NCBI RefSeq assembly: GCF_000223985.1
Contig: NZ_AFWV01000002.1
Coordinates: forward strand, 258,501 to 322,500
Direction of reading: 5' to 3'
Source: Thiocapsa marina 5811
GTDB taxonomy: Bacteria > Pseudomonadota > Gammaproteobacteria > Chromatiales > Chromatiaceae
DNA: 64,000 nt
The notes beneath the pieces are model-generated. The model was given only the letters and a program-made list of their open reading frames with translations, made no database searches and was not told the DNA's origin. Below are positions 1 through 64,000 of the stretch, piece by piece (positions within the stretch are counted from its first letter, which is position 1; each line of letters opens with the position of its first letter). The position numbers and the translations under genes are program-made.

Positions 1-95
1 CGATCCCGCAACCGACCAAGATGCGCGAGTCCTTGGTCGGCCTCGCGGATGCGGATCTGCAGGCACTGGCGCAGTTTTACGCGAGTCAGCGGTAG
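1..95 (+). CDS. C-terminal end of a gene cut by the window edge, possibly a c-type cytochrome
   Basis: The frame starting at base 3 is open from the window edge and encodes 30 residues ending in the TAG at 93-95. The end reads LADADLQALAQFYASQR. This LSDADI-ALAAYYAS type of ending is common at the C-terminus of class I cytochromes c (c4/c553 type), after the distal Met ligand region, and a KM pair is visible upstream. The haem motif would lie outside the window, so the family call is only a suggestion. Confidence 0.45.
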   Translation, partial: IPQPTKMRESLVGLADADLQALAQFYASQR

Positions 96-696
96 GTCGC
101 GAGGTCATGCGAGTCGTGTAAGTACCGCGAGGCGAACCCTTTCTCGCATATGCTGACTTGGGACATTTTCGTTCCCCGTCTTCCCTCCTATCCTCGCAAG
201 GCGTGTTTCAATTCGCTCTGTGATCAGGGCGAAGACGCGATGCAGCGTAAGTACAAGTCATGCGTCGCGACCGCGTGTCAAAATCAACTCAAGGACGAGA
301 TAGCTGTGACCCTGTCGCTTCCCCTGCCCGCCGTTTCGTTTCAGTCCCCTGCTGTGTCCGTTGACCACCTCTGTCTCAGTCGGAACGGCTCAATGCGTCT
401 GCAAATTCAGTTGGGCCTACTTGATCAGACCGGCCACCGAACCGACCGGAGTCCCTCGTGACACTGGTCGAGGAGCATAACGCTACTCCGGGCGCTCCAC
501 GCAGCGTGACGCTCCGGTCGGAGTTAGGGACGAGCTCATGTAATCAGATCCGTTTGCCGTTGACCGAGGAATTCGCGACGTTCGGCAAATATGAGTGCCG
601 AGGAACTGGCGTTCGTCGAGTAAGTAGTCCCTTTCCTATTTCACGAACTGAAAGCGTCGCTAGCGATGAGAAATATCGCGGTACGTCCCAGGGCTG
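96..696. other. Gene-poor stretch with no supported gene
   Basis: Two short open frames exist (150-461 and 458-958), but neither has a recognisable domain. The second runs out of frame into the degraded repeat module that follows. No RNA gene, terminator or clear promoter was seen. It is probably decayed coding DNA, in keeping with the pseudogene next to it. Confidence 0.4.
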
Positions 697-1057
697 CAGT
701 AGTCGGCGCAACCCTGAGCCGCGACGGCGTGGTTCGCCTGCCAAGCCGCGATGGGACCGGCTTCTTCGCAACGGCGACGGTGAACATCGGCAGATCACGG
801 TCAGCGCCGACGACGGCGGGCGCAGTCTACCGCTGAGCCTGCGGGTCTGCGAGACCACTCAGGCAGGGAAATGGATCGTTTGCGGAAACAACCTGACACG
901 TTCCGTCGGCGCTGACCAAACGGCTTATTACACCGTTTTTGCCACAGGCAACGGATAGACCATCGCCTTTGATCCGGCCAACAACCGACGGTTCCTGCGC
1001 TTCGCCGCGAACGAGAGGACGGTGGGTGCGACTAATGTCGCGGTGACGGCGCCGTAG
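697..1057 (+). pseudogene. Decayed copy of the shared 247-aa C-terminal module
   Basis: The translation matches the C-terminal half of the modules ending at 5435, 7954 and 13982. VRLPSRDGTGFFATA appears in one frame (about 730-775). SADDGGRSLPLSLRVCET and the following LTRSVGADQTAYYTV appear in another frame (about 800-955), so there is a frameshift near 775-800. The CAG codon of the intact NGQPIAFDP motif is TAG here (956-958). The same frame then continues through AFDPANNR and VGATNVAVT to a TAG at 1055-1057, exactly where the intact copies end. The N-terminal half is missing or beyond recognition. This is a gene relic, not an expressed protein. Confidence 0.85.
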
Positions 1058-1332
1058 CCCGGCACCTGGCTTTGGAGAGAACTCTAGGTCAATGCGAACA
1101 ACCTGGCAGTGGCAGCAACTCATCATCCGGTCTTTGCGACTCGATCGCGACTCATGAACTTGATCACCAGGAAGTTGCTTTAAAAATGGGACATTCACAG
1201 GACGAAGCCGTTATGAATTCATTTTTTCGGTTCGACAGCAATGCACTATCTTCGATAAGGACAATGTTTCGATCAATGCCTGCTGGAGACTCCTCCGAGC
1301 GGAGCCGACGAGTGCAATGCGAGGAAGAATCC
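1058..1332. other. Intergenic region upstream of the interrupted secreted-protein gene
   Basis: The frame of the downstream gene stays open back to 1072, but the residues before 1333 look unlike a protein N-terminus. The best start is ATG 1333, because GAGGAAG at 1321-1327 sits as a ribosome site in front of it and a signal peptide follows. No clear promoter was identified. Confidence 0.4.
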
Positions 1333-2576
1333 ATGTCTCCCCGGCTTGTTTGGCTTCCTTTCATACCAGAGAAGCACTGCACCGCAAGCATTTTTTCCTG
1401 TTTGATGCTGATGATGAGCTTGTCGATTGGCGACGCCCTGGCTCAAGATTCGCTCTCGATGAATGGGATGTTACGGGTCGATGGATCTGAATCGAGCGGG
1501 TCGTTGGCGACAGAAGACGCACTGCGCGAACGTGTCGCCCGCGAGGGCTGGATGCGCGTGCGGGTGGACCTCATCCAATCGGCGAGACTCTCGGTGCCAT
1601 CCGACGCGGTCGAGTCAGGCATCCTTGAAGACCAGTTGGAGCGAACGACGCAAGACCTATTGTTCGCGTTGCCCGCAGGCTCCTACGAAGCGGTTCATCG
1701 TGACGCCGATTCGCCAACACTTACCCTGAGAGTCGATGCTGTCGGCCTGGACGAATTGCTGGTTTCACCCTTGGTGGCGAATGTTGATGCAGCCGGTATT
1801 CCGGGCGAGGCCGGAATGGACTTGGCAATAGTTGTCGAGCAGGCGATTCGGTCGTATCAATTAGCATACACTATAAGCCCCGATGTCGAGGCTGCTGCTT
1901 ACAGCGACTCTTGGTCGGACAGTTTTGCGGACATTTCATTACTTGAGGATCTCAGGGCCGAGATCATTGCTACCTTGGAGCAGTTGGACACGGGTAGCCT
2001 CGAGGCGCGCGATCACCTTCATGTCGTCCTTCAAAACTTGGATGATGAGTTAGCAACCGATGAAGCACAATCACTTTCTGCCCTCCCTGCGACAACGGAT
2101 GCGGTCGACTACCGTGTTGATTTTATCCCCTCGTCCTACAGTTTTGGTCAAGTGCCGGTCGGCAGCAGCAGCGCGCCCCAAACGGCGACGATCAGGAATA
2201 TCGGTACCGGGATGGTCACCTTCGAGAGGGGCATTCTTAACTACCCATACGTCTCGGCCGGGTACAGCATGAGCGACAGTACCTGTGGGGCGACTTTGAG
2301 TCCGGGAACTTCTTGCGAAGTCAAGATACGGTTCAGCCCGCAAGCGACCGGCAGTCCGAGCGCCTACTTGTTTGTCAGGGTCAATGAATCGACCACCCTT
2401 TTTGCAGCACGCCTTGATGGTACCGGAACCGCGGATCGGACCTACGGCGTTGGATTCACCCCCTCGTCCTACAGTTTTGGTCAAGTGCCGGTCGGCAGCA
2501 GCAGCGCGCCCCAAACCGCGACGATCAGAAATACCGGTACCGGGACGGTTACCTTCGGGAGAGGCATTCTTAACTA
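1333..2576 (+). pseudogene. 5' part of an IS-interrupted secreted protein (I9-like propeptide plus choice-of-anchor D repeats)
   Basis: The original gene ran from 1333 to 2576 and resumed at 4484-5435, giving 731 residues once the IS and one target-site copy are removed. This part holds a signal peptide (about residues 1-38, ending DALAQ). Next is a domain at about 65-165 resembling the inhibitor-I9 prodomain of subtilases, with the typical LTLRVDAVGLDELLVSPLV signature. No protease domain follows. Two tandem choice-of-anchor D (Hydin-like Ig) repeats come next, each starting PSSYSFGQVPVGSSSAP; the second is cut by the IS. The split codon at 2575 borrows its third base from the IS and becomes TAG. 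The residual product would be a truncated 414-residue protein without the C-terminal module. Confidence 0.8.
2571..2576. repeat. Left copy of the 6-bp target-site duplication (TAACTA)
   Basis: TAACTA at 2571-2576 is repeated at 4478-4483, directly flanking the insertion sequence. The undisturbed paralogous stretch at about 2233-2250 reads CTTAACTACCCATACG, which confirms the pre-insertion sequence. Confidence 0.85.
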
Positions 2577-2619
2577 GTGCCTGAACAGAAACCACGTTTT
2601 CTATTTCCGAACAGTGGGT

Positions 2620-2625
2620 TATAAT
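2620..2625 (+). promoter_or_regulatory. Possible -10 element of the transposase promoter
   Basis: A perfect TATAAT lies about 130 bp before the transposase ATG, just inside the left inverted repeat. No convincing -35 hexamer is seen at 16-18 bp upstream, so this is only a candidate. Confidence 0.3.
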
Positions 2626-2753
2626 ATGTCCCCATGATCGAAGATCATGCCGATTTTCGATCGAGAGGGGCAGAGAAAACGCTAACCTATTGATTTCCTG
2701 ATGACTCGAAGGCGATTTCGGCCGATTTTCGCCGGGGCATGCCATGAGTCTTC

Positions 2754-4280
2754 ATGAACGTCGTGATTCGAGCCACTATGCGCAACGTGATCGATCCGCA
2801 ATTGAAACTCGGCGAAGAGGATATCGCCGCCATCGCTCTGGATCCGCGCTCGCGCGACGATATCCCGCAGCTCTTGCGTGGACTGCAGCACATCTACACC
2901 ACCCCGCAGGTGCGTGAGCCGGTGTTCGCGATCCTCGCCGAGCTGCGCCCGCCGGGCAGCGGCGAGGACGGCAAGGCGAGCCCCGAGACCGGCCGGCCCG
3001 GTCTGTCGCAGTGGGCGATCCTGGTGCTCGGCGTGCTGCGCTTGGGACTGAACGCCGATTACGACCGCATTCTCGAGCTGGCCAATCAGCACACCACTCT
3101 GCGCAAGATGCTCGGCCATGCCGACTGGGCCGACGACACGACCTACAATCTGCAGACGCTCAAGGACAACCTGAGCCTGTTCACGCCCGAGCTGCTCGAG
3201 CGCATCAACCAAGCGCTGGTGGGTGCCGGCCATGCCTTGGTAAAAAAAAGTCCGGACGATTCCCTCGCGGTGCGCTGTGACTCCTTCGTGGTCGAGACCC
3301 ACGTGCATTATCCGACCGACATCAACCTGCTCTTCGATGCGGTGCGCAAGGCCATCGAGACCAGCGCCGGATTGTGCGAGGACGCCGGCCTGAGCGATTG
3401 GCGGCAAAGCGCCTACAACGTGCGCTGCCTGAAGAAAGCCTATCGGCGGGCGCAAACCCTCAAGCACTCCACGGCGCAGGATCCGGAGAAACGGGCCGCA
3501 CGGCGTATCGAGATCGAAGCGGCCCATGCCGCCTACCTGGACCTGGCCGGGGGCTTTCTGATGCGGGCGCGCGAGACGCGCATCCGCCTGCACCTGATCG
3601 CCGCGTTGCCGGACGTCCAGCTCGCGCCGCTCGATGCCTTCATCGCCCACGGCGAGCGGCAGATCGACCAGATCCGCCGCCGCGTGCTGTGCGGTCAGAC
3701 CATCCCGCATGCCGAGAAGGTCTTCTCGATCTTCCAACCCCATACCGAGTGGATCAGCAAAGGCAAGGCCGGCGTGCCGGTGGAGCTGGGTCTGCGCGTG
3801 GCGATCGGCGAAGATCAGCACGGCTTCATCCTGCACCATCGGGTCATGGAGCGCATCACCGACGATCAGGTCGCCGTTCCCTTGGTGGAAGAGATCGTGG
3901 CGCGCTTCCCGGCGGTCGGGAGCGTCAGCATGGACAAGGGCTTTCACAGCCCCGCCAACCAACGCGCCCTGGCCGAGGTGATCGACTTTCCGGTGCTGCC
4001 GAAGAAGGGCAAGTGCTCGGCCGCGGAGCGCGAACGCGAAGGCGATCCGCGCTTCATCCAGCTGCGCCGCAAACACTCCGCCGTGGAGTCCGCCATCAAC
4101 GCGCTGGAGGTCCACGGGCTCGACCGCTGTCGCGATCACGGGATCGACGGCTTCAAGCGCTATGTCGCCTTGGCGGTGGTGGCGCGCAACCTCCAGCGCA
4201 TCGGTACGCTGCTGCTGGCGCAGGAGGCCGAGGAGGCGCGGCGCGAGCGGGAACGACAGCGCCGCCGACGCGCTGCTTGA
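2754..4280 (+). CDS. DDE-type IS transposase (ISNCY-like)
   Basis: This 508-residue protein fills most of the element. It has an N-terminal segment with alternating basic and acidic helices (GRPGLSQWAILVLGVLRLGL is typical of this transposase group). The catalytic core has CDSFVVETHVHYPTD as the first Asp block (about residue 180), VSMDKGFHSPAN as the second (about 395) and a Glu-bearing helix (RKHSAVESAINALEVHGL, about 445) as the third. The tail is strongly basic and alanine/arginine rich. The reading frame is complete, so the element may still be active. ATG 2754 is used; ATG 2778 is an alternative. A long antisense frame over the same DNA is a high-GC artefact. Confidence 0.85.
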   Translation: MNVVIRATMRNVIDPQLKLGEEDIAAIALDPRSRDDIPQLLRGLQHIYTTPQVREPVFAILAELRPPGSGEDGKASPETGRPGLSQWAILVLGVLRLGLNADYDRILELANQHTTLRKMLGHADWADDTTYNLQTLKDNLSLFTPELLERINQALVGAGHALVKKSPDDSLAVRCDSFVVETHVHYPTDINLLFDAVRKAIETSAGLCEDAGLSDWRQSAYNVRCLKKAYRRAQTLKHSTAQDPEKRAARRIEIEAAHAAYLDLAGGFLMRARETRIRLHLIAALPDVQLAPLDAFIAHGERQIDQIRRRVLCGQTIPHAEKVFSIFQPHTEWISKGKAGVPVELGLRVAIGEDQHGFILHHRVMERITDDQVAVPLVEEIVARFPAVGSVSMDKGFHSPANQRALAEVIDFPVLPKKGKCSAAEREREGDPRFIQLRRKHSAVESAINALEVHGLDRCRDHGIDGFKRYVALAVVARNLQRIGTLLLAQEAEEARRERERQRRRRAA

Positions 4281-4477
4281 CCCTTTCGATCGGATCCGGT
4301 GCCGACCCCCACGGGAGTGGTGCGCCTGCGGAATGCCGGTGATGCGAGTCATTCGCATTAATCCGGTTTAATTCCACGAATCCGCATCGAATGCGGCTCG
4401 ATTGAATACGCTGGCCCCGGCCCGCCATTCAGGGCGAGGTGCCGGGGCGGGAAAAAACGGGGTTTTCGGTCGAGCAC

Positions 4478-4483
4478 TAACTA
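4478..4483. repeat. Right copy of the 6-bp target-site duplication (TAACTA)
   Basis: Identical to 2571-2576. The host frame resumes at 4484 as CCCATACG, encoding PYVSAGYSMSDSTCG as in the first anchor D repeat. Confidence 0.85.
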
Positions 4484-5435
4484 CCCATACGTCTCGGCCG
4501 GGTACAGCATGAGCGATAGTACCTGTGGGGCGACTTTGAGTCCGGGAGCTTCGTGCGAACTCAAGATACGGTTCAGTCCGCAAGCGACCGGCAGTCCGAC
4601 CGCCTACTTGTTTGTGAGGGTCAATGAATCGACCACCCTTTTTGCCGCGCGCCTTGATGGCACTGGCTACATGCCTATCGAAGACGCGCAGATTAACTCA
4701 GCCGTCTTGCCGTATGCCCGAGCAATACCCGTCGGTGCAACCGCGACGGCATTCGCAAGCGTCATCAATAGCGGCAACGCAACGGCGACCGACTGCTCGA
4801 TCGCACTGCCTGGGGGCATCCCGGCGACCTTCAGCTACCAAACCACCAACGCCGCCAACGTGCTGATCGGGACTCCCAACACCCCGGTCGACATCGCTCC
4901 CGGTGCCACCCAAGGCTTCGTCTTCGGCATCACCCCGAGCCAAGCGATGGCCGCGACCGAGATTCCGATCGTGTTCGACTGCGCCAACACCGCCCCGGCT
5001 GAGAGTAACCCGGGCCTAAACACCTTCATCCTCTCCGCTTCGGCGAGCGCCCCCCCGGATCTCCTCGCCATCGGTGCGACACCGAGCGGCGACGGCGTAG
5101 TGCGCCTGCCGAGCCGCGACGGGACCGGCTTCTTCGCCACGGCGGCGGTGAATATCGGCAGTATCGGTTCGATGACCGTCGGTGCGGACGACGGCGGGCG
5201 CGGCCTGCCGCTGAGCCTGCGGGTCTGCGAGACCAACGCCCGAGGCGACTGGTTGGTGTGCGGTAATCAGCTGACACGCTCGGTCGGTGCTGGCCAGACG
5301 CTCTATTACACCGTTCTGGCCACCGGGACCGGTCAGCCGATCGCCTTCGATCCGGCCAACAATCGGTTGTTCCTGCGTTTTCGCTCGAACGAGACCACCG
5401 TGGGGGCGACCAATGTCGCGGTGACGGTGCCGTAG
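4484..5435 (+). pseudogene. 3' part of the IS-interrupted secreted protein, with the shared C-terminal module
   Basis: It continues the frame broken at 2576. It first completes the second anchor D repeat (SMSDSTCGATLSPGASCEL to LFAARLDGTG). It then carries the 247-residue shared module from INSAVLPYARA (4692) to VAVTVP and the TAG at 5433-5435. The module is the same length (744 nt with stop) as those in the genes ending at 7954 and 13982. It has paired cysteines (DCSI, FDCAN, RVCET, WLVCG) that could form disulfides outside the cytoplasm. An internal ATG at 4509 opens a frame, but with no signal peptide and no ribosome site it is unlikely to make a functional product. Confidence 0.8.
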
Positions 5436-5545
5436 CTTGGATAGATGAATGGAGGCGCGGTGCCGGCTCGCTTCGGGGGGCTTGCAATGCCGAGAACCGT
5501 GCGAACAGGCATAGGCAGAAAGACGCAAAAACACAGGACTAAATC

Positions 5546-7954
5546 ATGGAACGGATAAACCATTGGACGAATCGAAGCCCGGCAATGTTGGCGGCGCTTG
5601 CTCTGGTCTCACTCGGGATTGCCTCATACGACGGCACTGCCGCGATCAATGATACAGGTCAGCTCTTCTGCGACGACGGTGCGGAGCTGACGAGCTGTAT
5701 AGATGCCGGCACCGGGGATCAAATCTTGCTGTTGGGTCAGGATGGTCACGACGGGCGCGACGCCCAGGCTCAAGCGGGCTTGATCGCCAAAATCGGAGGC
5801 GGCGCCGGCGGTTTCGATTTCTCGCCTTTGGATCAGGACGGAGCGCCGATTGCCGTCGTCGAGAATATCCCCGCGAGCTTCCCAACCTGCGTACAAGACA
5901 ATGTCACCGGATTGACTTGGGAAGTGAAAACCCGGGACGGCGGGCTGCGCGATCGCGACTGGACCTACCGTTGGTCAGGTACAAACGGCAACGGCGTAAC
6001 CGCGCCAAGTCAGGTGCGGTCGATTTGCGGCGGACATGTGCACGGAGGATCGTGTGATGTTTCTGCCTATGTCGCTGCGGTCAACGCAGCCGGACTCTGC
6101 GGCGCGCGGGATTGGCGTCTGCCGACGCTACAGGAACTGCAGGGCATTGTCTCGGCAGGCAGTATCGCTCCCGCGATCGACTCGGAGTATTTCCCGAACA
6201 CCCGAGTCGGTGCGTATTGGACCGCCACGCTTGATGCCGCCGATGACACGCGCGCCTGGCGTGTCGATTTCAACCGAGGAGACTCAGGCACCGAGCTGTC
6301 ATCCGACCCTTCGGGCATTAGATTGGTGCGCGGATCGCAAGCCCCGGATGCCTTGACCGACAATGGCGACGGGACCGTGACCCAGGCATCTACGTGGCTG
6401 ATGTGGGCGCAATGCAGCGAGGGGCAGCAAGGACCGAGCTGCAGCGGCGGCAGTCCGACCGCGATGACCTGGCCCGAGGCGCTGGCTGCCGCTCAAGCGT
6501 CGCGGCTGGCCGACTATAACGATTGGCGCCTGCCGAATAAAAAAGAGCTTCAGTCCCTTGTCGATCATCGTCGATACGGCCCGGCCATCGACGAGACGTT
6601 TTTCCCTGCAACGCCTGACGAACGGTATTGGACCAGCACCAGCGACTTAGCCGATCTTGCCCTTGCTTCGTTCATCGACTTTATTGACGGCACGGATGCT
6701 TCGTTCGATAAATTAAGCCCTCTGCATGTGCGCTTTGTGAGGGGTGGAGAATCCCATGAGTCATCTTATTCAAAGACAGCCGTTAAGGGTTCATTCAGCG
6801 CTTCGCAAGTAGAGAATCTCGCAGCTCCCGGAACACCTGAACAGTTGGCGGGAAGCTGGACGACATCACAAGGAAAGCGATTTACGATCAACGAGAACGA
6901 TGTTCTTTCAGGTTTGTCGATTGATGTGAATGCTGGCGGAGCCTATGTTTGCGGTGTAACTGTTCCCTCGGGTTTTACGGCAACGTTCTCGGATATCCAG
7001 GTCACAGAAACGGGTTCTTTTCCGTCGGCTTATTTTTCAACCAGCGACCGATATACGAGCATTTCCACAACTCTCAACGCGGGTCAATTTAACTCCGACG
7101 GAGCCTCGGTAACATTTAGATTCAATTTTTATCGGGAAACACGTGTCGGAGGCTGTACCGCTATCAGTTCCGGTAGTGGAATCGTGACCGCTACGCGCCC
7201 AGTACCTCGCATCAACACTGCAGTGCTCCCGTACGCCCGTGCCGTTGCACTAGGTGAAACCGCGACGGCATTCGCAAGTATCATCAACAGCGGTAACGCA
7301 ACCGCAAACGGCTGTTCGATCGCACTGCCAGGGGGGATCCCGGCGACCTTTAGCTACCAAACCACCAATGCCGCCAACGCCCTGATCGGAAATCCCAATA
7401 CCCCGGTCGATATCGCCCCCGGCGCCACCCAGGGTTTCGTCTTCGCCATCACCCCGAGCCAAGCGATGGCTGCGACCGAAATTCCGCTGGTGTTCGACTG
7501 CGCCAATACCACTCCGGCAGCCAGCTATCCTGGTCTCAATACCTTCATCCTTTCCGCTGCGGCGAGCGCCCCTCCGGATCTACTCGCCATCGGTGCGACG
7601 CCGAGCGGCGACGGCGTGGTGCGCCTTCCGAGCCGTGACGGCATCGGTTTCTTCGCCACGGCGGCGGTGAACATCGGCAGTGCAGCGGCGATGACCGTCA
7701 GTGCGGACGACGGCGGGCGCGGGTTGCCGCTGACGCTCCGGGTCTGCGAGACCAACGCCCAGGGGGTTTGGCTGAACTGCGGTAACAGTCTTACGCGCCA
7801 AGTTGGCTCGGGCCAGACGCTCTATTACACCGTTCTGGCGACTGGCAGCGGTCAGCCGATCGCCTTCGATCCGGCCAAAAATCGGTTATTCCTGCGTTTT
7901 CGATCGAACGGGACTACCGTGGGGGCGACCAATGTCGCGGTGACGACACCCTAG
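5546..7954 (+). CDS. Secreted DUF1566 (Lcl C-terminal-like) protein with the shared C-terminal module
   Basis: This 802-residue protein begins with a probable signal peptide (hydrophobic MLAALALVSLGIASYDGTAA). Two DUF1566/Lcl-type domains follow at roughly residues 110-265 and 270-395. Both show the family hallmarks TGLTWEV or STWLMWAQ, then DWRLP(T/N)..EL(Q) and YWT(A/S)T, ending VR(F/L)VRGG. Residues about 400-550 are an unrecognised beta-rich segment with lower GC than its neighbours. Residues 556-802 are the 247-aa module also found at 4692-5435 and 13239-13982. DUF1566 domains are often extracellular, adhesin-like or lectin-like modules, so a cell-surface role is inferred. There is no catalytic motif. 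Confidence 0.75.
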   Translation: MERINHWTNRSPAMLAALALVSLGIASYDGTAAINDTGQLFCDDGAELTSCIDAGTGDQILLLGQDGHDGRDAQAQAGLIAKIGGGAGGFDFSPLDQDGAPIAVVENIPASFPTCVQDNVTGLTWEVKTRDGGLRDRDWTYRWSGTNGNGVTAPSQVRSICGGHVHGGSCDVSAYVAAVNAAGLCGARDWRLPTLQELQGIVSAGSIAPAIDSEYFPNTRVGAYWTATLDAADDTRAWRVDFNRGDSGTELSSDPSGIRLVRGSQAPDALTDNGDGTVTQASTWLMWAQCSEGQQGPSCSGGSPTAMTWPEALAAAQASRLADYNDWRLPNKKELQSLVDHRRYGPAIDETFFPATPDERYWTSTSDLADLALASFIDFIDGTDASFDKLSPLHVRFVRGGESHESSYSKTAVKGSFSASQVENLAAPGTPEQLAGSWTTSQGKRFTINENDVLSGLSIDVNAGGAYVCGVTVPSGFTATFSDIQVTETGSFPSAYFSTSDRYTSISTTLNAGQFNSDGASVTFRFNFYRETRVGGCTAISSGSGIVTATRPVPRINTAVLPYARAVALGETATAFASIINSGNATANGCSIALPGGIPATFSYQTTNAANALIGNPNTPVDIAPGATQGFVFAITPSQAMAATEIPLVFDCANTTPAASYPGLNTFILSAAASAPPDLLAIGATPSGDGVVRLPSRDGIGFFATAAVNIGSAAAMTVSADDGGRGLPLTLRVCETNAQGVWLNCGNSLTRQVGSGQTLYYTVLATGSGQPIAFDPAKNRLFLRFRSNGTTVGATNVAVTTP

Positions 7955-8125
7955 CTGCACCTTATGCGGCGAATCGCGAGCGCCGGCGTCCACCGGCGCG
8001 TTGCATCGGCTATTCTTACGCGTTCACTGGAACTGCGGTTTGAAGCAGGAGTAACGATCTCCCGGCAGAGCCGGCGGATCGCTCGTCTCGGTTAAGGGTG
8101 CGCCGACATCTTCAGGGGGTTGTTT

Positions 8126-10237
8126 ATGTGGGTCGACTGGACACCCGCGCCAGCACGGGCGTTTGCCTGTCCGGTCTGCGGTTCGGACGGTGCCAAGCGC
8201 TCGGTGCTGGCGGTCGCGTCGCCGTTCGAGAGCAAAGAGCTTTTGCGGCTCCACGCCTGCGATGTTTGCGGAACCCTCAGCTTTCCGGGGCTGACGCCCC
8301 CGGCCTACGAAGATGACGGAGCGGCTACGGATGCCGGTGCCGACACGTCCCTTTCGCAGGCCGCGATCAAGTTCTATGTCGAACAGGGTGCGGCGCCCGA
8401 TACCATGGTCGAGCCTCTGTTTTGGTTCGATCACGCCGATATCGGACGTTACGCGGAGGTTGGCTGCGGTTTCGGGTTCGGTTTGGACTTCGCCCGCGAG
8501 GCACTCGGTTGGGAGGTCCGCGGGTTCGATCCCTCGCCGCTTGCGCGCGCCGGGCGACGATTGCTGGATGTACCCGTGACCTCCGACTATCTCGGGCCGG
8601 AAACCTTGCGTGGCGAGGCGCCGGTCGATGTGCTGCTGGCCTCCGAGGTCATCGAGCATGTCGTGGACCCGCACCGCTTCCTGGACGACATTACCCCGAC
8701 CTTGGCCCCCGACGGCTGGTTGGTGATCAGCACCCCGAATGCCGCCGGGGTCAGTCGCGAGGCGTCCTCGGGCGCGCTTCTGCCGCTTTTGACGCCCGGA
8801 TATCATTTAGTGCTCTTCAGCGAGGCGGCGCTGCGCCGGTTGCTTGAGGCGCATGGCTTCACGCAGGTTCGAATCCGAGCGTCGGAGACGAATCTGACTG
8901 CGCTCGCCTGCCGTCGTCCTCGGCCTTGTGATCTCTCTCGGACGCTCGACCGTGCGCTCTACCGCGACTATCTGAAGCGCCGACTCGGCGCCCTGGATCC
9001 GGACGAGCCGCTCTCCCACGGTTTTTCCGGCCGCTTGATCAAGGAGTGGGTCAATGCGGGCGACATCGACGCGGCGAAGGCGGAGCTCGACGGCCTGACC
9101 GACACCTACCGGCGTCTTTACGGCATCGATCTCGACCGCCCAGAGACGGTCTTGGCCGAGCCGATCAAGATCGAGAGTTTCGGGAGATTTGCTGCCGCGA
9201 TCCCAGCCAATCTCTGCGGTCTGGCCTATCGCAGCGCCTTCATCGCGTTGCGTCACGCGAACGATCCGAAACGGGCGCTGGCGGGTTTCGAGCTCGGCGA
9301 GCGTGCCGGGGTCGCGCTGCGCGAGGCTTTACAGTCGATCGGCTCGGACGACGGGGAGACCGAGCATCTCGTCGAGCTGTGCCGGCTCGGCGCTCTGGAG
9401 TCTTCGATCCGCGTGGCCCCGGCCGAAGCTCCGAGGCGCTTAAAGGCTGCCCGCGAGGCATTCATCGGAACCGACGGCGACGGCTCGCGCGCATCGCGCC
9501 GCTTCGAGGTCGGGCTGGAACACTGCTTCGTCGATTTGGTCTTCGGTGGTGCCTACGCAGCGGCGAATGCCTTGGCCGACGCACGTTGTGAGCGAGGGCG
9601 GGACGAGCCGGAGGCATTCGGCCGGGAGTCAGACCCAGCGACCGACCTCGCGCCGCACGAACGGGCGCGTTCCTGCCACGCCCGTGGATTGCTGGCCCTG
9701 AACGACCGAAGCGATGCGGCGGCGGCGCTTGCGTGGTTCCGCGTTGCCGGCGAGTATCTTCGGGACGCGACCGTCTCCGACAGTGCGGTCGAGGATCTCG
9801 CGGGAGCGATCGAGATGGCCCGCTTCTCGGCGTGGGCCGTGGCCGAGCCCGCGGGCGCCGCGCTTGAATGTGCGGAGCGCTTGGCCGCGAACCCGTCGCC
9901 CTCCGCGCAGCCGTTCGGCCTTTGTTGCGAGGTCTTTCAGCGCCTGATCCACGGTGGAGCCTATGCGGAGGCGGCGACGCTCGAGCCCGCCATCACAGAT
10001 CGACTAAGCTTCGCGCCCGAGAGGTTGTCGGCAGAGCTGGCCTTCGTGCTCGGGATTCTCGCGTTGAATCATGCAGCGGCCCCGATCGACGCCTTCGGGT
10101 GGTTTTCGCGAGCGGCGCAATTGGCCCCTCCCGAGCACCCGCTGAACGATCTCGCCCTCTTACATGCACGTCGCGCCCGGGCGGCAGCCGGTATTGAAGA
10201 CGCGGGCATCGGTTCAGAGTCGCGCACGCCCGAATAA
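8126..10237 (+). CDS. SAM-dependent methyltransferase with N-terminal zinc ribbon and long helical C-terminal region
   Basis: 703 residues from ATG 8126, chosen because AGGGGG at 8114-8119 is well spaced for it. A TTG at 8120 is also in frame but lies directly against that site. The N-terminus has two CxxC pairs (CPVCG and CDVCG), a zinc-ribbon arrangement. A class I methyltransferase domain follows at about 90-250, with motif I EVGCGFGFGLDFA, acidic LLASEVIEHVVDP and WLVISTPNA. Residues about 270-700 are alanine-rich helices resembling tetratricopeptide-like repeats. Proteins of this build often modify or cap cell-surface glycans. The RgpF-type gene 30 bp downstream supports that, but the substrate is unknown. 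Confidence 0.75.
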   Translation: MWVDWTPAPARAFACPVCGSDGAKRSVLAVASPFESKELLRLHACDVCGTLSFPGLTPPAYEDDGAATDAGADTSLSQAAIKFYVEQGAAPDTMVEPLFWFDHADIGRYAEVGCGFGFGLDFAREALGWEVRGFDPSPLARAGRRLLDVPVTSDYLGPETLRGEAPVDVLLASEVIEHVVDPHRFLDDITPTLAPDGWLVISTPNAAGVSREASSGALLPLLTPGYHLVLFSEAALRRLLEAHGFTQVRIRASETNLTALACRRPRPCDLSRTLDRALYRDYLKRRLGALDPDEPLSHGFSGRLIKEWVNAGDIDAAKAELDGLTDTYRRLYGIDLDRPETVLAEPIKIESFGRFAAAIPANLCGLAYRSAFIALRHANDPKRALAGFELGERAGVALREALQSIGSDDGETEHLVELCRLGALESSIRVAPAEAPRRLKAAREAFIGTDGDGSRASRRFEVGLEHCFVDLVFGGAYAAANALADARCERGRDEPEAFGRESDPATDLAPHERARSCHARGLLALNDRSDAAAALAWFRVAGEYLRDATVSDSAVEDLAGAIEMARFSAWAVAEPAGAALECAERLAANPSPSAQPFGLCCEVFQRLIHGGAYAEAATLEPAITDRLSFAPERLSAELAFVLGILALNHAAAPIDAFGWFSRAAQLAPPEHPLNDLALLHARRARAAAGIEDAGIGSESRTPE

Positions 10238-10267
10238 CCCTAACCACGCAGTCAGAAAGGATCCGAT

Positions 10268-11302
10268 ATGGGTTTGCGCGACTTCCGTCAAACGCTCACT
10301 AGGCGCCGAATCCGCAACTTCATCGAGCACCGAACCTCTTGGATGCGGGTCCGTCTGGCGCGGGATCCGACCTGGGTCGTGCAGCGGTGGGACGGCGACG
10401 GCGGATTGGCCGAGGCCAAGCGGATCGCTGTCTTCGTGCACTACGACGACAAGGGCCTGGTGCATCCGTACGTTCTCTTCTATCTGGAGCAGTTGCGGGA
10501 GGCCGGCTACAGTATCCTGTTCGTGACCAACAGCCCTCGGCTGTTGCCGGCGGCGGTCGATGTCTTGCGGGCGCGCTGTGGGTTGATCCTACGGCGGCGC
10601 AACCGAGGGTATGATTTCGGGGCCTATAAGGATGCATTGCGCGAGATTCCGGACCTCGCCGCGCTCGACAGCCTGATCCTCGCCAACGACAGCGTCTACG
10701 GGCCGTTCCACGCCTTGGGCGCGCTCCTGGAGAAGGCAGACCCGAATCAAGCCGACATCTGGGGAATCACGGATACCTTCCAACACTACTATCACTTACA
10801 GAGCTATTTCCTGTTGATGCATCGCCCGGCCTTGGCGGCGACCGAGTTTCATCGGTTCTGGAAGGATGTCTGCTACACACAGTCGAAAGAGTTGGTCGTG
10901 CATCATCATGAGATCGGTTTCTCGCGTCGGATGCTGGCTGCCGGACTGCAGCTCGAGGCGATCTTTCCCTACCGCACGGTAGCGATGGAGCTGATCGACG
11001 ACCTACAGCGGCGCTCGTACGACAATCCCGACTGGGCGGCCGGCCTGCCGCAGCGCGATTATCTCAAATGGTTGTTCGAGGCCCTGATGGCCGGTATCCC
11101 GGTGAATCCCAGCCACTTCTTTTGGGAGCCGTTATTGCGTCGGCATGGCTATCCCTTCCTGAAGCGCGAGTTGCTCACGCGCAATCCCTGCAGCGTGCCG
11201 TTGACCCAGTACTGGGAGAGTGCAGTGCGCCAGGTCAGCGGATACGATACCCGCTTGATCTCTCGACACCTGCAGCATGTCCTGCGAGACCGCAGCATCT
11301 GA
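10268..11302 (+). CDS. RgpF-type rhamnan synthesis family protein
   Basis: 344 residues with the ribosome site GAAAGGA just before ATG 10268. The sequence has the RgpF family pattern: VFVHYDDKGLVHPYVLFYLEQL, then RRRNRGYDFGAYKDAL, LILANDSVYGPF and DIWGITDTF, and a C-terminal part around GIPVNPSHFFWEPLL. Members take part in assembly of rhamnose-containing or related cell-wall and O-chain polysaccharides. It follows the methyltransferase by 30 bp and is likely cotranscribed. The sugar and acceptor cannot be read from the sequence. Confidence 0.8.
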   Translation: MGLRDFRQTLTRRRIRNFIEHRTSWMRVRLARDPTWVVQRWDGDGGLAEAKRIAVFVHYDDKGLVHPYVLFYLEQLREAGYSILFVTNSPRLLPAAVDVLRARCGLILRRRNRGYDFGAYKDALREIPDLAALDSLILANDSVYGPFHALGALLEKADPNQADIWGITDTFQHYYHLQSYFLLMHRPALAATEFHRFWKDVCYTQSKELVVHHHEIGFSRRMLAAGLQLEAIFPYRTVAMELIDDLQRRSYDNPDWAAGLPQRDYLKWLFEALMAGIPVNPSHFFWEPLLRRHGYPFLKRELLTRNPCSVPLTQYWESAVRQVSGYDTRLISRHLQHVLRDRSI

Positions 11303-11399
11303 GGCGAAACCGAGGCCCCCGCGCCGAGTCTTAATTTATGCTAAACGCCACGCCGCTCTCAGCCGCTGGACCGGGCTATCGTTCTAGGAGTCGTATGTC

Positions 11400-13982
11400 A
11401 TGAAAGCACTGCCGAAACAGATCCTCTCGGGCTTTGCCGCACTCTTGATCTGCACGTCGGGCTATGCTCAGACAACCCCTGCCTGTTGCGAATCCTCTCG
11501 ACCGGACACCGAAGTCGAAGCGACCGATCGAGCGCATCCCGTCGCCGGCGCCTTCTCTGCTGCTGTCGCATCGGACACGGATCCCGAAGTCCTCTACCGG
11601 CGCGCAGCCGATCACGAGACCTGGATGCGCGAGCACCTGATGCCGGCCGGCGGGGTCATGTCCGGGCAATTCACGGACGACACCTATGCGCAGGTGAAGA
11701 GCTACGGCGGCGAGCGGGATCCTGCGATCTGGACCGGCTCCTATCTCGCCGCGCAGGCCCTGCGGTTGGAGGCGACGGGTGCGGCCGATGCGGCCGATCA
11801 GCTCGCCGAGACGGTCAGGGTGCTGCATCGATGGTGGCGGATCTCGGGCGATGCGGGCTATCTCGCCCGTTTCGCGGCGCCCGCCGACAGTTCGGAGGCG
11901 ATCTTGGCCACCTTGCCGGCCGGCGACCCGGAGGTCATTCGGGACGTCCCCTACGAGGATGCGCTCTGGCACTGGCGCGGCCGGGTCAGCCGGGATCAAT
12001 ACCAAGGCGTATTGCTCGGGATGTCGCTGGCCTACGAGGCGACATCGGATCCCGGCATCCGTCAGCTCATCAGAGAAGACGTCGCGACCTTCGCCGAGCA
12101 GCTCATGCGGCGCGAGCGCAAGCGCGTGAAGGTCATCATCAACGGGTCGAGCAACTTCTCGACCACGCTCGAACTACAGCATGCGGTCTACACCGACGAC
12201 GAGACCCCTGACGGAATACCCATCCTCAACGTTCGCACCAGCCCGTTCGAGGTGGAAGCCTCGGGGATGGTGGTGTTTTGGCCGAACCCGAGCGAGTTCA
12301 TTCGCCAGATCCCCGGTCTGGGCTGGCTACCCGATGTACTCCTGCCGAGTCAGGCGATCCAACTTGCCGCGGCCTTCCGGGTTGCGTTGCAGGTCACCGC
12401 GGGCGTTCCGGGGTACGAGGCGCGTCATGCCGCGCTGTCGGCCCATTACGACGAGCAGGTCGACGACTGGCTCGACATCGCGACGGGTTGGGAGAATACC
12501 AACGAATGCGGAGACGCCTACTACGGTCTCAATGTCGCCTTTATGCCGATGTACAACTGGGTCAGGCTGGAGGACGATCCGGTGCGGCGCGCGCGACTGC
12601 AGCGCGATGTCCTGCGCGATGCGCTTTGGTCTGCGGTCGAGGATCATAAGAACGTATTTTTCGCGTTTCTCTATGCCGCGCAGGCAGCGCCCGAGGACGC
12701 CGTCGAGGCCATCATCGAGGCGCATCTTGCTCAGCTCGCCTTGTTCCCGAATCCTCCGCAAACGGCAGAGCCGATCGACGTGCGTTCGGAATACCCCGAG
12801 GATCCGGAATGTCCCGGCCTCTCGGCCATCGCCACCGATGTCGACGATCGCCCCGGCGCGACCTTCCTCTGGGAGCGCCAGCCCTGGAAGCTATTGGATC
12901 CGGGTGCGCCCGAGTTTGCGTTCGCGGGTGTCGACTATCTACTGGCGTACTGGCTCGGGCGTCAGTCCGGCTTCATCGACGGGAACGGACGCCTCGGGGT
13001 CTCGCAGACGGGCACGGGTGGCGGGACGATCACCTCGAGTCCGCCCGGCATCGACTGCGGCAGCAGCTGCGAGGCCGATTTCGCTCTCGGCTCCGAGGTG
13101 CTCCTTCAAGCCTTCCCCGCTCCCGGCTCGGTTTTGATCGGCTGGTCCGGTGATCCATCTTGCCCCTACATCCATCCGCTGGAGGGGGCGACCGACTGTG
13201 TCGCGACCTTCGCGTCATTGCCGAGCGGCGAGACGCGGATCGAGGCGGCGGTGCTTCCGTATGCCCGTGCCGTCGGTATCGGCGAGACCGCAACCGCCTT
13301 CGCCAGTCTCATCAACAGCGGTGATGCGACGGCTACCGGCTGCTCGATTGCGCTGCCGGGTGGGCTCCCCGCAACCTTCACCTATCAGACCACCGATTCC
13401 GGCAACGCCTTGATCGGGATGCCGGATACACCCGTCGATATCCCCCGGGGCGGGACGCAAGGATTCGTGTTCGGGATCACGCCGAGCCAAGCCCTCGCTG
13501 CGACCGAGATTGCGCCGGTATTCGACTGCACGAATACGGCGCCCGCCTTCAGCCACGCCGGACTCAATACCTTCATCCTTTCGGCGGCGGCAACGGCGCC
13601 GCCGGACCTCCTCGCGGTCGGCGTGACCCCGAGCGGGGACGGCGTGGTTCGGCTGCCGAGTCGCGACGGTACCGGGTTCTTCGCGACCGCGGCGGTAAAC
13701 ATCGGCAGTGCGGGCACGGTGAGGGTCGGCGTCGACGACGGTGGTCGCGCCCTGGCGCTGGCCCTTCGCGTGTGCGAGACGGATGCCGCGGGGACCTGGC
13801 TGGTATGCGGCGACAGTTTGTCCCGCACGATCGGGGCCGATCAGACGGTCTACTACACCGTCTTGGCCAGCGGAAACGGGCAGCCGATCGCCTTCGATCC
13901 TGCGATCAACCGACTCTTTCTGCGTTTCGAGGCAAACGGGACAACCGTCGGGGCGACCAACGTTGCGGTTGCAACGCCGTAG
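11400..13982 (+). CDS. Secreted alpha-helical (six-hairpin glycosidase-like) protein with the shared C-terminal module
   Basis: 860 residues with a signal peptide (about 1-23, ending TSGYAQ). Residues about 55-530 are helical with aromatic-rich stretches such as RDPAIWTGSYLAAQALRL and DQYQGVLLGMSLAYEAT. These resemble alpha/alpha-toroid glycoside hydrolases, although no catalytic pair can be assigned. A short bacterial-repeat segment at about 535-610 (GTGGGTITSSPPGIDCG to VLIGWSGD) precedes the 247-residue shared module (614-860). This suggests an extracellular enzyme or surface polysaccharide-binding protein joined to a common C-terminal part. It sits next to the glycan genes, so it may act on the same polymer; that is inference. 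Confidence 0.65.
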   Translation: MKALPKQILSGFAALLICTSGYAQTTPACCESSRPDTEVEATDRAHPVAGAFSAAVASDTDPEVLYRRAADHETWMREHLMPAGGVMSGQFTDDTYAQVKSYGGERDPAIWTGSYLAAQALRLEATGAADAADQLAETVRVLHRWWRISGDAGYLARFAAPADSSEAILATLPAGDPEVIRDVPYEDALWHWRGRVSRDQYQGVLLGMSLAYEATSDPGIRQLIREDVATFAEQLMRRERKRVKVIINGSSNFSTTLELQHAVYTDDETPDGIPILNVRTSPFEVEASGMVVFWPNPSEFIRQIPGLGWLPDVLLPSQAIQLAAAFRVALQVTAGVPGYEARHAALSAHYDEQVDDWLDIATGWENTNECGDAYYGLNVAFMPMYNWVRLEDDPVRRARLQRDVLRDALWSAVEDHKNVFFAFLYAAQAAPEDAVEAIIEAHLAQLALFPNPPQTAEPIDVRSEYPEDPECPGLSAIATDVDDRPGATFLWERQPWKLLDPGAPEFAFAGVDYLLAYWLGRQSGFIDGNGRLGVSQTGTGGGTITSSPPGIDCGSSCEADFALGSEVLLQAFPAPGSVLIGWSGDPSCPYIHPLEGATDCVATFASLPSGETRIEAAVLPYARAVGIGETATAFASLINSGDATATGCSIALPGGLPATFTYQTTDSGNALIGMPDTPVDIPRGGTQGFVFGITPSQALAATEIAPVFDCTNTAPAFSHAGLNTFILSAAATAPPDLLAVGVTPSGDGVVRLPSRDGTGFFATAAVNIGSAGTVRVGVDDGGRALALALRVCETDAAGTWLVCGDSLSRTIGADQTVYYTVLASGNGQPIAFDPAINRLFLRFEANGTTVGATNVAVATP

Positions 13983-14135
13983 AAGCGATATGGGTCGGTG
14001 GACGCCGGCGGGTGCCTGACCGGCGAGGAATCCGGTGATGGCCTCCGCCGGACCTGGAGGGTAGGCACTCGGGAACAGCGACGACTGCTCCGCGAAGAGA
14101 GGGCCCGGCACGAATCGGTTGTGCCGTGCAGATGC

Positions 14136-14160
14136 AAAAAAGGCGGGTTGCCCCGCCTTT
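14136..14160 (-). terminator. Rho-independent terminator of the 65-aa gene
   Basis: A perfect 9-bp stem (AAAGGCGGG at 14139-14147 with CCCGCCTTT at 14152-14160) closes a 4-nt loop. Read on the minus strand it is followed by a run of T, about 60 bp after the stop of the small gene at 14223. Confidence 0.8.
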
Positions 14161-14222
14161 CGGTCTGTGCGTCTCGAGGCGATCGCGCCGCGGCGCTTAC
14201 ATCTGACTCAAGACATTCGGAC

Positions 14223-14420
14223 TCAGGCCTTGACCCAGTTTCCGAAGTTGTCGGTATTCTTCTCTTCGCCGTCCCCGTAGCCGGCCTCGTAGGCCTCGGT
14301 GAGGCGCTGCTCTTCGCGCTTCGGGTTCTGGAGGAAGCCGCACTGCCAGCCTTGGATGTACTCGTCGTCGACACCGAGTTGTTCCATTTTGGTTACAGCG
14401 TCGTAATAGAACTGGTTCAT
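14223..14420 (-). CDS. Small conserved-looking protein of unknown function (65 aa)
   Basis: ATG at 14420 is preferred over the longer frame because GGAGAG lies upstream on the minus strand at good spacing and the longer N-terminus is unlike protein. The product starts MNQFYYDAVTKMEQLGVDDEY and contains YIQGWQCGF and EAYEAGYGDG. This pattern of Gly-Trp/Tyr-Gly helices in a tiny soluble protein faintly recalls ribosome modulation factor, but the similarity is too weak to name it. The gene stands alone and has its own strong terminator, which supports it being real and well expressed. Confidence 0.65.
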   Translation of the reverse strand: MNQFYYDAVTKMEQLGVDDEYIQGWQCGFLQNPKREEQRLTEAYEAGYGDGEEKNTDNFGNWVKA

Positions 14421-14821
14421 GTCCGCTCTCCGGGCTCTTATCGTTGGCGAAGGGTCGGCTTGGTAAGGCCTCGCCTTCAAAAACCTTGATCTTATTGGCG
14501 ACGTGGATTCGGGTGCTTCGACCCGGACCCTCGGGTCCTCTCTCGAGTCTCGTAGGGAGCCTTGCCCGCACGACCCGCATGGTCATGAGGGGGCGAGAAG
14601 GGCCATAAGAATACAGCGTTTTTCTTATGTGTGACAAGGCGATCGCGCACCCGACCGAGCAGCGGTTGCATCGCATTCGGGTATTGCCTTGTGAAGGCGA
14701 GCGCCAAAACCCACTCTATTCCCGACCGAATTGCGGTGGCCGCAGGAAATCGGGCCGCCTTTGCCCCGGCCGCCGCGGATCGGGCCACTTCGTATCAGAC
14801 CCAAGAGGAAGACGACCTGCC
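14421..14821. other. Divergent intergenic region
   Basis: About 400 bp between the small gene and the MoxR-type ATPase. It should hold promoters for both directions. One minus-strand candidate is listed separately. The frame of the moxR-like gene is open across part of it, but that N-terminus is not protein-like. No other feature was recognised. Confidence 0.4.
14608..14637 (-). promoter_or_regulatory. Candidate promoter for the 65-aa gene
   Basis: On the minus strand TTGTCA (14632-14637) is followed after 18 bp by TATTCT (14608-14613) in an A/T-rich patch. It would give a long leader of roughly 180 nt, so the assignment is tentative. Confidence 0.3.
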
Positions 14822-15865
14822 ATGCGTCCAGCCCAGTTGCTCCGCGTCCTCGAGCGCGAATTTTCGAGTACCGCGGAAGGCCACCATACCCCGGTCATGC
14901 TCTGGGGCCCTCCGGGCGTCGGAAAGTCGCAGATGGTCGCCCAGATCGCGGACCGCCACCGCGTTCCCGTGATCGATATCCGCCTCTCGCAGATGGAGCC
15001 GAGCGATCTGCGCGGGATCCCGTTCCGCTCAGGGGAGCGGGTGGAGTGGGCGATCCCGGCCATCCTGCCGGATGCCGAGCGCCACGGCCCGGCGGGTATC
15101 CTCTTCCTCGACGAGATCACCTCGGCGCCTCCGGCGGTGTCTGCGGCGGCCTATCAGTTGATCCTCGATCGTCGACTCGGTGACTATTGCGTCCCGGACC
15201 GGTGGGCGATCTTCGCGGCCGGCAATCGTCAAGGCGATCGTGGCGTGACCTACAGCATGCCCGCGCCGCTGGCCAACCGCTTTTCGCACTTCGAGGTCGA
15301 GACCCACCTGGACGACTGGGTCGGCTGGGCCTATGCGCAGGGCATCGACGAGCGCGTCATCGCCTTCCTGCGCTTCCGCCCCGAGCTGTTGTTCGATTTC
15401 GACCCGGCCCACAACCCGGTCGCCTTCCCCTCGCCGCGCTCCTGGGAGTTCGCGCACCGCTGTCTGAAGAAGTTCGAGGACACCCCGGAGCTGCTGCAGG
15501 GCACCTTGCAGGCGTGTGTCGGGCCGGCGGCGGGGATCGAGGTCGCCGCCTTCGTCGACAGCCTCGACCAGATGCCCGATCTGGATGCCATCCTGGCGGG
15601 CGAGGTCGTGCCCGTGCCGCGCGAGATCGATCTGCAATACGCCGTCGCCGCTGCCCTGGTCGGCCGTGCCATCCGCGCGCAGGCGGAGCCGGACAAGGAT
15701 CGGGTGATCGGCAACATCCTCGCCTACGCGGGGCGTTTTCCGCAGCGCGAGATGGGCGTCATGCTGGTGTCCGATCTGCACCGCGCGGTCGGCAACAGCC
15801 TCTTCGAGGTGCCGGCCTTTGCCGATTGGGCTGCGGTCGTCGCCGACGTGATGCTCTATGACTAG
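14822..15865 (+). CDS. MoxR-family AAA+ ATPase
   Basis: 347 residues from ATG 14822. The Walker A motif is GPPGVGKS (about residue 30), Walker B is GILFLDEI (about 97), and sensor region FAAGNRQGD follows. MoxR ATPases work with von Willebrand A-domain proteins in chaperone-like assembly or metal insertion. The next gene encodes exactly such a VWA protein and overlaps this one by 8 nt, so the two form a translationally coupled pair. The substrate is unknown. GAGGA upstream of the ATG serves as ribosome site. Confidence 0.85.
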   Translation: MRPAQLLRVLEREFSSTAEGHHTPVMLWGPPGVGKSQMVAQIADRHRVPVIDIRLSQMEPSDLRGIPFRSGERVEWAIPAILPDAERHGPAGILFLDEITSAPPAVSAAAYQLILDRRLGDYCVPDRWAIFAAGNRQGDRGVTYSMPAPLANRFSHFEVETHLDDWVGWAYAQGIDERVIAFLRFRPELLFDFDPAHNPVAFPSPRSWEFAHRCLKKFEDTPELLQGTLQACVGPAAGIEVAAFVDSLDQMPDLDAILAGEVVPVPREIDLQYAVAAALVGRAIRAQAEPDKDRVIGNILAYAGRFPQREMGVMLVSDLHRAVGNSLFEVPAFADWAAVVADVMLYD

Positions 15866-17165
15866 CGGCGTCGGCAGCAGGGTCGGCAGCGACCTTTCCG
15901 ATGCGCAGCGGCGTGCGATCGAGACCAAGCTCGCGGCAGCCCGCACGCGCTTGATCCTGGACAAGCCTTTTCTCGGTGCCTTGGTGCTGCGCCTGCCGAT
16001 GCATGCGTCGAATCCGGATTGGTGTCCGACCACGGCCACCGATGCGCGCGCCTTCTACTACAACCCCGACTATATCTCGAGCCTGAGCCTCGATCAGACC
16101 CAGTTCATGCTCGCCCACGAGGCCCTCCACTGTGCGCTGTCGCATTTCGCACGGCGACAGCATCGCATCAAGCACAAGTGGGATCTCGCCTGCGATTACG
16201 CCATCAATCCGCTCTTGATCGACGAGGGTCTGAGCCCCCCGCCGAATGCGTTGGTGATGCCGCCCTACAAGGGCATGACCGCGGAAGAGATCTATCCGCT
16301 CATCGACGACAACGACGAGTCCGAGACCCTGGACACGCACGCCTACGATCGCGAGAACCAGCAGGGCGGCAGCGGCTCCGGCATGAGCGAGAAGGATCTC
16401 GATCGCAAGCCCGCCCAACCGCAATCGCAGCAGAACGAGTCCGACGCGGGGCAGGGGACGCAAGGCTCCGCGCCATCGAGTCACGCCGAGGGGTCGGGCG
16501 GCGACGCGGGCGAGCCCGAGCCCCTGACGCAGGGAGAGCAGGAGACACTCTCGGTCCAATGGCAGCAGCGTCTCGCCGGCGCTGCGCAACAGGCGCAGCA
16601 GGCCGGTAAGCTCGGCGGCGCGATGGCACGCATGATCGACCATCTCCTGCAGCCGCGCCTGCCTTGGCGGATGCTTCTGGCCCGCTACATGACGGCCGTT
16701 TCGCGAGATGACTACAGCTACGCGCGCCCGTCGCGTCGCGCCGGCGACTTCATCATGCCGAGCCTGCGCAGTCATCAGACGGATGTTGTCGTGGCCGTCG
16801 ATATCTCGGGCTCGATCAAGGCGGCTGAGCTGGAGGAGTTCATCGGCGAGATCGATGCGCTCAAGGGCCAAGTGCGGGCTCGCGTGACCCTCTTGCCCTG
16901 CGATGTCGCCCTGTGTGAAGGTGCACCCTTCCGGTTCGAGCCTTGGGAGAGCTTGCGGCTGCCCGAGGCGATCCGCGGCGGCGGGGGAACCAGCTTCCGG
17001 CCGGTTTTTCAGTGGATCGATCGGGAGGGCATCCGCCCGGATCTGCTCGTCTATTTCACCGATGCGCAAGGCGAATTTCCGCCGGTCGAGCCGACGTTTC
17101 CGGTGATCTGGCTCGTGAAGGGGCAGGGAAAGGTGCCGTGGGGTCAGCGGATTCAGCTCAACTAG
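15858..17165 (+). CDS. VWA-like protein with putative metallopeptidase domain (DUF2201 type)
   Basis: 435 residues. The N-terminal half contains an HExxH zinc-binding motif (HEALH in MLAHEALHCALSHFARR) typical of the putative metallopeptidase domain found in this family. A low-complexity Gln/Ser/Gly linker lies at about 165-230. The C-terminal half is a VWA-like domain with a DxSxS metal site (VAVDISGSIK) and ends with VYFTDAQGEFP. It is the partner of the MoxR ATPase immediately upstream. Together they probably remodel or process a protein complex; the target cannot be inferred from this neighbourhood. Confidence 0.82.
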   Translation: MTSGVGSRVGSDLSDAQRRAIETKLAAARTRLILDKPFLGALVLRLPMHASNPDWCPTTATDARAFYYNPDYISSLSLDQTQFMLAHEALHCALSHFARRQHRIKHKWDLACDYAINPLLIDEGLSPPPNALVMPPYKGMTAEEIYPLIDDNDESETLDTHAYDRENQQGGSGSGMSEKDLDRKPAQPQSQQNESDAGQGTQGSAPSSHAEGSGGDAGEPEPLTQGEQETLSVQWQQRLAGAAQQAQQAGKLGGAMARMIDHLLQPRLPWRMLLARYMTAVSRDDYSYARPSRRAGDFIMPSLRSHQTDVVVAVDISGSIKAAELEEFIGEIDALKGQVRARVTLLPCDVALCEGAPFRFEPWESLRLPEAIRGGGGTSFRPVFQWIDREGIRPDLLVYFTDAQGEFPPVEPTFPVIWLVKGQGKVPWGQRIQLN

Positions 17166-17376
17166 CGCTGAGTCGCGTTCGGGGTGACAGGGTTTGTTTC
17201 GAGGTGGATGTCGCGAATGCGTGAACAACGACACCTCGGTGCGACGCGATTCAGGAGTTTTTTTGTGTTCGGGAAGCGCCACCGAAACGAAGCCCGCGGG
17301 TCGTGAACAGCTTTACGTCGACGAAGCCCTTGATGGTTTGCGCACGGCGCGCGCTCTCAGGAACTACAAGGTGCGG

Positions 17377-18903
17377 ATGACGTCTCACCAAACCATGATG
17401 ATCCGGATGTTTATCGGTCGGTGTCGGCGGTTGGCCTTGGGTGGGCTTACGCTCCTGGCGGTCGTATCCACCTCGGTGTCGGCCGATGCCTACAGCCTTC
17501 CCGACATGGGCAGCTCGTCCGACAGCATGATGACCCGATCGGCAGAGGCGCGTCTCGGCAAGCTCTTCATGCGCAGCGTGCGAAGCGCCCTGCCCGTGAT
17601 GGACGATCCGCTCGCCACCAGTTACATCGAGTCCCTGGGCACCGCCCTGGTCGAGTCCGATCGGACCGCCGGAGGAAGCTTCACCTTTTTCCTGATCGAT
17701 GAGCCGGTCGTGAACGCCTTCGCCGGCCCCGGCGGCTACATCGGCATCTACGCCGGCTTGATCTTGGCGGCGCAGACCGAAAGCGAGCTTGCTGCCGTGA
17801 TGGCGCATGAGATTGCCCATGTCACCCAGCGTCATTTGATGCGCTCCTTCGAGGACCAGAGCAAGCTCAGCCTTCCGACCACGGCCTTGTTGATCGCGGC
17901 GGCCATTCTGGGCGCCCAGGTCTCGCCCGACGCGGGGATGGCTGCGATTGCCGGCGTGCAGGCCGCAGCGCTCCAGAGACAGATCAACTTCACGCGCGAC
18001 AACGAGAAGGAGGCCGATCGGATCGGGATCCAGACGCTGGCCGGAGCCGGTCACGATCCCTTCGCGATGGCCGGCTTCTTCGAGCGGCTGGCCAAGGCCA
18101 CCCGCGTCTACGAGTCCAGCGCCCCGGAGTTCCTGAGGACGCATCCGGTGACGGCCGACCGAATCGCGGACTCGCTCGGTCGAGCCGAGGGTTTCGGTGC
18201 GCGGCAGCGCGCCGATAGTCTGCGATTTCAGTTGACGCGCGCGAAGCTGCGCGAGCGCTCCTATCGCCGTGCCGAGCAGTCGGTGGCCCATTTCGAGGAC
18301 ACCTTGGGTGGTGGTCGCTTTCGCGAAGAGATTGCCGAGCGATACGGCTATGCCCTCGCCCTGCAGCGCGCGCGACGCTTTACCGATGCAAAGCGCGAGA
18401 GCGACACGCTGATCGCCGCTCATCCGAGCCAGGCCGAATTTATCGTCCTCGATGCCGAGCTCGACCTGGCGCTCGGCAAAGGCACGGAGGCCCTCGCGCA
18501 CCTCAAGCAAGCCGTGAGCCTATTTCCGAGTCAATGGCCTCTGCGCGTCGCCTATGCCGATGCACTCATGTCGGCGGGCGAGCCTGCACGCGCGCTCGAC
18601 GAGCTGAAGGCCGTGGCGCGGGTGCGTCCGGCCAACGCTTTGCTTTACGAGATGATTGTGCAGGCCGCCACCAAGGCGGGCGATCAGGCCGACGTCGACC
18701 GCTATCGCGCGGAGAAACTCTATGTCGAAGGGGATCTCGAGCCGGCCATCAGGCAGCTCGAGATGGCCTTGCGCCGACGCAATGTGCCGTATCACGATGC
18801 CGCGCAGATCCAGGTCCGGCTCGACGCCTGGCGTGAAGAGGGACGCGAGGAGAAGAAGCGAGGCGGAAATCCTCTGCGCGCTGCGCCCTTGAGCGCGCGA
18901 TGA
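17377..18903 (+). CDS. bepA: BepA-like periplasmic M48 metalloprotease with TPR domain
   Basis: 508 residues from ATG 17377, preceded by AAGGTG, and followed by a basic and hydrophobic signal sequence (RRLALGGLTLLAVVSTSVSA). The zinc motif is HEIAH (in VMAHEIAHVTQRH), and the third ligand lies in NEKEADRIG. The C-terminal half is TPR-like helices (about 290-490). Length and layout match BepA/YfgC, which helps LptD assembly and degrades stalled outer-membrane proteins. A longer frame back to 17194 lacks a signal peptide at its N-terminus, so the shorter start is used. Confidence 0.82.
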   Translation: MTSHQTMMIRMFIGRCRRLALGGLTLLAVVSTSVSADAYSLPDMGSSSDSMMTRSAEARLGKLFMRSVRSALPVMDDPLATSYIESLGTALVESDRTAGGSFTFFLIDEPVVNAFAGPGGYIGIYAGLILAAQTESELAAVMAHEIAHVTQRHLMRSFEDQSKLSLPTTALLIAAAILGAQVSPDAGMAAIAGVQAAALQRQINFTRDNEKEADRIGIQTLAGAGHDPFAMAGFFERLAKATRVYESSAPEFLRTHPVTADRIADSLGRAEGFGARQRADSLRFQLTRAKLRERSYRRAEQSVAHFEDTLGGGRFREEIAERYGYALALQRARRFTDAKRESDTLIAAHPSQAEFIVLDAELDLALGKGTEALAHLKQAVSLFPSQWPLRVAYADALMSAGEPARALDELKAVARVRPANALLYEMIVQAATKAGDQADVDRYRAEKLYVEGDLEPAIRQLEMALRRRNVPYHDAAQIQVRLDAWREEGREEKKRGGNPLRAAPLSAR

Positions 18904-19317
18904 AGTGCGTTCCAAGTCCAGTTGGAGTGCGGTAACATTGTCCGGGTGCAGATGTCGGGAAAGCGCACCGGCGCCCCTGATTCAGTCTCCGGCACTGCCG
19001 CGGCGACGGGCCTGATCCGCAGAGCTCGCCAAGCGAATCAATAATAAGATTGATAATGATGTGGAGGATCTCGCCGTTCAAACCCCACGCGGGTCGGATC
19101 GGGCTGCAAAGGGCCCGGGCGTCCAAGCCGTACGTCGGAAACCCGGTCGAGCGCCTTCATCCAGGTGGATCGGCCGCGCGCATAGCCGGTTGTCGACATC
19201 GGGCCGTGTCGGTCCGTCGGGGACGTCCTCGGTGAGCCGGCGTTCGCGAAATGACCCGATACGCGTGATGCTTCTCGCAACCCAGACCACCCAACCATGC
19301 TCCATAGGAGATGTTCC
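18904..19317. other. Intergenic region upstream of soxY
   Basis: About 410 bp with no supported gene. It must carry the soxYZ promoter, but no convincing hexamer pair was found. A short A/T-rich patch (AATAATAAGATTGATAATGATG) lies near 19040-19062. Confidence 0.4.
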
Positions 19318-19791
19318 ATGATCGATGCAAAACGTCGAATCCTGCTGAAGGGTTCACTCGCCGCCGGTACCGTCGGAGTCGCCGTCGGCGCCGGTCTGCT
19401 GTCCCCCAGAATGGTCCTTGCGAGCTGGAACGAGGCGGCCTTCCACGCGAAGGATCTGCCCGCAGCCCTGTCGAGCCTGATGGGATCGGATGCGACCGAG
19501 ACCAACGATGCGATCAAGATCAAGGCCCCGGATATCGCCGAAAACGGTGCAGTCGTGCCGGTCACCGTCGAGACGGACATGGAGGGCGTCAAGTCGATCG
19601 CGATTGTTGCCGACCAAAACCAGACACCGCTCATTGCCTCGTTCGACCTCGGCGAGTCGGCGCTGCCCTTCGTTTCCACGCGGATCAAGATGGCCAAGAC
19701 GTCCAACGTCGTGGCAGTGGTTCAGACCGCCGACAAGCTCTACAGCAACGCCAAGGAGGTGAAGGTCACCATCGGCGGCTGCGGCGGCTGA
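19318..19791 (+). CDS. soxY: Sulfur-carrier protein SoxY
   Basis: 157 residues from ATG 19318 with AGGAG 6-7 nt upstream. It has a Tat-type signal (KRRILLKGSLAAG) for folded export. The C-terminus ends in GGCGG, the swinging-arm motif whose cysteine carries the sulfur substrate during thiosulfate oxidation in the periplasm. soxZ follows after 54 bp. No soxXA, soxB or soxCD is present here; in Allochromatium vinosum soxYZ are likewise separate from the other sox genes. Confidence 0.96.
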   Translation: MIDAKRRILLKGSLAAGTVGVAVGAGLLSPRMVLASWNEAAFHAKDLPAALSSLMGSDATETNDAIKIKAPDIAENGAVVPVTVETDMEGVKSIAIVADQNQTPLIASFDLGESALPFVSTRIKMAKTSNVVAVVQTADKLYSNAKEVKVTIGGCGG

Positions 19792-19845
19792 TCGAATCGA
19801 CCCCCGCGGTACACGGCATAGACACCAAATTCGAGGTATAGAGAG

Positions 19846-20157
19846 ATGTCAGACATCAAGATCCGCGCCAAGCTCAAAGACGGCGAGACCGAAGTCAAGT
19901 GCTTGATGAGTCACCCGATGGAAACCGGGTTGCGTAAGGACAGCAAGACCGGCGAGCTGGTTCCGGCGCACTTCATCCAGGAAGTCGTCTGCAAATCCAA
20001 GGATCAGGTCGTCATGACCGCCAATTGGAGCGGCGGCGTGTCCAAGAACCCCTACTTGGCATTCAAATTCTCGGGCGGCGCTGCCGGGGATCCCATCGAG
20101 ATCACCTGGACGGACAACATGGGCGAGACCCAAAGCGCGACCGGCGAGATCTCCTGA
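19846..20157 (+). CDS. soxZ: Sulfur-carrier partner protein SoxZ
   Basis: 103 residues, matching the usual SoxZ length, with an Ig-like fold (IRAKLKDGETEVKCLMSHPMETG at the start, ITWTDNMGE near the end). It lacks its own signal peptide and is expected to be exported as a complex with Tat-targeted SoxY. AGAGAG precedes the ATG. It is cotranscribed with soxY. Confidence 0.96.
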   Translation: MSDIKIRAKLKDGETEVKCLMSHPMETGLRKDSKTGELVPAHFIQEVVCKSKDQVVMTANWSGGVSKNPYLAFKFSGGAAGDPIEITWTDNMGETQSATGEIS

Positions 20158-20191
20158 TCTCGGGTTCGCTTATCCGAGCACAGGGACGTGC

Positions 20192-21133
20192 TCAGCTCGC
20201 GTCAGGCACCCCGCGGCGTATTCGCGACACCTGCTCGAGTGCTTGGCGATCCGACAGTGGACCCTTGTAGACGCCCGGTTCGCCGGCGGGGCGTCGTCTG
20301 AAGCGTTTATACGGCCACGCATATTGCTCCGGGCAGACCGAGACGCACTGCTCGATTCCTGTGTTGAGCGCCGCTGCCGCCTCGATATCGTCTTCGCTGT
20401 CGATGCCGCTCGGAGCCGGGATGCAATGCATCCTGAATCCCTTCGCCCCCTTTAAGCGCTCCGCGAACATGAAGATCACGGGTGCGCCCGTGCGGCGCGA
20501 CAGTCGGTTGACCAAGAGCATGGTGAAGGCCGGAATTCCGAAGAAGGGTGCGAAGACAGCGCCCTTGTCGGCCTTGGGTTCCTGGTCGGGTAGGATGCCG
20601 ACATAGTCCCCGCGCTCGAGTGCCTGAACCAGCACCCGGATCCCCTTCGCCGTGATCGGCGCCAACTCGGCCCCGCTGCGGGCACGCGAGGCGAGTATCA
20701 TGTCGTCGAGATATTTCTGCGGTTTGTAGAAGATCGCCGTCGGGCCTTGTGCCGCGAGATGCAACCCGGCCAGCTCCCACGCGCCCAAGTGCGGGGAGAG
20801 CACGATCAAGCCTTTGCCGTCGCGCCGCTCCAGCAGATCCCCGCCTTTCACCTCGCGGACCAGCGCGAGCACCTCATCGGCCGGTCGTAGCCACAGATGG
20901 GCGATCTCGACATAGGTCTTGCCGAACTCCCGCAGATTCCGGTTGCGCAACCGAATCTGCTCCTTCCTGTCGAGCTCGGGGAAACAGAGTGCGATATTGA
21001 CCAGCGCGTTGCGTCGTTGCTTGTTGGGCCATAGCCCGATCAGCAGTCCGATGCCCGAGCCGAGGCGGTGTGCGGCCCCGAGCGGCAATCGGTTCAGCAG
21101 ATGCATGAGGCTACGCGCCACGGCGTCCTTCAT
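20192..21133 (-). CDS. LpxL/HtrB-type lipid A acyltransferase
   Basis: 313 residues from the ATG at 21133 (MKDAVARSLMHLLNRLPLG), the usual size for the family. The HX4E catalytic motif is seen in LSPHLGAWEL, and the substrate-binding region in KPQKYLDDMI and LPDQEPK. These inner-membrane enzymes add secondary acyl chains to lipid A. The frame stays open about 75 codons upstream, but that part is not typical. Convergent with soxYZ. LpxL versus LpxM/P specificity cannot be told. Confidence 0.85.
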   Translation of the reverse strand: MKDAVARSLMHLLNRLPLGAAHRLGSGIGLLIGLWPNKQRRNALVNIALCFPELDRKEQIRLRNRNLREFGKTYVEIAHLWLRPADEVLALVREVKGGDLLERRDGKGLIVLSPHLGAWELAGLHLAAQGPTAIFYKPQKYLDDMILASRARSGAELAPITAKGIRVLVQALERGDYVGILPDQEPKADKGAVFAPFFGIPAFTMLLVNRLSRRTGAPVIFMFAERLKGAKGFRMHCIPAPSGIDSEDDIEAAAALNTGIEQCVSVCPEQYAWPYKRFRRRPAGEPGVYKGPLSDRQALEQVSRIRRGVPDAS

Positions 21134-21395
21134 GCCGGCATGTCTCGGCCCTTCGACAGGTTGCCTCTTGTGCCCCAAACCCCTCTCCTTCTTGCTTCGC
21201 GCCCTGCCGATCCTTCTCGGAACCGACGAGGCGCTGCGCTGCGCTTCGGATTCGAATGACAGATCCGAGTAGCTTGTTAAACTGCTGCACGCCGCTTGCA
21301 TTGACCGCGGGGCCGCCGGGACCGCCGGCGCTCCGGCGGCGGGCGATGCGCCGATCAATCACAAAAACGACGACCACCAAACGAGGTATCACCGC

Positions 21396-21824
21396 GTGAA
21401 TGATGACCATCCGAGATCACTGACGCCCCAAGAGGCCTTCGACATGCTCCAAGAGCATCCCCAGGCGGTTCTTGTCGATATTCGTTCCTCGATGGAGTTT
21501 CTGTTCGTGGGACATCCCAAGGGCGCGGTGCATGTCCCCTGGATCGACGAGCCGGATTGGGTGGTCAACCCCCATTTCGTGACCGAGATCCGCAAACTCC
21601 TGCTCGGCGGCGCCGTGTGCGAGCCGGGCGCGGCCTGTGCGCCGGTCGTCCTGATCTGTCGCAGCGGAAAGCGCTCGCTCGAAGCCGGTAAGGCGCTGCT
21701 CCAGGACGGGCTCAAGGCCGTCTATCATGTCGACGAGGGCTTCGAGGGCGATCTCGACGAACAGCACCACCGAAGCACCCAAGGCGGTTGGCGCTTTCGC
21801 GGTTTGCCGTGGGAGCAGTGTTGA
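21396..21824 (+). CDS. Single-domain rhodanese-like sulfurtransferase
   Basis: 142 residues with one rhodanese fold: LTPQEAFDMLQ at the start, VLVDIRSSMEFLFVGHPKGAVHVPW, and the active loop LICRSGKRS with the catalytic Cys. The C-terminus GGWRFRGLPWEQC is typical of this short subgroup. It may handle persulfide sulfur in the cytoplasm, which fits a sulfur oxidiser, though the acceptor is unknown. Divergent from the acyltransferase. Confidence 0.85.
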   Translation: MNDDHPRSLTPQEAFDMLQEHPQAVLVDIRSSMEFLFVGHPKGAVHVPWIDEPDWVVNPHFVTEIRKLLLGGAVCEPGAACAPVVLICRSGKRSLEAGKALLQDGLKAVYHVDEGFEGDLDEQHHRSTQGGWRFRGLPWEQC

Positions 21825-21887
21825 GACCGATCGGCGCGACGCCTGCCCCGATCCGTCCCGGGTCCGTCGGTCACTCGACGGCGGATC

Positions 21888-22529
21888 TCAGGATCGGGGC
21901 GTCAAGGCCGCTCGACGGTCCTCCGCATCACGTCGACAGGTTCCGACGAGCTCGAGTCGGCGCAGGATCTCGCGTGCAGCGGTCAGGTTCTGCGGCGACG
22001 GATCGCCGAGCACACGCTGCAGATCCTTTTCCAAAGACGCTCCTTGTTCCGCCAGGTGGGTCAGGATCCCGGCGACGGCAGCAGCCGGATCAGGCCGACT
22101 GGTTGCCTCGTCGAGGCTTTCCCGAAGCTCGATCTCGGCCATCAGAAAACCCTCGAGGGCGCCATACTCGGCGGCGCCCGCGCCGTAGCTGTCGCCTCGG
22201 CATTCCAGAAGATCGAGAAGATAGGCTGCGCGCGCCAAGGGGTCGAGCAACGTCCGATAGGCCAATTGGATCTCGATCGGCGACTGCCCCGGCGTCGAGT
22301 CGGCCGCCGATTCAGGATGGCCGTACGACGTCGCCGCGTCCCCGTCGAGCAGTGCTCGGTAGCGCTCGCAGAGGCGTGATTGGTCGACCATGAACCCGAC
22401 CGGTAGATCGAACAGATCGAAATAGTTCTTGGGGCCGTTCAAAACGGCGGAGATCGTTGCCACCTGCGGCGCGCCTCGACCCGGAATCCGACAACCGAAC
22501 CCGAATCCTAGTGCTTGCAGGTCACCCAA
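21888..22529 (-). CDS. HscB-like J-domain protein lacking the HPD motif
   Basis: About 200 residues, with the start uncertain: no ATG lies before the conserved NYFDLFDLPVGF, so a TTG or GTG start (between 22529 and about 22440) must be used. The layout matches HscB: the J-domain start NYFDLF, helix IQLAYRTLLDPLARAAYLLDL, and the C-terminal FLMAEIELRESLDEA. In an ungapped alignment to E. coli HscB from memory, the HPD tripeptide falls on AAT. A GHPE string occurs a few residues later and is not in register. Without HPD it should not stimulate HscA ATPase normally. It lies 46 bp after iscR, and no iscS, iscU, iscA or hscA is present. Confidence 0.7.
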   Translation of the reverse strand: MGDLQALGFGFGCRIPGRGAPQVATISAVLNGPKNYFDLFDLPVGFMVDQSRLCERYRALLDGDAATSYGHPESAADSTPGQSPIEIQLAYRTLLDPLARAAYLLDLLECRGDSYGAGAAEYGALEGFLMAEIELRESLDEATSRPDPAAAVAGILTHLAEQGASLEKDLQRVLGDPSPQNLTAAREILRRLELVGTCRRDAEDRRAALTPRS

Positions 22530-22574
22530 GGCAAGCCGCCGGCGTCTTCGGCGGTGCGCGCTTGCGGCGTTCGG

Positions 22575-23057
22575 TCAGGCGTTGGCGACGATGCGCTGCA
22601 CGCCGAGCTTCACGTCGACGGCCGTGCAGGTCGTGCCCGGACGGTTGCCCATCTCGTCACGGCGGTCCACGAGCTGCTGAAGGCTGATGCGGTTGAGGTA
22701 ATCGTAGATGCGTTCGCTCAGATCGTGCCAGAGGTCGTGGGTCAGACAAGGACCATTGTTCTGACAGTTGTGCGCACCGCCGCAGCGGGTCGTGTCGACG
22801 TTCTCGTCGACCGCCGCGATGACCTCGGCGATGTGGATCTCGGCGGCTTGGCGCGCCAGATTGTATCCGCCGCCAGGCCCGCGGACGCTGGTCACGAGTG
22901 CGCGACGACGCAGCTTCGCGAACAGCTGTTCGAGGTAAGACAGCGAAATGCCTTGGCGTTGGGCGATATCGGCCAACGCGATCGGCCCTTGGCCTTGATG
23001 GATGGCCAGATCGAGCATCGCCGTAACCGCATAGCGGCCCTTCGTGGTCAGTCTCAC
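22575..23057 (-). CDS. iscR: Rrf2-family iron-sulfur regulator IscR
   Basis: 160 residues from a GTG at 23057, giving the canonical IscR start [18 protein letters not shown] with GAGG five bases upstream. A winged-helix domain ([27 protein letters not shown]) precedes the [2Fe-2S] ligand cysteines in [13 protein letters not shown] plus a following His. IscR represses isc genes when loaded with its cluster. Here it is followed only by the HscB-like gene, so the usual iscSUA-hscBA-fdx operon is not attached. Confidence 0.9.
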
Positions 23058-23150
23058 GTGCACCTCGCTCCGTTAATCGATATCTCGCAGCATGATACGG
23101 TACCCGACCACGGCGATCAATTAATCCATACCGAAATTACGACTAAATCG

Positions 23151-23235
23151 AAACCGCGCCCGGTGCGGTCTGTGTCGTTCGTTGGATTGACTTGGCCGCG
23201 CCGGCTCCGAGACCTGTCGGAGCCGGTGCGGTTTA
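23151..23235. repeat. Dispersed TAAACCGCG-ended repeat, copy 1
   Basis: It starts AAACCGCGCCCGGTGCGG and ends GGAGCCGGTGCGGTTTA. Its last TTA is the complement of the TAA stop codon of cysE (23233-23235). It lies between cysE and iscR. Confidence 0.7.
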
Positions 23236-24009
23236 GGTCCGGTCGGTTGCGGGCGAGTCGGTTGCGGGCGGGATCTCGACCTCGTCGAGCGTGGGGTCGT
23301 GCTCGAAATGCTGCATGATGCCTCGGCTTTCGAGCGCTCTGGACATCTGCTCGACGCGCTGATCCATGTGGTGGATGTGATCGAGCATGCGGTTGATGGC
23401 GTTGGCGATCGGGTCGGGAGCATCGCGTGTCGCTCCGTAGGCATCGAAGCCGATCCGCTTGGCGGTGTCGGCGCGGCGGCGGGTGGTCGCGTCCTTCGCC
23501 GGCTCGATGATCCGGCCGGGGACGCCGACCACCGTCGCGCCTGCCGGAACGGATTTCACGACAACGGCGTTGGAGCCGATGCGCACGCCGTCGCCGATCA
23601 GGAGCGGTCCGAGGACCTTGGCCCCGGCGCCGACGACCACGTCGCGCCCCAAGGTCGGATGGCGTTTGCCTTTTTGCCAGGTCGTGCCGCCCAAGGTCAC
23701 CCCGTGATAGAGGGTGCAGTCGTCGCCGATCACCGCCGTTTCACCGATCACCACGCCCATGCCGTGATCGATAAAGAAGCGCCGGCCGATCACGGCGCCC
23801 GGATGGATCTCGATTCCGGTAAAGAGTCGGGCCAGATTGGAGAGTACGCGGGCGAGCCACTTGAGATTGCGTTTCCATAGCCGGTGCGTCAGCCGGTGGA
23901 CCAGCACGGCGTGCAGCCCCGGATAGGTGGTGAAGACCTCGAACCCGGTGCGGGCTGCCGGATCGCGCTCGAAAACGCACTCGATGTCTTCCTTCAATCG
24001 TTTGAACAT
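23233..24009 (-). CDS. cysE: Serine O-acetyltransferase
   Basis: 258 residues. The left-handed beta-helix hexapeptide repeats are evident ([22 protein letters not shown], then [30 protein letters not shown]). The acetyl-CoA site region is [13 protein letters not shown]. It makes O-acetylserine for cysteine synthesis and is the first gene of a minus-strand group with iscR and the HscB-like gene. The C-terminal about 60 residues extend past the core. The stop codon is contributed by a dispersed repeat. Confidence 0.93.
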
Positions 24010-24020
24010 AAATCCAAGCC

Positions 24021-24213
24021 TTTAGACCGCGCCCGGCGCGGTGTGCGATGTTTTTGGATGGGGTCGGCCCCGGCAGACATGGCGACCGCTGGAGCCGGCG
24101 CGGTCTAACCGATTAAAAACAGATCATGTTGAATCGCGTCCCCGCTAAGGGCTGTGGATGCACCAAACGGCGAGCCGACTCGAAAATATGCATCTTGCTC
24201 TGGAAGCGGTTTA
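24021..24213. repeat. Dispersed TAAACCGCG-ended repeat, copy 2 (two half-elements)
   Basis: The first half (24021-24108) begins TTTAGACCGCGCCCGG, contains GATCGG-like GGTCGGCCCCGGCAGAC and ends GGCGCGGTCTAA. The second half (to 24213) contains AAGGGCTGTGGATGCAC and ends CTGGAAGCGGTTTA. The same two halves in the same order occur at 60369-60560, and inverted at 27933-28124. Confidence 0.8.
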
Positions 24214-24223
24214 TGACGTCTCG

Positions 24224-25009
24224 TCAGTCGGCCGGAGGCGTCGACCGTTTCCCGCTCTTGCGCCCCTGCGCAGCACTCAGGATGCCCCGCAGGATGTTGA
24301 TCTCGACGCGATCCGGGCGAGCGCGATTGAAGAGGTGGCGCAGGCGCAGCAGCAGCTTCTTGGAGCTGTCCGGATCGCCGAAGCCGATGTCGCGCAGGGT
24401 GTCGGCGAGGTGACCATGCAGACCTTCGAGCTCCTGCGCAGTGGCGAGATCGCGCCGGAGCTCGTCTGACGGCGCGCGAGTCGCATCCGCACGATCCTCG
24501 CGCCAACAGCGACGGATCTCGTAGGCGAAGACTTGTGCCGCGGCCGCCAGATTGAGCGAGCTGAAGTCCGGGTTCGTCGGGATGTGCACCAGAAACTGGC
24601 AGCGCGCCAGCTCGGCATTGGTGAGGCCGGAGCTCTCGCGTCCGAGCAGCAGCGCGACCTCGCCCGCGGCTGCTTCGTCAAGCAGTTTTCGGGCCGTTTC
24701 AGGCGGTTCGAGGGTCTCCCACTCGAGCGTGCGCCGGCGCGCGCTCGTGCCGATCACGACTCGACAGTCGGCGATGGCCGCGGGCAGGTCGGTATGGACC
24801 CCCGCGTGCTGCAGCAGGTCGTCCGCTCCGCAGGCACGGGCCAGGGCCTCGGCATCCGGTGGCTGCTTGGGTGCGACCAGCTCCAGGCGCGAGAGGCCCA
24901 TGGTCTTCATGGCCCGGGCGACGGCGCCGATGTTCCCGCTGAGGGAGGGTTCGACCAGGACGAAACGGATGCGCGCGAGCGCGTTGTCGGTGTTTTCAGT
25001 CATCATCAT
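24224..25009 (-). CDS. trmJ: tRNA (cytidine/uridine-2'-O-)-methyltransferase TrmJ
   Basis: 261 residues of the SPOUT class. The knot motifs are EPSLSGNIGAVARAMKTMGL, LLGRESSGLTNAELA and IPTNPDFSSLNLAAAAQ. The C-terminal about 80 residues are the helical extension typical of TrmJ. It methylates position 32 of certain tRNAs. It is divergent from suhB, an arrangement common in gammaproteobacteria. Confidence 0.92.
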   Translation of the reverse strand: MMMTENTDNALARIRFVLVEPSLSGNIGAVARAMKTMGLSRLELVAPKQPPDAEALARACGADDLLQHAGVHTDLPAAIADCRVVIGTSARRRTLEWETLEPPETARKLLDEAAAGEVALLLGRESSGLTNAELARCQFLVHIPTNPDFSSLNLAAAAQVFAYEIRRCWREDRADATRAPSDELRRDLATAQELEGLHGHLADTLRDIGFGDPDSSKKLLLRLRHLFNRARPDRVEINILRGILSAAQGRKSGKRSTPPAD

Positions 25010-25079
25010 GCAAGTTCTTCAGAACATCAGTAGATTGTCAATCTTTGATCGGTGACGCGCATCGGTTATCTTGCACGCT

Positions 25080-25880
25080 ATGCAACACCCAAGCCTCAAT
25101 ATCGCCATCCGCGCCGCACGCAGTGCCGGCAAGCTCCTTCTGCGCTACATGGACCGCGTCGACTCGCTGAAGGTCGAGTCCAAGAGCCGCAACGACTTCG
25201 TGAGCGACATCGATCGCGGTGCGGAGGCGATCATCATCCAGGAGCTGCGGGCGCGCTTCCCGGATCATGCGATCCTCGCCGAGGAAAGCGGCGCACAGGG
25301 TCGAGGTGATTTTCAGTGGATCATCGATCCCCTCGACGGCACCACCAACTATCTGCACGGTTTCCCGCAGTTCTCGGTCTCGATTGCGCTCAAGCACAAG
25401 GGCCAGCTCGAATGCGGCGTGGTCTACGATCCGTTGCGCGAGGAGATGTACAGTGCCGCTCGCGGCCAGGGCGCGCAACTGAACGACCGCAAGATCCGGG
25501 TCGCCAATCGCCCTTCGCTCGAAGGCGCACTGATCGGGACCGGATTTCCCTTTCGCGATCAGCGCCACATCGACGTCTATCTGCGCATGTTCAAGGATAT
25601 GACGCTCTCCACCGCGGGCTTGCGCCGCCCGGGCTCGGCCGCGCTCGATCTCGCCTATGTGGCGGCCGGACGTACCGACGGTTTCTGGGAGATCGGTCTT
25701 TCCGAGTGGGATTGTGCGGCGGGCGCGCTCCTCGTCACCGAAGCCGGCGGGACCGTCACGGATCTCGCCGGGGGAAAGACCTTTCTCGAGACCGGAAATC
25801 TGATTGCAGGGAATCTCAATGTGCATCGCGCGATGCTGAGCCTCCTGACGCCGCATCTCACCGAGCAGCTCAAGGCCTAG
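25080..25880 (+). CDS. suhB: Inositol-1-monophosphatase family protein SuhB
   Basis: 266 residues from ATG 25080. The metal-binding motifs are AEESG, WIIDPLDGTTNYLHG and, near the C-terminus, the SEWDCAAGALLVTEAGG motif. SuhB is both a phosphatase and a factor in rRNA transcription antitermination in enterobacteria. Divergent from trmJ. Confidence 0.93.
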   Translation: MQHPSLNIAIRAARSAGKLLLRYMDRVDSLKVESKSRNDFVSDIDRGAEAIIIQELRARFPDHAILAEESGAQGRGDFQWIIDPLDGTTNYLHGFPQFSVSIALKHKGQLECGVVYDPLREEMYSAARGQGAQLNDRKIRVANRPSLEGALIGTGFPFRDQRHIDVYLRMFKDMTLSTAGLRRPGSAALDLAYVAAGRTDGFWEIGLSEWDCAAGALLVTEAGGTVTDLAGGKTFLETGNLIAGNLNVHRAMLSLLTPHLTEQLKA

Positions 25881-26062
25881 ACCGAGATCCGGCCGTCGAC
25901 CGTTTCGTGCCGCACGCAAGGGCTCGACGCGGTTGACGATCACGATCATCCAGCGACTCACCTGCCGGGTGAGGGCCACTGCGACTCCCCGGGGGCGTCT
26001 TCGGGTGGATGCGGAGATTCGGGCGAGCGACGGCCAATCTCGGTTCGAGGGTCTAGACTTCC

Positions 26063-26191
26063 CAGTGGGTCAATCCACCGGAGGTCTACTTCGAATCCGG
26101 CGACCATGAGCACCTGATCAAGATCTCCGGGGCTCGATTCGCGGATCTCATGCATGCAGCCGAAGTCGTCGACGTCGGTACACACCTCTGA
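26063..26191 (+). pseudogene. Possible C-terminal remnant of an unknown gene
   Basis: After an in-frame TAG, the sequence reads TSQWVNPPEVYFESGDHEHL onward to VVDVGTHL and a TGA at 26189-26191. Composition is protein-like, but there is no in-frame start near its beginning and no family could be named. A terminator stands 13 bp after the stop, which hints that a real gene once ended here. Confidence 0.3.
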
Positions 26192-26204
26192 TAACTCTCG
26201 GGAT

Positions 26205-26230
26205 GCCGCTCGGGTGCGAGCGGCTTTTTT
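26205..26230 (+). terminator. Rho-independent terminator
   Basis: An 8-bp perfect stem GCCGCTCG / CGAGCGGC with a 4-nt loop is followed by six T residues. It would end transcription from suhB or from the short frame at 26063-26191. Confidence 0.8.
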
Positions 26231-26263
26231 GCGGGGCGACCGTTCGAAGATCATGCCGCGCCG

Positions 26264-26770
26264 ATGACTCCGACCCTTCAATTGCTCGCGTTGGTCGTCT
26301 GGGCGAACGGTGTCCCGGTCTTGTTGCGCCTGCTCCTCGGGCATCGCTTTGCGCATCCGCTCGATGGCGGGCGCCTCTTTCGCGACGGGCGCCCTTGGCT
26401 GGGTGCCTCCAAGACCTGGCGGGGGCTCTGCGCTGCCGTGCTGACGACGCCGCTGCTCGCCGTTCTGCTCGGTTTAACCTGGCTCATCGGTGTGGTCGCT
26501 GCCCTCGGCGCAATGTCGGGAGATCTCCTCGCGAGCTTCATCAAACGACGCCTGGGGCGGCAGCCCAGCGAATCCGTCTTCCTGTTGGATCAGGTCCCGG
26601 AAGCGCTCATCCCGGCGATCGCACTGATGCCTGTCTTGGATCTCTCGGCCTCCCGGGTCGCGATCGTCGTGATCGCCTTCACCTTGATCGATCTGCTCTT
26701 GACGCCGTTCGCGGCGCGGCTGCGTCGCATGCTCGAGAGGATTCGCGGATTGGGGCGACGACCTTTTTGA
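26264..26770 (+). CDS. CarS-like (CDP-archaeol synthase family) membrane protein
   Basis: 168 residues with about four hydrophobic segments (LQLLALVVWANGVPVLLRLL, AVLTTPLLAVLLGLTWLIG, ALIPAIALMPVLDL, VAIVVIAFTLIDLLL). The family motifs LGASKTWRGL, SGDLLASFIKRRL and FLLDQVPEAL are present. Archaeal members add CDP to archaeol; bacterial homologues are common but their substrate is generally unsettled. A lipid nucleotidyltransferase role in the membrane is inferred. Confidence 0.72.
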   Translation: MTPTLQLLALVVWANGVPVLLRLLLGHRFAHPLDGGRLFRDGRPWLGASKTWRGLCAAVLTTPLLAVLLGLTWLIGVVAALGAMSGDLLASFIKRRLGRQPSESVFLLDQVPEALIPAIALMPVLDLSASRVAIVVIAFTLIDLLLTPFAARLRRMLERIRGLGRRPF

Positions 26771-26795
26771 TCGCCGGGATAACGGTCTTGTCGGC

Positions 26796-26879
26796 TAAAC
26801 CGCGTCTCACCAAGATCGAGGACATCTCCAAGGCCAAACGCAAAATGAAAATGACGCCTGTCGCTCCGGACGCGGTTTA
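26796..26879. repeat. Dispersed TAAACCGCG-ended repeat, copy 3
   Basis: It starts TAAACCGCGTCTCACC and ends CCGGACGCGGTTTA. The terminal TTA (26877-26879) is the complement of the TAA stop codon of the metallophosphoesterase gene. The interior differs from copies 2, 4 and 8. Confidence 0.7.
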
Positions 26880-27848
26880 GCGCGCCCGCCGCAGCTCATG
26901 CACCGTGACTTCGGGTAGGCAATTGAGCCGGGCGTTGACCACCGAGGTGCCGGCGCCGACCGAGGTGTAGCCGGTCAGCGTGCCGTAGCGCCAGGGCCCC
27001 GAGGCCATGGCGCGTGGACACCGGGCGTCCCAGACGACGGGGATGCCGCCGGGCAGACAGATCTGACCGCCGTGGGTGTGACCGCTCAACATGAGGTCGA
27101 AACCGGCGTGAGCCGCCAGCCGATAGATCTCGGGGGTATGCGAGAGGAGGATCGAGACGGCCTCGTCCGGGATCTCGGCGGAGGCGCGGTCGATGTTGTG
27201 GACCTGATAGTAATGGGCATCGTCCACACCGGCGAGGTGGATCGTCTCGCCGTCGCGCTCGATGACGACCGCTTCGTTCAGCAGTAGTCGGATCCCGAGC
27301 GCCTCGAGGCCGGGCACCAAGCGCAGGGTGTCGTGGTTGCCGAGCACGCCGTACACCGGCCCCTTGAGCTGGAGACGGATCGTCGCCATGCCTGAAAGCA
27401 CGCGGTCGATCGGCCCGAAGGTGCGGGCGCGATAGTCGCCGGTCAGCACGCAGAGGTCATAGTTCAGGCCGCGCACGCACTCGCTGATGGCGTGGGTGTT
27501 GCGGCTCTCCATATCCACGTGCAGATCGGTCAGATGCAGGATCCGAAAGCCCTCGAAGGCCGAGGGCAGGTTTGTGATTGCGACGGGGTGGTGTTTCACC
27601 TGGATGCTGCGGGCGTTGCGTTGGGCGCGGGTATAGAGCCCGCTGAGACGCAGACACGCACGAATCACCCCGTGGACCGAGTACCAGTTCTCGGGGTAGA
27701 AGAAGTGGGCGCCGGGGCGGCGCAGCACGAAGACCTCATGGTCGCCTTCCAGCCCCAGGCGTTGGCGCAGATGGGTGCGGCCGATGCGTGCGGCCATGCC
27801 GGTGAGGTCGAGCCCGTTGAGATCGATTGTCGTGTCTTCGGTGTCCAT
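26877..27848 (-). CDS. Metallophosphoesterase (YaeI/YkuE-like)
   Basis: 323 residues with the calcineurin-like metal motifs LTDLHVD, LTGDYR, LGNHDT, LLSHTPE and SGHTHGGQ. The N-terminal 90 residues have no clear membrane span, unlike many relatives. Homologues hydrolyse phosphodiesters, including lipid A precursors, but the substrate here is unknown. The stop codon lies in a dispersed repeat. Confidence 0.85.
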   Translation of the reverse strand: MDTEDTTIDLNGLDLTGMAARIGRTHLRQRLGLEGDHEVFVLRRPGAHFFYPENWYSVHGVIRACLRLSGLYTRAQRNARSIQVKHHPVAITNLPSAFEGFRILHLTDLHVDMESRNTHAISECVRGLNYDLCVLTGDYRARTFGPIDRVLSGMATIRLQLKGPVYGVLGNHDTLRLVPGLEALGIRLLLNEAVVIERDGETIHLAGVDDAHYYQVHNIDRASAEIPDEAVSILLSHTPEIYRLAAHAGFDLMLSGHTHGGQICLPGGIPVVWDARCPRAMASGPWRYGTLTGYTSVGAGTSVVNARLNCLPEVTVHELRRAR

Positions 27849-28221
27849 GCGGTGCTCGATGGCTTGGCGGTCGTGGAAAGACCGGGTTGAGATGCGTCAT
27901 GTCCGGGCCGGTGCTTTCATCTCACGCGAACCTAAACCGCGTCTAGAGCGAGAAGCGCACTTTCGAGTGAGCTTGACGTTTGGCGCATCCACGACCCTTA
28001 GCGGAAACGCGGTTTAGAATAATATATTTTTTAATCTCTTAAACCGCGCCGGCTCCAGCGGTCGTCAAAACGACCGGGGCCGATCCCGTCTGAAAACATC
28101 ACATACCACACGGGGCGCGGTTTAACATAAGTCGGTGGTCGAAAACGTGACCCGGATCCTGCACCCGGGCGTTCTCGTGCAGCGCCCGCATGCAGGATCC
28201 GCTCGGAGAGGCTTCAGGACG
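27849..28221. other. Intergenic region mostly filled by a dispersed repeat
   Basis: About 370 bp between the metallophosphoesterase and GH1 genes, holding repeat copy 4. An A/T-rich patch (AATAATATATTTTTTAATC, about 28018-28036) separates its two halves. No gene is seen. Confidence 0.5.
27933..28124. repeat. Dispersed TAAACCGCG-ended repeat, copy 4 (inverted relative to copies 2 and 8)
   Basis: It consists of two TAAACCGCG...CGCGGTTTA units separated by an A/T spacer. Reverse-complemented, it follows the same order and interior sequence as 24021-24213, including the CTTTCGAGTGAGCTTGACG and GCATCCACGACCCTTAGCGG stretches. Confidence 0.8.
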
Positions 28222-29649
28222 ATGCGAATCCAATTTCCCGAGAACCTGACCTGGGGAGCCGCGACCGCGGCGTTTCAGATCGAAGGCGCCCCGGATGTCG
28301 ACGGCAAGGTGCCCTCGATCTGGGATCGCTTCACCGCGCGCCCCGGGCGTGTGCAGGACGGCAGCGACGCGGGTATTGCCTGCGATCATTATCGCCGTTA
28401 CGCCGAGGATCTTGATCTGATGGCGACGCTCGGCCTCGGGGCCTATCGTTTCTCGATCTCCTGGCCACGGGTGATGAGCGGGCCCGATGCTCGGGTGAAC
28501 CGGCGCGGCCTGGATTTCTACGATCGGTTGGTCGACGGACTGCTCGAGCGCGGGATTCGGCCGTTCGCGACCCTGTATCACTGGGATCTCCCCTGGTTCG
28601 AGGAGCAGCGCGGCGGCTGGGAGTCGCGCGCGACCGCTTGGCGTTTCGCCGATTATGCAGAGGTCGTGGCGCGCCGTCTCGGGGATCGCGTCAAGCATTG
28701 GGTCACCGTGAACGAGCCGCTGACGGTCGTCGCTGCGGGGTATGTCTCCGGGGATCATGCGCCGGGCCGTCGTAACCCCTTGATGGCGTTTCGTGTCGCG
28801 CATCATCTACTGCTGGCCCACGGTGCGGCGCTGCAGCGTCTGCGCGCTCTGGTGCCGAATGCTCGGGTCGGAGCTGCGCTCAATCTTTTTCCGGTGATCC
28901 CGCGGCGGCGCGGCGATGTCCGGATCGCCGAACGGATCGATGCGTTGGCGAACCGGCTCTTCGCCGATCCAATCCTGACCGGTCGATACCCGAATCCGGT
29001 TCGGCGGCTCCTCTCTGTCTTCAATTGGACCTTGCGCCCGGGTGACCTCGACCTGATCGGCCAGCCGGTCGACTTCGTCGGCGTGAACCACTACTCGCGC
29101 ATCATCATCGAGCGTAGCCGACTGCCCTGGCTCGGCTTTCGGCTGGCGCGCAGTCCGGACCCGAATGCGGTACATACCGACATGGACTGGGAGATCTACC
29201 CGCGCAGCTTTCTCGACACACTCACCTGGCTGCGCGAGCGCTACGACAACCCGCCGGTCTATGTCACCGAGAACGGTGCGGCCTTCGCCGACCGTGTGGA
29301 GGCCGACGGCAGCGTGCAGGACGCGGCGCGGCGCGACTATCTGGAGGCCTATCTCTTCATGCTGCGCAAGGCGCTGGATGCCGGGAGCGACATCCGCGGC
29401 TATTTCGTTTGGAGTCTGTTGGACAATTTCGAATGGGCCTTGGGCCTGTCCAAGCGCTTCGGGCTCGTTCATGTCGACTACGACACCCTGAAGCGCACAC
29501 CCAAGTCGAGTGCCTACTGGTACGCATCGGTCTGCCGTACGGGCGGGTTCGATCTCCCCGAGCCCATGTACCGATCCTTGCTTGCCACGGCGCTCGACGA
29601 CTCGCTCGATCTGATCGAAGAGCACGACCTCGCGAGGGCAACACCATGA
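28222..29649 (+). CDS. GH1-family beta-glucosidase
   Basis: 475 residues from ATG 28222, after CAGGAC. Glycoside hydrolase family 1 motifs are complete: FPENLTWGAATAAFQIEG at the N-terminus, acid/base Glu in WVTVNEPLT, nucleophile Glu in VYVTENGAAF, and the aglycone loop FVWSLLDNFEWALG. No signal peptide, so it acts in the cytoplasm. The next gene, a glycosyltransferase, overlaps by 4 nt, which suggests joint control of making and breaking one glucoside. The natural substrate is unknown. Confidence 0.88.
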   Translation: MRIQFPENLTWGAATAAFQIEGAPDVDGKVPSIWDRFTARPGRVQDGSDAGIACDHYRRYAEDLDLMATLGLGAYRFSISWPRVMSGPDARVNRRGLDFYDRLVDGLLERGIRPFATLYHWDLPWFEEQRGGWESRATAWRFADYAEVVARRLGDRVKHWVTVNEPLTVVAAGYVSGDHAPGRRNPLMAFRVAHHLLLAHGAALQRLRALVPNARVGAALNLFPVIPRRRGDVRIAERIDALANRLFADPILTGRYPNPVRRLLSVFNWTLRPGDLDLIGQPVDFVGVNHYSRIIIERSRLPWLGFRLARSPDPNAVHTDMDWEIYPRSFLDTLTWLRERYDNPPVYVTENGAAFADRVEADGSVQDAARRDYLEAYLFMLRKALDAGSDIRGYFVWSLLDNFEWALGLSKRFGLVHVDYDTLKRTPKSSAYWYASVCRTGGFDLPEPMYRSLLATALDDSLDLIEEHDLARATP

Positions 29650-30539
29650 AGGCAAGCATCGTTATTCCGACGTTGAACGAGTCCGGTCTGCTGCCCAAGC
29701 TGCTCGATCGGCTCGACCGACAGACCTTTCGGGACTTCGAGATCATCGTCGCCGACGCCGGCTCGACCGACGGCACGCGCGAGATCTGTCGCTCGCGCGG
29801 CGTGACACTCGTCGAGGGAGGGATGCCCGCGGTCGGGCGCAACCGGGGCGCGGCCGTCGCGCGCGGCGAGCGTCTGTTTTTTTTCGACGCCGATGTGCTG
29901 CCGCCGGATGACTTTCTGGAAAAGGCGCTCGCCGAGATGGACGCCGAGGACATGCGGCTCGCGACCTGTTGGTTCGAGCCGGACTCGAACAATCCGCTCG
30001 ACGACCTGCTTTTCGAGCTGGCCAACACGTTCGTCAAGCTCAGTCTGAAGACGGATCCGCATGCGGGAGGATTCGCGATCTTCGTCGATCGCGAGCTGTT
30101 CGATCGCGTCGGCGGGTTCGACGAGTCGTTGCGTCTCGCCGAGGATCACGACTTCGTCAAACGCGCTGCTCGGCATGCGTCTCTGCACATGCTCGAATCC
30201 ACGCGGATCCGGATGAGCGTGCGCCGTTTGGAGAAGGACGGGCGCTTCAGCTACAGCGCCAAGTGTGTCCAAGTCGAGCTCTACCGCCTCTTCAAGGGCG
30301 AGGTCACCGAAGACATCGTCGACTACCGCTTCGGTTACGAGGAGAAAGGCACGTCGGGTCGGCCGGACGAGGCCCTGAAACGTCTAGGCGAGCGCATGGA
30401 GGAGTGGAGAGACGCGCACGCCGCCGCGATCCGCCGGATCTCCGAAGAGGTGACACCTGAGGTTCAGGATGCCATGGCGGAGATCCGACGGAATTTCGAT
30501 ACCCTTAAAGAGTCCGTCCGGGCCTATCTCTCGCGCTGA
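29646..30539 (+). CDS. Family 2 glycosyltransferase
   Basis: 297 residues starting within the stop of the GH1 gene (ATGA overlap). GT-A features are ASIVIPTLNESGLLPKLL, the nucleotide-binding VADAGSTDGTREIC, the DxD-like FFFDADVLPP and FDESLRLAEDHDFVKRA. The C-terminal about 80 residues are charged and helical, with no membrane spans, so it is a soluble or peripheral enzyme. Donor and acceptor cannot be predicted. Confidence 0.82.
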   Translation: MKASIVIPTLNESGLLPKLLDRLDRQTFRDFEIIVADAGSTDGTREICRSRGVTLVEGGMPAVGRNRGAAVARGERLFFFDADVLPPDDFLEKALAEMDAEDMRLATCWFEPDSNNPLDDLLFELANTFVKLSLKTDPHAGGFAIFVDRELFDRVGGFDESLRLAEDHDFVKRAARHASLHMLESTRIRMSVRRLEKDGRFSYSAKCVQVELYRLFKGEVTEDIVDYRFGYEEKGTSGRPDEALKRLGERMEEWRDAHAAAIRRISEEVTPEVQDAMAEIRRNFDTLKESVRAYLSR

Positions 30540-30546
30540 GGCGCGA

Positions 30547-30732
30547 TCAGCTCTGGTGTCGGGGCGGCTCGTCGCCTGCGGCCTGCGCCGCCGACTCGCC
30601 GTCGTGCTCGGCCTCCGCCTTCGCTGCGCCCGGGGTGGGTTGCTTCAACGCCTTCATTTGAGAGTAGGCGAACCAAAAAAGGCCGCCTGCGATCAACAAG
30701 ACCTCGATTCCCTTAACGGCTCCGGCTGACAT
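30547..30732 (-). CDS. Small single-span membrane protein of unknown function (61 aa)
   Basis: Starts at ATG 30732 with GAGGAG nine bases upstream. The product has one membrane segment (VKGIEVLLIAGGLFWFAYSQM) followed by a hydrophilic Ala/Glu-rich tail. Nothing identifies its function. It is convergent with the glycosyltransferase gene, 7 bp away. Confidence 0.6.
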   Translation of the reverse strand: MSAGAVKGIEVLLIAGGLFWFAYSQMKALKQPTPGAAKAEAEHDGESAAQAAGDEPPRHQS

Positions 30733-31078
30733 CGCTGTTGCTCCTCTGGTTGTAGGTCGGTCGGTGTGAGTCTGGTGTGCAAACGCTGGGCAAGAAATCC
30801 GCTCGTGCTGCCCGTCATATTTGCGGATTCCAGGCAAAATCAAGAATGAAGCTCGGCACGGGCGATCGGATGCGTGCCGGACAGGGTTCCGGTTCGGGGT
30901 TTCTCAACCCGCAAAGGCTCAAATGACCATGTTCTGAAAATAGGATCTCTTGTCTCTGTTCAGGTCGCCCTAATTCTTGACCGTGCTGGTAGGTAAATGC
31001 GGTAGCCAAGCCTCTTCGACCACCTTGGCTCCCGTCGTACTCCTTCAATCCGTTCAAGCATTGCAGAGGTATTCGACG
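30733..31078. other. Intergenic region upstream of the fasciclin gene
   Basis: About 345 bp, expected to hold promoters for the small membrane protein (minus) and the fasciclin protein (plus). No convincing promoter, RNA or repeat was recognised. Confidence 0.35.
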
Positions 31079-31678
31079 ATGAGCACCGAAAACGCACCCG
31101 AGAAGAATCCTTGGACCATTGCCGTCGTTCTGGCCGTGGCACTGGGTCCGCTGACTGCACTGGCACTCGGCAGCAAGTATGCGGACGAGGAGACCCGCGA
31201 GCGGGCACGCGCAGGACTGGTCAACGCCACCCCGTCGGATGTACTCGATGCATACGACACCACGCGCGCTCCCGGCTATGCCTCGGAGAAGACGCTCGGC
31301 GACATCACCGGCGGCTCGGCGATCTTCAGTCAGCTCCAGGCGGCCATCGAGGCGGCGGGATCCAAGGCGATACTCGAGGGCGAGGGCCCCTATACCGTCT
31401 TTGCACCCAGCAACGAGGCCTTCGCGCGGGTTCCCGAGGAGCAGCTCGCGGCCCTGTTGGCGGATCCCGTGGCACTCCAGTCGCTGATCTCCGCGCACAT
31501 TGCCCCCGGTCGCCTGAGCGCGACCGAGATGATGCAGGGTCTGACCGCCACCAATTTGGCCGGAGAGACGGTACCGGTGGGTGTGCAAGGTAATCTGAAG
31601 GTCGGTGATGCGACCGTGTCGCAGTCGATCGTCGCCAAGAACGGTATCGTTCATGTGATCGACCGCGTGATGCTCTAA
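31079..31678 (+). CDS. Membrane-anchored or secreted fasciclin (FAS1) domain protein
   Basis: 199 residues from ATG 31079 (GAGG upstream). An N-terminal hydrophobic segment (WTIAVVLAVALGPLTALALG) acts as signal or anchor. A single FAS1 domain covers about 70-199, with YTVFAPSNEAFARVPEEQL and the terminal GIVHVIDRVML as in the family. FAS1 proteins mediate adhesion or surface interactions. A longer frame back to 30977 exists but has no ribosome site. Confidence 0.82.
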   Translation: MSTENAPEKNPWTIAVVLAVALGPLTALALGSKYADEETRERARAGLVNATPSDVLDAYDTTRAPGYASEKTLGDITGGSAIFSQLQAAIEAAGSKAILEGEGPYTVFAPSNEAFARVPEEQLAALLADPVALQSLISAHIAPGRLSATEMMQGLTATNLAGETVPVGVQGNLKVGDATVSQSIVAKNGIVHVIDRVML

Positions 31679-31710
31679 TCGCATCAGGCGCGTTTGCGCC
31701 ATGCAAGCTC

Positions 31711-31758
31711 GAAGGGCGTACCGGTGCGGCCAGGCGCTGCGCGGTGCGCCCTTCTTCT
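31711..31758 (+). terminator. Terminator-like hairpin after the fasciclin gene
   Basis: GAAGGGCG (31711-31718) pairs with CGCCCTTC (31747-31754), and inner ACCG pairs with CGGT, followed by TTCT. The T tract is weak. It also lies downstream of the convergent signalling gene ending at 31855. Confidence 0.5.
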
Positions 31759-31854
31759 ATCGACAGGCCGGCTGCTCGATCTCCCGAGCCTTGCCTTCAG
31801 TCCAGCCGGCCGATCCGGACACCGCTTGGAAATCGCTCGTGTGCCCGACGCGAC

Positions 31855-34800
31855 TCAGTCCGTTGTCTCGGCCCCCGGCACGACGATCTGCTCTCGAAGC
31901 AGCCTCTCGATACGATCGGCTGGCCCCGGTCGGCAGAAGAGAAAGCCTTGCGCCTCCCGACAGCCGTGAGAGATCAGGAAGGTTCGCTGCTCCTCGGTCT
32001 CGACCCCCTCCGCAATGACCTGAAGACCGAGGTTCGCACCGAGCCCGATAATCGCCTTCACGATCGTCTCCGCCTGAGACTCCCCGAGCCCTCCGCTGCC
32101 GATCTCGGCAAGGAACGAGCGGTCGATCTTCAGTGCCTGCACGGGCAGTCGGTTCAGGTAGCTCAGGGAGGCGTAGCCAGTCCCGAAATCGTCGAGCGCG
32201 AGTGTAAACCCCAGATTGCGCAGCTCCGATAACACCTCGACCGCTTGATCGATCGAGCGCATGGCCGCGCTCTCCGTCACCTCGATCTCCAGGAGCCCCG
32301 GATCGACCCCGACCTCGGCCGCGGTTTTCGCGATCCGCCCGACAAGGCCGCTCTGATAGAGCTCGGTCGCGCTGAGGTTCAACGCCACCGGCACCGCAGG
32401 CACCCCGGCCCTGCGCCAGGCGGCGATCTGCTCGCAAACGAGCTGCACGACGATGGGTCCGACGAGCAGGATCAGTCCGCTGGACTCGGCGACCGGGATA
32501 AAGCGGCCCGGCGGGATCAAGCCGAGCTCCGGGTGATTCCACCGGACCAATGCCTCCAAACCCCGGATACGGCCGGTGAGGATGTCGACGCGCGGTTGGT
32601 AATGAAGCAGCAGCTCATGACGGTCGATCGCGCGACGCAGGGCCTGCTCGATGCGAAACTGCTCCTGCAGATCATCGTTCAGCGCCGAGGTAAAGAACCG
32701 ATGGAGACCGCGGCCTTCCATCTTTGCGCCGTGCAGCGCGGTGTCGGCATGGCTGAGCAGCTCTTCGGCCGTCGTTGAATCCTTTGGGTAGAGCGCGATG
32801 CCGATGCTGCAGCTCACGACGACGCCCTGCTCCCCGAGGGCGATCGGTTGCGCCAGCGCCTCGCGAATACGATCGGCCAGCACGGAGGCGTCCTCGGCCC
32901 GTCGCAGACCGGTGGCGAGGGTGATGAAGTTGTCGCCGCTGAATCGGGCCAGGGTATCCTCGTCTCGCAGGAGCGGCTGCCAGCGTTCCGCTACAGCGCG
33001 CAAGAGCTGATCGCCGGCCGGGTGACCGAACGAGTCGTTCACCGACCGCAGGTCGTCCAGGTCGATCGAGAGGAGCGCGAGGATCCTGTCGGAATGACCC
33101 GAGGCGACCAGGGCCTGCTCGATGCGTTCGCGCATCGCTGTCCGATTGGGCAGGCCGGTGAGTGGATCGTAGCGGGCCAGGTAACTGACCTGCTGCGAGA
33201 GTCGCTTGCGGTCGCTGATGTCCTCGGCGAGCTTGACGTAATGCGTGATGAGGCCCTGTCCGTCGCGCAACGGCGTGATGTGTGCGTACTCCCAATAGGC
33301 GTCGCCCGACTTCTTGCGATTCTGCAATTCCCCGGTCCAGAACTCGCCGTGTTGCAGCGCGCTCCAAATCGCCGAGTTTTCGTCCAGGGTGCGGGTCTCG
33401 GATCGCAGGATATCCACCGGCTGACCCAGGACCTCCTGCGGCCGATACCCGGTGCTCTCGCAGAAGCGTGCATTGACGTACTCGATCGTCCCCGCGATGT
33501 CGGTGATCAGCACGATGCTCGGGCTTTGCTCGACCACCAGCGCAAGCCGCTCGATCTCGGCCTCGCGCGCCTTGTGCTCGGTGATGTCCACGAGGCCGCC
33601 ATAGAGTCGACGCAGCGCCGTAGCGCCGTCTTCGGCAACGCATTCGGTCGTGGCGCGGAGCCAGCGTACCGTCCCGTCCTTGCGGCGCAGACGCAGCTCG
33701 CACTCTGTCCTGCTTCCCGGGGCGAGTCCGGCGACCTTGTCGTTGAAGATGCCGAGATCCTCCTCGATGAGCAAACAGCTCCAGCATCCCATCGTCCGCA
33801 TCTCGGCCAGGCTGTAGCCGGTCAGCGCATCGACCGAGTCGGTCATCCAATCGATCCGGAATCCTTCGCCGGGACGCTCCAGGCATGAGTAGGCGACGTC
33901 GCTCATCATGGCCGTGACGCGCCGATAGAGGTTCTCGCTGGCTGCCAGGCCGAGCTCCGAAGCCGTCCTGAGCAAGGTCCCGGCGATCACATCGCCGATG
34001 ACCTGCAACATCCGAATCTCGTCGTCGTCCCAGTTGCGCTGCCGCGTGACCGTTTCGATACCGAGCGCACCGCAGATCCGGCCACCGCTGGACATGGGCA
34101 CGGTCAGCGCCGATCGGACGGATTGACGTTCGAGCTCCGCGCGCTCGGCAGCGGCCTCGTCCGGAAGCGCCGAGACATCGGGAATCGAGACCGGCGAGCG
34201 TGTTCTCAGCTGCGCGGCCCACCAGGGAAACCGTTCGAGTGGCGTGTTCCGAAACTCATCGATGAAGGGCTGGATACCGGCGGCGCACCACTCATGGCTC
34301 ATGCCCATGCTTGCGTCGTCTTCCTCCAACCGGAGCAGATAGCAGCGATCGACGTCGAGCACGCCGCCGATGCGCTCGAGCGCCCAGCCCACGATCGAGT
34401 CGAGCGTGTCGCCGGTGGCGTCGATGAGCCGCGACGAGATCCGAGCGACCAGCGCTTGCAGATCCAACTGCCGTTTCAGATCTCGTCGTGACCGCTCACG
34501 CTCGGTGACATCGGTCACGATCCCGTGAAAATAGGCAAGTCGCCCGTCAGGGCAAAAGACGCAGCGCGTTTCCTCGTCCACCCAGTGTTCGGAGCCGTCC
34601 GCCCAACAAACCCGGTAAGTCGCCCGGAAGACGTCTTGCTTCTCCCGCACAAAGGTCTCGAAGGTCTCGACCAGACGGTCGCGGTCTTGCGGATGAACCA
34701 GATCGAGGAAGGTCAAGCGCCGCGCAAGGATCTGCTTGAGCGAATAGCCCCAACGGCGCACGTTCGGCGAGGCATAGACGACCGGCCAACCCGGCTCCGG

Positions 34801-35829
34801 CGCCCAATGAAACGCGATCGTGGAGCTCGCATCGATGACCTCCGAGGCCATGCCGAGCGCCGTTTCGAGCGCGACCTTCTCGGTCACGTCGACATTCGAG
34901 CCGCGGTGCCCGAGCGGGCGCCCGCCCTCGCCGCTGACCGGTACGCACAGATGCTCGATCCAGCGCAGCTCGCCCGTGCGGGTGTGGATCCGAAACCGCA
35001 TCGGCTTGAATCGGTGGGTTGCGTGTTCGCCGTGGAGATGCGTGGAATATGCTTCGCGGTCGTCCGGATGGATGACCTGCAACAACAGATCCGCGTCCTT
35101 CAGGAAGGCCGCTGCCGGGTAACCGGTGATGCGCGCACAGGCCGGAGAGACATAGCGGAAACGCCCGTCCTCGCCCATCCAGTAGGCCCAGTCGGGGGCA
35201 AAGTCGGCGACGATGTGATAACGCTCTTCCTGGATCCGCAGGCGTCGGTTGGCGGCGACCAGATCCTCGCGTTGCGCGACCTGCTCGGTCTGATCGACAA
35301 GGTTGCAGACGATCTCCGCCTCGTCTCCGTCGATTTCCGGGAGGCGGATCAGGCGCAGATCGGCGGTGACGATGCTGTTGCCCTGACCCCGTAGGCGAAC
35401 CTCCCTGCAATCCGCGCGGCCGGTTCGACGTGAATCGAGCAACGCATTTTCGAGGACTCTTGTCTGTCCCTCGGCGGCGAGATGGATGAAGAGTCGACAA
35501 TCGAACGGCAGCAGCCGCTGCGCCGCGGCGTTGCCTTCCTTGAGTTGGCCTTGTGCGCTGATGAGCAAGACCGGGAAGGGCAGCTCGCGATAGAGTCGGG
35601 TGAAGCGCGCGAGTGCACGCTCGGTAATCTGCCGGCTGTCGTTCAGGGCCTGTTGCTGGATGTAGAGCTCGGCATGGTAGATATGCAGCTCTTCGAGGAG
35701 CCTCTCGAGATCGAGATTACCCCGCTCGAAGGCATCCATGGTCTCGTCGAAGGTGTGGTCGCGCAGGATCCGGCGGGCTCGCTCGCGCAGATCCGTCATC
35801 TCGGCGACGTCCAGTGGAGATTTTGTCAT
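31855..35829 (-). CDS. Multi-PAS/GAF GGDEF-EAL protein (c-di-GMP metabolism)
   Basis: 1,324 residues. After a helical N-terminus come about three PAS domains (roughly 75-450, with HPDDREAY and HPQDRDRL PAC-like motifs), a GAF domain (about 470-620), two more PAS domains (about 640-880), GGDEF (about 885-1045) and EAL (about 1060-1310). The GGDEF signature is SGDNF, which argues against cyclase activity. The EAL half keeps EALVRW, DDFGTGYASLSYL and EGVET, so it is a likely c-di-GMP phosphodiesterase. No membrane spans are seen; the sensor domains are cytoplasmic. It lies about 290 bp downstream of the kaiCB-linked GGDEF-EAL gene, on the same strand. Confidence 0.88.
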   Translation of the reverse strand: MTKSPLDVAEMTDLRERARRILRDHTFDETMDAFERGNLDLERLLEELHIYHAELYIQQQALNDSRQITERALARFTRLYRELPFPVLLISAQGQLKEGNAAAQRLLPFDCRLFIHLAAEGQTRVLENALLDSRRTGRADCREVRLRGQGNSIVTADLRLIRLPEIDGDEAEIVCNLVDQTEQVAQREDLVAANRRLRIQEERYHIVADFAPDWAYWMGEDGRFRYVSPACARITGYPAAAFLKDADLLLQVIHPDDREAYSTHLHGEHATHRFKPMRFRIHTRTGELRWIEHLCVPVSGEGGRPLGHRGSNVDVTEKVALETALGMASEVIDASSTIAFHWAPEPGWPVVYASPNVRRWGYSLKQILARRLTFLDLVHPQDRDRLVETFETFVREKQDVFRATYRVCWADGSEHWVDEETRCVFCPDGRLAYFHGIVTDVTERERSRRDLKRQLDLQALVARISSRLIDATGDTLDSIVGWALERIGGVLDVDRCYLLRLEEDDASMGMSHEWCAAGIQPFIDEFRNTPLERFPWWAAQLRTRSPVSIPDVSALPDEAAAERAELERQSVRSALTVPMSSGGRICGALGIETVTRQRNWDDDEIRMLQVIGDVIAGTLLRTASELGLAASENLYRRVTAMMSDVAYSCLERPGEGFRIDWMTDSVDALTGYSLAEMRTMGCWSCLLIEEDLGIFNDKVAGLAPGSRTECELRLRRKDGTVRWLRATTECVAEDGATALRRLYGGLVDITEHKAREAEIERLALVVEQSPSIVLITDIAGTIEYVNARFCESTGYRPQEVLGQPVDILRSETRTLDENSAIWSALQHGEFWTGELQNRKKSGDAYWEYAHITPLRDGQGLITHYVKLAEDISDRKRLSQQVSYLARYDPLTGLPNRTAMRERIEQALVASGHSDRILALLSIDLDDLRSVNDSFGHPAGDQLLRAVAERWQPLLRDEDTLARFSGDNFITLATGLRRAEDASVLADRIREALAQPIALGEQGVVVSCSIGIALYPKDSTTAEELLSHADTALHGAKMEGRGLHRFFTSALNDDLQEQFRIEQALRRAIDRHELLLHYQPRVDILTGRIRGLEALVRWNHPELGLIPPGRFIPVAESSGLILLVGPIVVQLVCEQIAAWRRAGVPAVPVALNLSATELYQSGLVGRIAKTAAEVGVDPGLLEIEVTESAAMRSIDQAVEVLSELRNLGFTLALDDFGTGYASLSYLNRLPVQALKIDRSFLAEIGSGGLGESQAETIVKAIIGLGANLGLQVIAEGVETEEQRTFLISHGCREAQGFLFCRPGPADRIERLLREQIVVPGAETTD

Positions 35830-36120
35830 CGCGTCGTCACGCCTCGCCGAGCGGCCGCTCGGTCCTCGGAACAGGATGCTGTGGCTCTTCGCCGGCCTGC
35901 GGAGGCGCGAATAACGCTATCCGCCTGCCGGCGTCTTTCAAAACCCGGCTACGCTGCTGATCCGAGCCCAAGGGCGGACCACATATGGACAAGCGCCGTA
36001 GGGTGGACAAGCGCAGCGCAGTCCACCAGCTCCGGGCTCCGTCGACCGCGCTCGTTCACCCTGCCGTTGCATGAGCAAGGCCTGCGTACATTCCGCAATG
36101 ATAGTCCCATCCTGACCGAT
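35830..36120. other. Intergenic region with a palindromic repeat
   Basis: About 290 bp between two GGDEF-EAL genes. It contains the GTAGGGTGG-type repeat at 35998-36064; nothing else was recognised. Confidence 0.45.
35998..36064. repeat. Palindromic intergenic repeat (GTAGGGTGGACAAGCG type), copy 1
   Basis: It starts GTAGGGTGGACAAGCGCAGC, continues GCAGTCCACC, and ends CGCTCGTTCACCCTGC as an imperfect inverted repeat. Closely matches the copy at 62159-62236. Confidence 0.75.
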
Positions 36121-38502
36121 TCATGAACTGCTCGTGGCGTGTCGTGCCGCTCGAGTCAAGAGCCGAACGACCGCCTCCGGCGCAACCGGCGGGCTGAAGA
36201 GATAGCCCTGCGCACGTCGGCATCCGACCCCGATGAGAAAGCGGCGTTGTGCCTGTGTCTCGACCCCTTCGGCCAAGACCTCGAACCCGAGGCTGTTGCC
36301 GAGTGTCGTGATGGCGGTGACGATGGCTGCGCTGGCGGGGTCGTCCGGAAGCCCGCCGATAAAGCTCCGGTCGATCTTGAGTGTATCGAAGGGCAGCCCC
36401 TTGAGATAGGCGAGCGAGGAATAGCCGGTGCCGAAATCATCCATTGCCAATGCGATCCCCAGGTCCTTGAGATCGCCGAGGAGTTGCTGCGCGTCCTCGC
36501 GCAGATCCATGACGAAGGTCTCGGTGAGCTCGAGCTCGAGACGTTCCGCGCCCAGCCCGGTCTCGTGAAGGATGGATTCGAGCGTGCGTGCGAAATCGCT
36601 GCGCTGGATCTGAACACCGGAGACGTTCACGGCGATGCGCCCGAACGGGATCCCCGCGGCCTCCCATTCTCGGGCCTGGAGGCAGGCATGTCGCAACACC
36701 CAGGCGCCGAGCGGGATGATGAGTCCGGTTTCTTCGGCCAACCGAATGAAGCTGTCCGGCAGGACCATCCCGCGCTCGGGATGTTGCCAGCGCACCAAGA
36801 CCTCGAGCCCGGTCACCCGAGAGCTTGCGGTATCGACCAGCGGCTGATAGTGCAGTTGCAGCTCGTCGCGCTCGATCGCGCGGTTGAGCTCCGAGCTCAT
36901 GGTGACACGCTCGCGCGCATAGTCGGTCAGGCCGCGCGCATAGTGGCGGTAGGTATTGCCGCCGGCCTCGCGGGCTTGATAGAGGGCCGCATCGCAGTTC
37001 TGCATGAGCTCGGAGACATCGGTGCCGTCATCGGGATAGATGGCGATGCCGATGCTCGCGCTCATGAAGAGCTCCGAGCCATCCACCGTAAAGGTCTTGT
37101 TCAGGCTCTCCCGAATGCGCTCGGCCATCAGTGCGGCACGGGTATCGACGTCATCGTCGCCTTCGAGCAGCAAGGCGAGCTCGTCGCCGCTCATCCGTGC
37201 CACGGTCTCTTCGACGTGGGCCAGCAGGGTCACGCGCTTGGCCACCTCGCGCAGTGCGAGGTCGCCGACCGCGTGTCCGAGGCTGTCGTTGATGTGCCGG
37301 AAGCCGTCGATGTCGACCAGGAGCATGCCGACGCGGGCTCGGCTCGCGCCGGCGCGCAGCAGGGCCTGCTCCAAGTGGGTTCGGAACAGCAGCCGGTTGG
37401 GGAGGTCGGTGAGCGGGTCGCGGTGCGCCAGGCGCTCGATCTGCGCCTCGGAGCGCTTGACGTCGCTGAGATCCGAGAAGACGCCGACATAGTGTGTGGT
37501 TTGGCCCAGCTCCGAGCGCACGGCGTTGATGTTGACCCATTGCGGATAGATCTCGCCGTCCTTGCGGCGGTTCCAGACCTCGCCGCGCCAGTGTCCTCGA
37601 TCCAGCAGGGCCTGCCACATCTCCTCGTAGAAGGGCTGCTCGTGCCGTCCGGATTTGAGCAGGCTCGGGTTGCGACCCAGCACCTCCTCGGGGGGGTAGC
37701 CGTTGATCTCGGTGAAGGCCGGATTGACCGCGATGATCAACGGGGTCGTATCCGTGATGACCACGCCCTCGCTGGTGCTCTCGAAGACGGCGGCCGAGAG
37801 ACGTAGGCCCTCTTCGGCGGTCTTGCGCTCGGTGATGTCCTGAAAGGCGCCTTGCACATGGGCAATGCGGCCCGAGACGTCGCGAACCGCGGCACCGATG
37901 GTGCGGACCCAGACCCGCCGACCCTTCGCGGTGATGATCTGCAGCTCTTCGTCGTAACCGACACCCGCGCGCGCGCAGGCCGTGAAGACGCGCGTGATGC
38001 GCTCTCGCCACTCGGGCGCATAGTAAGAGATGCCGTCCTCCACGGGCACCACCGTGCCGGGCGGCACCTCGTGGATTCGGCAGACCTCGTCCGACCAGGT
38101 CACCCGGTTGGCGAGGAGGTCGACATCCCAAGCACCGATCCGTGCGAGGTCCGCGGCCATCCGCACCAGACGGTCGCGTTCATTTAGCCCGGCCTGCGCG
38201 AGCTTGTGCTCGGTGACATCGCGCAGGTAGACCACGAAGACCTCATCCCCGTCCATCGCCATCTCGACGCAGCGCATGTCCGCCGAGAGGATGCGGCCGG
38301 CGCATGGAATCTCGATCTCGGTCGGCTCGTCCGGGATGACGACAAAGCCGAAATCAGCGCCCAGTAGCGCTTGAACGGAACGACCGAAGAGAGACGCGGC
38401 AGCGTCGTTCGCGTATCGGATGACGCCCTGCCGGTCCAGCATCAGGATGGCGTCCGATGCCAGCGCAACGATTCGCTCGAAGTCAACGCGGCACGCGGCC
38501 AT
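36121..38502 (-). CDS. PAS-GGDEF-EAL protein translationally coupled to kaiB
   Basis: 793 residues from the ATG at 38502, which shares one base with the kaiB stop (TGATG). Three PAS domains (about 8-110, 120-230, 235-355) precede GGDEF (about 365-525) and EAL (about 535-785). The GGDEF signature is SGDEL, a degenerate form. The EAL half has EVLVRW in place of EALVRW but keeps NVSGVQ, DDFGTGYSSLAYL and EGVET, so phosphodiesterase activity is plausible. The first PAS binds no obvious cofactor. Position in a kaiC-kaiB operon suggests that it is an output or partner of the Kai proteins. That is inference. Confidence 0.87.
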   Translation of the reverse strand: MAACRVDFERIVALASDAILMLDRQGVIRYANDAAASLFGRSVQALLGADFGFVVIPDEPTEIEIPCAGRILSADMRCVEMAMDGDEVFVVYLRDVTEHKLAQAGLNERDRLVRMAADLARIGAWDVDLLANRVTWSDEVCRIHEVPPGTVVPVEDGISYYAPEWRERITRVFTACARAGVGYDEELQIITAKGRRVWVRTIGAAVRDVSGRIAHVQGAFQDITERKTAEEGLRLSAAVFESTSEGVVITDTTPLIIAVNPAFTEINGYPPEEVLGRNPSLLKSGRHEQPFYEEMWQALLDRGHWRGEVWNRRKDGEIYPQWVNINAVRSELGQTTHYVGVFSDLSDVKRSEAQIERLAHRDPLTDLPNRLLFRTHLEQALLRAGASRARVGMLLVDIDGFRHINDSLGHAVGDLALREVAKRVTLLAHVEETVARMSGDELALLLEGDDDVDTRAALMAERIRESLNKTFTVDGSELFMSASIGIAIYPDDGTDVSELMQNCDAALYQAREAGGNTYRHYARGLTDYARERVTMSSELNRAIERDELQLHYQPLVDTASSRVTGLEVLVRWQHPERGMVLPDSFIRLAEETGLIIPLGAWVLRHACLQAREWEAAGIPFGRIAVNVSGVQIQRSDFARTLESILHETGLGAERLELELTETFVMDLREDAQQLLGDLKDLGIALAMDDFGTGYSSLAYLKGLPFDTLKIDRSFIGGLPDDPASAAIVTAITTLGNSLGFEVLAEGVETQAQRRFLIGVGCRRAQGYLFSPPVAPEAVVRLLTRAARHATSSS

Positions 38503-38783
38503 CAATCGACCTTGAGATCGAGACCGATCAAGACCTTCTCTCGCTCGGAGAGATCGCCGACCACGCGTCGCATCGGAGGGGGCAGCTTCCTGATGACCAC
38601 GGGTGTGGCGAGGATGCGCTCGTCCTCGGCGAGCTGGGGACGCTTGAGGATGTCGATCACCTCGATCTGCAGGACCAGATCCGCGGTGGCGACCTCGACG
38701 GCGAGCTGCTCCAGATTGCGCACGGCCCGATCGGCAGCGGGCGTCCGACCGGCGATGTAGAGTCTCAAGAGATGGGTCGTCAT
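38502..38783 (-). CDS. kaiB: KaiB-family circadian clock protein
   Basis: 93 residues. The KaiB signature is clear: HLLRLYIAGRTPAADRAVRNL, VIDILKRPQLAEDERILATP, and LPPPMRRVVGDLSEREKVLIG. Cyanobacterial KaiB is a thioredoxin-like, fold-switching protein that binds KaiC. The gene overlaps kaiC by 4 nt (ATGA) and the following GGDEF-EAL gene by 1 nt. No kaiA is present, as in other non-cyanobacterial kaiBC loci. Confidence 0.95.
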   Translation of the reverse strand: MTTHLLRLYIAGRTPAADRAVRNLEQLAVEVATADLVLQIEVIDILKRPQLAEDERILATPVVIRKLPPPMRRVVGDLSEREKVLIGLDLKVD

Positions 38784-40519
38784 GCGCGGCCTCGTCCGAT
38801 CGCGGTCCGCGTGCGCTCGATGGCCGCAAGACGGCGCTCGATCTCGGCGGCCTGACGGTCGAGAGCGGCGGTCTTCACCTCGTGCTCGGCCCGCGCCAGG
38901 CGCTCGTTGGCGGCCTGGATCTCGCCCAGCTCGGCGCGCAACTGACGCGCGCGCTCGAGATCGAGATGGAGTTGGCTGATCGTCTCCTCGTCTTCCGTTT
39001 GACGCGCCATGCGCGCGGTGCCGTAGACGATGCCGCCCTCGCCGACATAGGGGTCGACGATCTGCAGCCCGTCGCGGCTCATTCGAAACTCCTTCACCTG
39101 ATCCGAGGTCGGCAGGCCGCGGGCCTTCACGACCGTGATCAGCCGGTTCATTTCGCCGTCGTTTTCGTGTCGGCGCAGCTTGATCCAGACATCGATGATG
39201 GAGGAGACATCCAGATGACTCACCCCGGAGCCGTCGTCGGCGAGCAGCTCGGTCGCGACCGTGGTGACGCCTTCCTCCTTGATCAGGTGGAGCAGGCGCA
39301 GCAACATCTCCTTGGCGACAGGGTCGCGGCTGCGCGCGGCCAAACCGCTGATCGGATCGAGGATGACGAGCGCCGGGCGATGTTGGCGGACCGAGCGGAT
39401 GGCGCGCATCAGATGCTCCTCCAGACCCAGCTCCACCGCGCGAACCGGCTGCAGCAGCAGGGCGCCGAGCCCGTCGACGGTGCCGCCGTCCGTGCGGTGA
39501 TAACGGGCGAGGTCGATGCCGAGACTGCGCTGGTTGCGGATCAGCTCGTCGAGGCTCTCCTCGAAACTGATGTAGAGGACCGACAGCCCGGCCTCGCACG
39601 CGGCGCGGGCAAAGCTGCACGCGATGCTGGTCTTGCCGGTGCCGGCCTGCCCGGACAGCAGTGTGATCGAGCCCAGGTAGGGGCCTTGGCCGCCGAGCAT
39701 CGCGTCCAGCCCGGAGATGCCGGTCGACAGACGCGTGTCGGACACCTTGGCGCTGAGAACGGAGCCGGTGATCGGAACCAGGAAGATCCCGCCGCGATCG
39801 AGCAGGAAGGGATACTCGTTGGAGCCGTGCGCGGCGCCGCGGCGTTTGACCACGCGCAGCACGCGCGTCATCACGCGGTTGCTGACCTCTTGGGTGAGGG
39901 CGATGACGCAATCGGCGATATAGTCCTCGAGTCCGTAGCGGGTGCTGAAGTCGGCATATTCGCCGACCGTGATGAGACAGGTCACGGCGCGCTCGCGGAT
40001 CCAGTCGAAGACATGCGTCAGCTCGCCGCGCAGGCTCGGCAGATCCGCGAAGCCCGTTTCCATGCCGTCGACGGCGTCCAGCACGAGACGTGTTGCGCCC
40101 AGACTGTCCAGCGCAAAGCCGATGCGGGCGAGGACGGCCGTCAGCTCGATGGTCTCGCCGACCTGCACCTCGTTGCGATCCGGGCGCATGTCCAGGATGC
40201 GCAAACGCCCTTCGGCCAGATAGCGCCGGGCGGGAAACCCGAAGCCCTCGGCATGACCGAGCAGGGCCTCGGGGGCCTCGTCGAAGGTGACGAAGACCGC
40301 GGTCTCGCCCGCCGCGATCCCCTGGCAGAGAAAGGTCAGCGCGATGACGGTCTTGCCGGTGCCGGCGGCGCCGCGCAGCAGGGTCGGGCGCCCGGCCGGG
40401 AGACCACCTTGAAGAATGAAGTCGAGCCCTTCGATGCCGGTGGCGATCGGGGGCTTGTGCATGGATTCCAAGGCCGAGTCCGATGCGGGGACGTCGGCGT
40501 TGGTCGGGAGTCTGGTCAT
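38780..40519 (-). CDS. kaiC: KaiC-family double-RecA ATPase/kinase with a C-terminal coiled coil
   Basis: 579 residues from ATG 40519, with AAGG five bases upstream. CI has Walker A GAAGTGKT (50-57) and the acidic pair D80-E81. CII has Walker A GQAGTGKT (290-297) and the acidic pair E320-E321. The segment equivalent to cyanobacterial Ser431-Thr432 reads SHLDVSSIID here, so the phosphosites would be two serines (439-440), with two extra residues before them. CI has D80 where cyanobacteria have Glu. Residues about 510-575 form a charged heptad-rich coiled coil, longer than the standard KaiC tail. It heads the kaiC-kaiB-GGDEF-EAL operon. Confidence 0.95.
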   Translation of the reverse strand: MTRLPTNADVPASDSALESMHKPPIATGIEGLDFILQGGLPAGRPTLLRGAAGTGKTVIALTFLCQGIAAGETAVFVTFDEAPEALLGHAEGFGFPARRYLAEGRLRILDMRPDRNEVQVGETIELTAVLARIGFALDSLGATRLVLDAVDGMETGFADLPSLRGELTHVFDWIRERAVTCLITVGEYADFSTRYGLEDYIADCVIALTQEVSNRVMTRVLRVVKRRGAAHGSNEYPFLLDRGGIFLVPITGSVLSAKVSDTRLSTGISGLDAMLGGQGPYLGSITLLSGQAGTGKTSIACSFARAACEAGLSVLYISFEESLDELIRNQRSLGIDLARYHRTDGGTVDGLGALLLQPVRAVELGLEEHLMRAIRSVRQHRPALVILDPISGLAARSRDPVAKEMLLRLLHLIKEEGVTTVATELLADDGSGVSHLDVSSIIDVWIKLRRHENDGEMNRLITVVKARGLPTSDQVKEFRMSRDGLQIVDPYVGEGGIVYGTARMARQTEDEETISQLHLDLERARQLRAELGEIQAANERLARAEHEVKTAALDRQAAEIERRLAAIERTRTAIGRGRA

Positions 40520-40562
40520 CTCGACCTTGGTTTCTCGTATCGTAGCGATGTTGATAGTCCGA

Positions 40563-40751
40563 TCAGCTTGGCTCGGGTTTGCGCGCCGCTGCCGTTTGGT
40601 CGGTCGGCACACGCACACCCTCCATTATGGACCAACTCTCCGGGAAGGCGGCTGCCGCCAAGGGTCGACCATACAGGTAACCCTGCCCTTCGTCACAGAA
40701 TTCCGTGCGCAGGACATCCGTGATCCACGCCATCGAAGAAGGCCAACGCAT
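40563..40751 (-). pseudogene. Remnant of an EAL-domain C-terminus
   Basis: The minus-strand frame carries CDEGQGYLYGRPLAAAAFPESW, of which CDEGQGYLYGRPLAA matches the conserved final strand of EAL domains. The rest of an EAL domain is absent upstream, where the CheW-like gene ends at 40755. It is a leftover fragment of a lost c-di-GMP gene lying between the chemosensory and kai genes. Confidence 0.6.
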
Positions 40752-40754
40752 CCT

Positions 40755-41249
40755 TTACTGGTGGATCATCCGAGGGGCCGTGCGTGCCTCGTTCGGGAAG
40801 CGCCGAGGGTCGAGCAGGATGGCGAGGTCGTCCGCGTTCGTCGTGGAGAGTGCGACCATGCCTCGCACGCAGGGCAGCGCGGACAGGGCCTCCATGAGTG
40901 CGGGCAGTGGATGGATCGCGTCGAACGGCACGTGCCGTAGCGAGATCGGCTCCCCGATGCGCATCCCTCCGGTCTGCGATGCGTCTTGCGCGGCGTCCCG
41001 CGGGCCGTTTCGAAACCGGAGCAGACGTTCGCGCGATCCATGCGTGTCGGGCGACGTCGCGGAGCGTGCGTGCGCGAGGCCGAGCAGATCGGCCAACGCG
41101 GGCGCCTGCACGTCCGGGGTCTCGGCGGGATCGGCGATGCCTCGGATCTGCTCGGAGTCAACGGCGAACCTCAGTGCGCCGAGGTTGAAGAGCACCAGAT
41201 CGATGCCGCCCTCGACGCGCGTGTCTTGCGCTTCGTCTGTGCGCGTCAT
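40755..41249 (-). CDS. CheW-like coupling protein (second)
   Basis: 164 residues from ATG 41249, five bases after the stop of the first cheW. It opens with a CheW fold start (IDLVLFNLGALRFAVDSEQIRGIAD) and ends LAILLDPRRFPNE. The middle is diverged. It probably serves as an alternative scaffold for the receptor-kinase array, or as a regulatory decoy. Last gene of the chemosensory operon. Confidence 0.7.
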   Translation of the reverse strand: MTRTDEAQDTRVEGGIDLVLFNLGALRFAVDSEQIRGIADPAETPDVQAPALADLLGLAHARSATSPDTHGSRERLLRFRNGPRDAAQDASQTGGMRIGEPISLRHVPFDAIHPLPALMEALSALPCVRGMVALSTTNADDLAILLDPRRFPNEARTAPRMIHQ

Positions 41250-41254
41250 CCGCG

Positions 41255-41803
41255 TCACCGCTGCTCGGGCAACAGGGTCTGAAACAGCCGATCCAGATCG
41301 AGCAGGATCACGATCTGTCCCTGATGCTCGAACACCCCGGTTGCGAGCCCGCGCAGAGGCTCGGGCAGGCTGTCCGGCGGGGCTTGGATGGACTCCTCGG
41401 TCACGTCCAGCACGTCGACCACCCGATCGACCCGCAACCCGCTGCGCACCTGCGTGCCTTGGCCGAGCAGGATGGCCGAGCGACGGGCCGACGGCGCATG
41501 CGTCATGCCGAGCAGATCGCCGAGTCGGACCACCGAGGCGATATCGCCGCGGACATTGATGACGCCCTCCAACGCCGGCGGACAACCCGGGACGAAATGG
41601 ATGGTCGTAAGCGGGAGGATCTCCACCAGCACGCGCGCGGGCAAGGCCAGCGGCGTCTCGCCGACGACGAAGATCACGAGCTTGACCTTGGCGGTCTCGA
41701 CCTCGAGGATCCGGGCGCCGGCTTCGCGCCGTCGATCCAGGATCATGTCCAGGGTGTCGCGCTCGGAGGGCTCGGCGTCTGGTTCGGTGCGCTCAAGATC
41801 CAT
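41255..41803 (-). CDS. cheW: CheW chemosensory coupling protein
   Basis: 182 residues. After a polar N-terminus of about 40 residues the CheW domain is evident (KLVIFVVGETPLALPARVLVEIL, GVINVRGDIASVVRLGDLLG, GVFEHQGQIVILLDLDRLF). It should link the MCP to the hybrid CheA. The start overlaps the end of the GGDEF regulator by 11 nt. Confidence 0.88.
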   Translation of the reverse strand: MDLERTEPDAEPSERDTLDMILDRRREAGARILEVETAKVKLVIFVVGETPLALPARVLVEILPLTTIHFVPGCPPALEGVINVRGDIASVVRLGDLLGMTHAPSARRSAILLGQGTQVRSGLRVDRVVDVLDVTEESIQAPPDSLPEPLRGLATGVFEHQGQIVILLDLDRLFQTLLPEQR

Positions 41804-43592
41804 CGGATGTCTCCGCCGAGTCGGGCGATTGCTCGGGTAGCGCGTCTTGCTCGGTCGCGATCTCGACCCGATTGCGACCGCCCTTTTTGGCCCGGTAAAG
41901 CGCCCGATCCGCGGCCTCGGTCAGGGCGTCGGGGGTGGCGAAGGTCGGAAAGTCCGACACCCCGACGCTGAAGGTGCAGTGGAACTCTTGTCCGTCCGAG
42001 AAGAAGGTCACGTTGGAGAAGCTGGTGCGCAATGCATCGAGGATGCGCTTGGCCGGCTCGACGCCCGCGCCGTTGAGGACCACCGCGAACTCCTCCCCGC
42101 CGTAGCGACCGACCAGGTCGTCCTCGCGCAGGCGCATGCGCAGCGTCCGGCTCAGCGCCATGAGAACCTGGTCGCCGGTCGGATGGCCGTAGGTGTCGTT
42201 GACCGATTTGAAGTGATCGACGTCGATCATGGCGAAGCACAGGGAGGTCCCGCCCCGGCGCGCATTCGCCACTGCGACCTCGAGAAACTGCATGATGGCG
42301 TTGTGGTTGAAGAGCCCGGTCAGACCGTCGCGGACCATCAGCGAGTGCAGGATGCGCATCCGCTCGGCCCGCAGAGCAACCTCGGCGACGAGTCGCGCCG
42401 GCTCGATCGGCTTGGTCAGGAAGCCGTCGGCACCGACCGCGAGCGCCTTGTGCTGGCGCTCCACGTCGGTCTCGGAGGAGACATAGATGATCGGCAGGCT
42501 GACGTGCCCCGGGATCTGGCGCAGGATCCGCGACAGCTCCGGACCCGAACAGTCCGGCATGTACATGTCCATCAGCACCAGGTCTGCATCGAAGGTGTCG
42601 AGCAGACTCAGCACCTGCTCCGGGTTGCTCACCGCTTTGGCGACCATGCCGGCCTCTTCCAGGACCGTGGCGTGGAACTGGGCCAGCTCGCGGTCGTCGT
42701 CCACCACCAGGACGTTGATGGGCTCGGGCGGATGCGGGTTGGTGAGCGCATCGAGGAATTCCAGCAGCTCGACCGTCTTGATCGGCTTGGTGCAGTAGGC
42801 ACTGCCGCCGGCACGCACCGCCTGAAGGCGACCCTCGAAGTCGTCGCGACAGGAGATGAAGATGCAGGGGATCGTCTCCTGCTCTGCGCTCCGGAGCTCG
42901 GCCAGCATCTTCGGCCCTGCGTTCTCGTCCTCCGGGAAGACGATGTCGAGGATGATCGCCGCCGGGCGTTCGCTCTCGACCGCCGTGCGCAGGTCGGCGA
43001 GGGTCGTGAAGGCCCGCACGCGATAGCCGAAACAGCCGAGCTGACCGGCCAGTTGCGCGGCAAGATCCGGGTCGTCGTCGCAGAGATAGACCATCCGCTG
43101 ACTGCGATCGGCAGGTTGTCCGGGGTGTGCGTCGGGCGCTTGTCCGGGTGCGGGTTCGGGCCGGGACTGCGGCCCGGGCAGCTCGAATCCGGGAGCCGTG
43201 TCCGGATCCGCCTGGACATCGGCGGCGAGCGCCAACGCGTCCAGATCGTCCAACAGACACGCGAGCTCGGCCGGCAGTGTCGGCTCGACGTGACCGCCCG
43301 AGTCCATGGCCCGGCGCACGGCCTGCTCGGCGGTTCTGGCGGCGTCTCCGATCTGTCGAAAGCCGAAGGTGGCGCCTGATCCCTTCAAGGTGTGGAACAG
43401 GACGTAGAGTGCGTCGAGCCGCGCGTGCTCGATCTCGCCCGCGCGCAGCTCGGCGACGGCGCGGCGCGCATCGGCAAGACGCCCGGGCAGCTGGGACAAA
43501 AAGGACGCGCGCAGGCGCGCCTTGCGGCTCTGAAAGGATTCGGCCTTGTCCGGCGCGGCGGGCTTGGGGGCCTTGTCCCGTTCGGCGTCCAT
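41793..43592 (-). CDS. Hpt-REC-REC-GGDEF response regulator, diguanylate cyclase output of the chemosensory operon
   Basis: 599 residues. An Hpt domain comes first (FHTLKGSG, His67), then REC1 (about 167-285, phospho-Asp D216), REC2 (about 293-408, D342, with SSE and TKP switch residues) and GGDEF (about 420-585). The active-site motif is GGEEF (498-502) with an RxxD inhibitory site (REDD, 489-492) five residues before it, as in PleD. It is therefore a likely active, product-inhibited c-di-GMP synthase controlled by phosphorylation. It is analogous to WspR but with extra Hpt and REC domains. Next to cheW and cheA. Confidence 0.92.
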   Translation of the reverse strand: MDAERDKAPKPAAPDKAESFQSRKARLRASFLSQLPGRLADARRAVAELRAGEIEHARLDALYVLFHTLKGSGATFGFRQIGDAARTAEQAVRRAMDSGGHVEPTLPAELACLLDDLDALALAADVQADPDTAPGFELPGPQSRPEPAPGQAPDAHPGQPADRSQRMVYLCDDDPDLAAQLAGQLGCFGYRVRAFTTLADLRTAVESERPAAIILDIVFPEDENAGPKMLAELRSAEQETIPCIFISCRDDFEGRLQAVRAGGSAYCTKPIKTVELLEFLDALTNPHPPEPINVLVVDDDRELAQFHATVLEEAGMVAKAVSNPEQVLSLLDTFDADLVLMDMYMPDCSGPELSRILRQIPGHVSLPIIYVSSETDVERQHKALAVGADGFLTKPIEPARLVAEVALRAERMRILHSLMVRDGLTGLFNHNAIMQFLEVAVANARRGGTSLCFAMIDVDHFKSVNDTYGHPTGDQVLMALSRTLRMRLREDDLVGRYGGEEFAVVLNGAGVEPAKRILDALRTSFSNVTFFSDGQEFHCTFSVGVSDFPTFATPDALTEAADRALYRAKKGGRNRVEIATEQDALPEQSPDSAETSDGS

Positions 43593-43610
43593 CGTTTTCG
43601 CGCGACCTCG

Positions 43611-43961
43611 TTAGAGTCCGGCGACGGCCGCCGGCAATGTGACCTCGAGCGACGCATCCTTCGTCAGGCAGGCGGCAAGGCCGGGGACCTGCTCGCGCAG
43701 CGGCTCCGGGTCGTCACCGGTGAGGAGGACGAAGGGGATCGGGATGCCCCGATCGCGCATCTCCCGAAACAGGTCCAAGCCGCTCGAGAGCGGCATGTGC
43801 ATGTCCGAGATGACAAGCTCGAATCGCTCGTGTTCCTCGCCGAGTGCGTCGAGTGCCTCCACGCCGCTCTCCACGAGCTTACAGTCGTGTCCTTCCGCAT
43901 CCAGAATGGCCTCGGCCATCGCTCCGGCGAAGGGATCATCGTCGACGATCAAGATACGCAT
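43611..43961 (-). CDS. Single-domain response regulator (CheY-like)
   Basis: 116 residues from ATG 43961. Receiver motifs are ILIVDDDPFA and the phospho-Asp in LVISDMHMPLSSG; the T is in LLTGDD and the K in CLTKD. No output domain. It probably relays or drains phosphate from the adjacent hybrid CheA. Confidence 0.88.
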   Translation of the reverse strand: MRILIVDDDPFAGAMAEAILDAEGHDCKLVESGVEALDALGEEHERFELVISDMHMPLSSGLDLFREMRDRGIPIPFVLLTGDDPEPLREQVPGLAACLTKDASLEVTLPAAVAGL

Positions 43962-44110
43962 GACAAACGGTCCTCGGTAACGTGTCGGAAATAAGTCGAG
44001 CATCGAAACAAATCGCTGTCGATTACGACAACGACAGCCGTGGCAAAGGAGCGCTCCCGTCGAGAGTTGTTTCAATCATTTTTGAACCGTTCCTCATCGG
44101 CTGTGTGTGA

Positions 44111-46411
44111 TCAGCCGAGCAGATTCCGCAGGGTGTCGACGAGATTCGATTGGTCGAAATCGCCTTTCACGATATAGGCGTCGGCGCCGACCTGGATGCC
44201 CCGCTGTTTGTCCTCGCGGGTCTGACGCGAGGTGACGATGATGATGGGCGTGGAGCGGTATTTGTCGTTCTCGCGCAGCTTGGCGGTGAGTGAAAAGCCG
44301 TCCAGACCGGGCATCTCGACATCGGTGAGAACGGCGTCGAAGCGCCCGCCCACGGCCTTCTGCCAGCCGTCGAGGCCGTCTTCGGCCAGGGTGACGCGAT
44401 AGCCCGACGCCTCGAGGACCTCCTTCTCGATCTCGCGCGTGTTCAACGAGTCGTCCACCACCAGGACGTGCTGGCCCTGTTGTCCGTCATGCCGACGTGC
44501 CGAGTCCTTCACCGCTGCCTTGATCGCCTCGCCGCGCATACGTCGTGCCGCGTCCAGCAGGGCGGGGGCCTGGAGCAGGCTGACCAGCGCTTTGGTGCCG
44601 GTGACGACCACGCCGCCGACCAGTCCGCCGAGCGGACCCCGGCCGCGCATGTGCTCGGGCAGCGGCTTGAGGACCATGTCGCGCTCGTCGACGAGCTGAT
44701 CCACCACAAGCCCGAGTTTTGCCTGTCGTACCCCGATGATGACGACCAGGAGGGACTCCTCGTCGAGTCCGCGCCGCCCGTGCGCGGATGACTCGCTCGG
44801 TGCGGGCAGACCCAGGAGGTCGGCCAGGGGTATCAAGGGGACCAGCTCGTTGCGGAGCACGACCGCCGGGCGTCCGGCGACCTGAATCGTCTCGGAGCGG
44901 GAGGTGCGGATCAGCTCGGAGACGTGCGGGGCGGTCAACCCGAAGCAGTGCCCGGCCGCTTCGAGCAGCAGGATGCGCATCACCGCCAGGGAGAGCGGGA
45001 GCTTGAGCGTCAGGGTGGTTCCGGCGCCCGGTCGCGTGTTGATCGAGACCGAGCCTTGCATGTCGTCGGTAATGGCGCGCTTGACCACGTCCATCCCGAC
45101 ACCGCGTCCCGAGACCTCGGTGATGATTGCGCTGGTGCTGAAGCCGGGTTGGAAGATGAGGTCGGCGACCTGCTCGTCGGTGATCTCTCGGCCGGCACCG
45201 GTCTCGATCAGGCCCTTTTGGATTGCCTTCTCGAGGATGCGCGCGCGGTCGAGTCCGCGGCCGTCGTCGCTGATGGCGATCAGCACGGCGCCGCCTTCTT
45301 GACGCGCCGAGAGACTGATCTGCCCGAGCGCCGGCTTGCCGGCCGCCAGACGATCCGCGGCCGACTCGATACCGTGGTCGATGGCGTTGCGCACCAGATG
45401 GACCAGCGCATCGCCGAGGTGGTCGACGATCTGGCGGTCGAGCTCGATCTCGCTGCCGCTCGTCTCGCACCGAATCTCCTTGCCGAGCGAGCGCCCGAGC
45501 TCGCGCGCGACCCGGGCGATCGGGTCCAGGACCGTGCCGAGAGGCAGCATCCGCATGCCGAGTGCCCGGTCGTTGAGCTCGCCGGTCAGCCGCTCTTGAT
45601 CGAGTGTCAGGTCGCGCAGATCGAGCGTGAACCGATGCAGTGCGCGGGCAAGCTCCGCCGACGTGCTCCCCGTTTCGGCAACGCTCCGTGCAGCCACCGC
45701 TCCGGCCGCGGCGTCGAGCAGGCGCGCCTCGCTCAGTGCGTGACGCAGCCGCGCCTGGTTGGAGACCATCTCGCCCATCAGTTTGACCAGGGCGTCGAGC
45801 TTGTCCATCCGCACGCGCACGCTCTCGGGTGCACGGATGCCGGTCGCGGCCTCGGGGCCTGTCGGCTGCGGGAGCTGCGGCGTCGGGTCCGGTGCCGACA
45901 CGGGAGGCGCGGGCGGTCCGGCCGGTATGTCGCCTCGGGTCGAGCACGGCGTTGCGTGCGCATCGGCGGCGGCCGACCGGTCTGCAGCCGATATCGGGCC
46001 CGGCTCGGACCAATCGCCTGCGGCGGCCCGGGTCAGACGCTCGCACAGGGCTTGATCCGGTGGCCCGGAGGCCGCGCCGGCGCCGGAGGCGGCGACCTCT
46101 TCGATCATTGCCCCGATCCCGTCGACGGCGCGCATCAGGAGTGCGGCGAGTGCCGGGTCGGGCTGGATCTTGCCTTCGCGCAAGACACCGAGCACGTCTT
46201 CGAGATGGTGGGCGGTCTCGGCGATGCTCGCGAGCTTGAGCATGCGCGAGGATCCCTTGATGGTGTGGGCGGATCGGAAGAGGGCGTCGATGCCGTCTCG
46301 GTCGCCCGCGCCCGCCGTCCCGAGCGTGGCGAGTCCGGTCTCGAGCCGGGCGATATGCTCGCGCGCCTCGTCGACGAAACGACCGATGAATTTGGTGATG
46401 TCGAGCGCCAC
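44111..46411 (-). CDS. cheA: Hybrid CheA-type histidine kinase with C-terminal receiver
   Basis: 766 residues. The Hpt domain has the phosphorylated His49 in SAHTIKGSS. After a Pro/Ala-rich linker come the dimerisation region (about 200-300), the HATPase (LVRNAIDHGIE, DDGRGLD, GRGVGMDVVK), a CheW-like regulatory domain (about 490-620) and a REC domain (about 640-762; VLVVDDSLN, LTDVEMPGLDG). It has a single Hpt, no CheY-binding P2 and a fused REC, like WspE, so the system likely serves something other than flagellar control. Confidence 0.92.
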   Translation of the reverse strand: MALDITKFIGRFVDEAREHIARLETGLATLGTAGAGDRDGIDALFRSAHTIKGSSRMLKLASIAETAHHLEDVLGVLREGKIQPDPALAALLMRAVDGIGAMIEEVAASGAGAASGPPDQALCERLTRAAAGDWSEPGPISAADRSAAADAHATPCSTRGDIPAGPPAPPVSAPDPTPQLPQPTGPEAATGIRAPESVRVRMDKLDALVKLMGEMVSNQARLRHALSEARLLDAAAGAVAARSVAETGSTSAELARALHRFTLDLRDLTLDQERLTGELNDRALGMRMLPLGTVLDPIARVARELGRSLGKEIRCETSGSEIELDRQIVDHLGDALVHLVRNAIDHGIESAADRLAAGKPALGQISLSARQEGGAVLIAISDDGRGLDRARILEKAIQKGLIETGAGREITDEQVADLIFQPGFSTSAIITEVSGRGVGMDVVKRAITDDMQGSVSINTRPGAGTTLTLKLPLSLAVMRILLLEAAGHCFGLTAPHVSELIRTSRSETIQVAGRPAVVLRNELVPLIPLADLLGLPAPSESSAHGRRGLDEESLLVVIIGVRQAKLGLVVDQLVDERDMVLKPLPEHMRGRGPLGGLVGGVVVTGTKALVSLLQAPALLDAARRMRGEAIKAAVKDSARRHDGQQGQHVLVVDDSLNTREIEKEVLEASGYRVTLAEDGLDGWQKAVGGRFDAVLTDVEMPGLDGFSLTAKLRENDKYRSTPIIIVTSRQTREDKQRGIQVGADAYIVKGDFDQSNLVDTLRNLLG

Positions 46412-46421
46412 GAGGCGTGTC

Positions 46422-47933
46422 TCAGGCCGCGGCGTCGGCCAGACGGGCCAGGCGCGTCTCGCACAGGAAACGCAGATCCTTCACCGACAGGAGCGAGGGC
46501 AGTGCGCCCGCGCGCTGCATCGCGAGCGTCTCGTTCTGCAGCTGGCGCAGCACGATCCGGTATTCCCGCTCTGCCGCGCCGGTCTCGCCGCGCTGGCGAT
46601 AGGTCTCGGCGAGCTGGTAATGGGCCCGCCAGCAGCTCGGCGTGTCGTAGACCACCCGACGCAAGGCGTTGATCGCTCCCAGTGTGTCGCCGCGCAGACG
46701 TGCGCAGCGCCCGAGCAGAAGGAGCGCGTCCGAAGACCAGGGGTCTTGGGTCAGCACGCGCCGCGCGGCCGCTTCGGCGCCGGCCGTGTCGCCGCGCTCG
46801 AGCAGTAGATGGGCTTGGAGCGCGAGGTGCTCGGGCGCAGCCTCCTTGCGATCGCAGAGCGGGGCGAGATGCCGAAGCGCCTCCTCGAAACGTTCCGAAC
46901 GGGCCGAGGTCATGGCCTGCGCGTAACGTTCAGGATCGGCCGGGGTCCCGGACGGCACGATCGGTCCGGCCGTGTCCGGACGAGGGTCGATCGCGCCCGG
47001 ATCGCCTCGGTCGGTCGAGGCGGGCCGAGTCGATCCGGCTCGGAGATCACGGGCGCTCGCGGGCGTCGTGACCGCCGTGCCCGAGCGTGCGACGAATCCG
47101 CGGCTCGCGCGTCCCGGCGTGGGTTCGACGGGGGTTTTGTCGAACAGGAAGACGCCGTCCAGGTCACGCAGGCGCATCAGACCGAAGTCGTTGGCCAGCG
47201 TCTCCGAGGTGCCGACGATCAGATGCCCCCCTGGTTTGAGCAGGTCACGTAAACGCGTCATGACCGCCTTGCGGGTCGCCGGGTCGAAATAGATGGAGAC
47301 ATTGCGGAAGAAGATGATGTCTTGTCCCGGTATGGCCGTCGGGTAGGTCGGTGCCGCCAGGTTCCAGGAGACGAAATCGACCTGTCGCCGGATCGTCCCG
47401 TCGACGCGGCGATGCGTCCCGTCGACCCTGGAGAACCAGCGATCCCGCAGCTCGGCAGGCAGTGCCCGAAAGGCGAACGGCCCGTAAACCGCGGCGCGGG
47501 CGCGTTCCAGTGCTGCGTCGTCGACGTCCCCTGCGGTGATGCGGAACAGATGCTCCGAGAGCTCGCCGTAACGCTCGCGTAAGGCGATGGCAATCGAATA
47601 GGGCTCTTCTCCGGTGGAGCATCCCAAGGAGAGTATTCGGATCGGATTGCCCTTCGCGGCTTGTGCCATGCGCGCGGGCACGAGTCGCTCCACGAGCAGT
47701 TTCAGATGTGCCGGCTCGCGGTAGAAGTAGGTCTCGTTGACGGTCAGGAGACCGGTCAGACGACCGAGCTCGACCGGATCGGCAGCGGCGGATTGGAGAT
47801 AGGCCTCGATGGATCCCGCGGCGGTCGCACTCATCCTGCTCGCCAGGATGGAGCTGAGTCGCTCATCCGCGTCCGGGCCGAAGTGCAGTCCGAGCCGATC
47901 GTTGATAAAGGACTTGAACGAGCGGATCGGCAT
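46422..47933 (-). CDS. cheR: CheR-type MCP methyltransferase with TPR extension
   Basis: 503 residues. The CheR core shows NETYFYREPAHL, the SAM-binding LSLGCSTGEEPYSIAIAL and FFRNVSIYFDP (usual CRNVLIYF). Residues about 360-490 are TPR-like repeats, as in WspC. It methylates receptor glutamates to tune adaptation. Its start overlaps the cheB stop by one base, and cheA follows after 10 bp. Confidence 0.92.
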   Translation of the reverse strand: MPIRSFKSFINDRLGLHFGPDADERLSSILASRMSATAAGSIEAYLQSAAADPVELGRLTGLLTVNETYFYREPAHLKLLVERLVPARMAQAAKGNPIRILSLGCSTGEEPYSIAIALRERYGELSEHLFRITAGDVDDAALERARAAVYGPFAFRALPAELRDRWFSRVDGTHRRVDGTIRRQVDFVSWNLAAPTYPTAIPGQDIIFFRNVSIYFDPATRKAVMTRLRDLLKPGGHLIVGTSETLANDFGLMRLRDLDGVFLFDKTPVEPTPGRASRGFVARSGTAVTTPASARDLRAGSTRPASTDRGDPGAIDPRPDTAGPIVPSGTPADPERYAQAMTSARSERFEEALRHLAPLCDRKEAAPEHLALQAHLLLERGDTAGAEAAARRVLTQDPWSSDALLLLGRCARLRGDTLGAINALRRVVYDTPSCWRAHYQLAETYRQRGETGAAEREYRIVLRQLQNETLAMQRAGALPSLLSVKDLRFLCETRLARLADAAA

Positions 47934-49009
47934 CAGACGATCCCGCCGCCCTGCGCAGTGCGACGACCGGCCAGCATGCAGAGCTTGGCTGCGATGAGAT
48001 CGAGCGGCAGCGTCAGCTGCACGCCGCCGGCGAGGATCGCCTCGCGGTTCATGCCGAAGATGACCGAGGTGGCCTCGTCTTGGGCGATGGTCGTCCCGCC
48101 GGCCTTGGCGAGCGCGAGCATCCCTTGTGCGCCGTCGCGTCCCATCCCGGTGAGGATCACGCCCACGGCATCGCGCCCGACCTGCGCCGCGACGCTCGCC
48201 AGCAGCCGATCGCAGCTCGGGCGATACATGTCGGTCTCCACGCGTTGCTCCAAGCGGATACGCCGTCCGGCACCCAGCGTCATGTGGGTGATCGAATCGG
48301 CGAGATAGATCTGCCCCGGCACGAGTGCCTCGCCCTCGACGGGGATCTTCACGGGCAGCGCGCAGAGGTGGCTCAACCAGTCGGCCATTGCCCCGGCGAA
48401 GCCATCGGAGATGTGCTGGGCGATCAAGACCGGGGCCGCAAAGTCTGCGGGGAGGTCCGGTAGGATGCGAGCGAGGGCCTGAGGTCCGCCGGTCGAGGAG
48501 GCGATGGCCACGACCGGCGAGCCGCGGCGGCTCGGCTCGGTGGGTGTGCGCGCGTCAAGGTGAGCGGGGGGCGATGGATCTTCGGGTCCGAATTTGACCG
48601 TGAGTGCGCCATTGCGGCGGATATGGCGGATGACCGGAATCCGCGCCAGGATGCGCAGGCGCATCGCCAGTCCCGGCCCCTCGTCGAAGGCGGGCTTGCG
48701 CGCGGCCTCGAGCGCGCCCCGGGCGACCGCGGCGATCGCATTGCGGGCGTCGGCCAGGTCGGAGAGGACCAGGATGGGCACGGCATGGCGGGACATGATC
48801 TCCTCGATTGCCTGCATCCCGTCCATTTCGGGCATCTGAAGGTCCATGGTGACGATATCCGGCTTGAGCGCCAGGGTCTTTTCGACCGCCTCTCGACCAT
48901 CGGCGGCTTCGCCGCAGACGATGAGCCCCGGCGCCGCTTCGATCAGCGCCCGGATCAGGCTCCTCGCAGAGCGGCTGTCGTCGACCACCAAGACCCGTAC
49001 CGGTTGCAT
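47933..49009 (-). CDS. cheB: CheB-type receptor methylesterase with receiver domain
   Basis: 358 residues. The REC domain (VLVVDDSRSARSLI, phospho-Asp in IVTMDLQMPEMDG) is joined to the methylesterase domain. The catalytic triad region is visible: Ser in IASSTGGPQA, His in AQHISDGFAGAM and Asp in GMGRDGAQGM. It opposes CheR. It overlaps cheR by 1 nt and follows the MCP gene by 14 bp. Confidence 0.94.
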   Translation of the reverse strand: MQPVRVLVVDDSRSARSLIRALIEAAPGLIVCGEAADGREAVEKTLALKPDIVTMDLQMPEMDGMQAIEEIMSRHAVPILVLSDLADARNAIAAVARGALEAARKPAFDEGPGLAMRLRILARIPVIRHIRRNGALTVKFGPEDPSPPAHLDARTPTEPSRRGSPVVAIASSTGGPQALARILPDLPADFAAPVLIAQHISDGFAGAMADWLSHLCALPVKIPVEGEALVPGQIYLADSITHMTLGAGRRIRLEQRVETDMYRPSCDRLLASVAAQVGRDAVGVILTGMGRDGAQGMLALAKAGGTTIAQDEATSVIFGMNREAILAGGVQLTLPLDLIAAKLCMLAGRRTAQGGGIV

Positions 49010-49023
49010 CCATGGCTCCGTCG

Positions 49024-50976
49024 TCAGGACAGGCTCGATTCGCCGGGCGCGGCGGACGTCGCGTGTGTTTCGTTAAGCACGAACTGATCCAGACGCGATT
49101 GCAGGGCACTCGAGAGCTCGCTCATGTCGCGCGCGATGTCGGCGATTTGGCGCACTGCGCCGGCGGTCTCGGAGCTGGCGGCGACGATCTCGCGCAAGGC
49201 GATCACCACCTGACTGCTGGCGGTGCGCTGTTGTTGGGTCGAGAGACTGATCTGCTGGGCCGAGGTCGAGGTCTCGCTCGCGGCCTCGACGATGGCCTGA
49301 AGGATGTCGGCCGTGCCGGCCGAGTCCGCGATCCCCTGCTGGATCCCGGTGGAGCCCTTTTCCGAGCTGATCACGAGCCGGTTGATCGACTCTTGGATCT
49401 CGGCGACCTTGCCGGTGATCTCTCCGGTGGATGCGGTCACCGAGTCGGCGAGTCGACGGATCTCGGCGGCGACGACACCGAAGCGTTTTCCCGCCTCGCC
49501 TGCGGAGGATGCCTCCAGGGCCGCGTTGAAGGCGATCAGCTTGGTCTGATCCGCGACCGTATCGATGATCTGCATGATCTTGGAGATCTCCTTGGAGCGG
49601 GTGCCGAGCTCCAGGATCTCGTTCAGCGCGGTCTGATTGTCCTCGCCGATCCGTCGCATCTTCTCGACCAGGTGCTGCATGGCATCGGAGCCGCGCAGGC
49701 TGTCGTCGTAGGTCCGGCCGGCGATGGCGACGACGGACTCGGAATACTCCGCGATGTGGGTCGAGGAGGCGGAGAGCTCTTCCATCGTCGAGGTGATCTC
49801 GGCCACCGAGGCCGACATCTGACTGGATGTCGCGGCCTGTCCGTCGATCGCCTGCGCGATCTCGCGCGATGCCGCGTGGACCGAAAAGGCGCTGGTCTCG
49901 ACGCCCGTGACCAAGGCGTTGAGGTGCCCGCGCATCCCGTCGAGCGCGCGGGCAAGATCGGCCAGCTCGTCGTTGCCGTCGATCGCCTCGCCACTGCTCA
50001 GATCGCCGTTGGTCACACGATCGATCTCGTCGGCCAGACGGCGGATCCGTTTGGTGATCGCATGGGCAGTGATCAGCGAGATGCCGATACTGAAGAATGC
50101 GACCAGCACGCCGATGATCATGGCCTGCATACGCGTCTTGTCGAGGACTGCGACGTACGGGGTGCGATCCATCGCTACCTCGAGGACGCCGAACGGCTTG
50201 CCCGAATAGTCCGGAACCATCTCCGCATAGGCCGCGAACGGAGTCGTTTCGCTGTCGATCTCGGCAATCTGGGGCTCGCCTGCAAAGGCTGCCCTCAACG
50301 CATCCGGACCCAGGAAGGGCTGGCCTGCATGGGTACTTGCAAAGGTCTCGACCTCGCCGTCGCGTAGGATATACAGGGCGGCCTCGACGCCGTAGTTTGC
50401 CTTGAAGTCGTCGAAGAAGGGTTGGCCGAACGACATGCCGAATTCCACCGAGCCGAGGTGGCGCCCTGCCTGGAGGATCGGCACCACGCCGCGGGCGCCG
50501 AGACCCGCAACACCGACCTCCAACCCGCGGTGAGGCTCGCGATCGCGGTTGGTATCCACCACCGACTGGCGGAAGCTCGACAGGTCGTCGCCGAACTTCT
50601 CCAGCATGTGCAGTCGCAGGAAAGACATCGCCGGCGCGGTATGAAATTGGAACTGAACCGCGCCGAAGTCGCGCGCGAGGGCCTCGAACGGCGGGTGGAA
50701 TTGCTCCACGAGCCAGTCGCGATCGCCCGCGGCGAAGCGCGTCTGGACCTCCGGCATCTCGGCGACCAGGACGCCGAGTGCCTCCGCCAGGCCGACCTCC
50801 TCGCGGATCTGCGTCTGGACCATCGCCGCGAGCTGGCGCAGCTCGGACTCTTCGGCCGTGCGGCTAACGGTCTTGAGATTGTGAAGACTCACCAGCGTGA
50901 GCGTGGTGATGGCCAGGATGATCGCGGCGCCGATCACGAGGAGGATGTTGGCCCACAGGCGGATTTGCTTGAACAT
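49024..50976 (-). CDS. Methyl-accepting chemotaxis protein with dCache_3-like periplasmic sensor
   Basis: 650 residues from ATG 50976. TM1 is at about 9-29 and TM2 at about 284-304, enclosing a roughly 250-residue periplasmic domain. This carries FHTAPAMSFLRLH, GDDLSSFRQSVV and GLEVGVAGLGARGVVPI, as in double-Cache type 3 sensors. HAMP follows (about 305-360), then the signalling hairpin with tip DQTKLIAFNAALEASSAGEA. There is no CheR-tethering pentapeptide at the C-terminus. It is the first gene of the operon and supplies its input signal; the ligand is unknown. Divergent from malQ. Confidence 0.92.
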   Translation of the reverse strand: MFKQIRLWANILLVIGAAIILAITTLTLVSLHNLKTVSRTAEESELRQLAAMVQTQIREEVGLAEALGVLVAEMPEVQTRFAAGDRDWLVEQFHPPFEALARDFGAVQFQFHTAPAMSFLRLHMLEKFGDDLSSFRQSVVDTNRDREPHRGLEVGVAGLGARGVVPILQAGRHLGSVEFGMSFGQPFFDDFKANYGVEAALYILRDGEVETFASTHAGQPFLGPDALRAAFAGEPQIAEIDSETTPFAAYAEMVPDYSGKPFGVLEVAMDRTPYVAVLDKTRMQAMIIGVLVAFFSIGISLITAHAITKRIRRLADEIDRVTNGDLSSGEAIDGNDELADLARALDGMRGHLNALVTGVETSAFSVHAASREIAQAIDGQAATSSQMSASVAEITSTMEELSASSTHIAEYSESVVAIAGRTYDDSLRGSDAMQHLVEKMRRIGEDNQTALNEILELGTRSKEISKIMQIIDTVADQTKLIAFNAALEASSAGEAGKRFGVVAAEIRRLADSVTASTGEITGKVAEIQESINRLVISSEKGSTGIQQGIADSAGTADILQAIVEAASETSTSAQQISLSTQQQRTASSQVVIALREIVAASSETAGAVRQIADIARDMSELSSALQSRLDQFVLNETHATSAAPGESSLS

Positions 50977-51160
50977 CTGGACGCGTCTCTCGTGTGGAAG
51001 CAGGCGCCCGACGTCGGTCCGCCGCGGTAAATACGCAGAGAGTTTAGCTGAATTCAAATCGGCGACAGTGAGAACCTGCGAACAATCCGGCGCGGCTTTT
51101 CGTCCGCGCTTTGGGTAGACTCGCGAGTTTTATCCCTCGCCCAGACTTTGGAGTCACGGC

Positions 51161-52669
<1,509 letters not shown>

Positions 52670-52735
52670 AACGGCATGCCTGCCCCGAAGGTTGCGCTGA
52701 CGATGGGACGCGCAACAACTGCCGGCTGAGCTGCG

Positions 52736-52851
52736 CGCGGTTTAGATGTCCATAAGCTTTCGAATCTAAACCGCGTCAGCTCCCACGTTCGTTGTTGCGG
52801 CCGTCGTCGATTCAACTCACGAAGCAGGCATGCCGCCCCGGACGCGGTTCA
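52736..52851. repeat. Dispersed TAAACCGCG-ended repeat, copy 5, with hairpin
   Basis: CGCGGTTTAGA (52736-52746) and TCTAAACCGCG (52765-52775) form a perfect 11-bp inverted repeat able to fold into a hairpin between two convergent genes. A second unit runs from TCTAAACCGCG to GGACGCGGTTCA at 52851. Its last TCA is the complement of the TGA stop of the DsrC-family gene. Confidence 0.72.
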
Positions 52852-53190
52852 GCAGGAATGGCAGTAATATCGCGGCAACCCGGCAAGACGACAGGCCTGC
52901 TTGCAGCCTCCGTTCGGAAAGAGCCCTTCCAGATGCTTGCGCGAGCAGGGCGTATGGGGTGAAACATGCGCGCCGACGGTCTTGATGATGACCTTCGGGG
53001 AGGGGGGCATCTCGTGGGTTGCGTAATACTCGCGAAGGAAATTGATGACCGCCCAATGACATTCGGTCAAGCTCAGACCTTCCTCTTCGGCCAAGGCCGT
53101 CGCGACCGACGGCTCCCAATCGTCGAAATAGGCCAAATGGCCCTGCTTGTTGACCTCGAGCTGCCGTCCGGCGATCTGCATGGCTGACAT
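52849..53190 (-). CDS. DsrC/TusE-family sulfur-relay protein with unusual cysteine-rich C-terminus
   Basis: 113 residues from ATG 53190. DsrC-family features are present: VNKQGHLAYFDDWEPSVA, the helix LTECHWAVINFLREYY, KVIIKTVG and the arm LFPNGGCKQACRLAGLP. In classical DsrC the arm ends with two cysteines, the last penultimate. Here it ends ACRLAGLPRYYCHSC, with cysteines 10 and 13 residues after the first instead of 11, and additional ones before it (TPCSRK, GGC). It probably carries sulfur like DsrC or its paralogues, but the altered spacing argues against canonical DsrC. No dsr genes are next to it. Confidence 0.82.
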   Translation of the reverse strand: MSAMQIAGRQLEVNKQGHLAYFDDWEPSVATALAEEEGLSLTECHWAVINFLREYYATHEMPPSPKVIIKTVGAHVSPHTPCSRKHLEGLFPNGGCKQACRLAGLPRYYCHSC

Positions 53191-53392
53191 CGCGTGCTCC
53201 TCCACCCCGCGGGTGGTCTGATACTGCTTTGGTGGTTTTATGCCTGTCCGATGGCTTTTGGTCCGTGTTCGGGGTCGTGTCGGAGGTGTAGCCTGCCCGA
53301 CTAGACAATTGTCAATGCAATTTCCGCTAATCATGGACCGAAATCCGGCAGATGCAACCGGATCCAGATCAACGGGAGGCCGAATTTCGATG

Positions 53393-53440
53393 TAAACCGC
53401 GCCGGGCAGGGTATGCGATCGCCTGAATCGATCGCGGACG
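53393..53440. repeat. Partial dispersed TAAACCGCG-type repeat, copy 6
   Basis: Begins TAAACCGCGCCGGGCAGGGT and continues ATGCGATCG, matching the start of copy 8 (CGGTATGCGA). It then diverges. It lies downstream of the DegQ-like gene. Confidence 0.5.
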
Positions 53441-53445
53441 GTCGG

Positions 53446-54807
53446 TCAGCGCCGGGCCAGAACGACCAAATCATCGCCGCGCTGGACGCGCAGGCTCAGG
53501 ATGTCTCCGGTTTGGTGCAGGACCTCTGCAACGTCGCGCAGGCTCGCGACGCGTTGGCCGTTGACTTGGAGCAGGCGATCGCCCTCGCGTAGACCGGCGT
53601 TCCATGCCGGGCTGCCGGGCTCGACCGTGCCGACAGGCAGTGCCGGAATGCCGCTCCGACGATCGAGCTCGCCGAGCAAGGCACCCCTCAACCCGGGCGC
53701 GAGACGACGCCCCTCGACGAAGGCCTCGTAGGGGTCCGCGATGGTTCCTTTGATTCGACGGGTCTTACCCTCGCGCGAGATCTCGAGCTCGACGCGTGCG
53801 CCGACGCGCAACAGACCGAATCGGTTGCGCAGATCGTCGGCCCCTCGGACCGAGGCTCCGTTGAGCGCAAGGATGACGTCGCCTTCCCGGAGGCCGGCCG
53901 CCGCGGCGGCCGAGTCGGGCTCCACCGCGTTGACCACGGCCCCGTCGCGTCCCGCGATGCCGAGTACGGCCGCGAGCTCGGGCGTGAGGTCCTGTATGGC
54001 AACGCCGAAGAGACCTCGGCGAACCGACCCGTGCTCCACGAGCTGCGCCATGATGGCCCTCGCCATGTTCGCCGGGATGGCGAAACCGATCCCGATATTT
54101 CCGCCGCCCGGTGCGAGAATCGCCGTATTGACGCCGACCAGCTCACCGCGCAGGTTCACCAGCGGACCGCCGGAGTTGCCGGGATTGATGGAGGCGTCGG
54201 TCTGGATGAAGCTCTCGTAGCCCTCGATGCCGAGACCCGAGCGGCCGAGTCCGCTGACGATGCCGGAGGTGACCGTCTGGCTCAGACCGAAGGGGTTGCC
54301 GATCGCGACGACGAAGTCGCCCACCCTGAGCGCATCGGAGTTCACCACCGGCAAGGCGACCAGCTCCTCGGCCGGGATGCGCAGGACCGCGATGTCGGTC
54401 TCGGGATCCGCACCGACCAGCTCGGCAACCAGCGTTCGAGCGTCGTGCAGGGTCACGCGGATCTCGCTTGCCTTGGCGATGACATGGTGGTTTGTCAGGA
54501 CCAGACCGCGCTCGGCATCGACGATGGTCCCCGAGCCCAGGCTGTTCTCCTCGCGATGCCGATGTTCGGGCGGGATCGCGAAGAAGCGCCGGAACAAGGG
54601 GTCGCGCATCAACGGATGCTCGGCCGCTTCGATGCGGGTGACGGTGGAGATGTTGACCACGGCCGGCACGGCCTGCTCGAGCATGGGGGCGAGGCTCGGT
54701 AAGGGCTGGTCCGCGACCTGGAGAGGCAGAGCCGCGCCGGCGCTGCCGGTGCCGCCGGAGAAGGCGAGCAAGATCCAGCATAGACGGATCGAGACGGAGA
54801 AACGCAT
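53446..54807 (-). CDS. Deg-type periplasmic serine protease (DegQ/DegS-like) with two PDZ domains
   Basis: 453 residues from ATG 54807 with a signal peptide (IRLCWILLAFSGGTGSAGA). The trypsin-like domain has His in TNHHVIAK, Asp in DPETDIAVLR and Ser in INPGNSGGP. Two PDZ domains follow (about 265-350 and 365-450). It degrades or refolds damaged envelope proteins. The longer upstream frame adds no sensible N-terminus. DegP, DegQ and DegS cannot be told apart for certain; two PDZ domains exclude DegS. Confidence 0.92.
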   Translation of the reverse strand: MRFSVSIRLCWILLAFSGGTGSAGAALPLQVADQPLPSLAPMLEQAVPAVVNISTVTRIEAAEHPLMRDPLFRRFFAIPPEHRHREENSLGSGTIVDAERGLVLTNHHVIAKASEIRVTLHDARTLVAELVGADPETDIAVLRIPAEELVALPVVNSDALRVGDFVVAIGNPFGLSQTVTSGIVSGLGRSGLGIEGYESFIQTDASINPGNSGGPLVNLRGELVGVNTAILAPGGGNIGIGFAIPANMARAIMAQLVEHGSVRRGLFGVAIQDLTPELAAVLGIAGRDGAVVNAVEPDSAAAAAGLREGDVILALNGASVRGADDLRNRFGLLRVGARVELEISREGKTRRIKGTIADPYEAFVEGRRLAPGLRGALLGELDRRSGIPALPVGTVEPGSPAWNAGLREGDRLLQVNGQRVASLRDVAEVLHQTGDILSLRVQRGDDLVVLARR

Positions 54808-55097
54808 GGGAACGATCGTGATGTCGAGGGGTTGATCGAAGGGCTTATTTGAACCGCAAAGGCGCGAAGGGCGCAAAGGCTTTGAATCTGTCGGGTGATC
54901 GCGCGTCGGGCGGGAATCGTACTCCTGACGCAAGCGCGGATCGGAGACCGCTCGCAGCTCGCACAAGAGGAAGCCGGGCGATGGCCCGGCTTGTTTCACG
55001 ATCGACCTAAACCGCGTTCAGAGCGAGATGCTCAACTTCGAACGAGCTCGACGTTTGATGCATCGATGGCCCATAGCGGGGACGCTCCGCCTTCGAA
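54808..55097. other. Intergenic region with stem-loop and repeat
   Basis: About 290 bp. AAGCCGGGC (54970s) and GCCCGGCTT form a stem around GATG near 54970-54991. It is followed by repeat copy 7 at 55007-55088. A short GAACCGCAAAGGCGCGAAGG-type stretch lies near 54851-54870. No gene. Confidence 0.45.
55007..55088. repeat. Dispersed TAAACCGCG-type repeat, copy 7 (one half only)
   Basis: CTAAACCGCGTTCAGAGCGAG is followed by CTTCGAACGAGCTCGACGTT and CATAGCGGGGACGC, corresponding to one half of copy 4 in the same orientation. The closing CGCGGTTTA is lost. Confidence 0.7.
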
Positions 55098-55571
55098 TCA
55101 GGCGGCGGCTTGGGTCTTTTGGGCCTCGCCCTCGAGATACCGGCCCGTCTCGCCGCGGATCTCGATCTTGCGGGGCTTCATCGCCTCGGGGATCTCGCGA
55201 CGCAGGTCGACATGCAGGAGGCCGTTTTCGAGTCGTGCATCCAGGACCCGCACATAGTCGGCGAGCTGGAACTTGCGCTCGAAGTTGCGGTTGGCGATCC
55301 CCCGATAGAGGAACTTGGCTTGACCCTTGTCCTCGTCATCCGGCCGCGCACCCGAGACGGTCAGGATGTTCTCCTTGACCTCGAGGGTGAGATCCTTCTC
55401 GGTGAAACCGGCGACCGCCATGGTGATGCGGTAGTCGTTCTCGCCGCTGGCCTCGATGTTATAGGGAGGGTAGCCGCCGGGCTCGGAGCGGTAGGCCGTC
55501 TCCAACGCGGACGACATCCGATCGAAGCCGATCATGGAGCGGAAAAGTGGTGAAAAGTCGATGTTTGTCAT
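55098..55571 (-). CDS. Small heat-shock protein Hsp20/IbpA family
   Basis: 157 residues from ATG 55571, chosen because GAGG lies 8 nt upstream; an ATG two codons earlier is too close to it. The alpha-crystallin domain spans about 40-135 (YNIEASGENDYRITMAVAGF, VKENILTVSG, LLHVDLRREIPEAMKPRKI). The C-terminal region RKIEIRGE contains the IxI-like motif. It is an ATP-independent holdase. It has its own well-formed promoter. Confidence 0.93.
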   Translation of the reverse strand: MTNIDFSPLFRSMIGFDRMSSALETAYRSEPGGYPPYNIEASGENDYRITMAVAGFTEKDLTLEVKENILTVSGARPDDEDKGQAKFLYRGIANRNFERKFQLADYVRVLDARLENGLLHVDLRREIPEAMKPRKIEIRGETGRYLEGEAQKTQAAA

Positions 55572-55659
55572 TGACATATCCTCGATTGAGCAATATGGAA
55601 GTTGCGCGTTCTTGCGAACCGCGGTTTCTGCAGACCTCTTGCGAGCGCCTGCGTTATGT

Positions 55660-55688
55660 AAAGTAGAATCCGTCGTAGCCGATGTCAA
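55660..55688 (-). promoter_or_regulatory. Sigma-70-type promoter of the hsp20 gene
   Basis: On the minus strand TTGACA (55683-55688, a perfect -35) is spaced by 17 bp from TACTTT (55660-55665). The leader to ATG 55571 would be about 80 nt. CTTGACA also resembles the heat-shock -35 box, but no matching CCCAT-type -10 was seen. Confidence 0.5.
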
Positions 55689-55764
55689 GAGGTGCCGTGA
55701 AAAATATTATGTCAATTTGTTTTGCAGGTGCCGCACGCTCCGAGCGTCGGCTAAAAGAGACCCT

Positions 55765-56154
55765 ATGAAACTCCTTGATCAGTGCCCGTGCGGCGCCGCT
55801 GCGCAGTATCCGGCCTGTTGCGGGCGTTATCTGGACGCCGATCTGCTTGCGGATACCGCCGAGGCGCTCATGCGCTCGCGCTATGTCGCGTACGTCCGGG
55901 GACGCACGGATTATCTGTTGCGCACCTGGCATCCTTCCACGCGGCCGCCGATGCTCGATCTCGAGGGCAGCGAGCCGGTGCGCTGGCTTGGCCTGCAGGT
56001 GCGTCGTGTCGAGGCCGGCGGTGCGGATGACCGGCACGGGATCGTCGAGTTCGTGGCCCGCTACAAGGTCGGCGGCCGCGCACATCGTCTCCATGAAACC
56101 AGCCGGTTCGCGCGCGAGGAGGGTCGGTGGTTCTATGTGGATGCGATGGTCTGA
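55765..56154 (+). CDS. YchJ-family SEC-C motif protein
   Basis: 129 residues from ATG 55765, with AAGAGA upstream. The N-terminal SEC-C zinc motif (CPCGAAAQYPACCGRYL) and the YchJ pattern ALMRSRYVAYVRGRTDYLLRTWHPSTRP are clear. The C-terminal half is NTF2-like. Function in the cell is unknown. The frame is open back to 55534, but the real protein begins at the conserved motif. Confidence 0.85.
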   Translation: MKLLDQCPCGAAAQYPACCGRYLDADLLADTAEALMRSRYVAYVRGRTDYLLRTWHPSTRPPMLDLEGSEPVRWLGLQVRRVEAGGADDRHGIVEFVARYKVGGRAHRLHETSRFAREEGRWFYVDAMV

Positions 56155-56181
56155 GTTTCGATGCCGGCGTCCGGTCGTTGC

Positions 56182-57033
56182 TCAGGCGCCGTTGGCCGAC
56201 GCCCCGAAGATCTCTGATTCCGAGGTGGCGCCGATCGCCAGTTGCAGCCATCGGCGTAATTGGTCGGGATCGACGCACTCCCGAACCGCTGTATGTTGCT
56301 CGGGGCCGATGCTCAAGGCCCGCTGATCCAGGATCAGGACGAGTGCGTCGCGCAAGGCTGCCAGCTCGCCCTCGTGACGTCCCTCGGCTTTGCCCTCTGC
56401 CTTGCCTTCCAGCTTGCCTTCTATCTTTCCGTCGTTGCGTACCTGCTCCAGATCACGGTAACCCTTGCGTTGCAAGAGATTCCGTAAGGTCACCTCATGC
56501 GCGGCGTCGCGGTCGAAGAGGGCCGCGACCGGCACGGGATTGCGCAGGATGCCGGGGGCTGCAAGCACCTCGCCGGGATAGGCGAGTTGCATCGCGCCCT
56601 CGGGTGAATGGATCTCGACGCGGTGCGGGCCGATCAGCCGCACGACCCAGATCAGGCGCGTTCCGGCGGCCAGTAGGTCGGCGATCTTGGCCGTCAACTC
56701 CGCTTCGTCTTGGCCGGTGTCCGCATACTCGACCGCCAACGGCGGTGCCGTGCCCTTCAGCCAGCCCGGCGCGTCGGTGACATTGCCTACCGCGACATCC
56801 GGCGCGCGTAGGGTGTCGGGCGTCAGTGCGAAGCCGGTGTCGATACCGGCGGATTCGACGTCGGGATCGGTGTCGAGGATGGTGGCGCCGATCAGATTGG
56901 CCCGCGAGCCGCGTCCCCCGACAGGCAGGCATTCGATGGGGTGTCCCCCCGAGAGCTCGTAGGGGTCGCCGGGCTTGAGCTGATCCGTCCGGAAGGGGCC
57001 GGGGAGGTTGAAACCGGCAAGCTTTCTGGTCAT
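56182..57033 (-). CDS. Uma2-family (DUF820) putative restriction endonuclease-like protein
   Basis: 283 residues from ATG 57033. It has the PD-(D/E)xK-like core of the Uma2 family: HPIECLPVGGRGSRANLIG, then APDVAVGN, LAVEYADTG and KIADLLAAGTRLIWVV. The C-terminal part carries an EGK/EGR repeat (GKIEGKLEGKAEGKAEGRHEG) and then a helical tail. Such proteins are abundant in cyanobacteria and some purple bacteria, with no settled function. The active-site pattern deviates, so activity is uncertain. Confidence 0.7.
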   Translation of the reverse strand: MTRKLAGFNLPGPFRTDQLKPGDPYELSGGHPIECLPVGGRGSRANLIGATILDTDPDVESAGIDTGFALTPDTLRAPDVAVGNVTDAPGWLKGTAPPLAVEYADTGQDEAELTAKIADLLAAGTRLIWVVRLIGPHRVEIHSPEGAMQLAYPGEVLAAPGILRNPVPVAALFDRDAAHEVTLRNLLQRKGYRDLEQVRNDGKIEGKLEGKAEGKAEGRHEGELAALRDALVLILDQRALSIGPEQHTAVRECVDPDQLRRWLQLAIGATSESEIFGASANGA

Positions 57034-57283
57034 GGCGCGCGACTCCGTCAATGAGGATGTGCGATTTGCGTGTCGAGGGTCGAGGGTCGAGGTCGTGCCG
57101 GTTTGCCGGAGCCGATGCTTCCGGAAGTGAACAGGGTCGGGGCGATGCGTCTCGGCGTCTACTGTCCGGGTCGCCCGGCGCGATCGACCGAGCCGCACGG
57201 CCATAAGTCCCCGTCACCATGTTCTATACTGCCATGAGGCAGCACGATGTCCAGCCCGATGCTCAAGCCCGCGGGAGGTGTCG

Positions 57284-59116
57284 ATGAACGTGTCCGCAAC
57301 CGTCACGGTCGAGGGGTTCGTGGCGGAGTCGCTTGCAACCCATGGCCGAGATCCGCGGCACCTGCTCCAGCATCTGATCCGCGTCCAGCAGCGTTTTTCC
57401 TATGTGCCCGACGCGGCCGTCGAGGCATTGTCCGCGGCATTGGATGTCACGCGCACCCAGGTGCGCGCCGCCATCGCCTTCTACGCCTTCCTGCACGACC
57501 GTCCTCGCGGCGCCTTCGAGATCCGTTTCAGCGACAATATCACCGACCGGATGCTGGGCAGCCGGCGTCTGATTCGTCTGTTGATCGAGCGTCTCGGCTT
57601 GGCGGGTCTACCGGCGTGGGGCCGCGACCTGGTCCGCGCGGACGGGCGCGTGAGCGTCGGTCTTGCCTCCTGTACCGGGATGTGCGACCAAGGCCCCGCA
57701 CTCCTGGTCAACGGCCAAGCCGTGACCAACCTGGATGCGCAGCGGGTCGATCGGATCGCGGATCTGGTGCAGGAGGACACCCCGCTCGAGCGTTGGCCGG
57801 GCGAGTTCTTCCGAGTCGAGAACAACATCCGTCGGCGCGGATTGCTCCTGGGTAATCCCGCGACCGACGGCGCCGCCGTGCGTCGACTACTCGATGCGGG
57901 TGCGGAGGCGGCGCTCGCCGAGGTCGAGCGCTCGGGGCTGCGCGGACGCGGCGGGGCGGGTTTCACGACCGCACTCAAATGGCGCTTTTGCCGCGAGGCT
58001 CCGGGGACCGATCGCTACGTGGTCTGCAACGCGGACGAGGGCGAGCCCGGTACCTTCAAGGATCGCGTCCTGCTGACCGACTACACGGACCTGGTCATCG
58101 AGGGCATGACGGTCTGCGCCGGGGTCATCGGTGCCCGTCGGGGCTTCCTCTATCTGCGTGGCGAGTATCGTTACCTTTTGCCGCATCTCGAGTCGGTCCT
58201 CCAGCGCCGCCGCGCCGAAGGTCTGCTCGGCACGCGCATCCTCGGTGCGGACGGCTTCGACTTCGACATCGAGATTCACCTGGGTGCCGGCGCCTACATC
58301 TGCGGCGAGGAGTCCGCTCTGATCGAGTCGCTCGAGGGCAAGCGCGGTGTGACGCGCAAGCGCCCGCCCTTCCCGGTGACCAGCGGCTTCGACGATCAGC
58401 CCACCGTGGTGAACAACGTCGAGACCTTCCTCGCCGCCGCGCGGGTGGTCCAGTGGGGCGGCTATTGGCTCCGCGGCGAAGGCACCGATCAGTCCGCCGG
58501 CAGCAAGATCCTTTCGGTCAGCGGCGATTGCGCGCGCCCCGGTATCTACGAGTATCCGTTCGGCACGCCCGTCCATCAGGTCCTCGCCGATTGCGGTGCG
58601 GAGAATACCCAAGCGGTTCAGATCTCGGGTGCCGCGGGTGCGACCCTGTCTCCGGCCGACTTCGATCGCATCATCGCCTTCGAGGACCTGCCGACCGCCG
58701 GCTCCTTCATGATCTTCGATCACAGCCGCGACCTGCTCGACATGGTCCGCAACTTCGCGGCCTTCTTCGCGCACGAGAGCTGTGGTTTCTGCACCCCCTG
58801 TCGGGTCGGCGGGGCGCTCCTGCGTAACCTGGTCGAGAAGGTGGCCGCGGGCCAGGGCTCGGAATACGACCTGAGCGAGATGCGCCGGATCGGCACAGTG
58901 ATGCGCCGCGCGAGCTACTGCGGTTTGGGTCATACGGCGCCCAACCATGTGCTCAACACGCTCGACAAATTCCCGCTGATCTACGGTCGGCGCCTGGCGC
59001 GCGCGTCACACACCCCGTCCTTCGATCTGGACGCGGCGCTGTCGCAGGCCCGCGCACTCACGGGTCGGGACGACATCGGGGCCCACATCGAAGACGGCTC
59101 GGAGGTGAGCGCATGA
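57284..59116 (+). CDS. hoxF: Hydrogenase diaphorase subunit HoxF (NuoE-NuoF fusion type)
   Basis: 610 residues from ATG 57284, with GGGAGG five bases upstream. Residues about 1-165 resemble NuoE, but only the second cysteine pair (SCTGMCDQGP) is visible; the first CxxxxC pair is absent. The NuoF part has the FMN site RGRGGAGFTTALKW, NAD site CNADEGEPGTFKDR and GAGAYICGEESALIESLEG, and the [4Fe-4S] motif ESCGFCTPCRVG with a later Cys. It oxidises or reduces NAD(H) in the cytoplasmic [NiFe] hydrogenase. First gene of hoxFUY-H. No separate hoxE is present, as in the Hox2 type. Confidence 0.93.
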   Translation: MNVSATVTVEGFVAESLATHGRDPRHLLQHLIRVQQRFSYVPDAAVEALSAALDVTRTQVRAAIAFYAFLHDRPRGAFEIRFSDNITDRMLGSRRLIRLLIERLGLAGLPAWGRDLVRADGRVSVGLASCTGMCDQGPALLVNGQAVTNLDAQRVDRIADLVQEDTPLERWPGEFFRVENNIRRRGLLLGNPATDGAAVRRLLDAGAEAALAEVERSGLRGRGGAGFTTALKWRFCREAPGTDRYVVCNADEGEPGTFKDRVLLTDYTDLVIEGMTVCAGVIGARRGFLYLRGEYRYLLPHLESVLQRRRAEGLLGTRILGADGFDFDIEIHLGAGAYICGEESALIESLEGKRGVTRKRPPFPVTSGFDDQPTVVNNVETFLAAARVVQWGGYWLRGEGTDQSAGSKILSVSGDCARPGIYEYPFGTPVHQVLADCGAENTQAVQISGAAGATLSPADFDRIIAFEDLPTAGSFMIFDHSRDLLDMVRNFAAFFAHESCGFCTPCRVGGALLRNLVEKVAAGQGSEYDLSEMRRIGTVMRRASYCGLGHTAPNHVLNTLDKFPLIYGRRLARASHTPSFDLDAALSQARALTGRDDIGAHIEDGSEVSA

Positions 59117-59832
59117 GCAAGACCTTCAAGCTCGACGGTCGCGAGATCCCGTTCGAGACCGGCCAGACCATCATGGATGCGGCGCTCGCCGCCGGGGTCT
59201 ATATCCCGCACCTGTGCCATAACCCGGAGTTTGCGCCGCACGGCAGTTGCCGTGTCTGCGTGGTCGACATCGGCGGTCGTCAGGTCTCGGCCTGCACCGC
59301 CGCGGCGAGCGAAGGCCTGGAGGTCGACAACAGCTCCGAGGCGATTGGGGAGACGCGCCGGGCCATCCTGCAGATGCTTTTCGTGGAGGGCAACCACGTC
59401 TGCCCGGCCTGCGAGAAGAGCGGGGCCTGTCAGCTCCAAGCGGTCGCCTACTACACCGGGATGCTCGCACCGCACTTCACCCACTTCTTCCCGCGCCGAT
59501 CGGTCGATGCCTCGCACCCGGACGTCGTCATCGACTTCAACCGCTGTATTCTCTGCGAGCTGTGCGTGCGGGCCAGCCGCGATCACGACGGCAAGCGTGT
59601 CTTCGCCATCAGCGGGCGAGGTCTCGAGAGCCATCTGGTGATCGACTCGCCGAGCGGTCTGCTGGGCGATTCCAGCTTTGCCGCGACCGACAAGGCGGCC
59701 CATGTCTGTCCCACCGGCGCCATCCTGCCGAAGGGTCGCGGCTACGAGACCCCGATCGGCGAGCGTCTCTACGACCGCGAGCCCATCAGCATCGTCGGCG
59801 ACGTGCGCGCTCAAGAGGAGGAGGTGCTCTGA
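59113..59832 (+). CDS. hoxU: Hydrogenase diaphorase subunit HoxU
   Basis: 239 residues, overlapping hoxF by 4 nt. N-terminal [2Fe-2S] domain (CHNPEFAPHGSCRVC then SAC). The His-ligated cluster site is HVCPACEKSGACQ. The ferredoxin-like cysteines are CILCELC and VCPTGA. It passes electrons between HoxF and the hydrogenase module, matching the N-terminal part of NuoG. Confidence 0.94.
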   Translation: MSKTFKLDGREIPFETGQTIMDAALAAGVYIPHLCHNPEFAPHGSCRVCVVDIGGRQVSACTAAASEGLEVDNSSEAIGETRRAILQMLFVEGNHVCPACEKSGACQLQAVAYYTGMLAPHFTHFFPRRSVDASHPDVVIDFNRCILCELCVRASRDHDGKRVFAISGRGLESHLVIDSPSGLLGDSSFAATDKAAHVCPTGAILPKGRGYETPIGERLYDREPISIVGDVRAQEEEVL

Positions 59833-60371
59833 TGGCCGCAAAGCCCCGTGTCGCGACCGCCTCGCTCTGCGGCTGCTTCGGCTGCCATATGTCCCTTTTG
59901 GATATCGACGAGCGCATCCTGCAGCTGGTCGATCTGGTGACCTTCGACCGCACCCCCTTGACCGACATCAAGACACTCGGCGACTGCGATCTGGGTCTGA
60001 TCGAGGGCGGGGTCGCCAACGCCGAGAATGTCGAGGTGTTGCGCGAGTTCCGGCGTCGCTGCAAGACCCTGGTCGCCGTCGGCGCCTGCGCGGTCAACGG
60101 CGGGATCCCGGCGATGCGCAACCAGTTCAGTCTCGCCGAGTGCCTGCGCGAGTCCTACTGCGACGGCGTCGGGGTGCACAATCCGGGCATCCCGAACGAC
60201 CCCGAGATCCCGCTGCTGCTCAATCAGGTGCATCCGATCCACGAGGTGGTTGCGATCGACTACTTCTTGCCCGGATGCCCGCCCTCGGCCGATGCCATCT
60301 GGACCTTTCTGACCGAGTTGTTGGAGGGCAGGCCGATCGCGTTTCCTTATACGCAGGTTCATTTTGATTAA
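59832..60371 (+). CDS. hoxY: [NiFe] hydrogenase small subunit HoxY
   Basis: 179 residues; the start shares one base with the hoxU stop (TGATG). Proximal [4Fe-4S] cluster ligands appear in CGCFGCHMS, VGACAVNGG and LPGCPPS. There is no signal peptide, as expected for the soluble group 3d enzyme. Its TAA stop is the first three bases of a dispersed repeat (TAAACCGCG), which separates it from hoxH. Confidence 0.95.
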   Translation: MAAKPRVATASLCGCFGCHMSLLDIDERILQLVDLVTFDRTPLTDIKTLGDCDLGLIEGGVANAENVEVLREFRRRCKTLVAVGACAVNGGIPAMRNQFSLAECLRESYCDGVGVHNPGIPNDPEIPLLLNQVHPIHEVVAIDYFLPGCPPSADAIWTFLTELLEGRPIAFPYTQVHFD

Positions 60372-60560
60372 ACCGCGCACTGCGCGGTATGCGACTTTTT
60401 TGGATGGGATCGGCCCCGGCAGACTGGACGAGCGTTGGAGTCGGCGCGGTTTAAGACATTGAGAAATGATTCATTGTGAACCGCGTTCCAGCGAAGGGTT
60501 GTGGATGCACGAAAGGTCGAGATCACTCGAAAACGAGCATCTCGCTCTGGAAGCGGTTCA
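60369..60560. repeat. Dispersed TAAACCGCG-ended repeat, copy 8, between hoxY and hoxH
   Basis: It starts TAAACCGCGCACTGCGCGG, contains GGATGGGATCGGCCCCGG and a mid TAA-type junction GGCGCGGTTTAAG, then GAACCGCGTTCCAGCG and GGTTGTGGATGCACG. It ends CTGGAAGCGGTTCA. The same two-half layout as 24021-24213. Confidence 0.82.
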
Positions 60561-60593
60561 GAGGGTGAGGTCCGGGGTCCAGTAACCTCAATG

Positions 60594-60628
60594 CCGAACC
60601 CCGAACCCCGAACCCCGAACCCCGAACC
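60594..60628. repeat. Heptanucleotide tandem repeat (CCGAACC x5)
   Basis: Five perfect CCGAACC units end 17 bp before the hoxH ATG. They sit upstream of the ribosome site (GAGG) and outside any coding frame. Confidence 0.85.
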
Positions 60629-60645
60629 CGCCCGAGGTTTCGACC

Positions 60646-62130
60646 ATGAGCACGAATCTGGAGACCGCCCGGCACCCCGAGACCCTCAAGCGGGTTTGTA
60701 TCGAGCCGCTGACACGTGTCGAGGGACATGGAAAGGTGACCCTTTTTCTCGACGAGGACAACCACGTCAAGCAGGCGCGGCTGCATATCGTCGAGTTTCG
60801 GGGCTTCGAAAAATTCATCCAGGGCCGGCCCTATTGGGAGCTGCCGGTGCTGGTGCAGCGTCTGTGCGGGATCTGTCCGGTCAGCCACCATCTGGCCGCG
60901 GCCAAGGCGTGCGATCGGCTGGTCGGCGTGGATCGGCTGACGCCGACGGCCGAGAAGGTGCGCCGCCTGATGCATTTAGGGCAGGTGCTCCAATCCCATG
61001 CGCTGCATTTCTTCCATCTGTCCTCGCCCGATCTGTTGTTCGGCATCGACGACGCGGTGGCCCACCGCAACATCGTCGGCGTGATTCGGGATCATCCCGA
61101 GATCGCGATGCAGGGCGTGCTGCTGCGCAAATTCGGCCAAGAGGTCATTCGCGTGACCTCGGGCAAACGGGTCCATGGCACCGGCGCGTTGCCGGGCGGG
61201 GTCAACAAGAACGTGAGCCTCGAAGAGCGCGATCTGCTCCTGGCCGAGATCGACCGCGTTGTCGACTGGGCCGAGAAGGGGGTTCAGCTCATCAAGCGCA
61301 TCATCCTGACGCGCCCGGACTTTCACTATCGTTTCGCGAACGTGGATGCCAACACGCTGAGCCTGGTCGCGCCGGACGGCGGCTTCGAGCTCTATGACGG
61401 GGGGCTACGCGCACGGGATCCGCAAGGCGAGACGATCTTCGATCATGCGGACGACCAGGGTTACGCGGAGCTGCTCCACGAGGAGATCAAGCCCTGGAGC
61501 TACATGAAGTTTCCCTTCATCGTGGCACTTGGACCCGAGAAGGGCTGGTATCGGGTCGGCCCGCTCGCGCGCGTCAACAACTGCGAGCGTTTCCACACGC
61601 CGCTCGCCGAGCAGGAGCGTCAGGACTTCGCGGCCGCCGGCGAGGGTCGCCCGCTGCAGGCGGCGCTGACGACGCACTGGGCGCGGATGATCGAGTTGCT
61701 GCACTGCGCCGAGGCGATCCGCGAGCTGCTCGCCGATCCCGACCTGCAGGGCACCGACCTGCGCCGCGAGGGTGCGATGCAAACCACCGGAATCGGCGTG
61801 CTGGAGGCCCCGCGCGGGACGCTCTTCCACCACTACGAGATCGATTCCGACGGGCTGGTGACCCGCGCCAACCTCATCGTGTCCACCACCAACAACAATC
61901 AGGCGATGAACGCGTCCATCCGCCGCGTTGCCGCCGACGATCTCGACGGACATGCGCTCACCGAGCCCTTGCTCAACCGCATCGAGGTCGCGATCCGGGC
62001 CTACGACCCCTGTTTGTCCTGCGCGACCCATGCGCTCGGGAAGATGCCCTTGGAGCTCGAGCTGCTCGACGCCGAAGGGCGGCGTGTCGGTCGGCTGGTG
62101 CGGCACGCCGACGGCTCGGTCGCTGCCTGA
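60646..62130 (+). CDS. hoxH: [NiFe] hydrogenase large subunit HoxH
   Basis: 494 residues. The Ni-Fe ligands are in RLCGICPVSHH (N-terminal) and DPCLSCATHALG (C-terminal). A terminal extension of about 30 residues follows DPCLSCATH, expected to be cleaved by a HoxW-type endopeptidase after nickel insertion. No hoxW is in the window. GAGG precedes the ATG. It is separated from hoxFUY by a 274-bp gap with a dispersed repeat and a heptamer array. Confidence 0.95.
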   Translation: MSTNLETARHPETLKRVCIEPLTRVEGHGKVTLFLDEDNHVKQARLHIVEFRGFEKFIQGRPYWELPVLVQRLCGICPVSHHLAAAKACDRLVGVDRLTPTAEKVRRLMHLGQVLQSHALHFFHLSSPDLLFGIDDAVAHRNIVGVIRDHPEIAMQGVLLRKFGQEVIRVTSGKRVHGTGALPGGVNKNVSLEERDLLLAEIDRVVDWAEKGVQLIKRIILTRPDFHYRFANVDANTLSLVAPDGGFELYDGGLRARDPQGETIFDHADDQGYAELLHEEIKPWSYMKFPFIVALGPEKGWYRVGPLARVNNCERFHTPLAEQERQDFAAAGEGRPLQAALTTHWARMIELLHCAEAIRELLADPDLQGTDLRREGAMQTTGIGVLEAPRGTLFHHYEIDSDGLVTRANLIVSTTNNNQAMNASIRRVAADDLDGHALTEPLLNRIEVAIRAYDPCLSCATHALGKMPLELELLDAEGRRVGRLVRHADGSVAA

Positions 62131-62434
62131 TGCCTGAGCGCAAGGGTGGACAAGCGCTGTAGGGTGGACAAGCGCAGCGCAGTCCACCAGCGTCGGCGCG
62201 GGGTTCGGTGGACTTCGCTGCGCTCGTCCACCCTACGGCTTGGCCACGGCAGGTTTCAGGTTTCATGATCAAGGCCACGCGCAAGTCCCGCGATCGGTCC
62301 GGCGTTGCACGGCGCCTCGCGCGGTGCGGCATCGCCGACGACCCCGAGGGACAGCCGTCGGCCGGCCCTTGCGAGACGCTCGCCCTCGGTGCATGCTCCG
62401 CGCCCATCAACGCACACACCCGGAGCAAGCAGGC
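62131..62434. other. Intergenic region with a palindromic repeat
   Basis: About 300 bp between hoxH and the ParA-like gene, holding the GTAGGGTGG-type repeat (62159-62236) and a partial copy just before it. No gene or terminator with a T tract was recognised. Confidence 0.5.
62159..62236. repeat. Palindromic intergenic repeat (GTAGGGTGGACAAGCG type), copy 2
   Basis: GTAGGGTGGACAAGCGCAGC at one end pairs with GCTGCGCTCGTCCACCCTAC at the other, with an internal GTCCACC/GGTGGAC pair. A truncated AAGGGTGGACAAGCGC copy precedes it at about 62142. Same family as 35998-36064. Confidence 0.8.
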
Positions 62435-63193
62435 ATGAGCAAGATCCATTTCATCGGCGGGGAGAAGGGCGGGGTCGGCAAGTCGGTGCTGGCCCGCCTG
62501 CTCGCGCAGCATCATATCGACAACAACCAACCCTTTACGGTCTTCGACACCGACCAATCCCACGGGGCCATGCTGCGCTTCTACGGCGACTACTCCAGAG
62601 CCGTCTTGCTCGACGCCTTCGAGGATGCCGATCAGTTGATGGAGGCGGCGCTTGCGGCACAGCAGAATGTGTTGGTGGACCTGGCGGCCCAGACCTCGGC
62701 ACCCTTGTTCCGCTGGATCGATCAGAATGACTTCCTGGCGCTCGCCGCCGACGAAGGGGTCGGAGTGGTCTTCTGGCATGTCATGGACGACGGCGCCGAC
62801 GGCATCGGTCTGCTCCAGCGACTCGTCGACCGCTACGGTGACGCGGCTGCCTATGTCGTGGTCCAGAACTATGGTCGAGGGAAGGACTTTTCCGCGTTCC
62901 GGAGCTCTCCGGCGCGAGCGGCTGCCGAGGCCGTCGGCGCCCGTTTCATCGAGCTCCCCGAGCTGCATGCGGCCACGATGCGCAAGGTCGACCATCTGGC
63001 GGCGAGCTTCTGGGCCGCCGGCCAAAGCCGACCGGGCGGGCTGGGCTTGATGGATCGTCAGCGCCTCAAGGTCTGGATGCGCAAGGCCAACGAGCAGATC
63101 GCCTCCTTGGGTCCGGTCCTCGCCGTGCAGTCTCCGGTCGAGCCGGTCCAGGCGTGGCTGACCGGAGCGGCCGACGAGACGTCGCCCGGCTGA
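62435..63193 (+). CDS. ParA/MinD-like P-loop ATPase of unknown role
   Basis: 252 residues from ATG 62435. A deviant Walker A (GGEKGGVGKS) near the N-terminus and FDTDQSHG mark the ParA/SIMIBI class. The rest is diverged from plasmid ParA and chromosome-partition proteins, and there is no parB neighbour. Closest in style to mobilisation-associated or orphan ParA-like ATPases. Function not inferable. Confidence 0.75.
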   Translation: MSKIHFIGGEKGGVGKSVLARLLAQHHIDNNQPFTVFDTDQSHGAMLRFYGDYSRAVLLDAFEDADQLMEAALAAQQNVLVDLAAQTSAPLFRWIDQNDFLALAADEGVGVVFWHVMDDGADGIGLLQRLVDRYGDAAAYVVVQNYGRGKDFSAFRSSPARAAAEAVGARFIELPELHAATMRKVDHLAASFWAAGQSRPGGLGLMDRQRLKVWMRKANEQIASLGPVLAVQSPVEPVQAWLTGAADETSPG

Positions 63194-63327
63194 GCGCACA
63201 TACGAGGCGACCGCCGGAGCGATCATCGCCCGGAATCAGGAGGGGCTCGGGCCTGCGTCTGGCATCGAAACTACCCTAAGAAGCGCTAGTAACGGTATCA
63301 TGAGGAGCCAAAATTTCGGAGAGAGTC

Positions 63328-64000
63328 ATGGCGCAGGCAACACGATACGGGCAGTTGACGTTCAGCGACTACGTGGAGCGCGCACTCCGCGAGGGCGCCA
63401 TGTGGACCCTCATGGTCGTGGCGCTCTATCTGGTGCTCGCACTCGTCAGCTACTCTCCGAATGACCCGGGTTGGTCCTACGTCGGGGATGTCTCGCAGGT
63501 CAGCAACGCGGCCGGTCGGGCAGGGGCCTGGTTCGCCGATGTCACGCTCTTTCTGTTCGGGTTCTTCGCCTATCTGCTTCCGGTGATGGTCGGCTGGAGC
63601 GCCTGGCTGGTGTTTCGCGGTCGCGGCGAAGAGCCGGCGCCTCGCACCTGGATTCTGGCGCTGCGCTGGATCGGATTCTTCATCACCATCGTCGCCGGTT
63701 GCGGTTATGCCGCGATTCACCTTGCGGACCTCGGCTCCCATTTGCCGAACGGGGCCGGCGGTGGGCTCGGGTTGCTCGTGAGCGGCAACATGCGTGCCGC
63801 CTTCAACACCACGGGGACCGATCTACTGCTCGGTGGCGCCCTTTTGGTCGGCTTTACGCTCTTCTCCGGGATCTCCTGGCTCAGGGTGGTCGACAACACG
63901 GGCGCTGCCGTTCTGCAGGCCGCCGGCTGGGTCGCAAACGTCGTGCAGGGTGCGGCGACGGGCCTGGTGTTGCGTCGGCAGGCTGCCGCAGCGGCGGAAT
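63328..64000 (+). CDS. ftsK: N-terminal part of DNA translocase FtsK (cut by window end)
   Basis: The frame opens at ATG 63328, with GGAGAG upstream, and runs off the window after 224 codons. Four membrane segments are visible (WTLMVVALYLVLALVSYS, LFLFGFFAYLLPVMVGW, WIGFFITIVAGCGYAAIHLA, LLGGALLVGFTLFSGISWL), with DPGWSY between the first two as in FtsK. The motor domain lies outside. The call rests on the membrane domain alone. Confidence 0.85.
   Translation, partial: MAQATRYGQLTFSDYVERALREGAMWTLMVVALYLVLALVSYSPNDPGWSYVGDVSQVSNAAGRAGAWFADVTLFLFGFFAYLLPVMVGWSAWLVFRGRGEEPAPRTWILALRWIGFFITIVAGCGYAAIHLADLGSHLPNGAGGGLGLLVSGNMRAAFNTTGTDLLLGGALLVGFTLFSGISWLRVVDNTGAAVLQAAGWVANVVQGAATGLVLRRQAAAAAE

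Follow-up and report, generated by a model that had tools for sequence, protein, structure and literature searches.

A chemosensory c-di-GMP operon beside a kaiCB–GGDEF-EAL cassette in the genus Thiocapsa

Gene content of the locus

The window, a 64,000-nucleotide stretch of the Thiocapsa marina 5811 genome, carries a chemosensory (Che) operon ending in two CheW-type genes, followed on the same strand by the remains of a deleted gene, a kai cassette and a further GGDEF-EAL gene. From upstream to downstream on the minus strand, the features are:

49024–50976, minus strand: MCP, a dCache_3-HAMP-MCPsignal chemoreceptor (Pfam)
47933–49009, minus strand: CheB, REC-methylesterase (Pfam)
46422–47933, minus strand: CheR with C-terminal TPR repeats (Pfam)
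44111–46411, minus strand: CheA-REC hybrid kinase with Hpt, dimerisation, HATPase, CheW-like and REC domains (Pfam, motifs)
43611–43961, minus strand: stand-alone REC protein, CheY2-like (Pfam)
41793–43592, minus strand: diguanylate cyclase with Hpt-REC-REC-GGDEF domains and intact GGEEF and RxxD motifs (Pfam, motifs)
41255–41803, minus strand: CheW (Pfam)
40755–41258, minus strand: CheW', a divergent CheW-like protein (AlphaFold model, Foldseek)
40514–40777, minus strand: remains of gene A, a deleted gene of the PAS-GGDEF-EAL type (blastn/tblastn)
38780–40519, minus strand: KaiC, with two ATPase domains, a Ser439-Ser440 pair and a C-terminal helix (502–578)
38502–38783, minus strand: KaiB, with no second match elsewhere in the genome
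36121–38502, minus strand: gene B, three PAS domains, a degenerate GGDEF (SGDEL) and an EAL domain with intact signature (motifs, tree)
31855–35829, minus strand: DGC2, PAS/GAF-GGDEF-EAL with a degenerate GGDEF (SGDNF)

All genes and domains from the MCP to the two CheW-type proteins lie on the minus strand in the order given by the preliminary description, and gene order and domains bear out its reading of a Wsp-like c-di-GMP chemosensory operon. It had also claimed an intact, phosphorylation-controlled GGEEF output. The motif part of this claim stands, the Hpt histidine and both REC aspartates being kept besides GGEEF and RxxD, while control by phosphorylation is what the domain composition would predict. 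Its second CheW holds as a predicted fold and not as a sequence match: CheW' gave no Pfam or NCBIfam match at thresholds of 0.01 and 0.001, and all 18 Foldseek matches of its AlphaFold model (pLDDT 78.6) at E ≤0.021 were CheW, CheA or chemotaxis core-unit entries, so that CheW' appears CheW-like in its predicted fold only. In the pairwise comparisons made, CheW' had the highest omega of the operon (0.42–0.74).

The kai genes and gene B were found to be as tightly overlapped as first described, with reading frames sharing 4 nt (KaiC/KaiB) and 1 nt (KaiB/gene B), and the linkage of kaiC-kaiB to a GGDEF-EAL protein was likewise upheld. By its motifs, protein B is probably mainly a c-di-GMP phosphodiesterase. 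Some SGDEF proteins are active as cyclases, and the SGDEL motif of protein B may still allow cyclase activity.

The best solved-structure match of KaiC is R. sphaeroides KaiC (8DBA, 1.4e-115), with the Ser-Ser pair and a Trp aligned; S439, S440 and W445 are invariant across 17 alignment rows. Both Walker A motifs are present, the long C-terminal helix is seen in a monomer model, and the catalytic pair is Glu-Glu in CII and Asp-Glu, not Glu-Glu, in CI. KaiC scored above the cut-off of the broader KaiC model NF006799 (510 vs 408 bits) and below that of the cyanobacterial equivalog TIGR02655 (250 vs 546 bits), and KaiB fell below both NCBIfam KaiB cut-offs (99 vs 110 bits, and 95 vs 145 bits for TIGR02654). 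KaiC and KaiB thus score below the curated cut-offs of TIGR02655 and TIGR02654, the equivalogs of the cyanobacterial circadian type, and given these scores and the Asp-Glu pair of CI, clock function is not to be assumed. KaiB matched KaiB chains that we take to be cyanobacterial (1.6e-25) and the solved structure of Lpp1115 (4KUN, 1.1e-18), presumably the Legionella KaiB. No KaiA was detected in 11 Thiocapsa genomes by a search whose control rang in Synechococcus elongatus only. Pairwise omega was low for both KaiC (0.15–0.23) and KaiB (0.07–0.21).

The 235-nt gap between CheW' and KaiC (40519–40755) is the site of the gene A relic, which slightly overlaps the ends of both genes and consists of codons 271–296 (at 40776–40699) and codons 753–803 (at 40718–40569). 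The gene A frame is open in five relatives (G002, G003, G005, G008 and G010); T. roseopersicina DSM 217 is a strain with an open gene A. In G002 and G008, with starts chosen by script, cheW' and gene A overlap by 34–41 nt and 43 nt separate gene A from kaiC, an operon-like spacing. Gene A has been lost repeatedly within Thiocapsa. The idea that gene A is a long-standing partner of kai was considered and set aside: at three g16 loci the GGDEF-EAL genes lying upstream group in a separate clade next to gene A. On the minus strand no terminator-like site was found in 40519–40755, in what is a weak test, and one lies in the CheA-REC gap (44035–44012); the scan as a whole came close to chance, yielding 1 promoter-like site where the mean was 1.0, and 8 terminator-like sites as compared to 5.2.

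DGC2 starts 291 nt downstream of gene B. Its relatives in G063 and G057, which belong to two other genera, lie directly after CheW' and form one clade with it in the GGDEF-EAL tree (100/100); a DGC2-like gene was found near the cyclase in only three of 17 cyclase family loci.

Conservation in Thiocapsa and the two modules elsewhere

The same gene order is found in five other Thiocapsa genomes, six including the window, which rules out chance adjacency of the Che operon and the kai cassette. A survey of Chromatiaceae for this gene order had been proposed, and the Che-kaiCB-gene B order proved to be kept within the genus Thiocapsa. The Che tree puts G006, whose Che operon has neither kai genes nor DGC2 beside it, as the sister of the eight remaining Thiocapsa genomes (99/98). 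Genes of the Kai cassette are deleted or broken in G001, G003 and G004, in all of which the Che genes are open; these are three of the eight genomes that, by the tree, would descend from the insertion proposed below. The kaiCB pair of G010 looks as if swapped for a divergent allele, its neighbours having no like change. A KaiC frameshift in G008 (Thiocapsa sp. KS1) was examined as a further loss and dismissed: an assembly error is likely there, because that locus also has DsrC, CheR and CheA split between frames. The KaiC tree covers neither the fragment from G003 nor the KaiC pieces from G008.

Outside the genus, cyclase loci were fetched from 17 of the 19 matched genomes (all but G013 and G016). 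CheA and the cyclase occur together in 11 of these 17 loci, and KaiC lies beside the cyclase in none of them. Conversely, kaiCB-gene B occurs without Che genes in G074 and G062 (KaiC 71–73%), in Halorhodospira abdelmalekii and in Thioalkalivibrio AKL19, and gene B forms a single clade with the kai-linked genes of these genomes (98/90). Several unrelated GGDEF-EAL lineages adjoin kaiCB in the same tree, which leaves out three own-genome EAL loci without a long enough match the two lowest EAL matches (no locus), and the genes of G527 and G104.

Among 38 KaiC loci of Chromatiales, 22 have a same-strand GGDEF-EAL gene within 3.5 kb downstream, and these come from 10 of 16 genera. By chance about 1% would be expected, given 32 EAL genes on 5.59 Mb, a density taken from one genome. 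The 38 loci are the KaiC matches at E ≤1e-95 minus seven window-type Thiocapsa rows; four of them are a second Thiocapsa kai type, and 19 weaker matches fall outside the set. No such gene was found downstream at the other 16 (two of which end at a contig end), at 11 of 15 class-level and named-relative loci, or at 35 of 36 phylum-wide loci (several of each being incomplete); two named Ectothiorhodospira (KaiC 63–64%) are among the kaiC loci that lack it. The partnership of kaiCB with GGDEF-EAL genes is therefore not universal. For these counts, kaiC flanks were taken from eight of 19 other matched genomes (G053, G404, G330, G208, G112, G149, G426 and G233), seven of 11 named-relative loci were counted (leaving out three from Thiocapsa and one weak MAG locus), and the phylum set comprised 36 kaiC loci from 34 other genomes.

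A CheA core was found at none of the 53 order-level, class-level and named kaiC loci not of the window type, and at two of the 36 phylum-wide loci. Both modules are present in 24 genomes (a count that leaves out Thiocapsa, G028, G468, G526 and G531), and only in G711 are they less than 10 kb apart, on opposite strands. Linkage of Che and kai genes as a general rule is thereby ruled out, the modules lying apart in the sampled loci outside Thiocapsa save G711. Absence of linkage from all related genomes, which the preliminary description had named as speaking against its proposal, is thus nearly what we see outside the genus, as sampled, but not inside it.

Relation to described systems

The Che operon has the same gene order and content as chemosensory cluster 2 of Halomonas titanicae KHS3, for which Chromatiales are named among the carriers (PMC5907407; comparisons in this section refer to excerpts of the cited papers). 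That cluster runs from the chemoreceptor through CheB, CheR-TPR, CheA-REC, a CheY-like protein and an Hpt-REC-REC-GGDEF protein to CheW and a small CheW-like protein, the last also without a sequence match (PMC5907407). The operon agrees with this type (ACF, H. titanicae type) in gene order, the phosphosites of the Hpt-REC-REC-GGDEF protein, CheR-TPR, CheA-REC and the CheW-like fold. By position, CheW' corresponds to CheW3 of cluster 2. No Kai genes are mentioned in the excerpt on cluster 2 (PMC5907407); in the window, the gene A relic, kaiCB, gene B and DGC2 come after the operon. The Wsp system shares with the operon an MCP, CheR-TPR, CheA-REC, CheB, two CheW and a diguanylate cyclase output (PMC8552884, PMC3447774). 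It differs, in the excerpts, in gene order and in a cyclase with one REC as compared to Hpt-REC-REC (PMC5907407), and Thiocapsa has an extra REC protein and a degenerate second CheW; gene order and cyclase domains, with no one-REC WspR output, rule out strict Wsp membership.

Placement of kaiCB beside GGDEF/EAL genes was described in 2011 for the "orange group", in which a histidine kinase or GGDEF/EAL gene lies directly downstream of kaiC-kaiB and the phosphorylation sites are ST or SS (PMC3164672). A GGDEF/EAL gene directly downstream is found here as well; unlike in Thiocapsa, no tie to a Che operon is mentioned in the excerpted text (PMC3164672). The KaiBC hourglass of R. sphaeroides similarly has no KaiA, a Ser-Ser pair and a long C-terminal helix (PMC10076222), and the Thiocapsa genes share these features (the helix in the monomer model) along with a double-domain KaiC and Walker A motifs. 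The excerpt on the hourglass mentions no c-di-GMP partner (PMC10076222), and a timing activity in Thiocapsa is putative. Thiodictyon syntrophicum, another purple sulfur bacterium, has kai genes beside a c-di-GMP gene, for which a connection with flotation in the chemocline has been suggested; it differs in having kaiCBB and an upstream cyclase, and no Che operon is mentioned in the excerpt (PMC5944118). In Synechococcus, too, the Kai clock and c-di-GMP are linked, an induced phosphodiesterase having lengthened the clock period by 0.6 h, but there the system is KaiABC and c-di-GMP acts on the clock, in the opposite direction (PMC13001216). The text of PMC5520375 does not mention GGDEF, c-di-GMP, an EAL domain or purple sulfur. 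We found no described locus in the literature that joins a Wsp-like system to kaiBC, in agreement with the preliminary description; each half has been described before, and the side-by-side placement is the part that looks new.

Possible relations between the two modules

We favor, with a probability of roughly 65%, two independently known c-di-GMP modules arranged in tandem, the second a KaiBC-gated phosphodiesterase, linked through co-expression and a shared c-di-GMP pool. A signal at the MCP would act through CheA, with phosphotransfer to the REC/Hpt domains of the GGEEF cyclase and synthesis of c-di-GMP. KaiC, without KaiA and with its long C-terminal helix, would gauge either energy state (ATP/ADP) or time, and together KaiC and KaiB would control the putative phosphodiesterase B. 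The cassette may have been inserted between cheW' and DGC2, with or next to gene A, after G006 split off. One such insertion would be the simplest account; since G006 lacks DGC2 beside its Che operon, the model needs an extra loss there, and the small share of cyclase loci with a DGC2-like gene nearby (three of 17) also weighs against it. Other points against the favored reading are the kaiCB loci that have no GGDEF-EAL gene downstream, the missed KaiC and KaiB cut-offs with the Asp-Glu pair of CI, and the terminator-like site between CheA and REC. The two modules may be co-transcribed, and most likely they meet only through co-expression and the common c-di-GMP pool.

An integrated reading, along the lines of the earlier model, would unite array and KaiBC in one circuit: a single operon would extend from the MCP as far as gene B, and KaiBC would directly gate the c-di-GMP signal of the array, via CheA or via protein B. 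Collinearity in Thiocapsa, the operon-like cheW'-gene A-kaiC spacing in G002 and G008 and, as a weak test, the gap free of minus-strand terminator-like sites are consistent with it, but the modules lie apart in the other sampled loci (G711 excepted), Kai genes were broken or deleted where Che genes stayed open, kaiCB of G010 was apparently swapped while its neighbours were not, and a terminator-like site occupies the CheA-REC gap. A conserved circuit of this kind is not supported by the distribution of the modules, nor by the loss of Kai genes where Che genes are kept; direct coupling of array and KaiBC is unsupported, and we regard such a circuit as distinctly unlikely.

The opposite view, that the modules are mere neighbours, would make kaiCB-GGDEF-EAL a mobile or hitch-hiking unit whose protein B answers its own PAS domains and not KaiBC. 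Loss and damage of the cassette in Thiocapsa, the many kaiCB loci lacking a downstream GGDEF-EAL gene and the unrelated lineages beside kaiCB, as conceivable in genomes rich in such genes, would fit this view. We nevertheless hold it to be unlikely in light of the excess of adjacency over chance across genera, the extension of the kai-linked B clade to Halorhodospira and Thioalkalivibrio, and the low omega of kaiC and kaiB. KaiBC might also be a stress or redox module with c-di-GMP output, not a time or energy gauge; a stress or redox role has reportedly been proposed for Legionella KaiBC, and the KaiB match to Lpp1115, the lack of KaiA and the missed KaiB cut-offs agree with this. However, KaiB is nearer to the cyanobacterial chains, and KaiC keeps both Walker A motifs along with a Ser-Ser pair and a long C-terminal helix as in the R. 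sphaeroides hourglass, which leaves this reading quite improbable.

A bolder possibility, which we consider rather unlikely, is that the KaiBC gauges of energy or time in purple sulfur bacteria act through c-di-GMP. KaiC and KaiB would then directly switch the B clade as their dedicated phosphodiesterases, and in Thiocapsa they would share one transcription unit with the chemoreceptor-controlled cyclase, the day/night energy state setting the gain of the chemosensory c-di-GMP response. To our knowledge, the outputs of KaiBC outside cyanobacteria are largely open, and the recurrent kaiCB-GGDEF-EAL neighbourhood points to c-di-GMP as a concrete and testable one. The partner clade is common to Thiocapsa, two other Chromatiaceae genera, Halorhodospira and Thioalkalivibrio, and Thiocapsa itself offers natural contrasts at one locus: an intact cassette, a truncated KaiC, loss of the entire cassette and, in G006, none beside the operon.

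Gene content and relatives of the chemosensory operon

Gene calls, domains and motifs bore out the preliminary description of a one-strand gene string, MCP-CheB-CheR-CheA/REC-REC-cyclase-CheW-CheW-kaiC-kaiB-PAS-GGDEF-EAL, which lies on the minus strand. There is a 4-nt overlap between kaiC (38780-40519) and kaiB (38502-38783) and a 1-nt overlap between kaiB and the following PAS-GGDEF-EAL gene (gene B, 36121-38502), with 235 nt separating kaiC from the last, divergent CheW-like gene (cheW', 40755-41258). At E <= 1e-60 the genome has a single KaiC match; it also holds one KaiB match, 6 CheB-methylesterase and 32 EAL matches.

In content and order, the chemosensory (Che) operon is identical to "chemosensory cluster 2" of Halomonas titanicae as described in the accessible text of PMC5907407, which names Chromatiales among the carriers; common to both are an Hpt-REC-REC-GGDEF cyclase and a terminal CheW-like protein without sequence match. 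The AlphaFold model of the cheW' protein (pLDDT 78.6) gave 18 Foldseek hits at E <= 0.021, every one a CheW, CheA or chemotaxis core-unit entry, the 19th following only at E 0.92. The 149-nt CheA-REC gap contains a terminator-like site (44012-44035, from a scan close to chance), so that internal attenuation of the operon is possible.

A family search of 77 genomes found the cyclase at E <= 1e-80 in 22, including three Thiocapsa; among the 17 non-Thiocapsa cyclase loci whose flanks were fetched, 11 also contained CheA and none KaiC. In genomes G063 and G057, cheW' is followed by a GGDEF-EAL gene, and these two genes form a single clade (branch supports 100/100) with the window gene at 31855-35829 (DGC2). 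A gene similar to DGC2, absent from the GGDEF-EAL tree, lies near the cyclase in G104.

When examined from the Kai side, stretches of at most 20 kb at 53 KaiC loci not of the window type (order, class and named sets) contained no CheA core; one was found in 2 of 36 phylum-wide loci. One of these, L195 (2-10413), from a distant Pseudomonadota family (G711), has the cluster-2 kind of CheR-CheA-REC-cyclase ~3.6 kb from KaiB-KaiC-KaiB, with the Kai genes on the opposite strand and a GGDEF-like match in between; the other, L201, has a different type of CheA and shows no cluster-2 cyclase within the region read. The cyclase was detected at E <= 1e-90 in 24 of 76 Kai-bearing genomes tested, counting distant matches (37-41%) that are the second match of G014 and of G105 and the sole match of G493. 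Only G711 among these 24 had cyclase and Kai genes within 10 kb, the sole close pair found besides Thiocapsa. The distance was ~138 kb to 3.8 Mb in 6 others with both on one contig; in the remaining 17 they lay on different contigs, which in draft genomes carries little weight beyond the flanks read.

The Che-Kai junction in Thiocapsa

The window order is kept in five other Thiocapsa genomes, next to malQ, dsrC and degQ. Between cheW' and kaiC, a further PAS-GGDEF-EAL gene (gene A), which has both GGDEF and EAL-type motifs, keeps an open frame in T. roseopersicina DSM 217 (G002), T. imhoffii DSM 21303 (G005), Thiocapsa sp. KS1 (G008) and G010, and also in G003, there ahead of a kaiC remnant. 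It overlaps cheW' by 26-41 nt in G002, G003, G008 and G010, and precedes kaiC by 43 nt in G002 and G008, 20 nt in G005 and 299 nt in G010, as measured from start codons picked by script (that of G005 being uncertain). The window retains a relic of gene A in two pieces:

40776-40699, minus strand, one piece of the gene A relic
40718-40569, minus strand, the other piece of the gene A relic

The remains in G004 (codons 3-61 and 698-803) differ from these pieces, so gene A looks to have been deleted separately in the two genomes. In G001, kaiC, kaiB and most of genes A and B are gone, leaving gene A codons 1-71 and pieces of B, and G003 lacks the first 481 kaiC codons. The G003 remnant (L087 2407-2700; codons 482-579, mainly the C-terminal helix) is in an open frame, 4 nt downstream of gene A and ahead of an open kaiB. 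Gene B of G004 is split between frames, as is no further window-type gene at that locus, and has DDFGTS in place of the DDFGTG seen in the other B rows inspected. At the KS1 locus (L029), DsrC, CheR, CheA and KaiC are all broken across reading frames, a pattern suggestive of indel errors in the assembly.

In the Che tree G006 falls outside the other eight Thiocapsa (99/98), and its Che operon has no Kai genes beside it. The simplest account is one insertion, after the G006 split, of the Kai cassette (kaiC, kaiB and gene B); since DGC2 is also absent beside the G006 operon, this account needs a loss or rearrangement there. Neither cyclase nor KaiC was found in G007 and G009 at the thresholds used.

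Omega and dS were computed with our own Nei-Gojobori script for pairs with the window, certain pairs covering part of a gene. Where present, kaiC (omega 0.15-0.23) and kaiB (0.07-0.21) are constrained about as firmly as cheA (0.16-0.23); cheW' is loosely held (0.42-0.74). In G010, dS reached 0.71 for kaiC and 1.13 for kaiB, against 0.31-0.49 for their neighbours. This divergent pair amid closer neighbours looks like an allele swapped within a conserved locus. The G010 kaiC/kaiB (L027 1897-3890) are 71-75% identical to the window, and the neighbouring operon genes mostly 80-90%.

The Kai proteins and the GGDEF-EAL genes linked to them

The closest solved relative of the window KaiC is R. sphaeroides KaiC 8DBA (1.4e-115). 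In the alignment, Ser439 and Ser440 correspond to two adjacent serines at 8DBA chain index 415-416, taken to be Ser413/Ser414 of PMC10076222, with the same offset of two for that paper's Trp419; the Ser439-Ser440 pair and Trp445 are invariant among 17 aligned relatives. KaiC carries both Walker A motifs, has Asp-Glu as its CI catalytic pair and, in the monomer model, shows a C-terminal helix at 502-578. KaiA was found in none of 11 Thiocapsa genomes. KaiC exceeds the cut-off of the broader model NF006799; its score on the cyanobacterial model TIGR02655, 250 bits where the cut-off is 546, and a KaiB below both KaiB model cut-offs, count against a clock reading.

Protein B has SGDEL where GGDEF is expected and a complete EAL signature. 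Within its clade the motif is GGDEF in Halorhodospira and Thioalkalivibrio, SGDEF in G074, G062 and G005, and SGDEL in G002, G004, G008, G010 and the window, a series that suggests drift to a putative phosphodiesterase. A caveat is that certain SGDEF proteins are active cyclases.

A same-strand GGDEF-EAL gene lies <= 3.5 kb downstream in 22 of 38 Chromatiales KaiC loci (10 of 16 genera), 4 of 15 class or named KaiC loci and 1 of 36 phylum-wide KaiB loci, a contig edge falling within a few kb in 2 of the 38 and several of the other sets; the random-site expectation is ~1% (32 EAL genes in 5.59 Mb, assuming other genomes alike). These neighbours belong to several lineages rather than one. The B clade (98/90) unites kai-linked genes of Thiocapsa, G074, G062, Halorhodospira abdelmalekii and Thioalkalivibrio AKL19, and the rest are spread over several other clades, some mixed with own-genome paralogues, in a tree whose bootstrap is incompletely settled and where AKL19 sits on a long branch. 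The association has already been published: in their accessible parts, PMC3164672 reports that nearly all clustered non-cyanobacterial kaiC-kaiB are immediately followed by a histidine kinase or GGDEF/EAL gene, and PMC5944118 describes a diguanylate cyclase adjoining Thiodictyon kaiCBB. Three genus g16 genomes (L166, L184, L185) have GGDEF-EAL genes both upstream and downstream of kaiCB, and no CheA core.

Possible c-di-GMP signalling and a second kai type

From the genes, motifs and histories observed at the locus we infer a scheme of activities and control in which the chemosensory array would make c-di-GMP, KaiBC, gauging ATP/ADP or elapsed time, would tune protein B, and array and B would both work on a single c-di-GMP pool. 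For direct contact between Kai proteins and array, gene order is the one indication. In Synechococcus, according to the accessible text of PMC13001216, phosphodiesterase induction lengthened the circadian period, and KaiB-KaiC binding in vitro was unaffected by c-di-GMP. We found no paper joining kaiBC to a c-di-GMP chemosensory operon in the literature searched, which covers a minority of subscription-journal papers.

Four other Thiocapsa (G003, G010, G005 and G006; L030, L033, L034 and L037) have a second kai type, KaiC-KaiB-KaiB, with no GGDEF-EAL gene just downstream and no CheA core, as against the lone KaiB of the window's genome.
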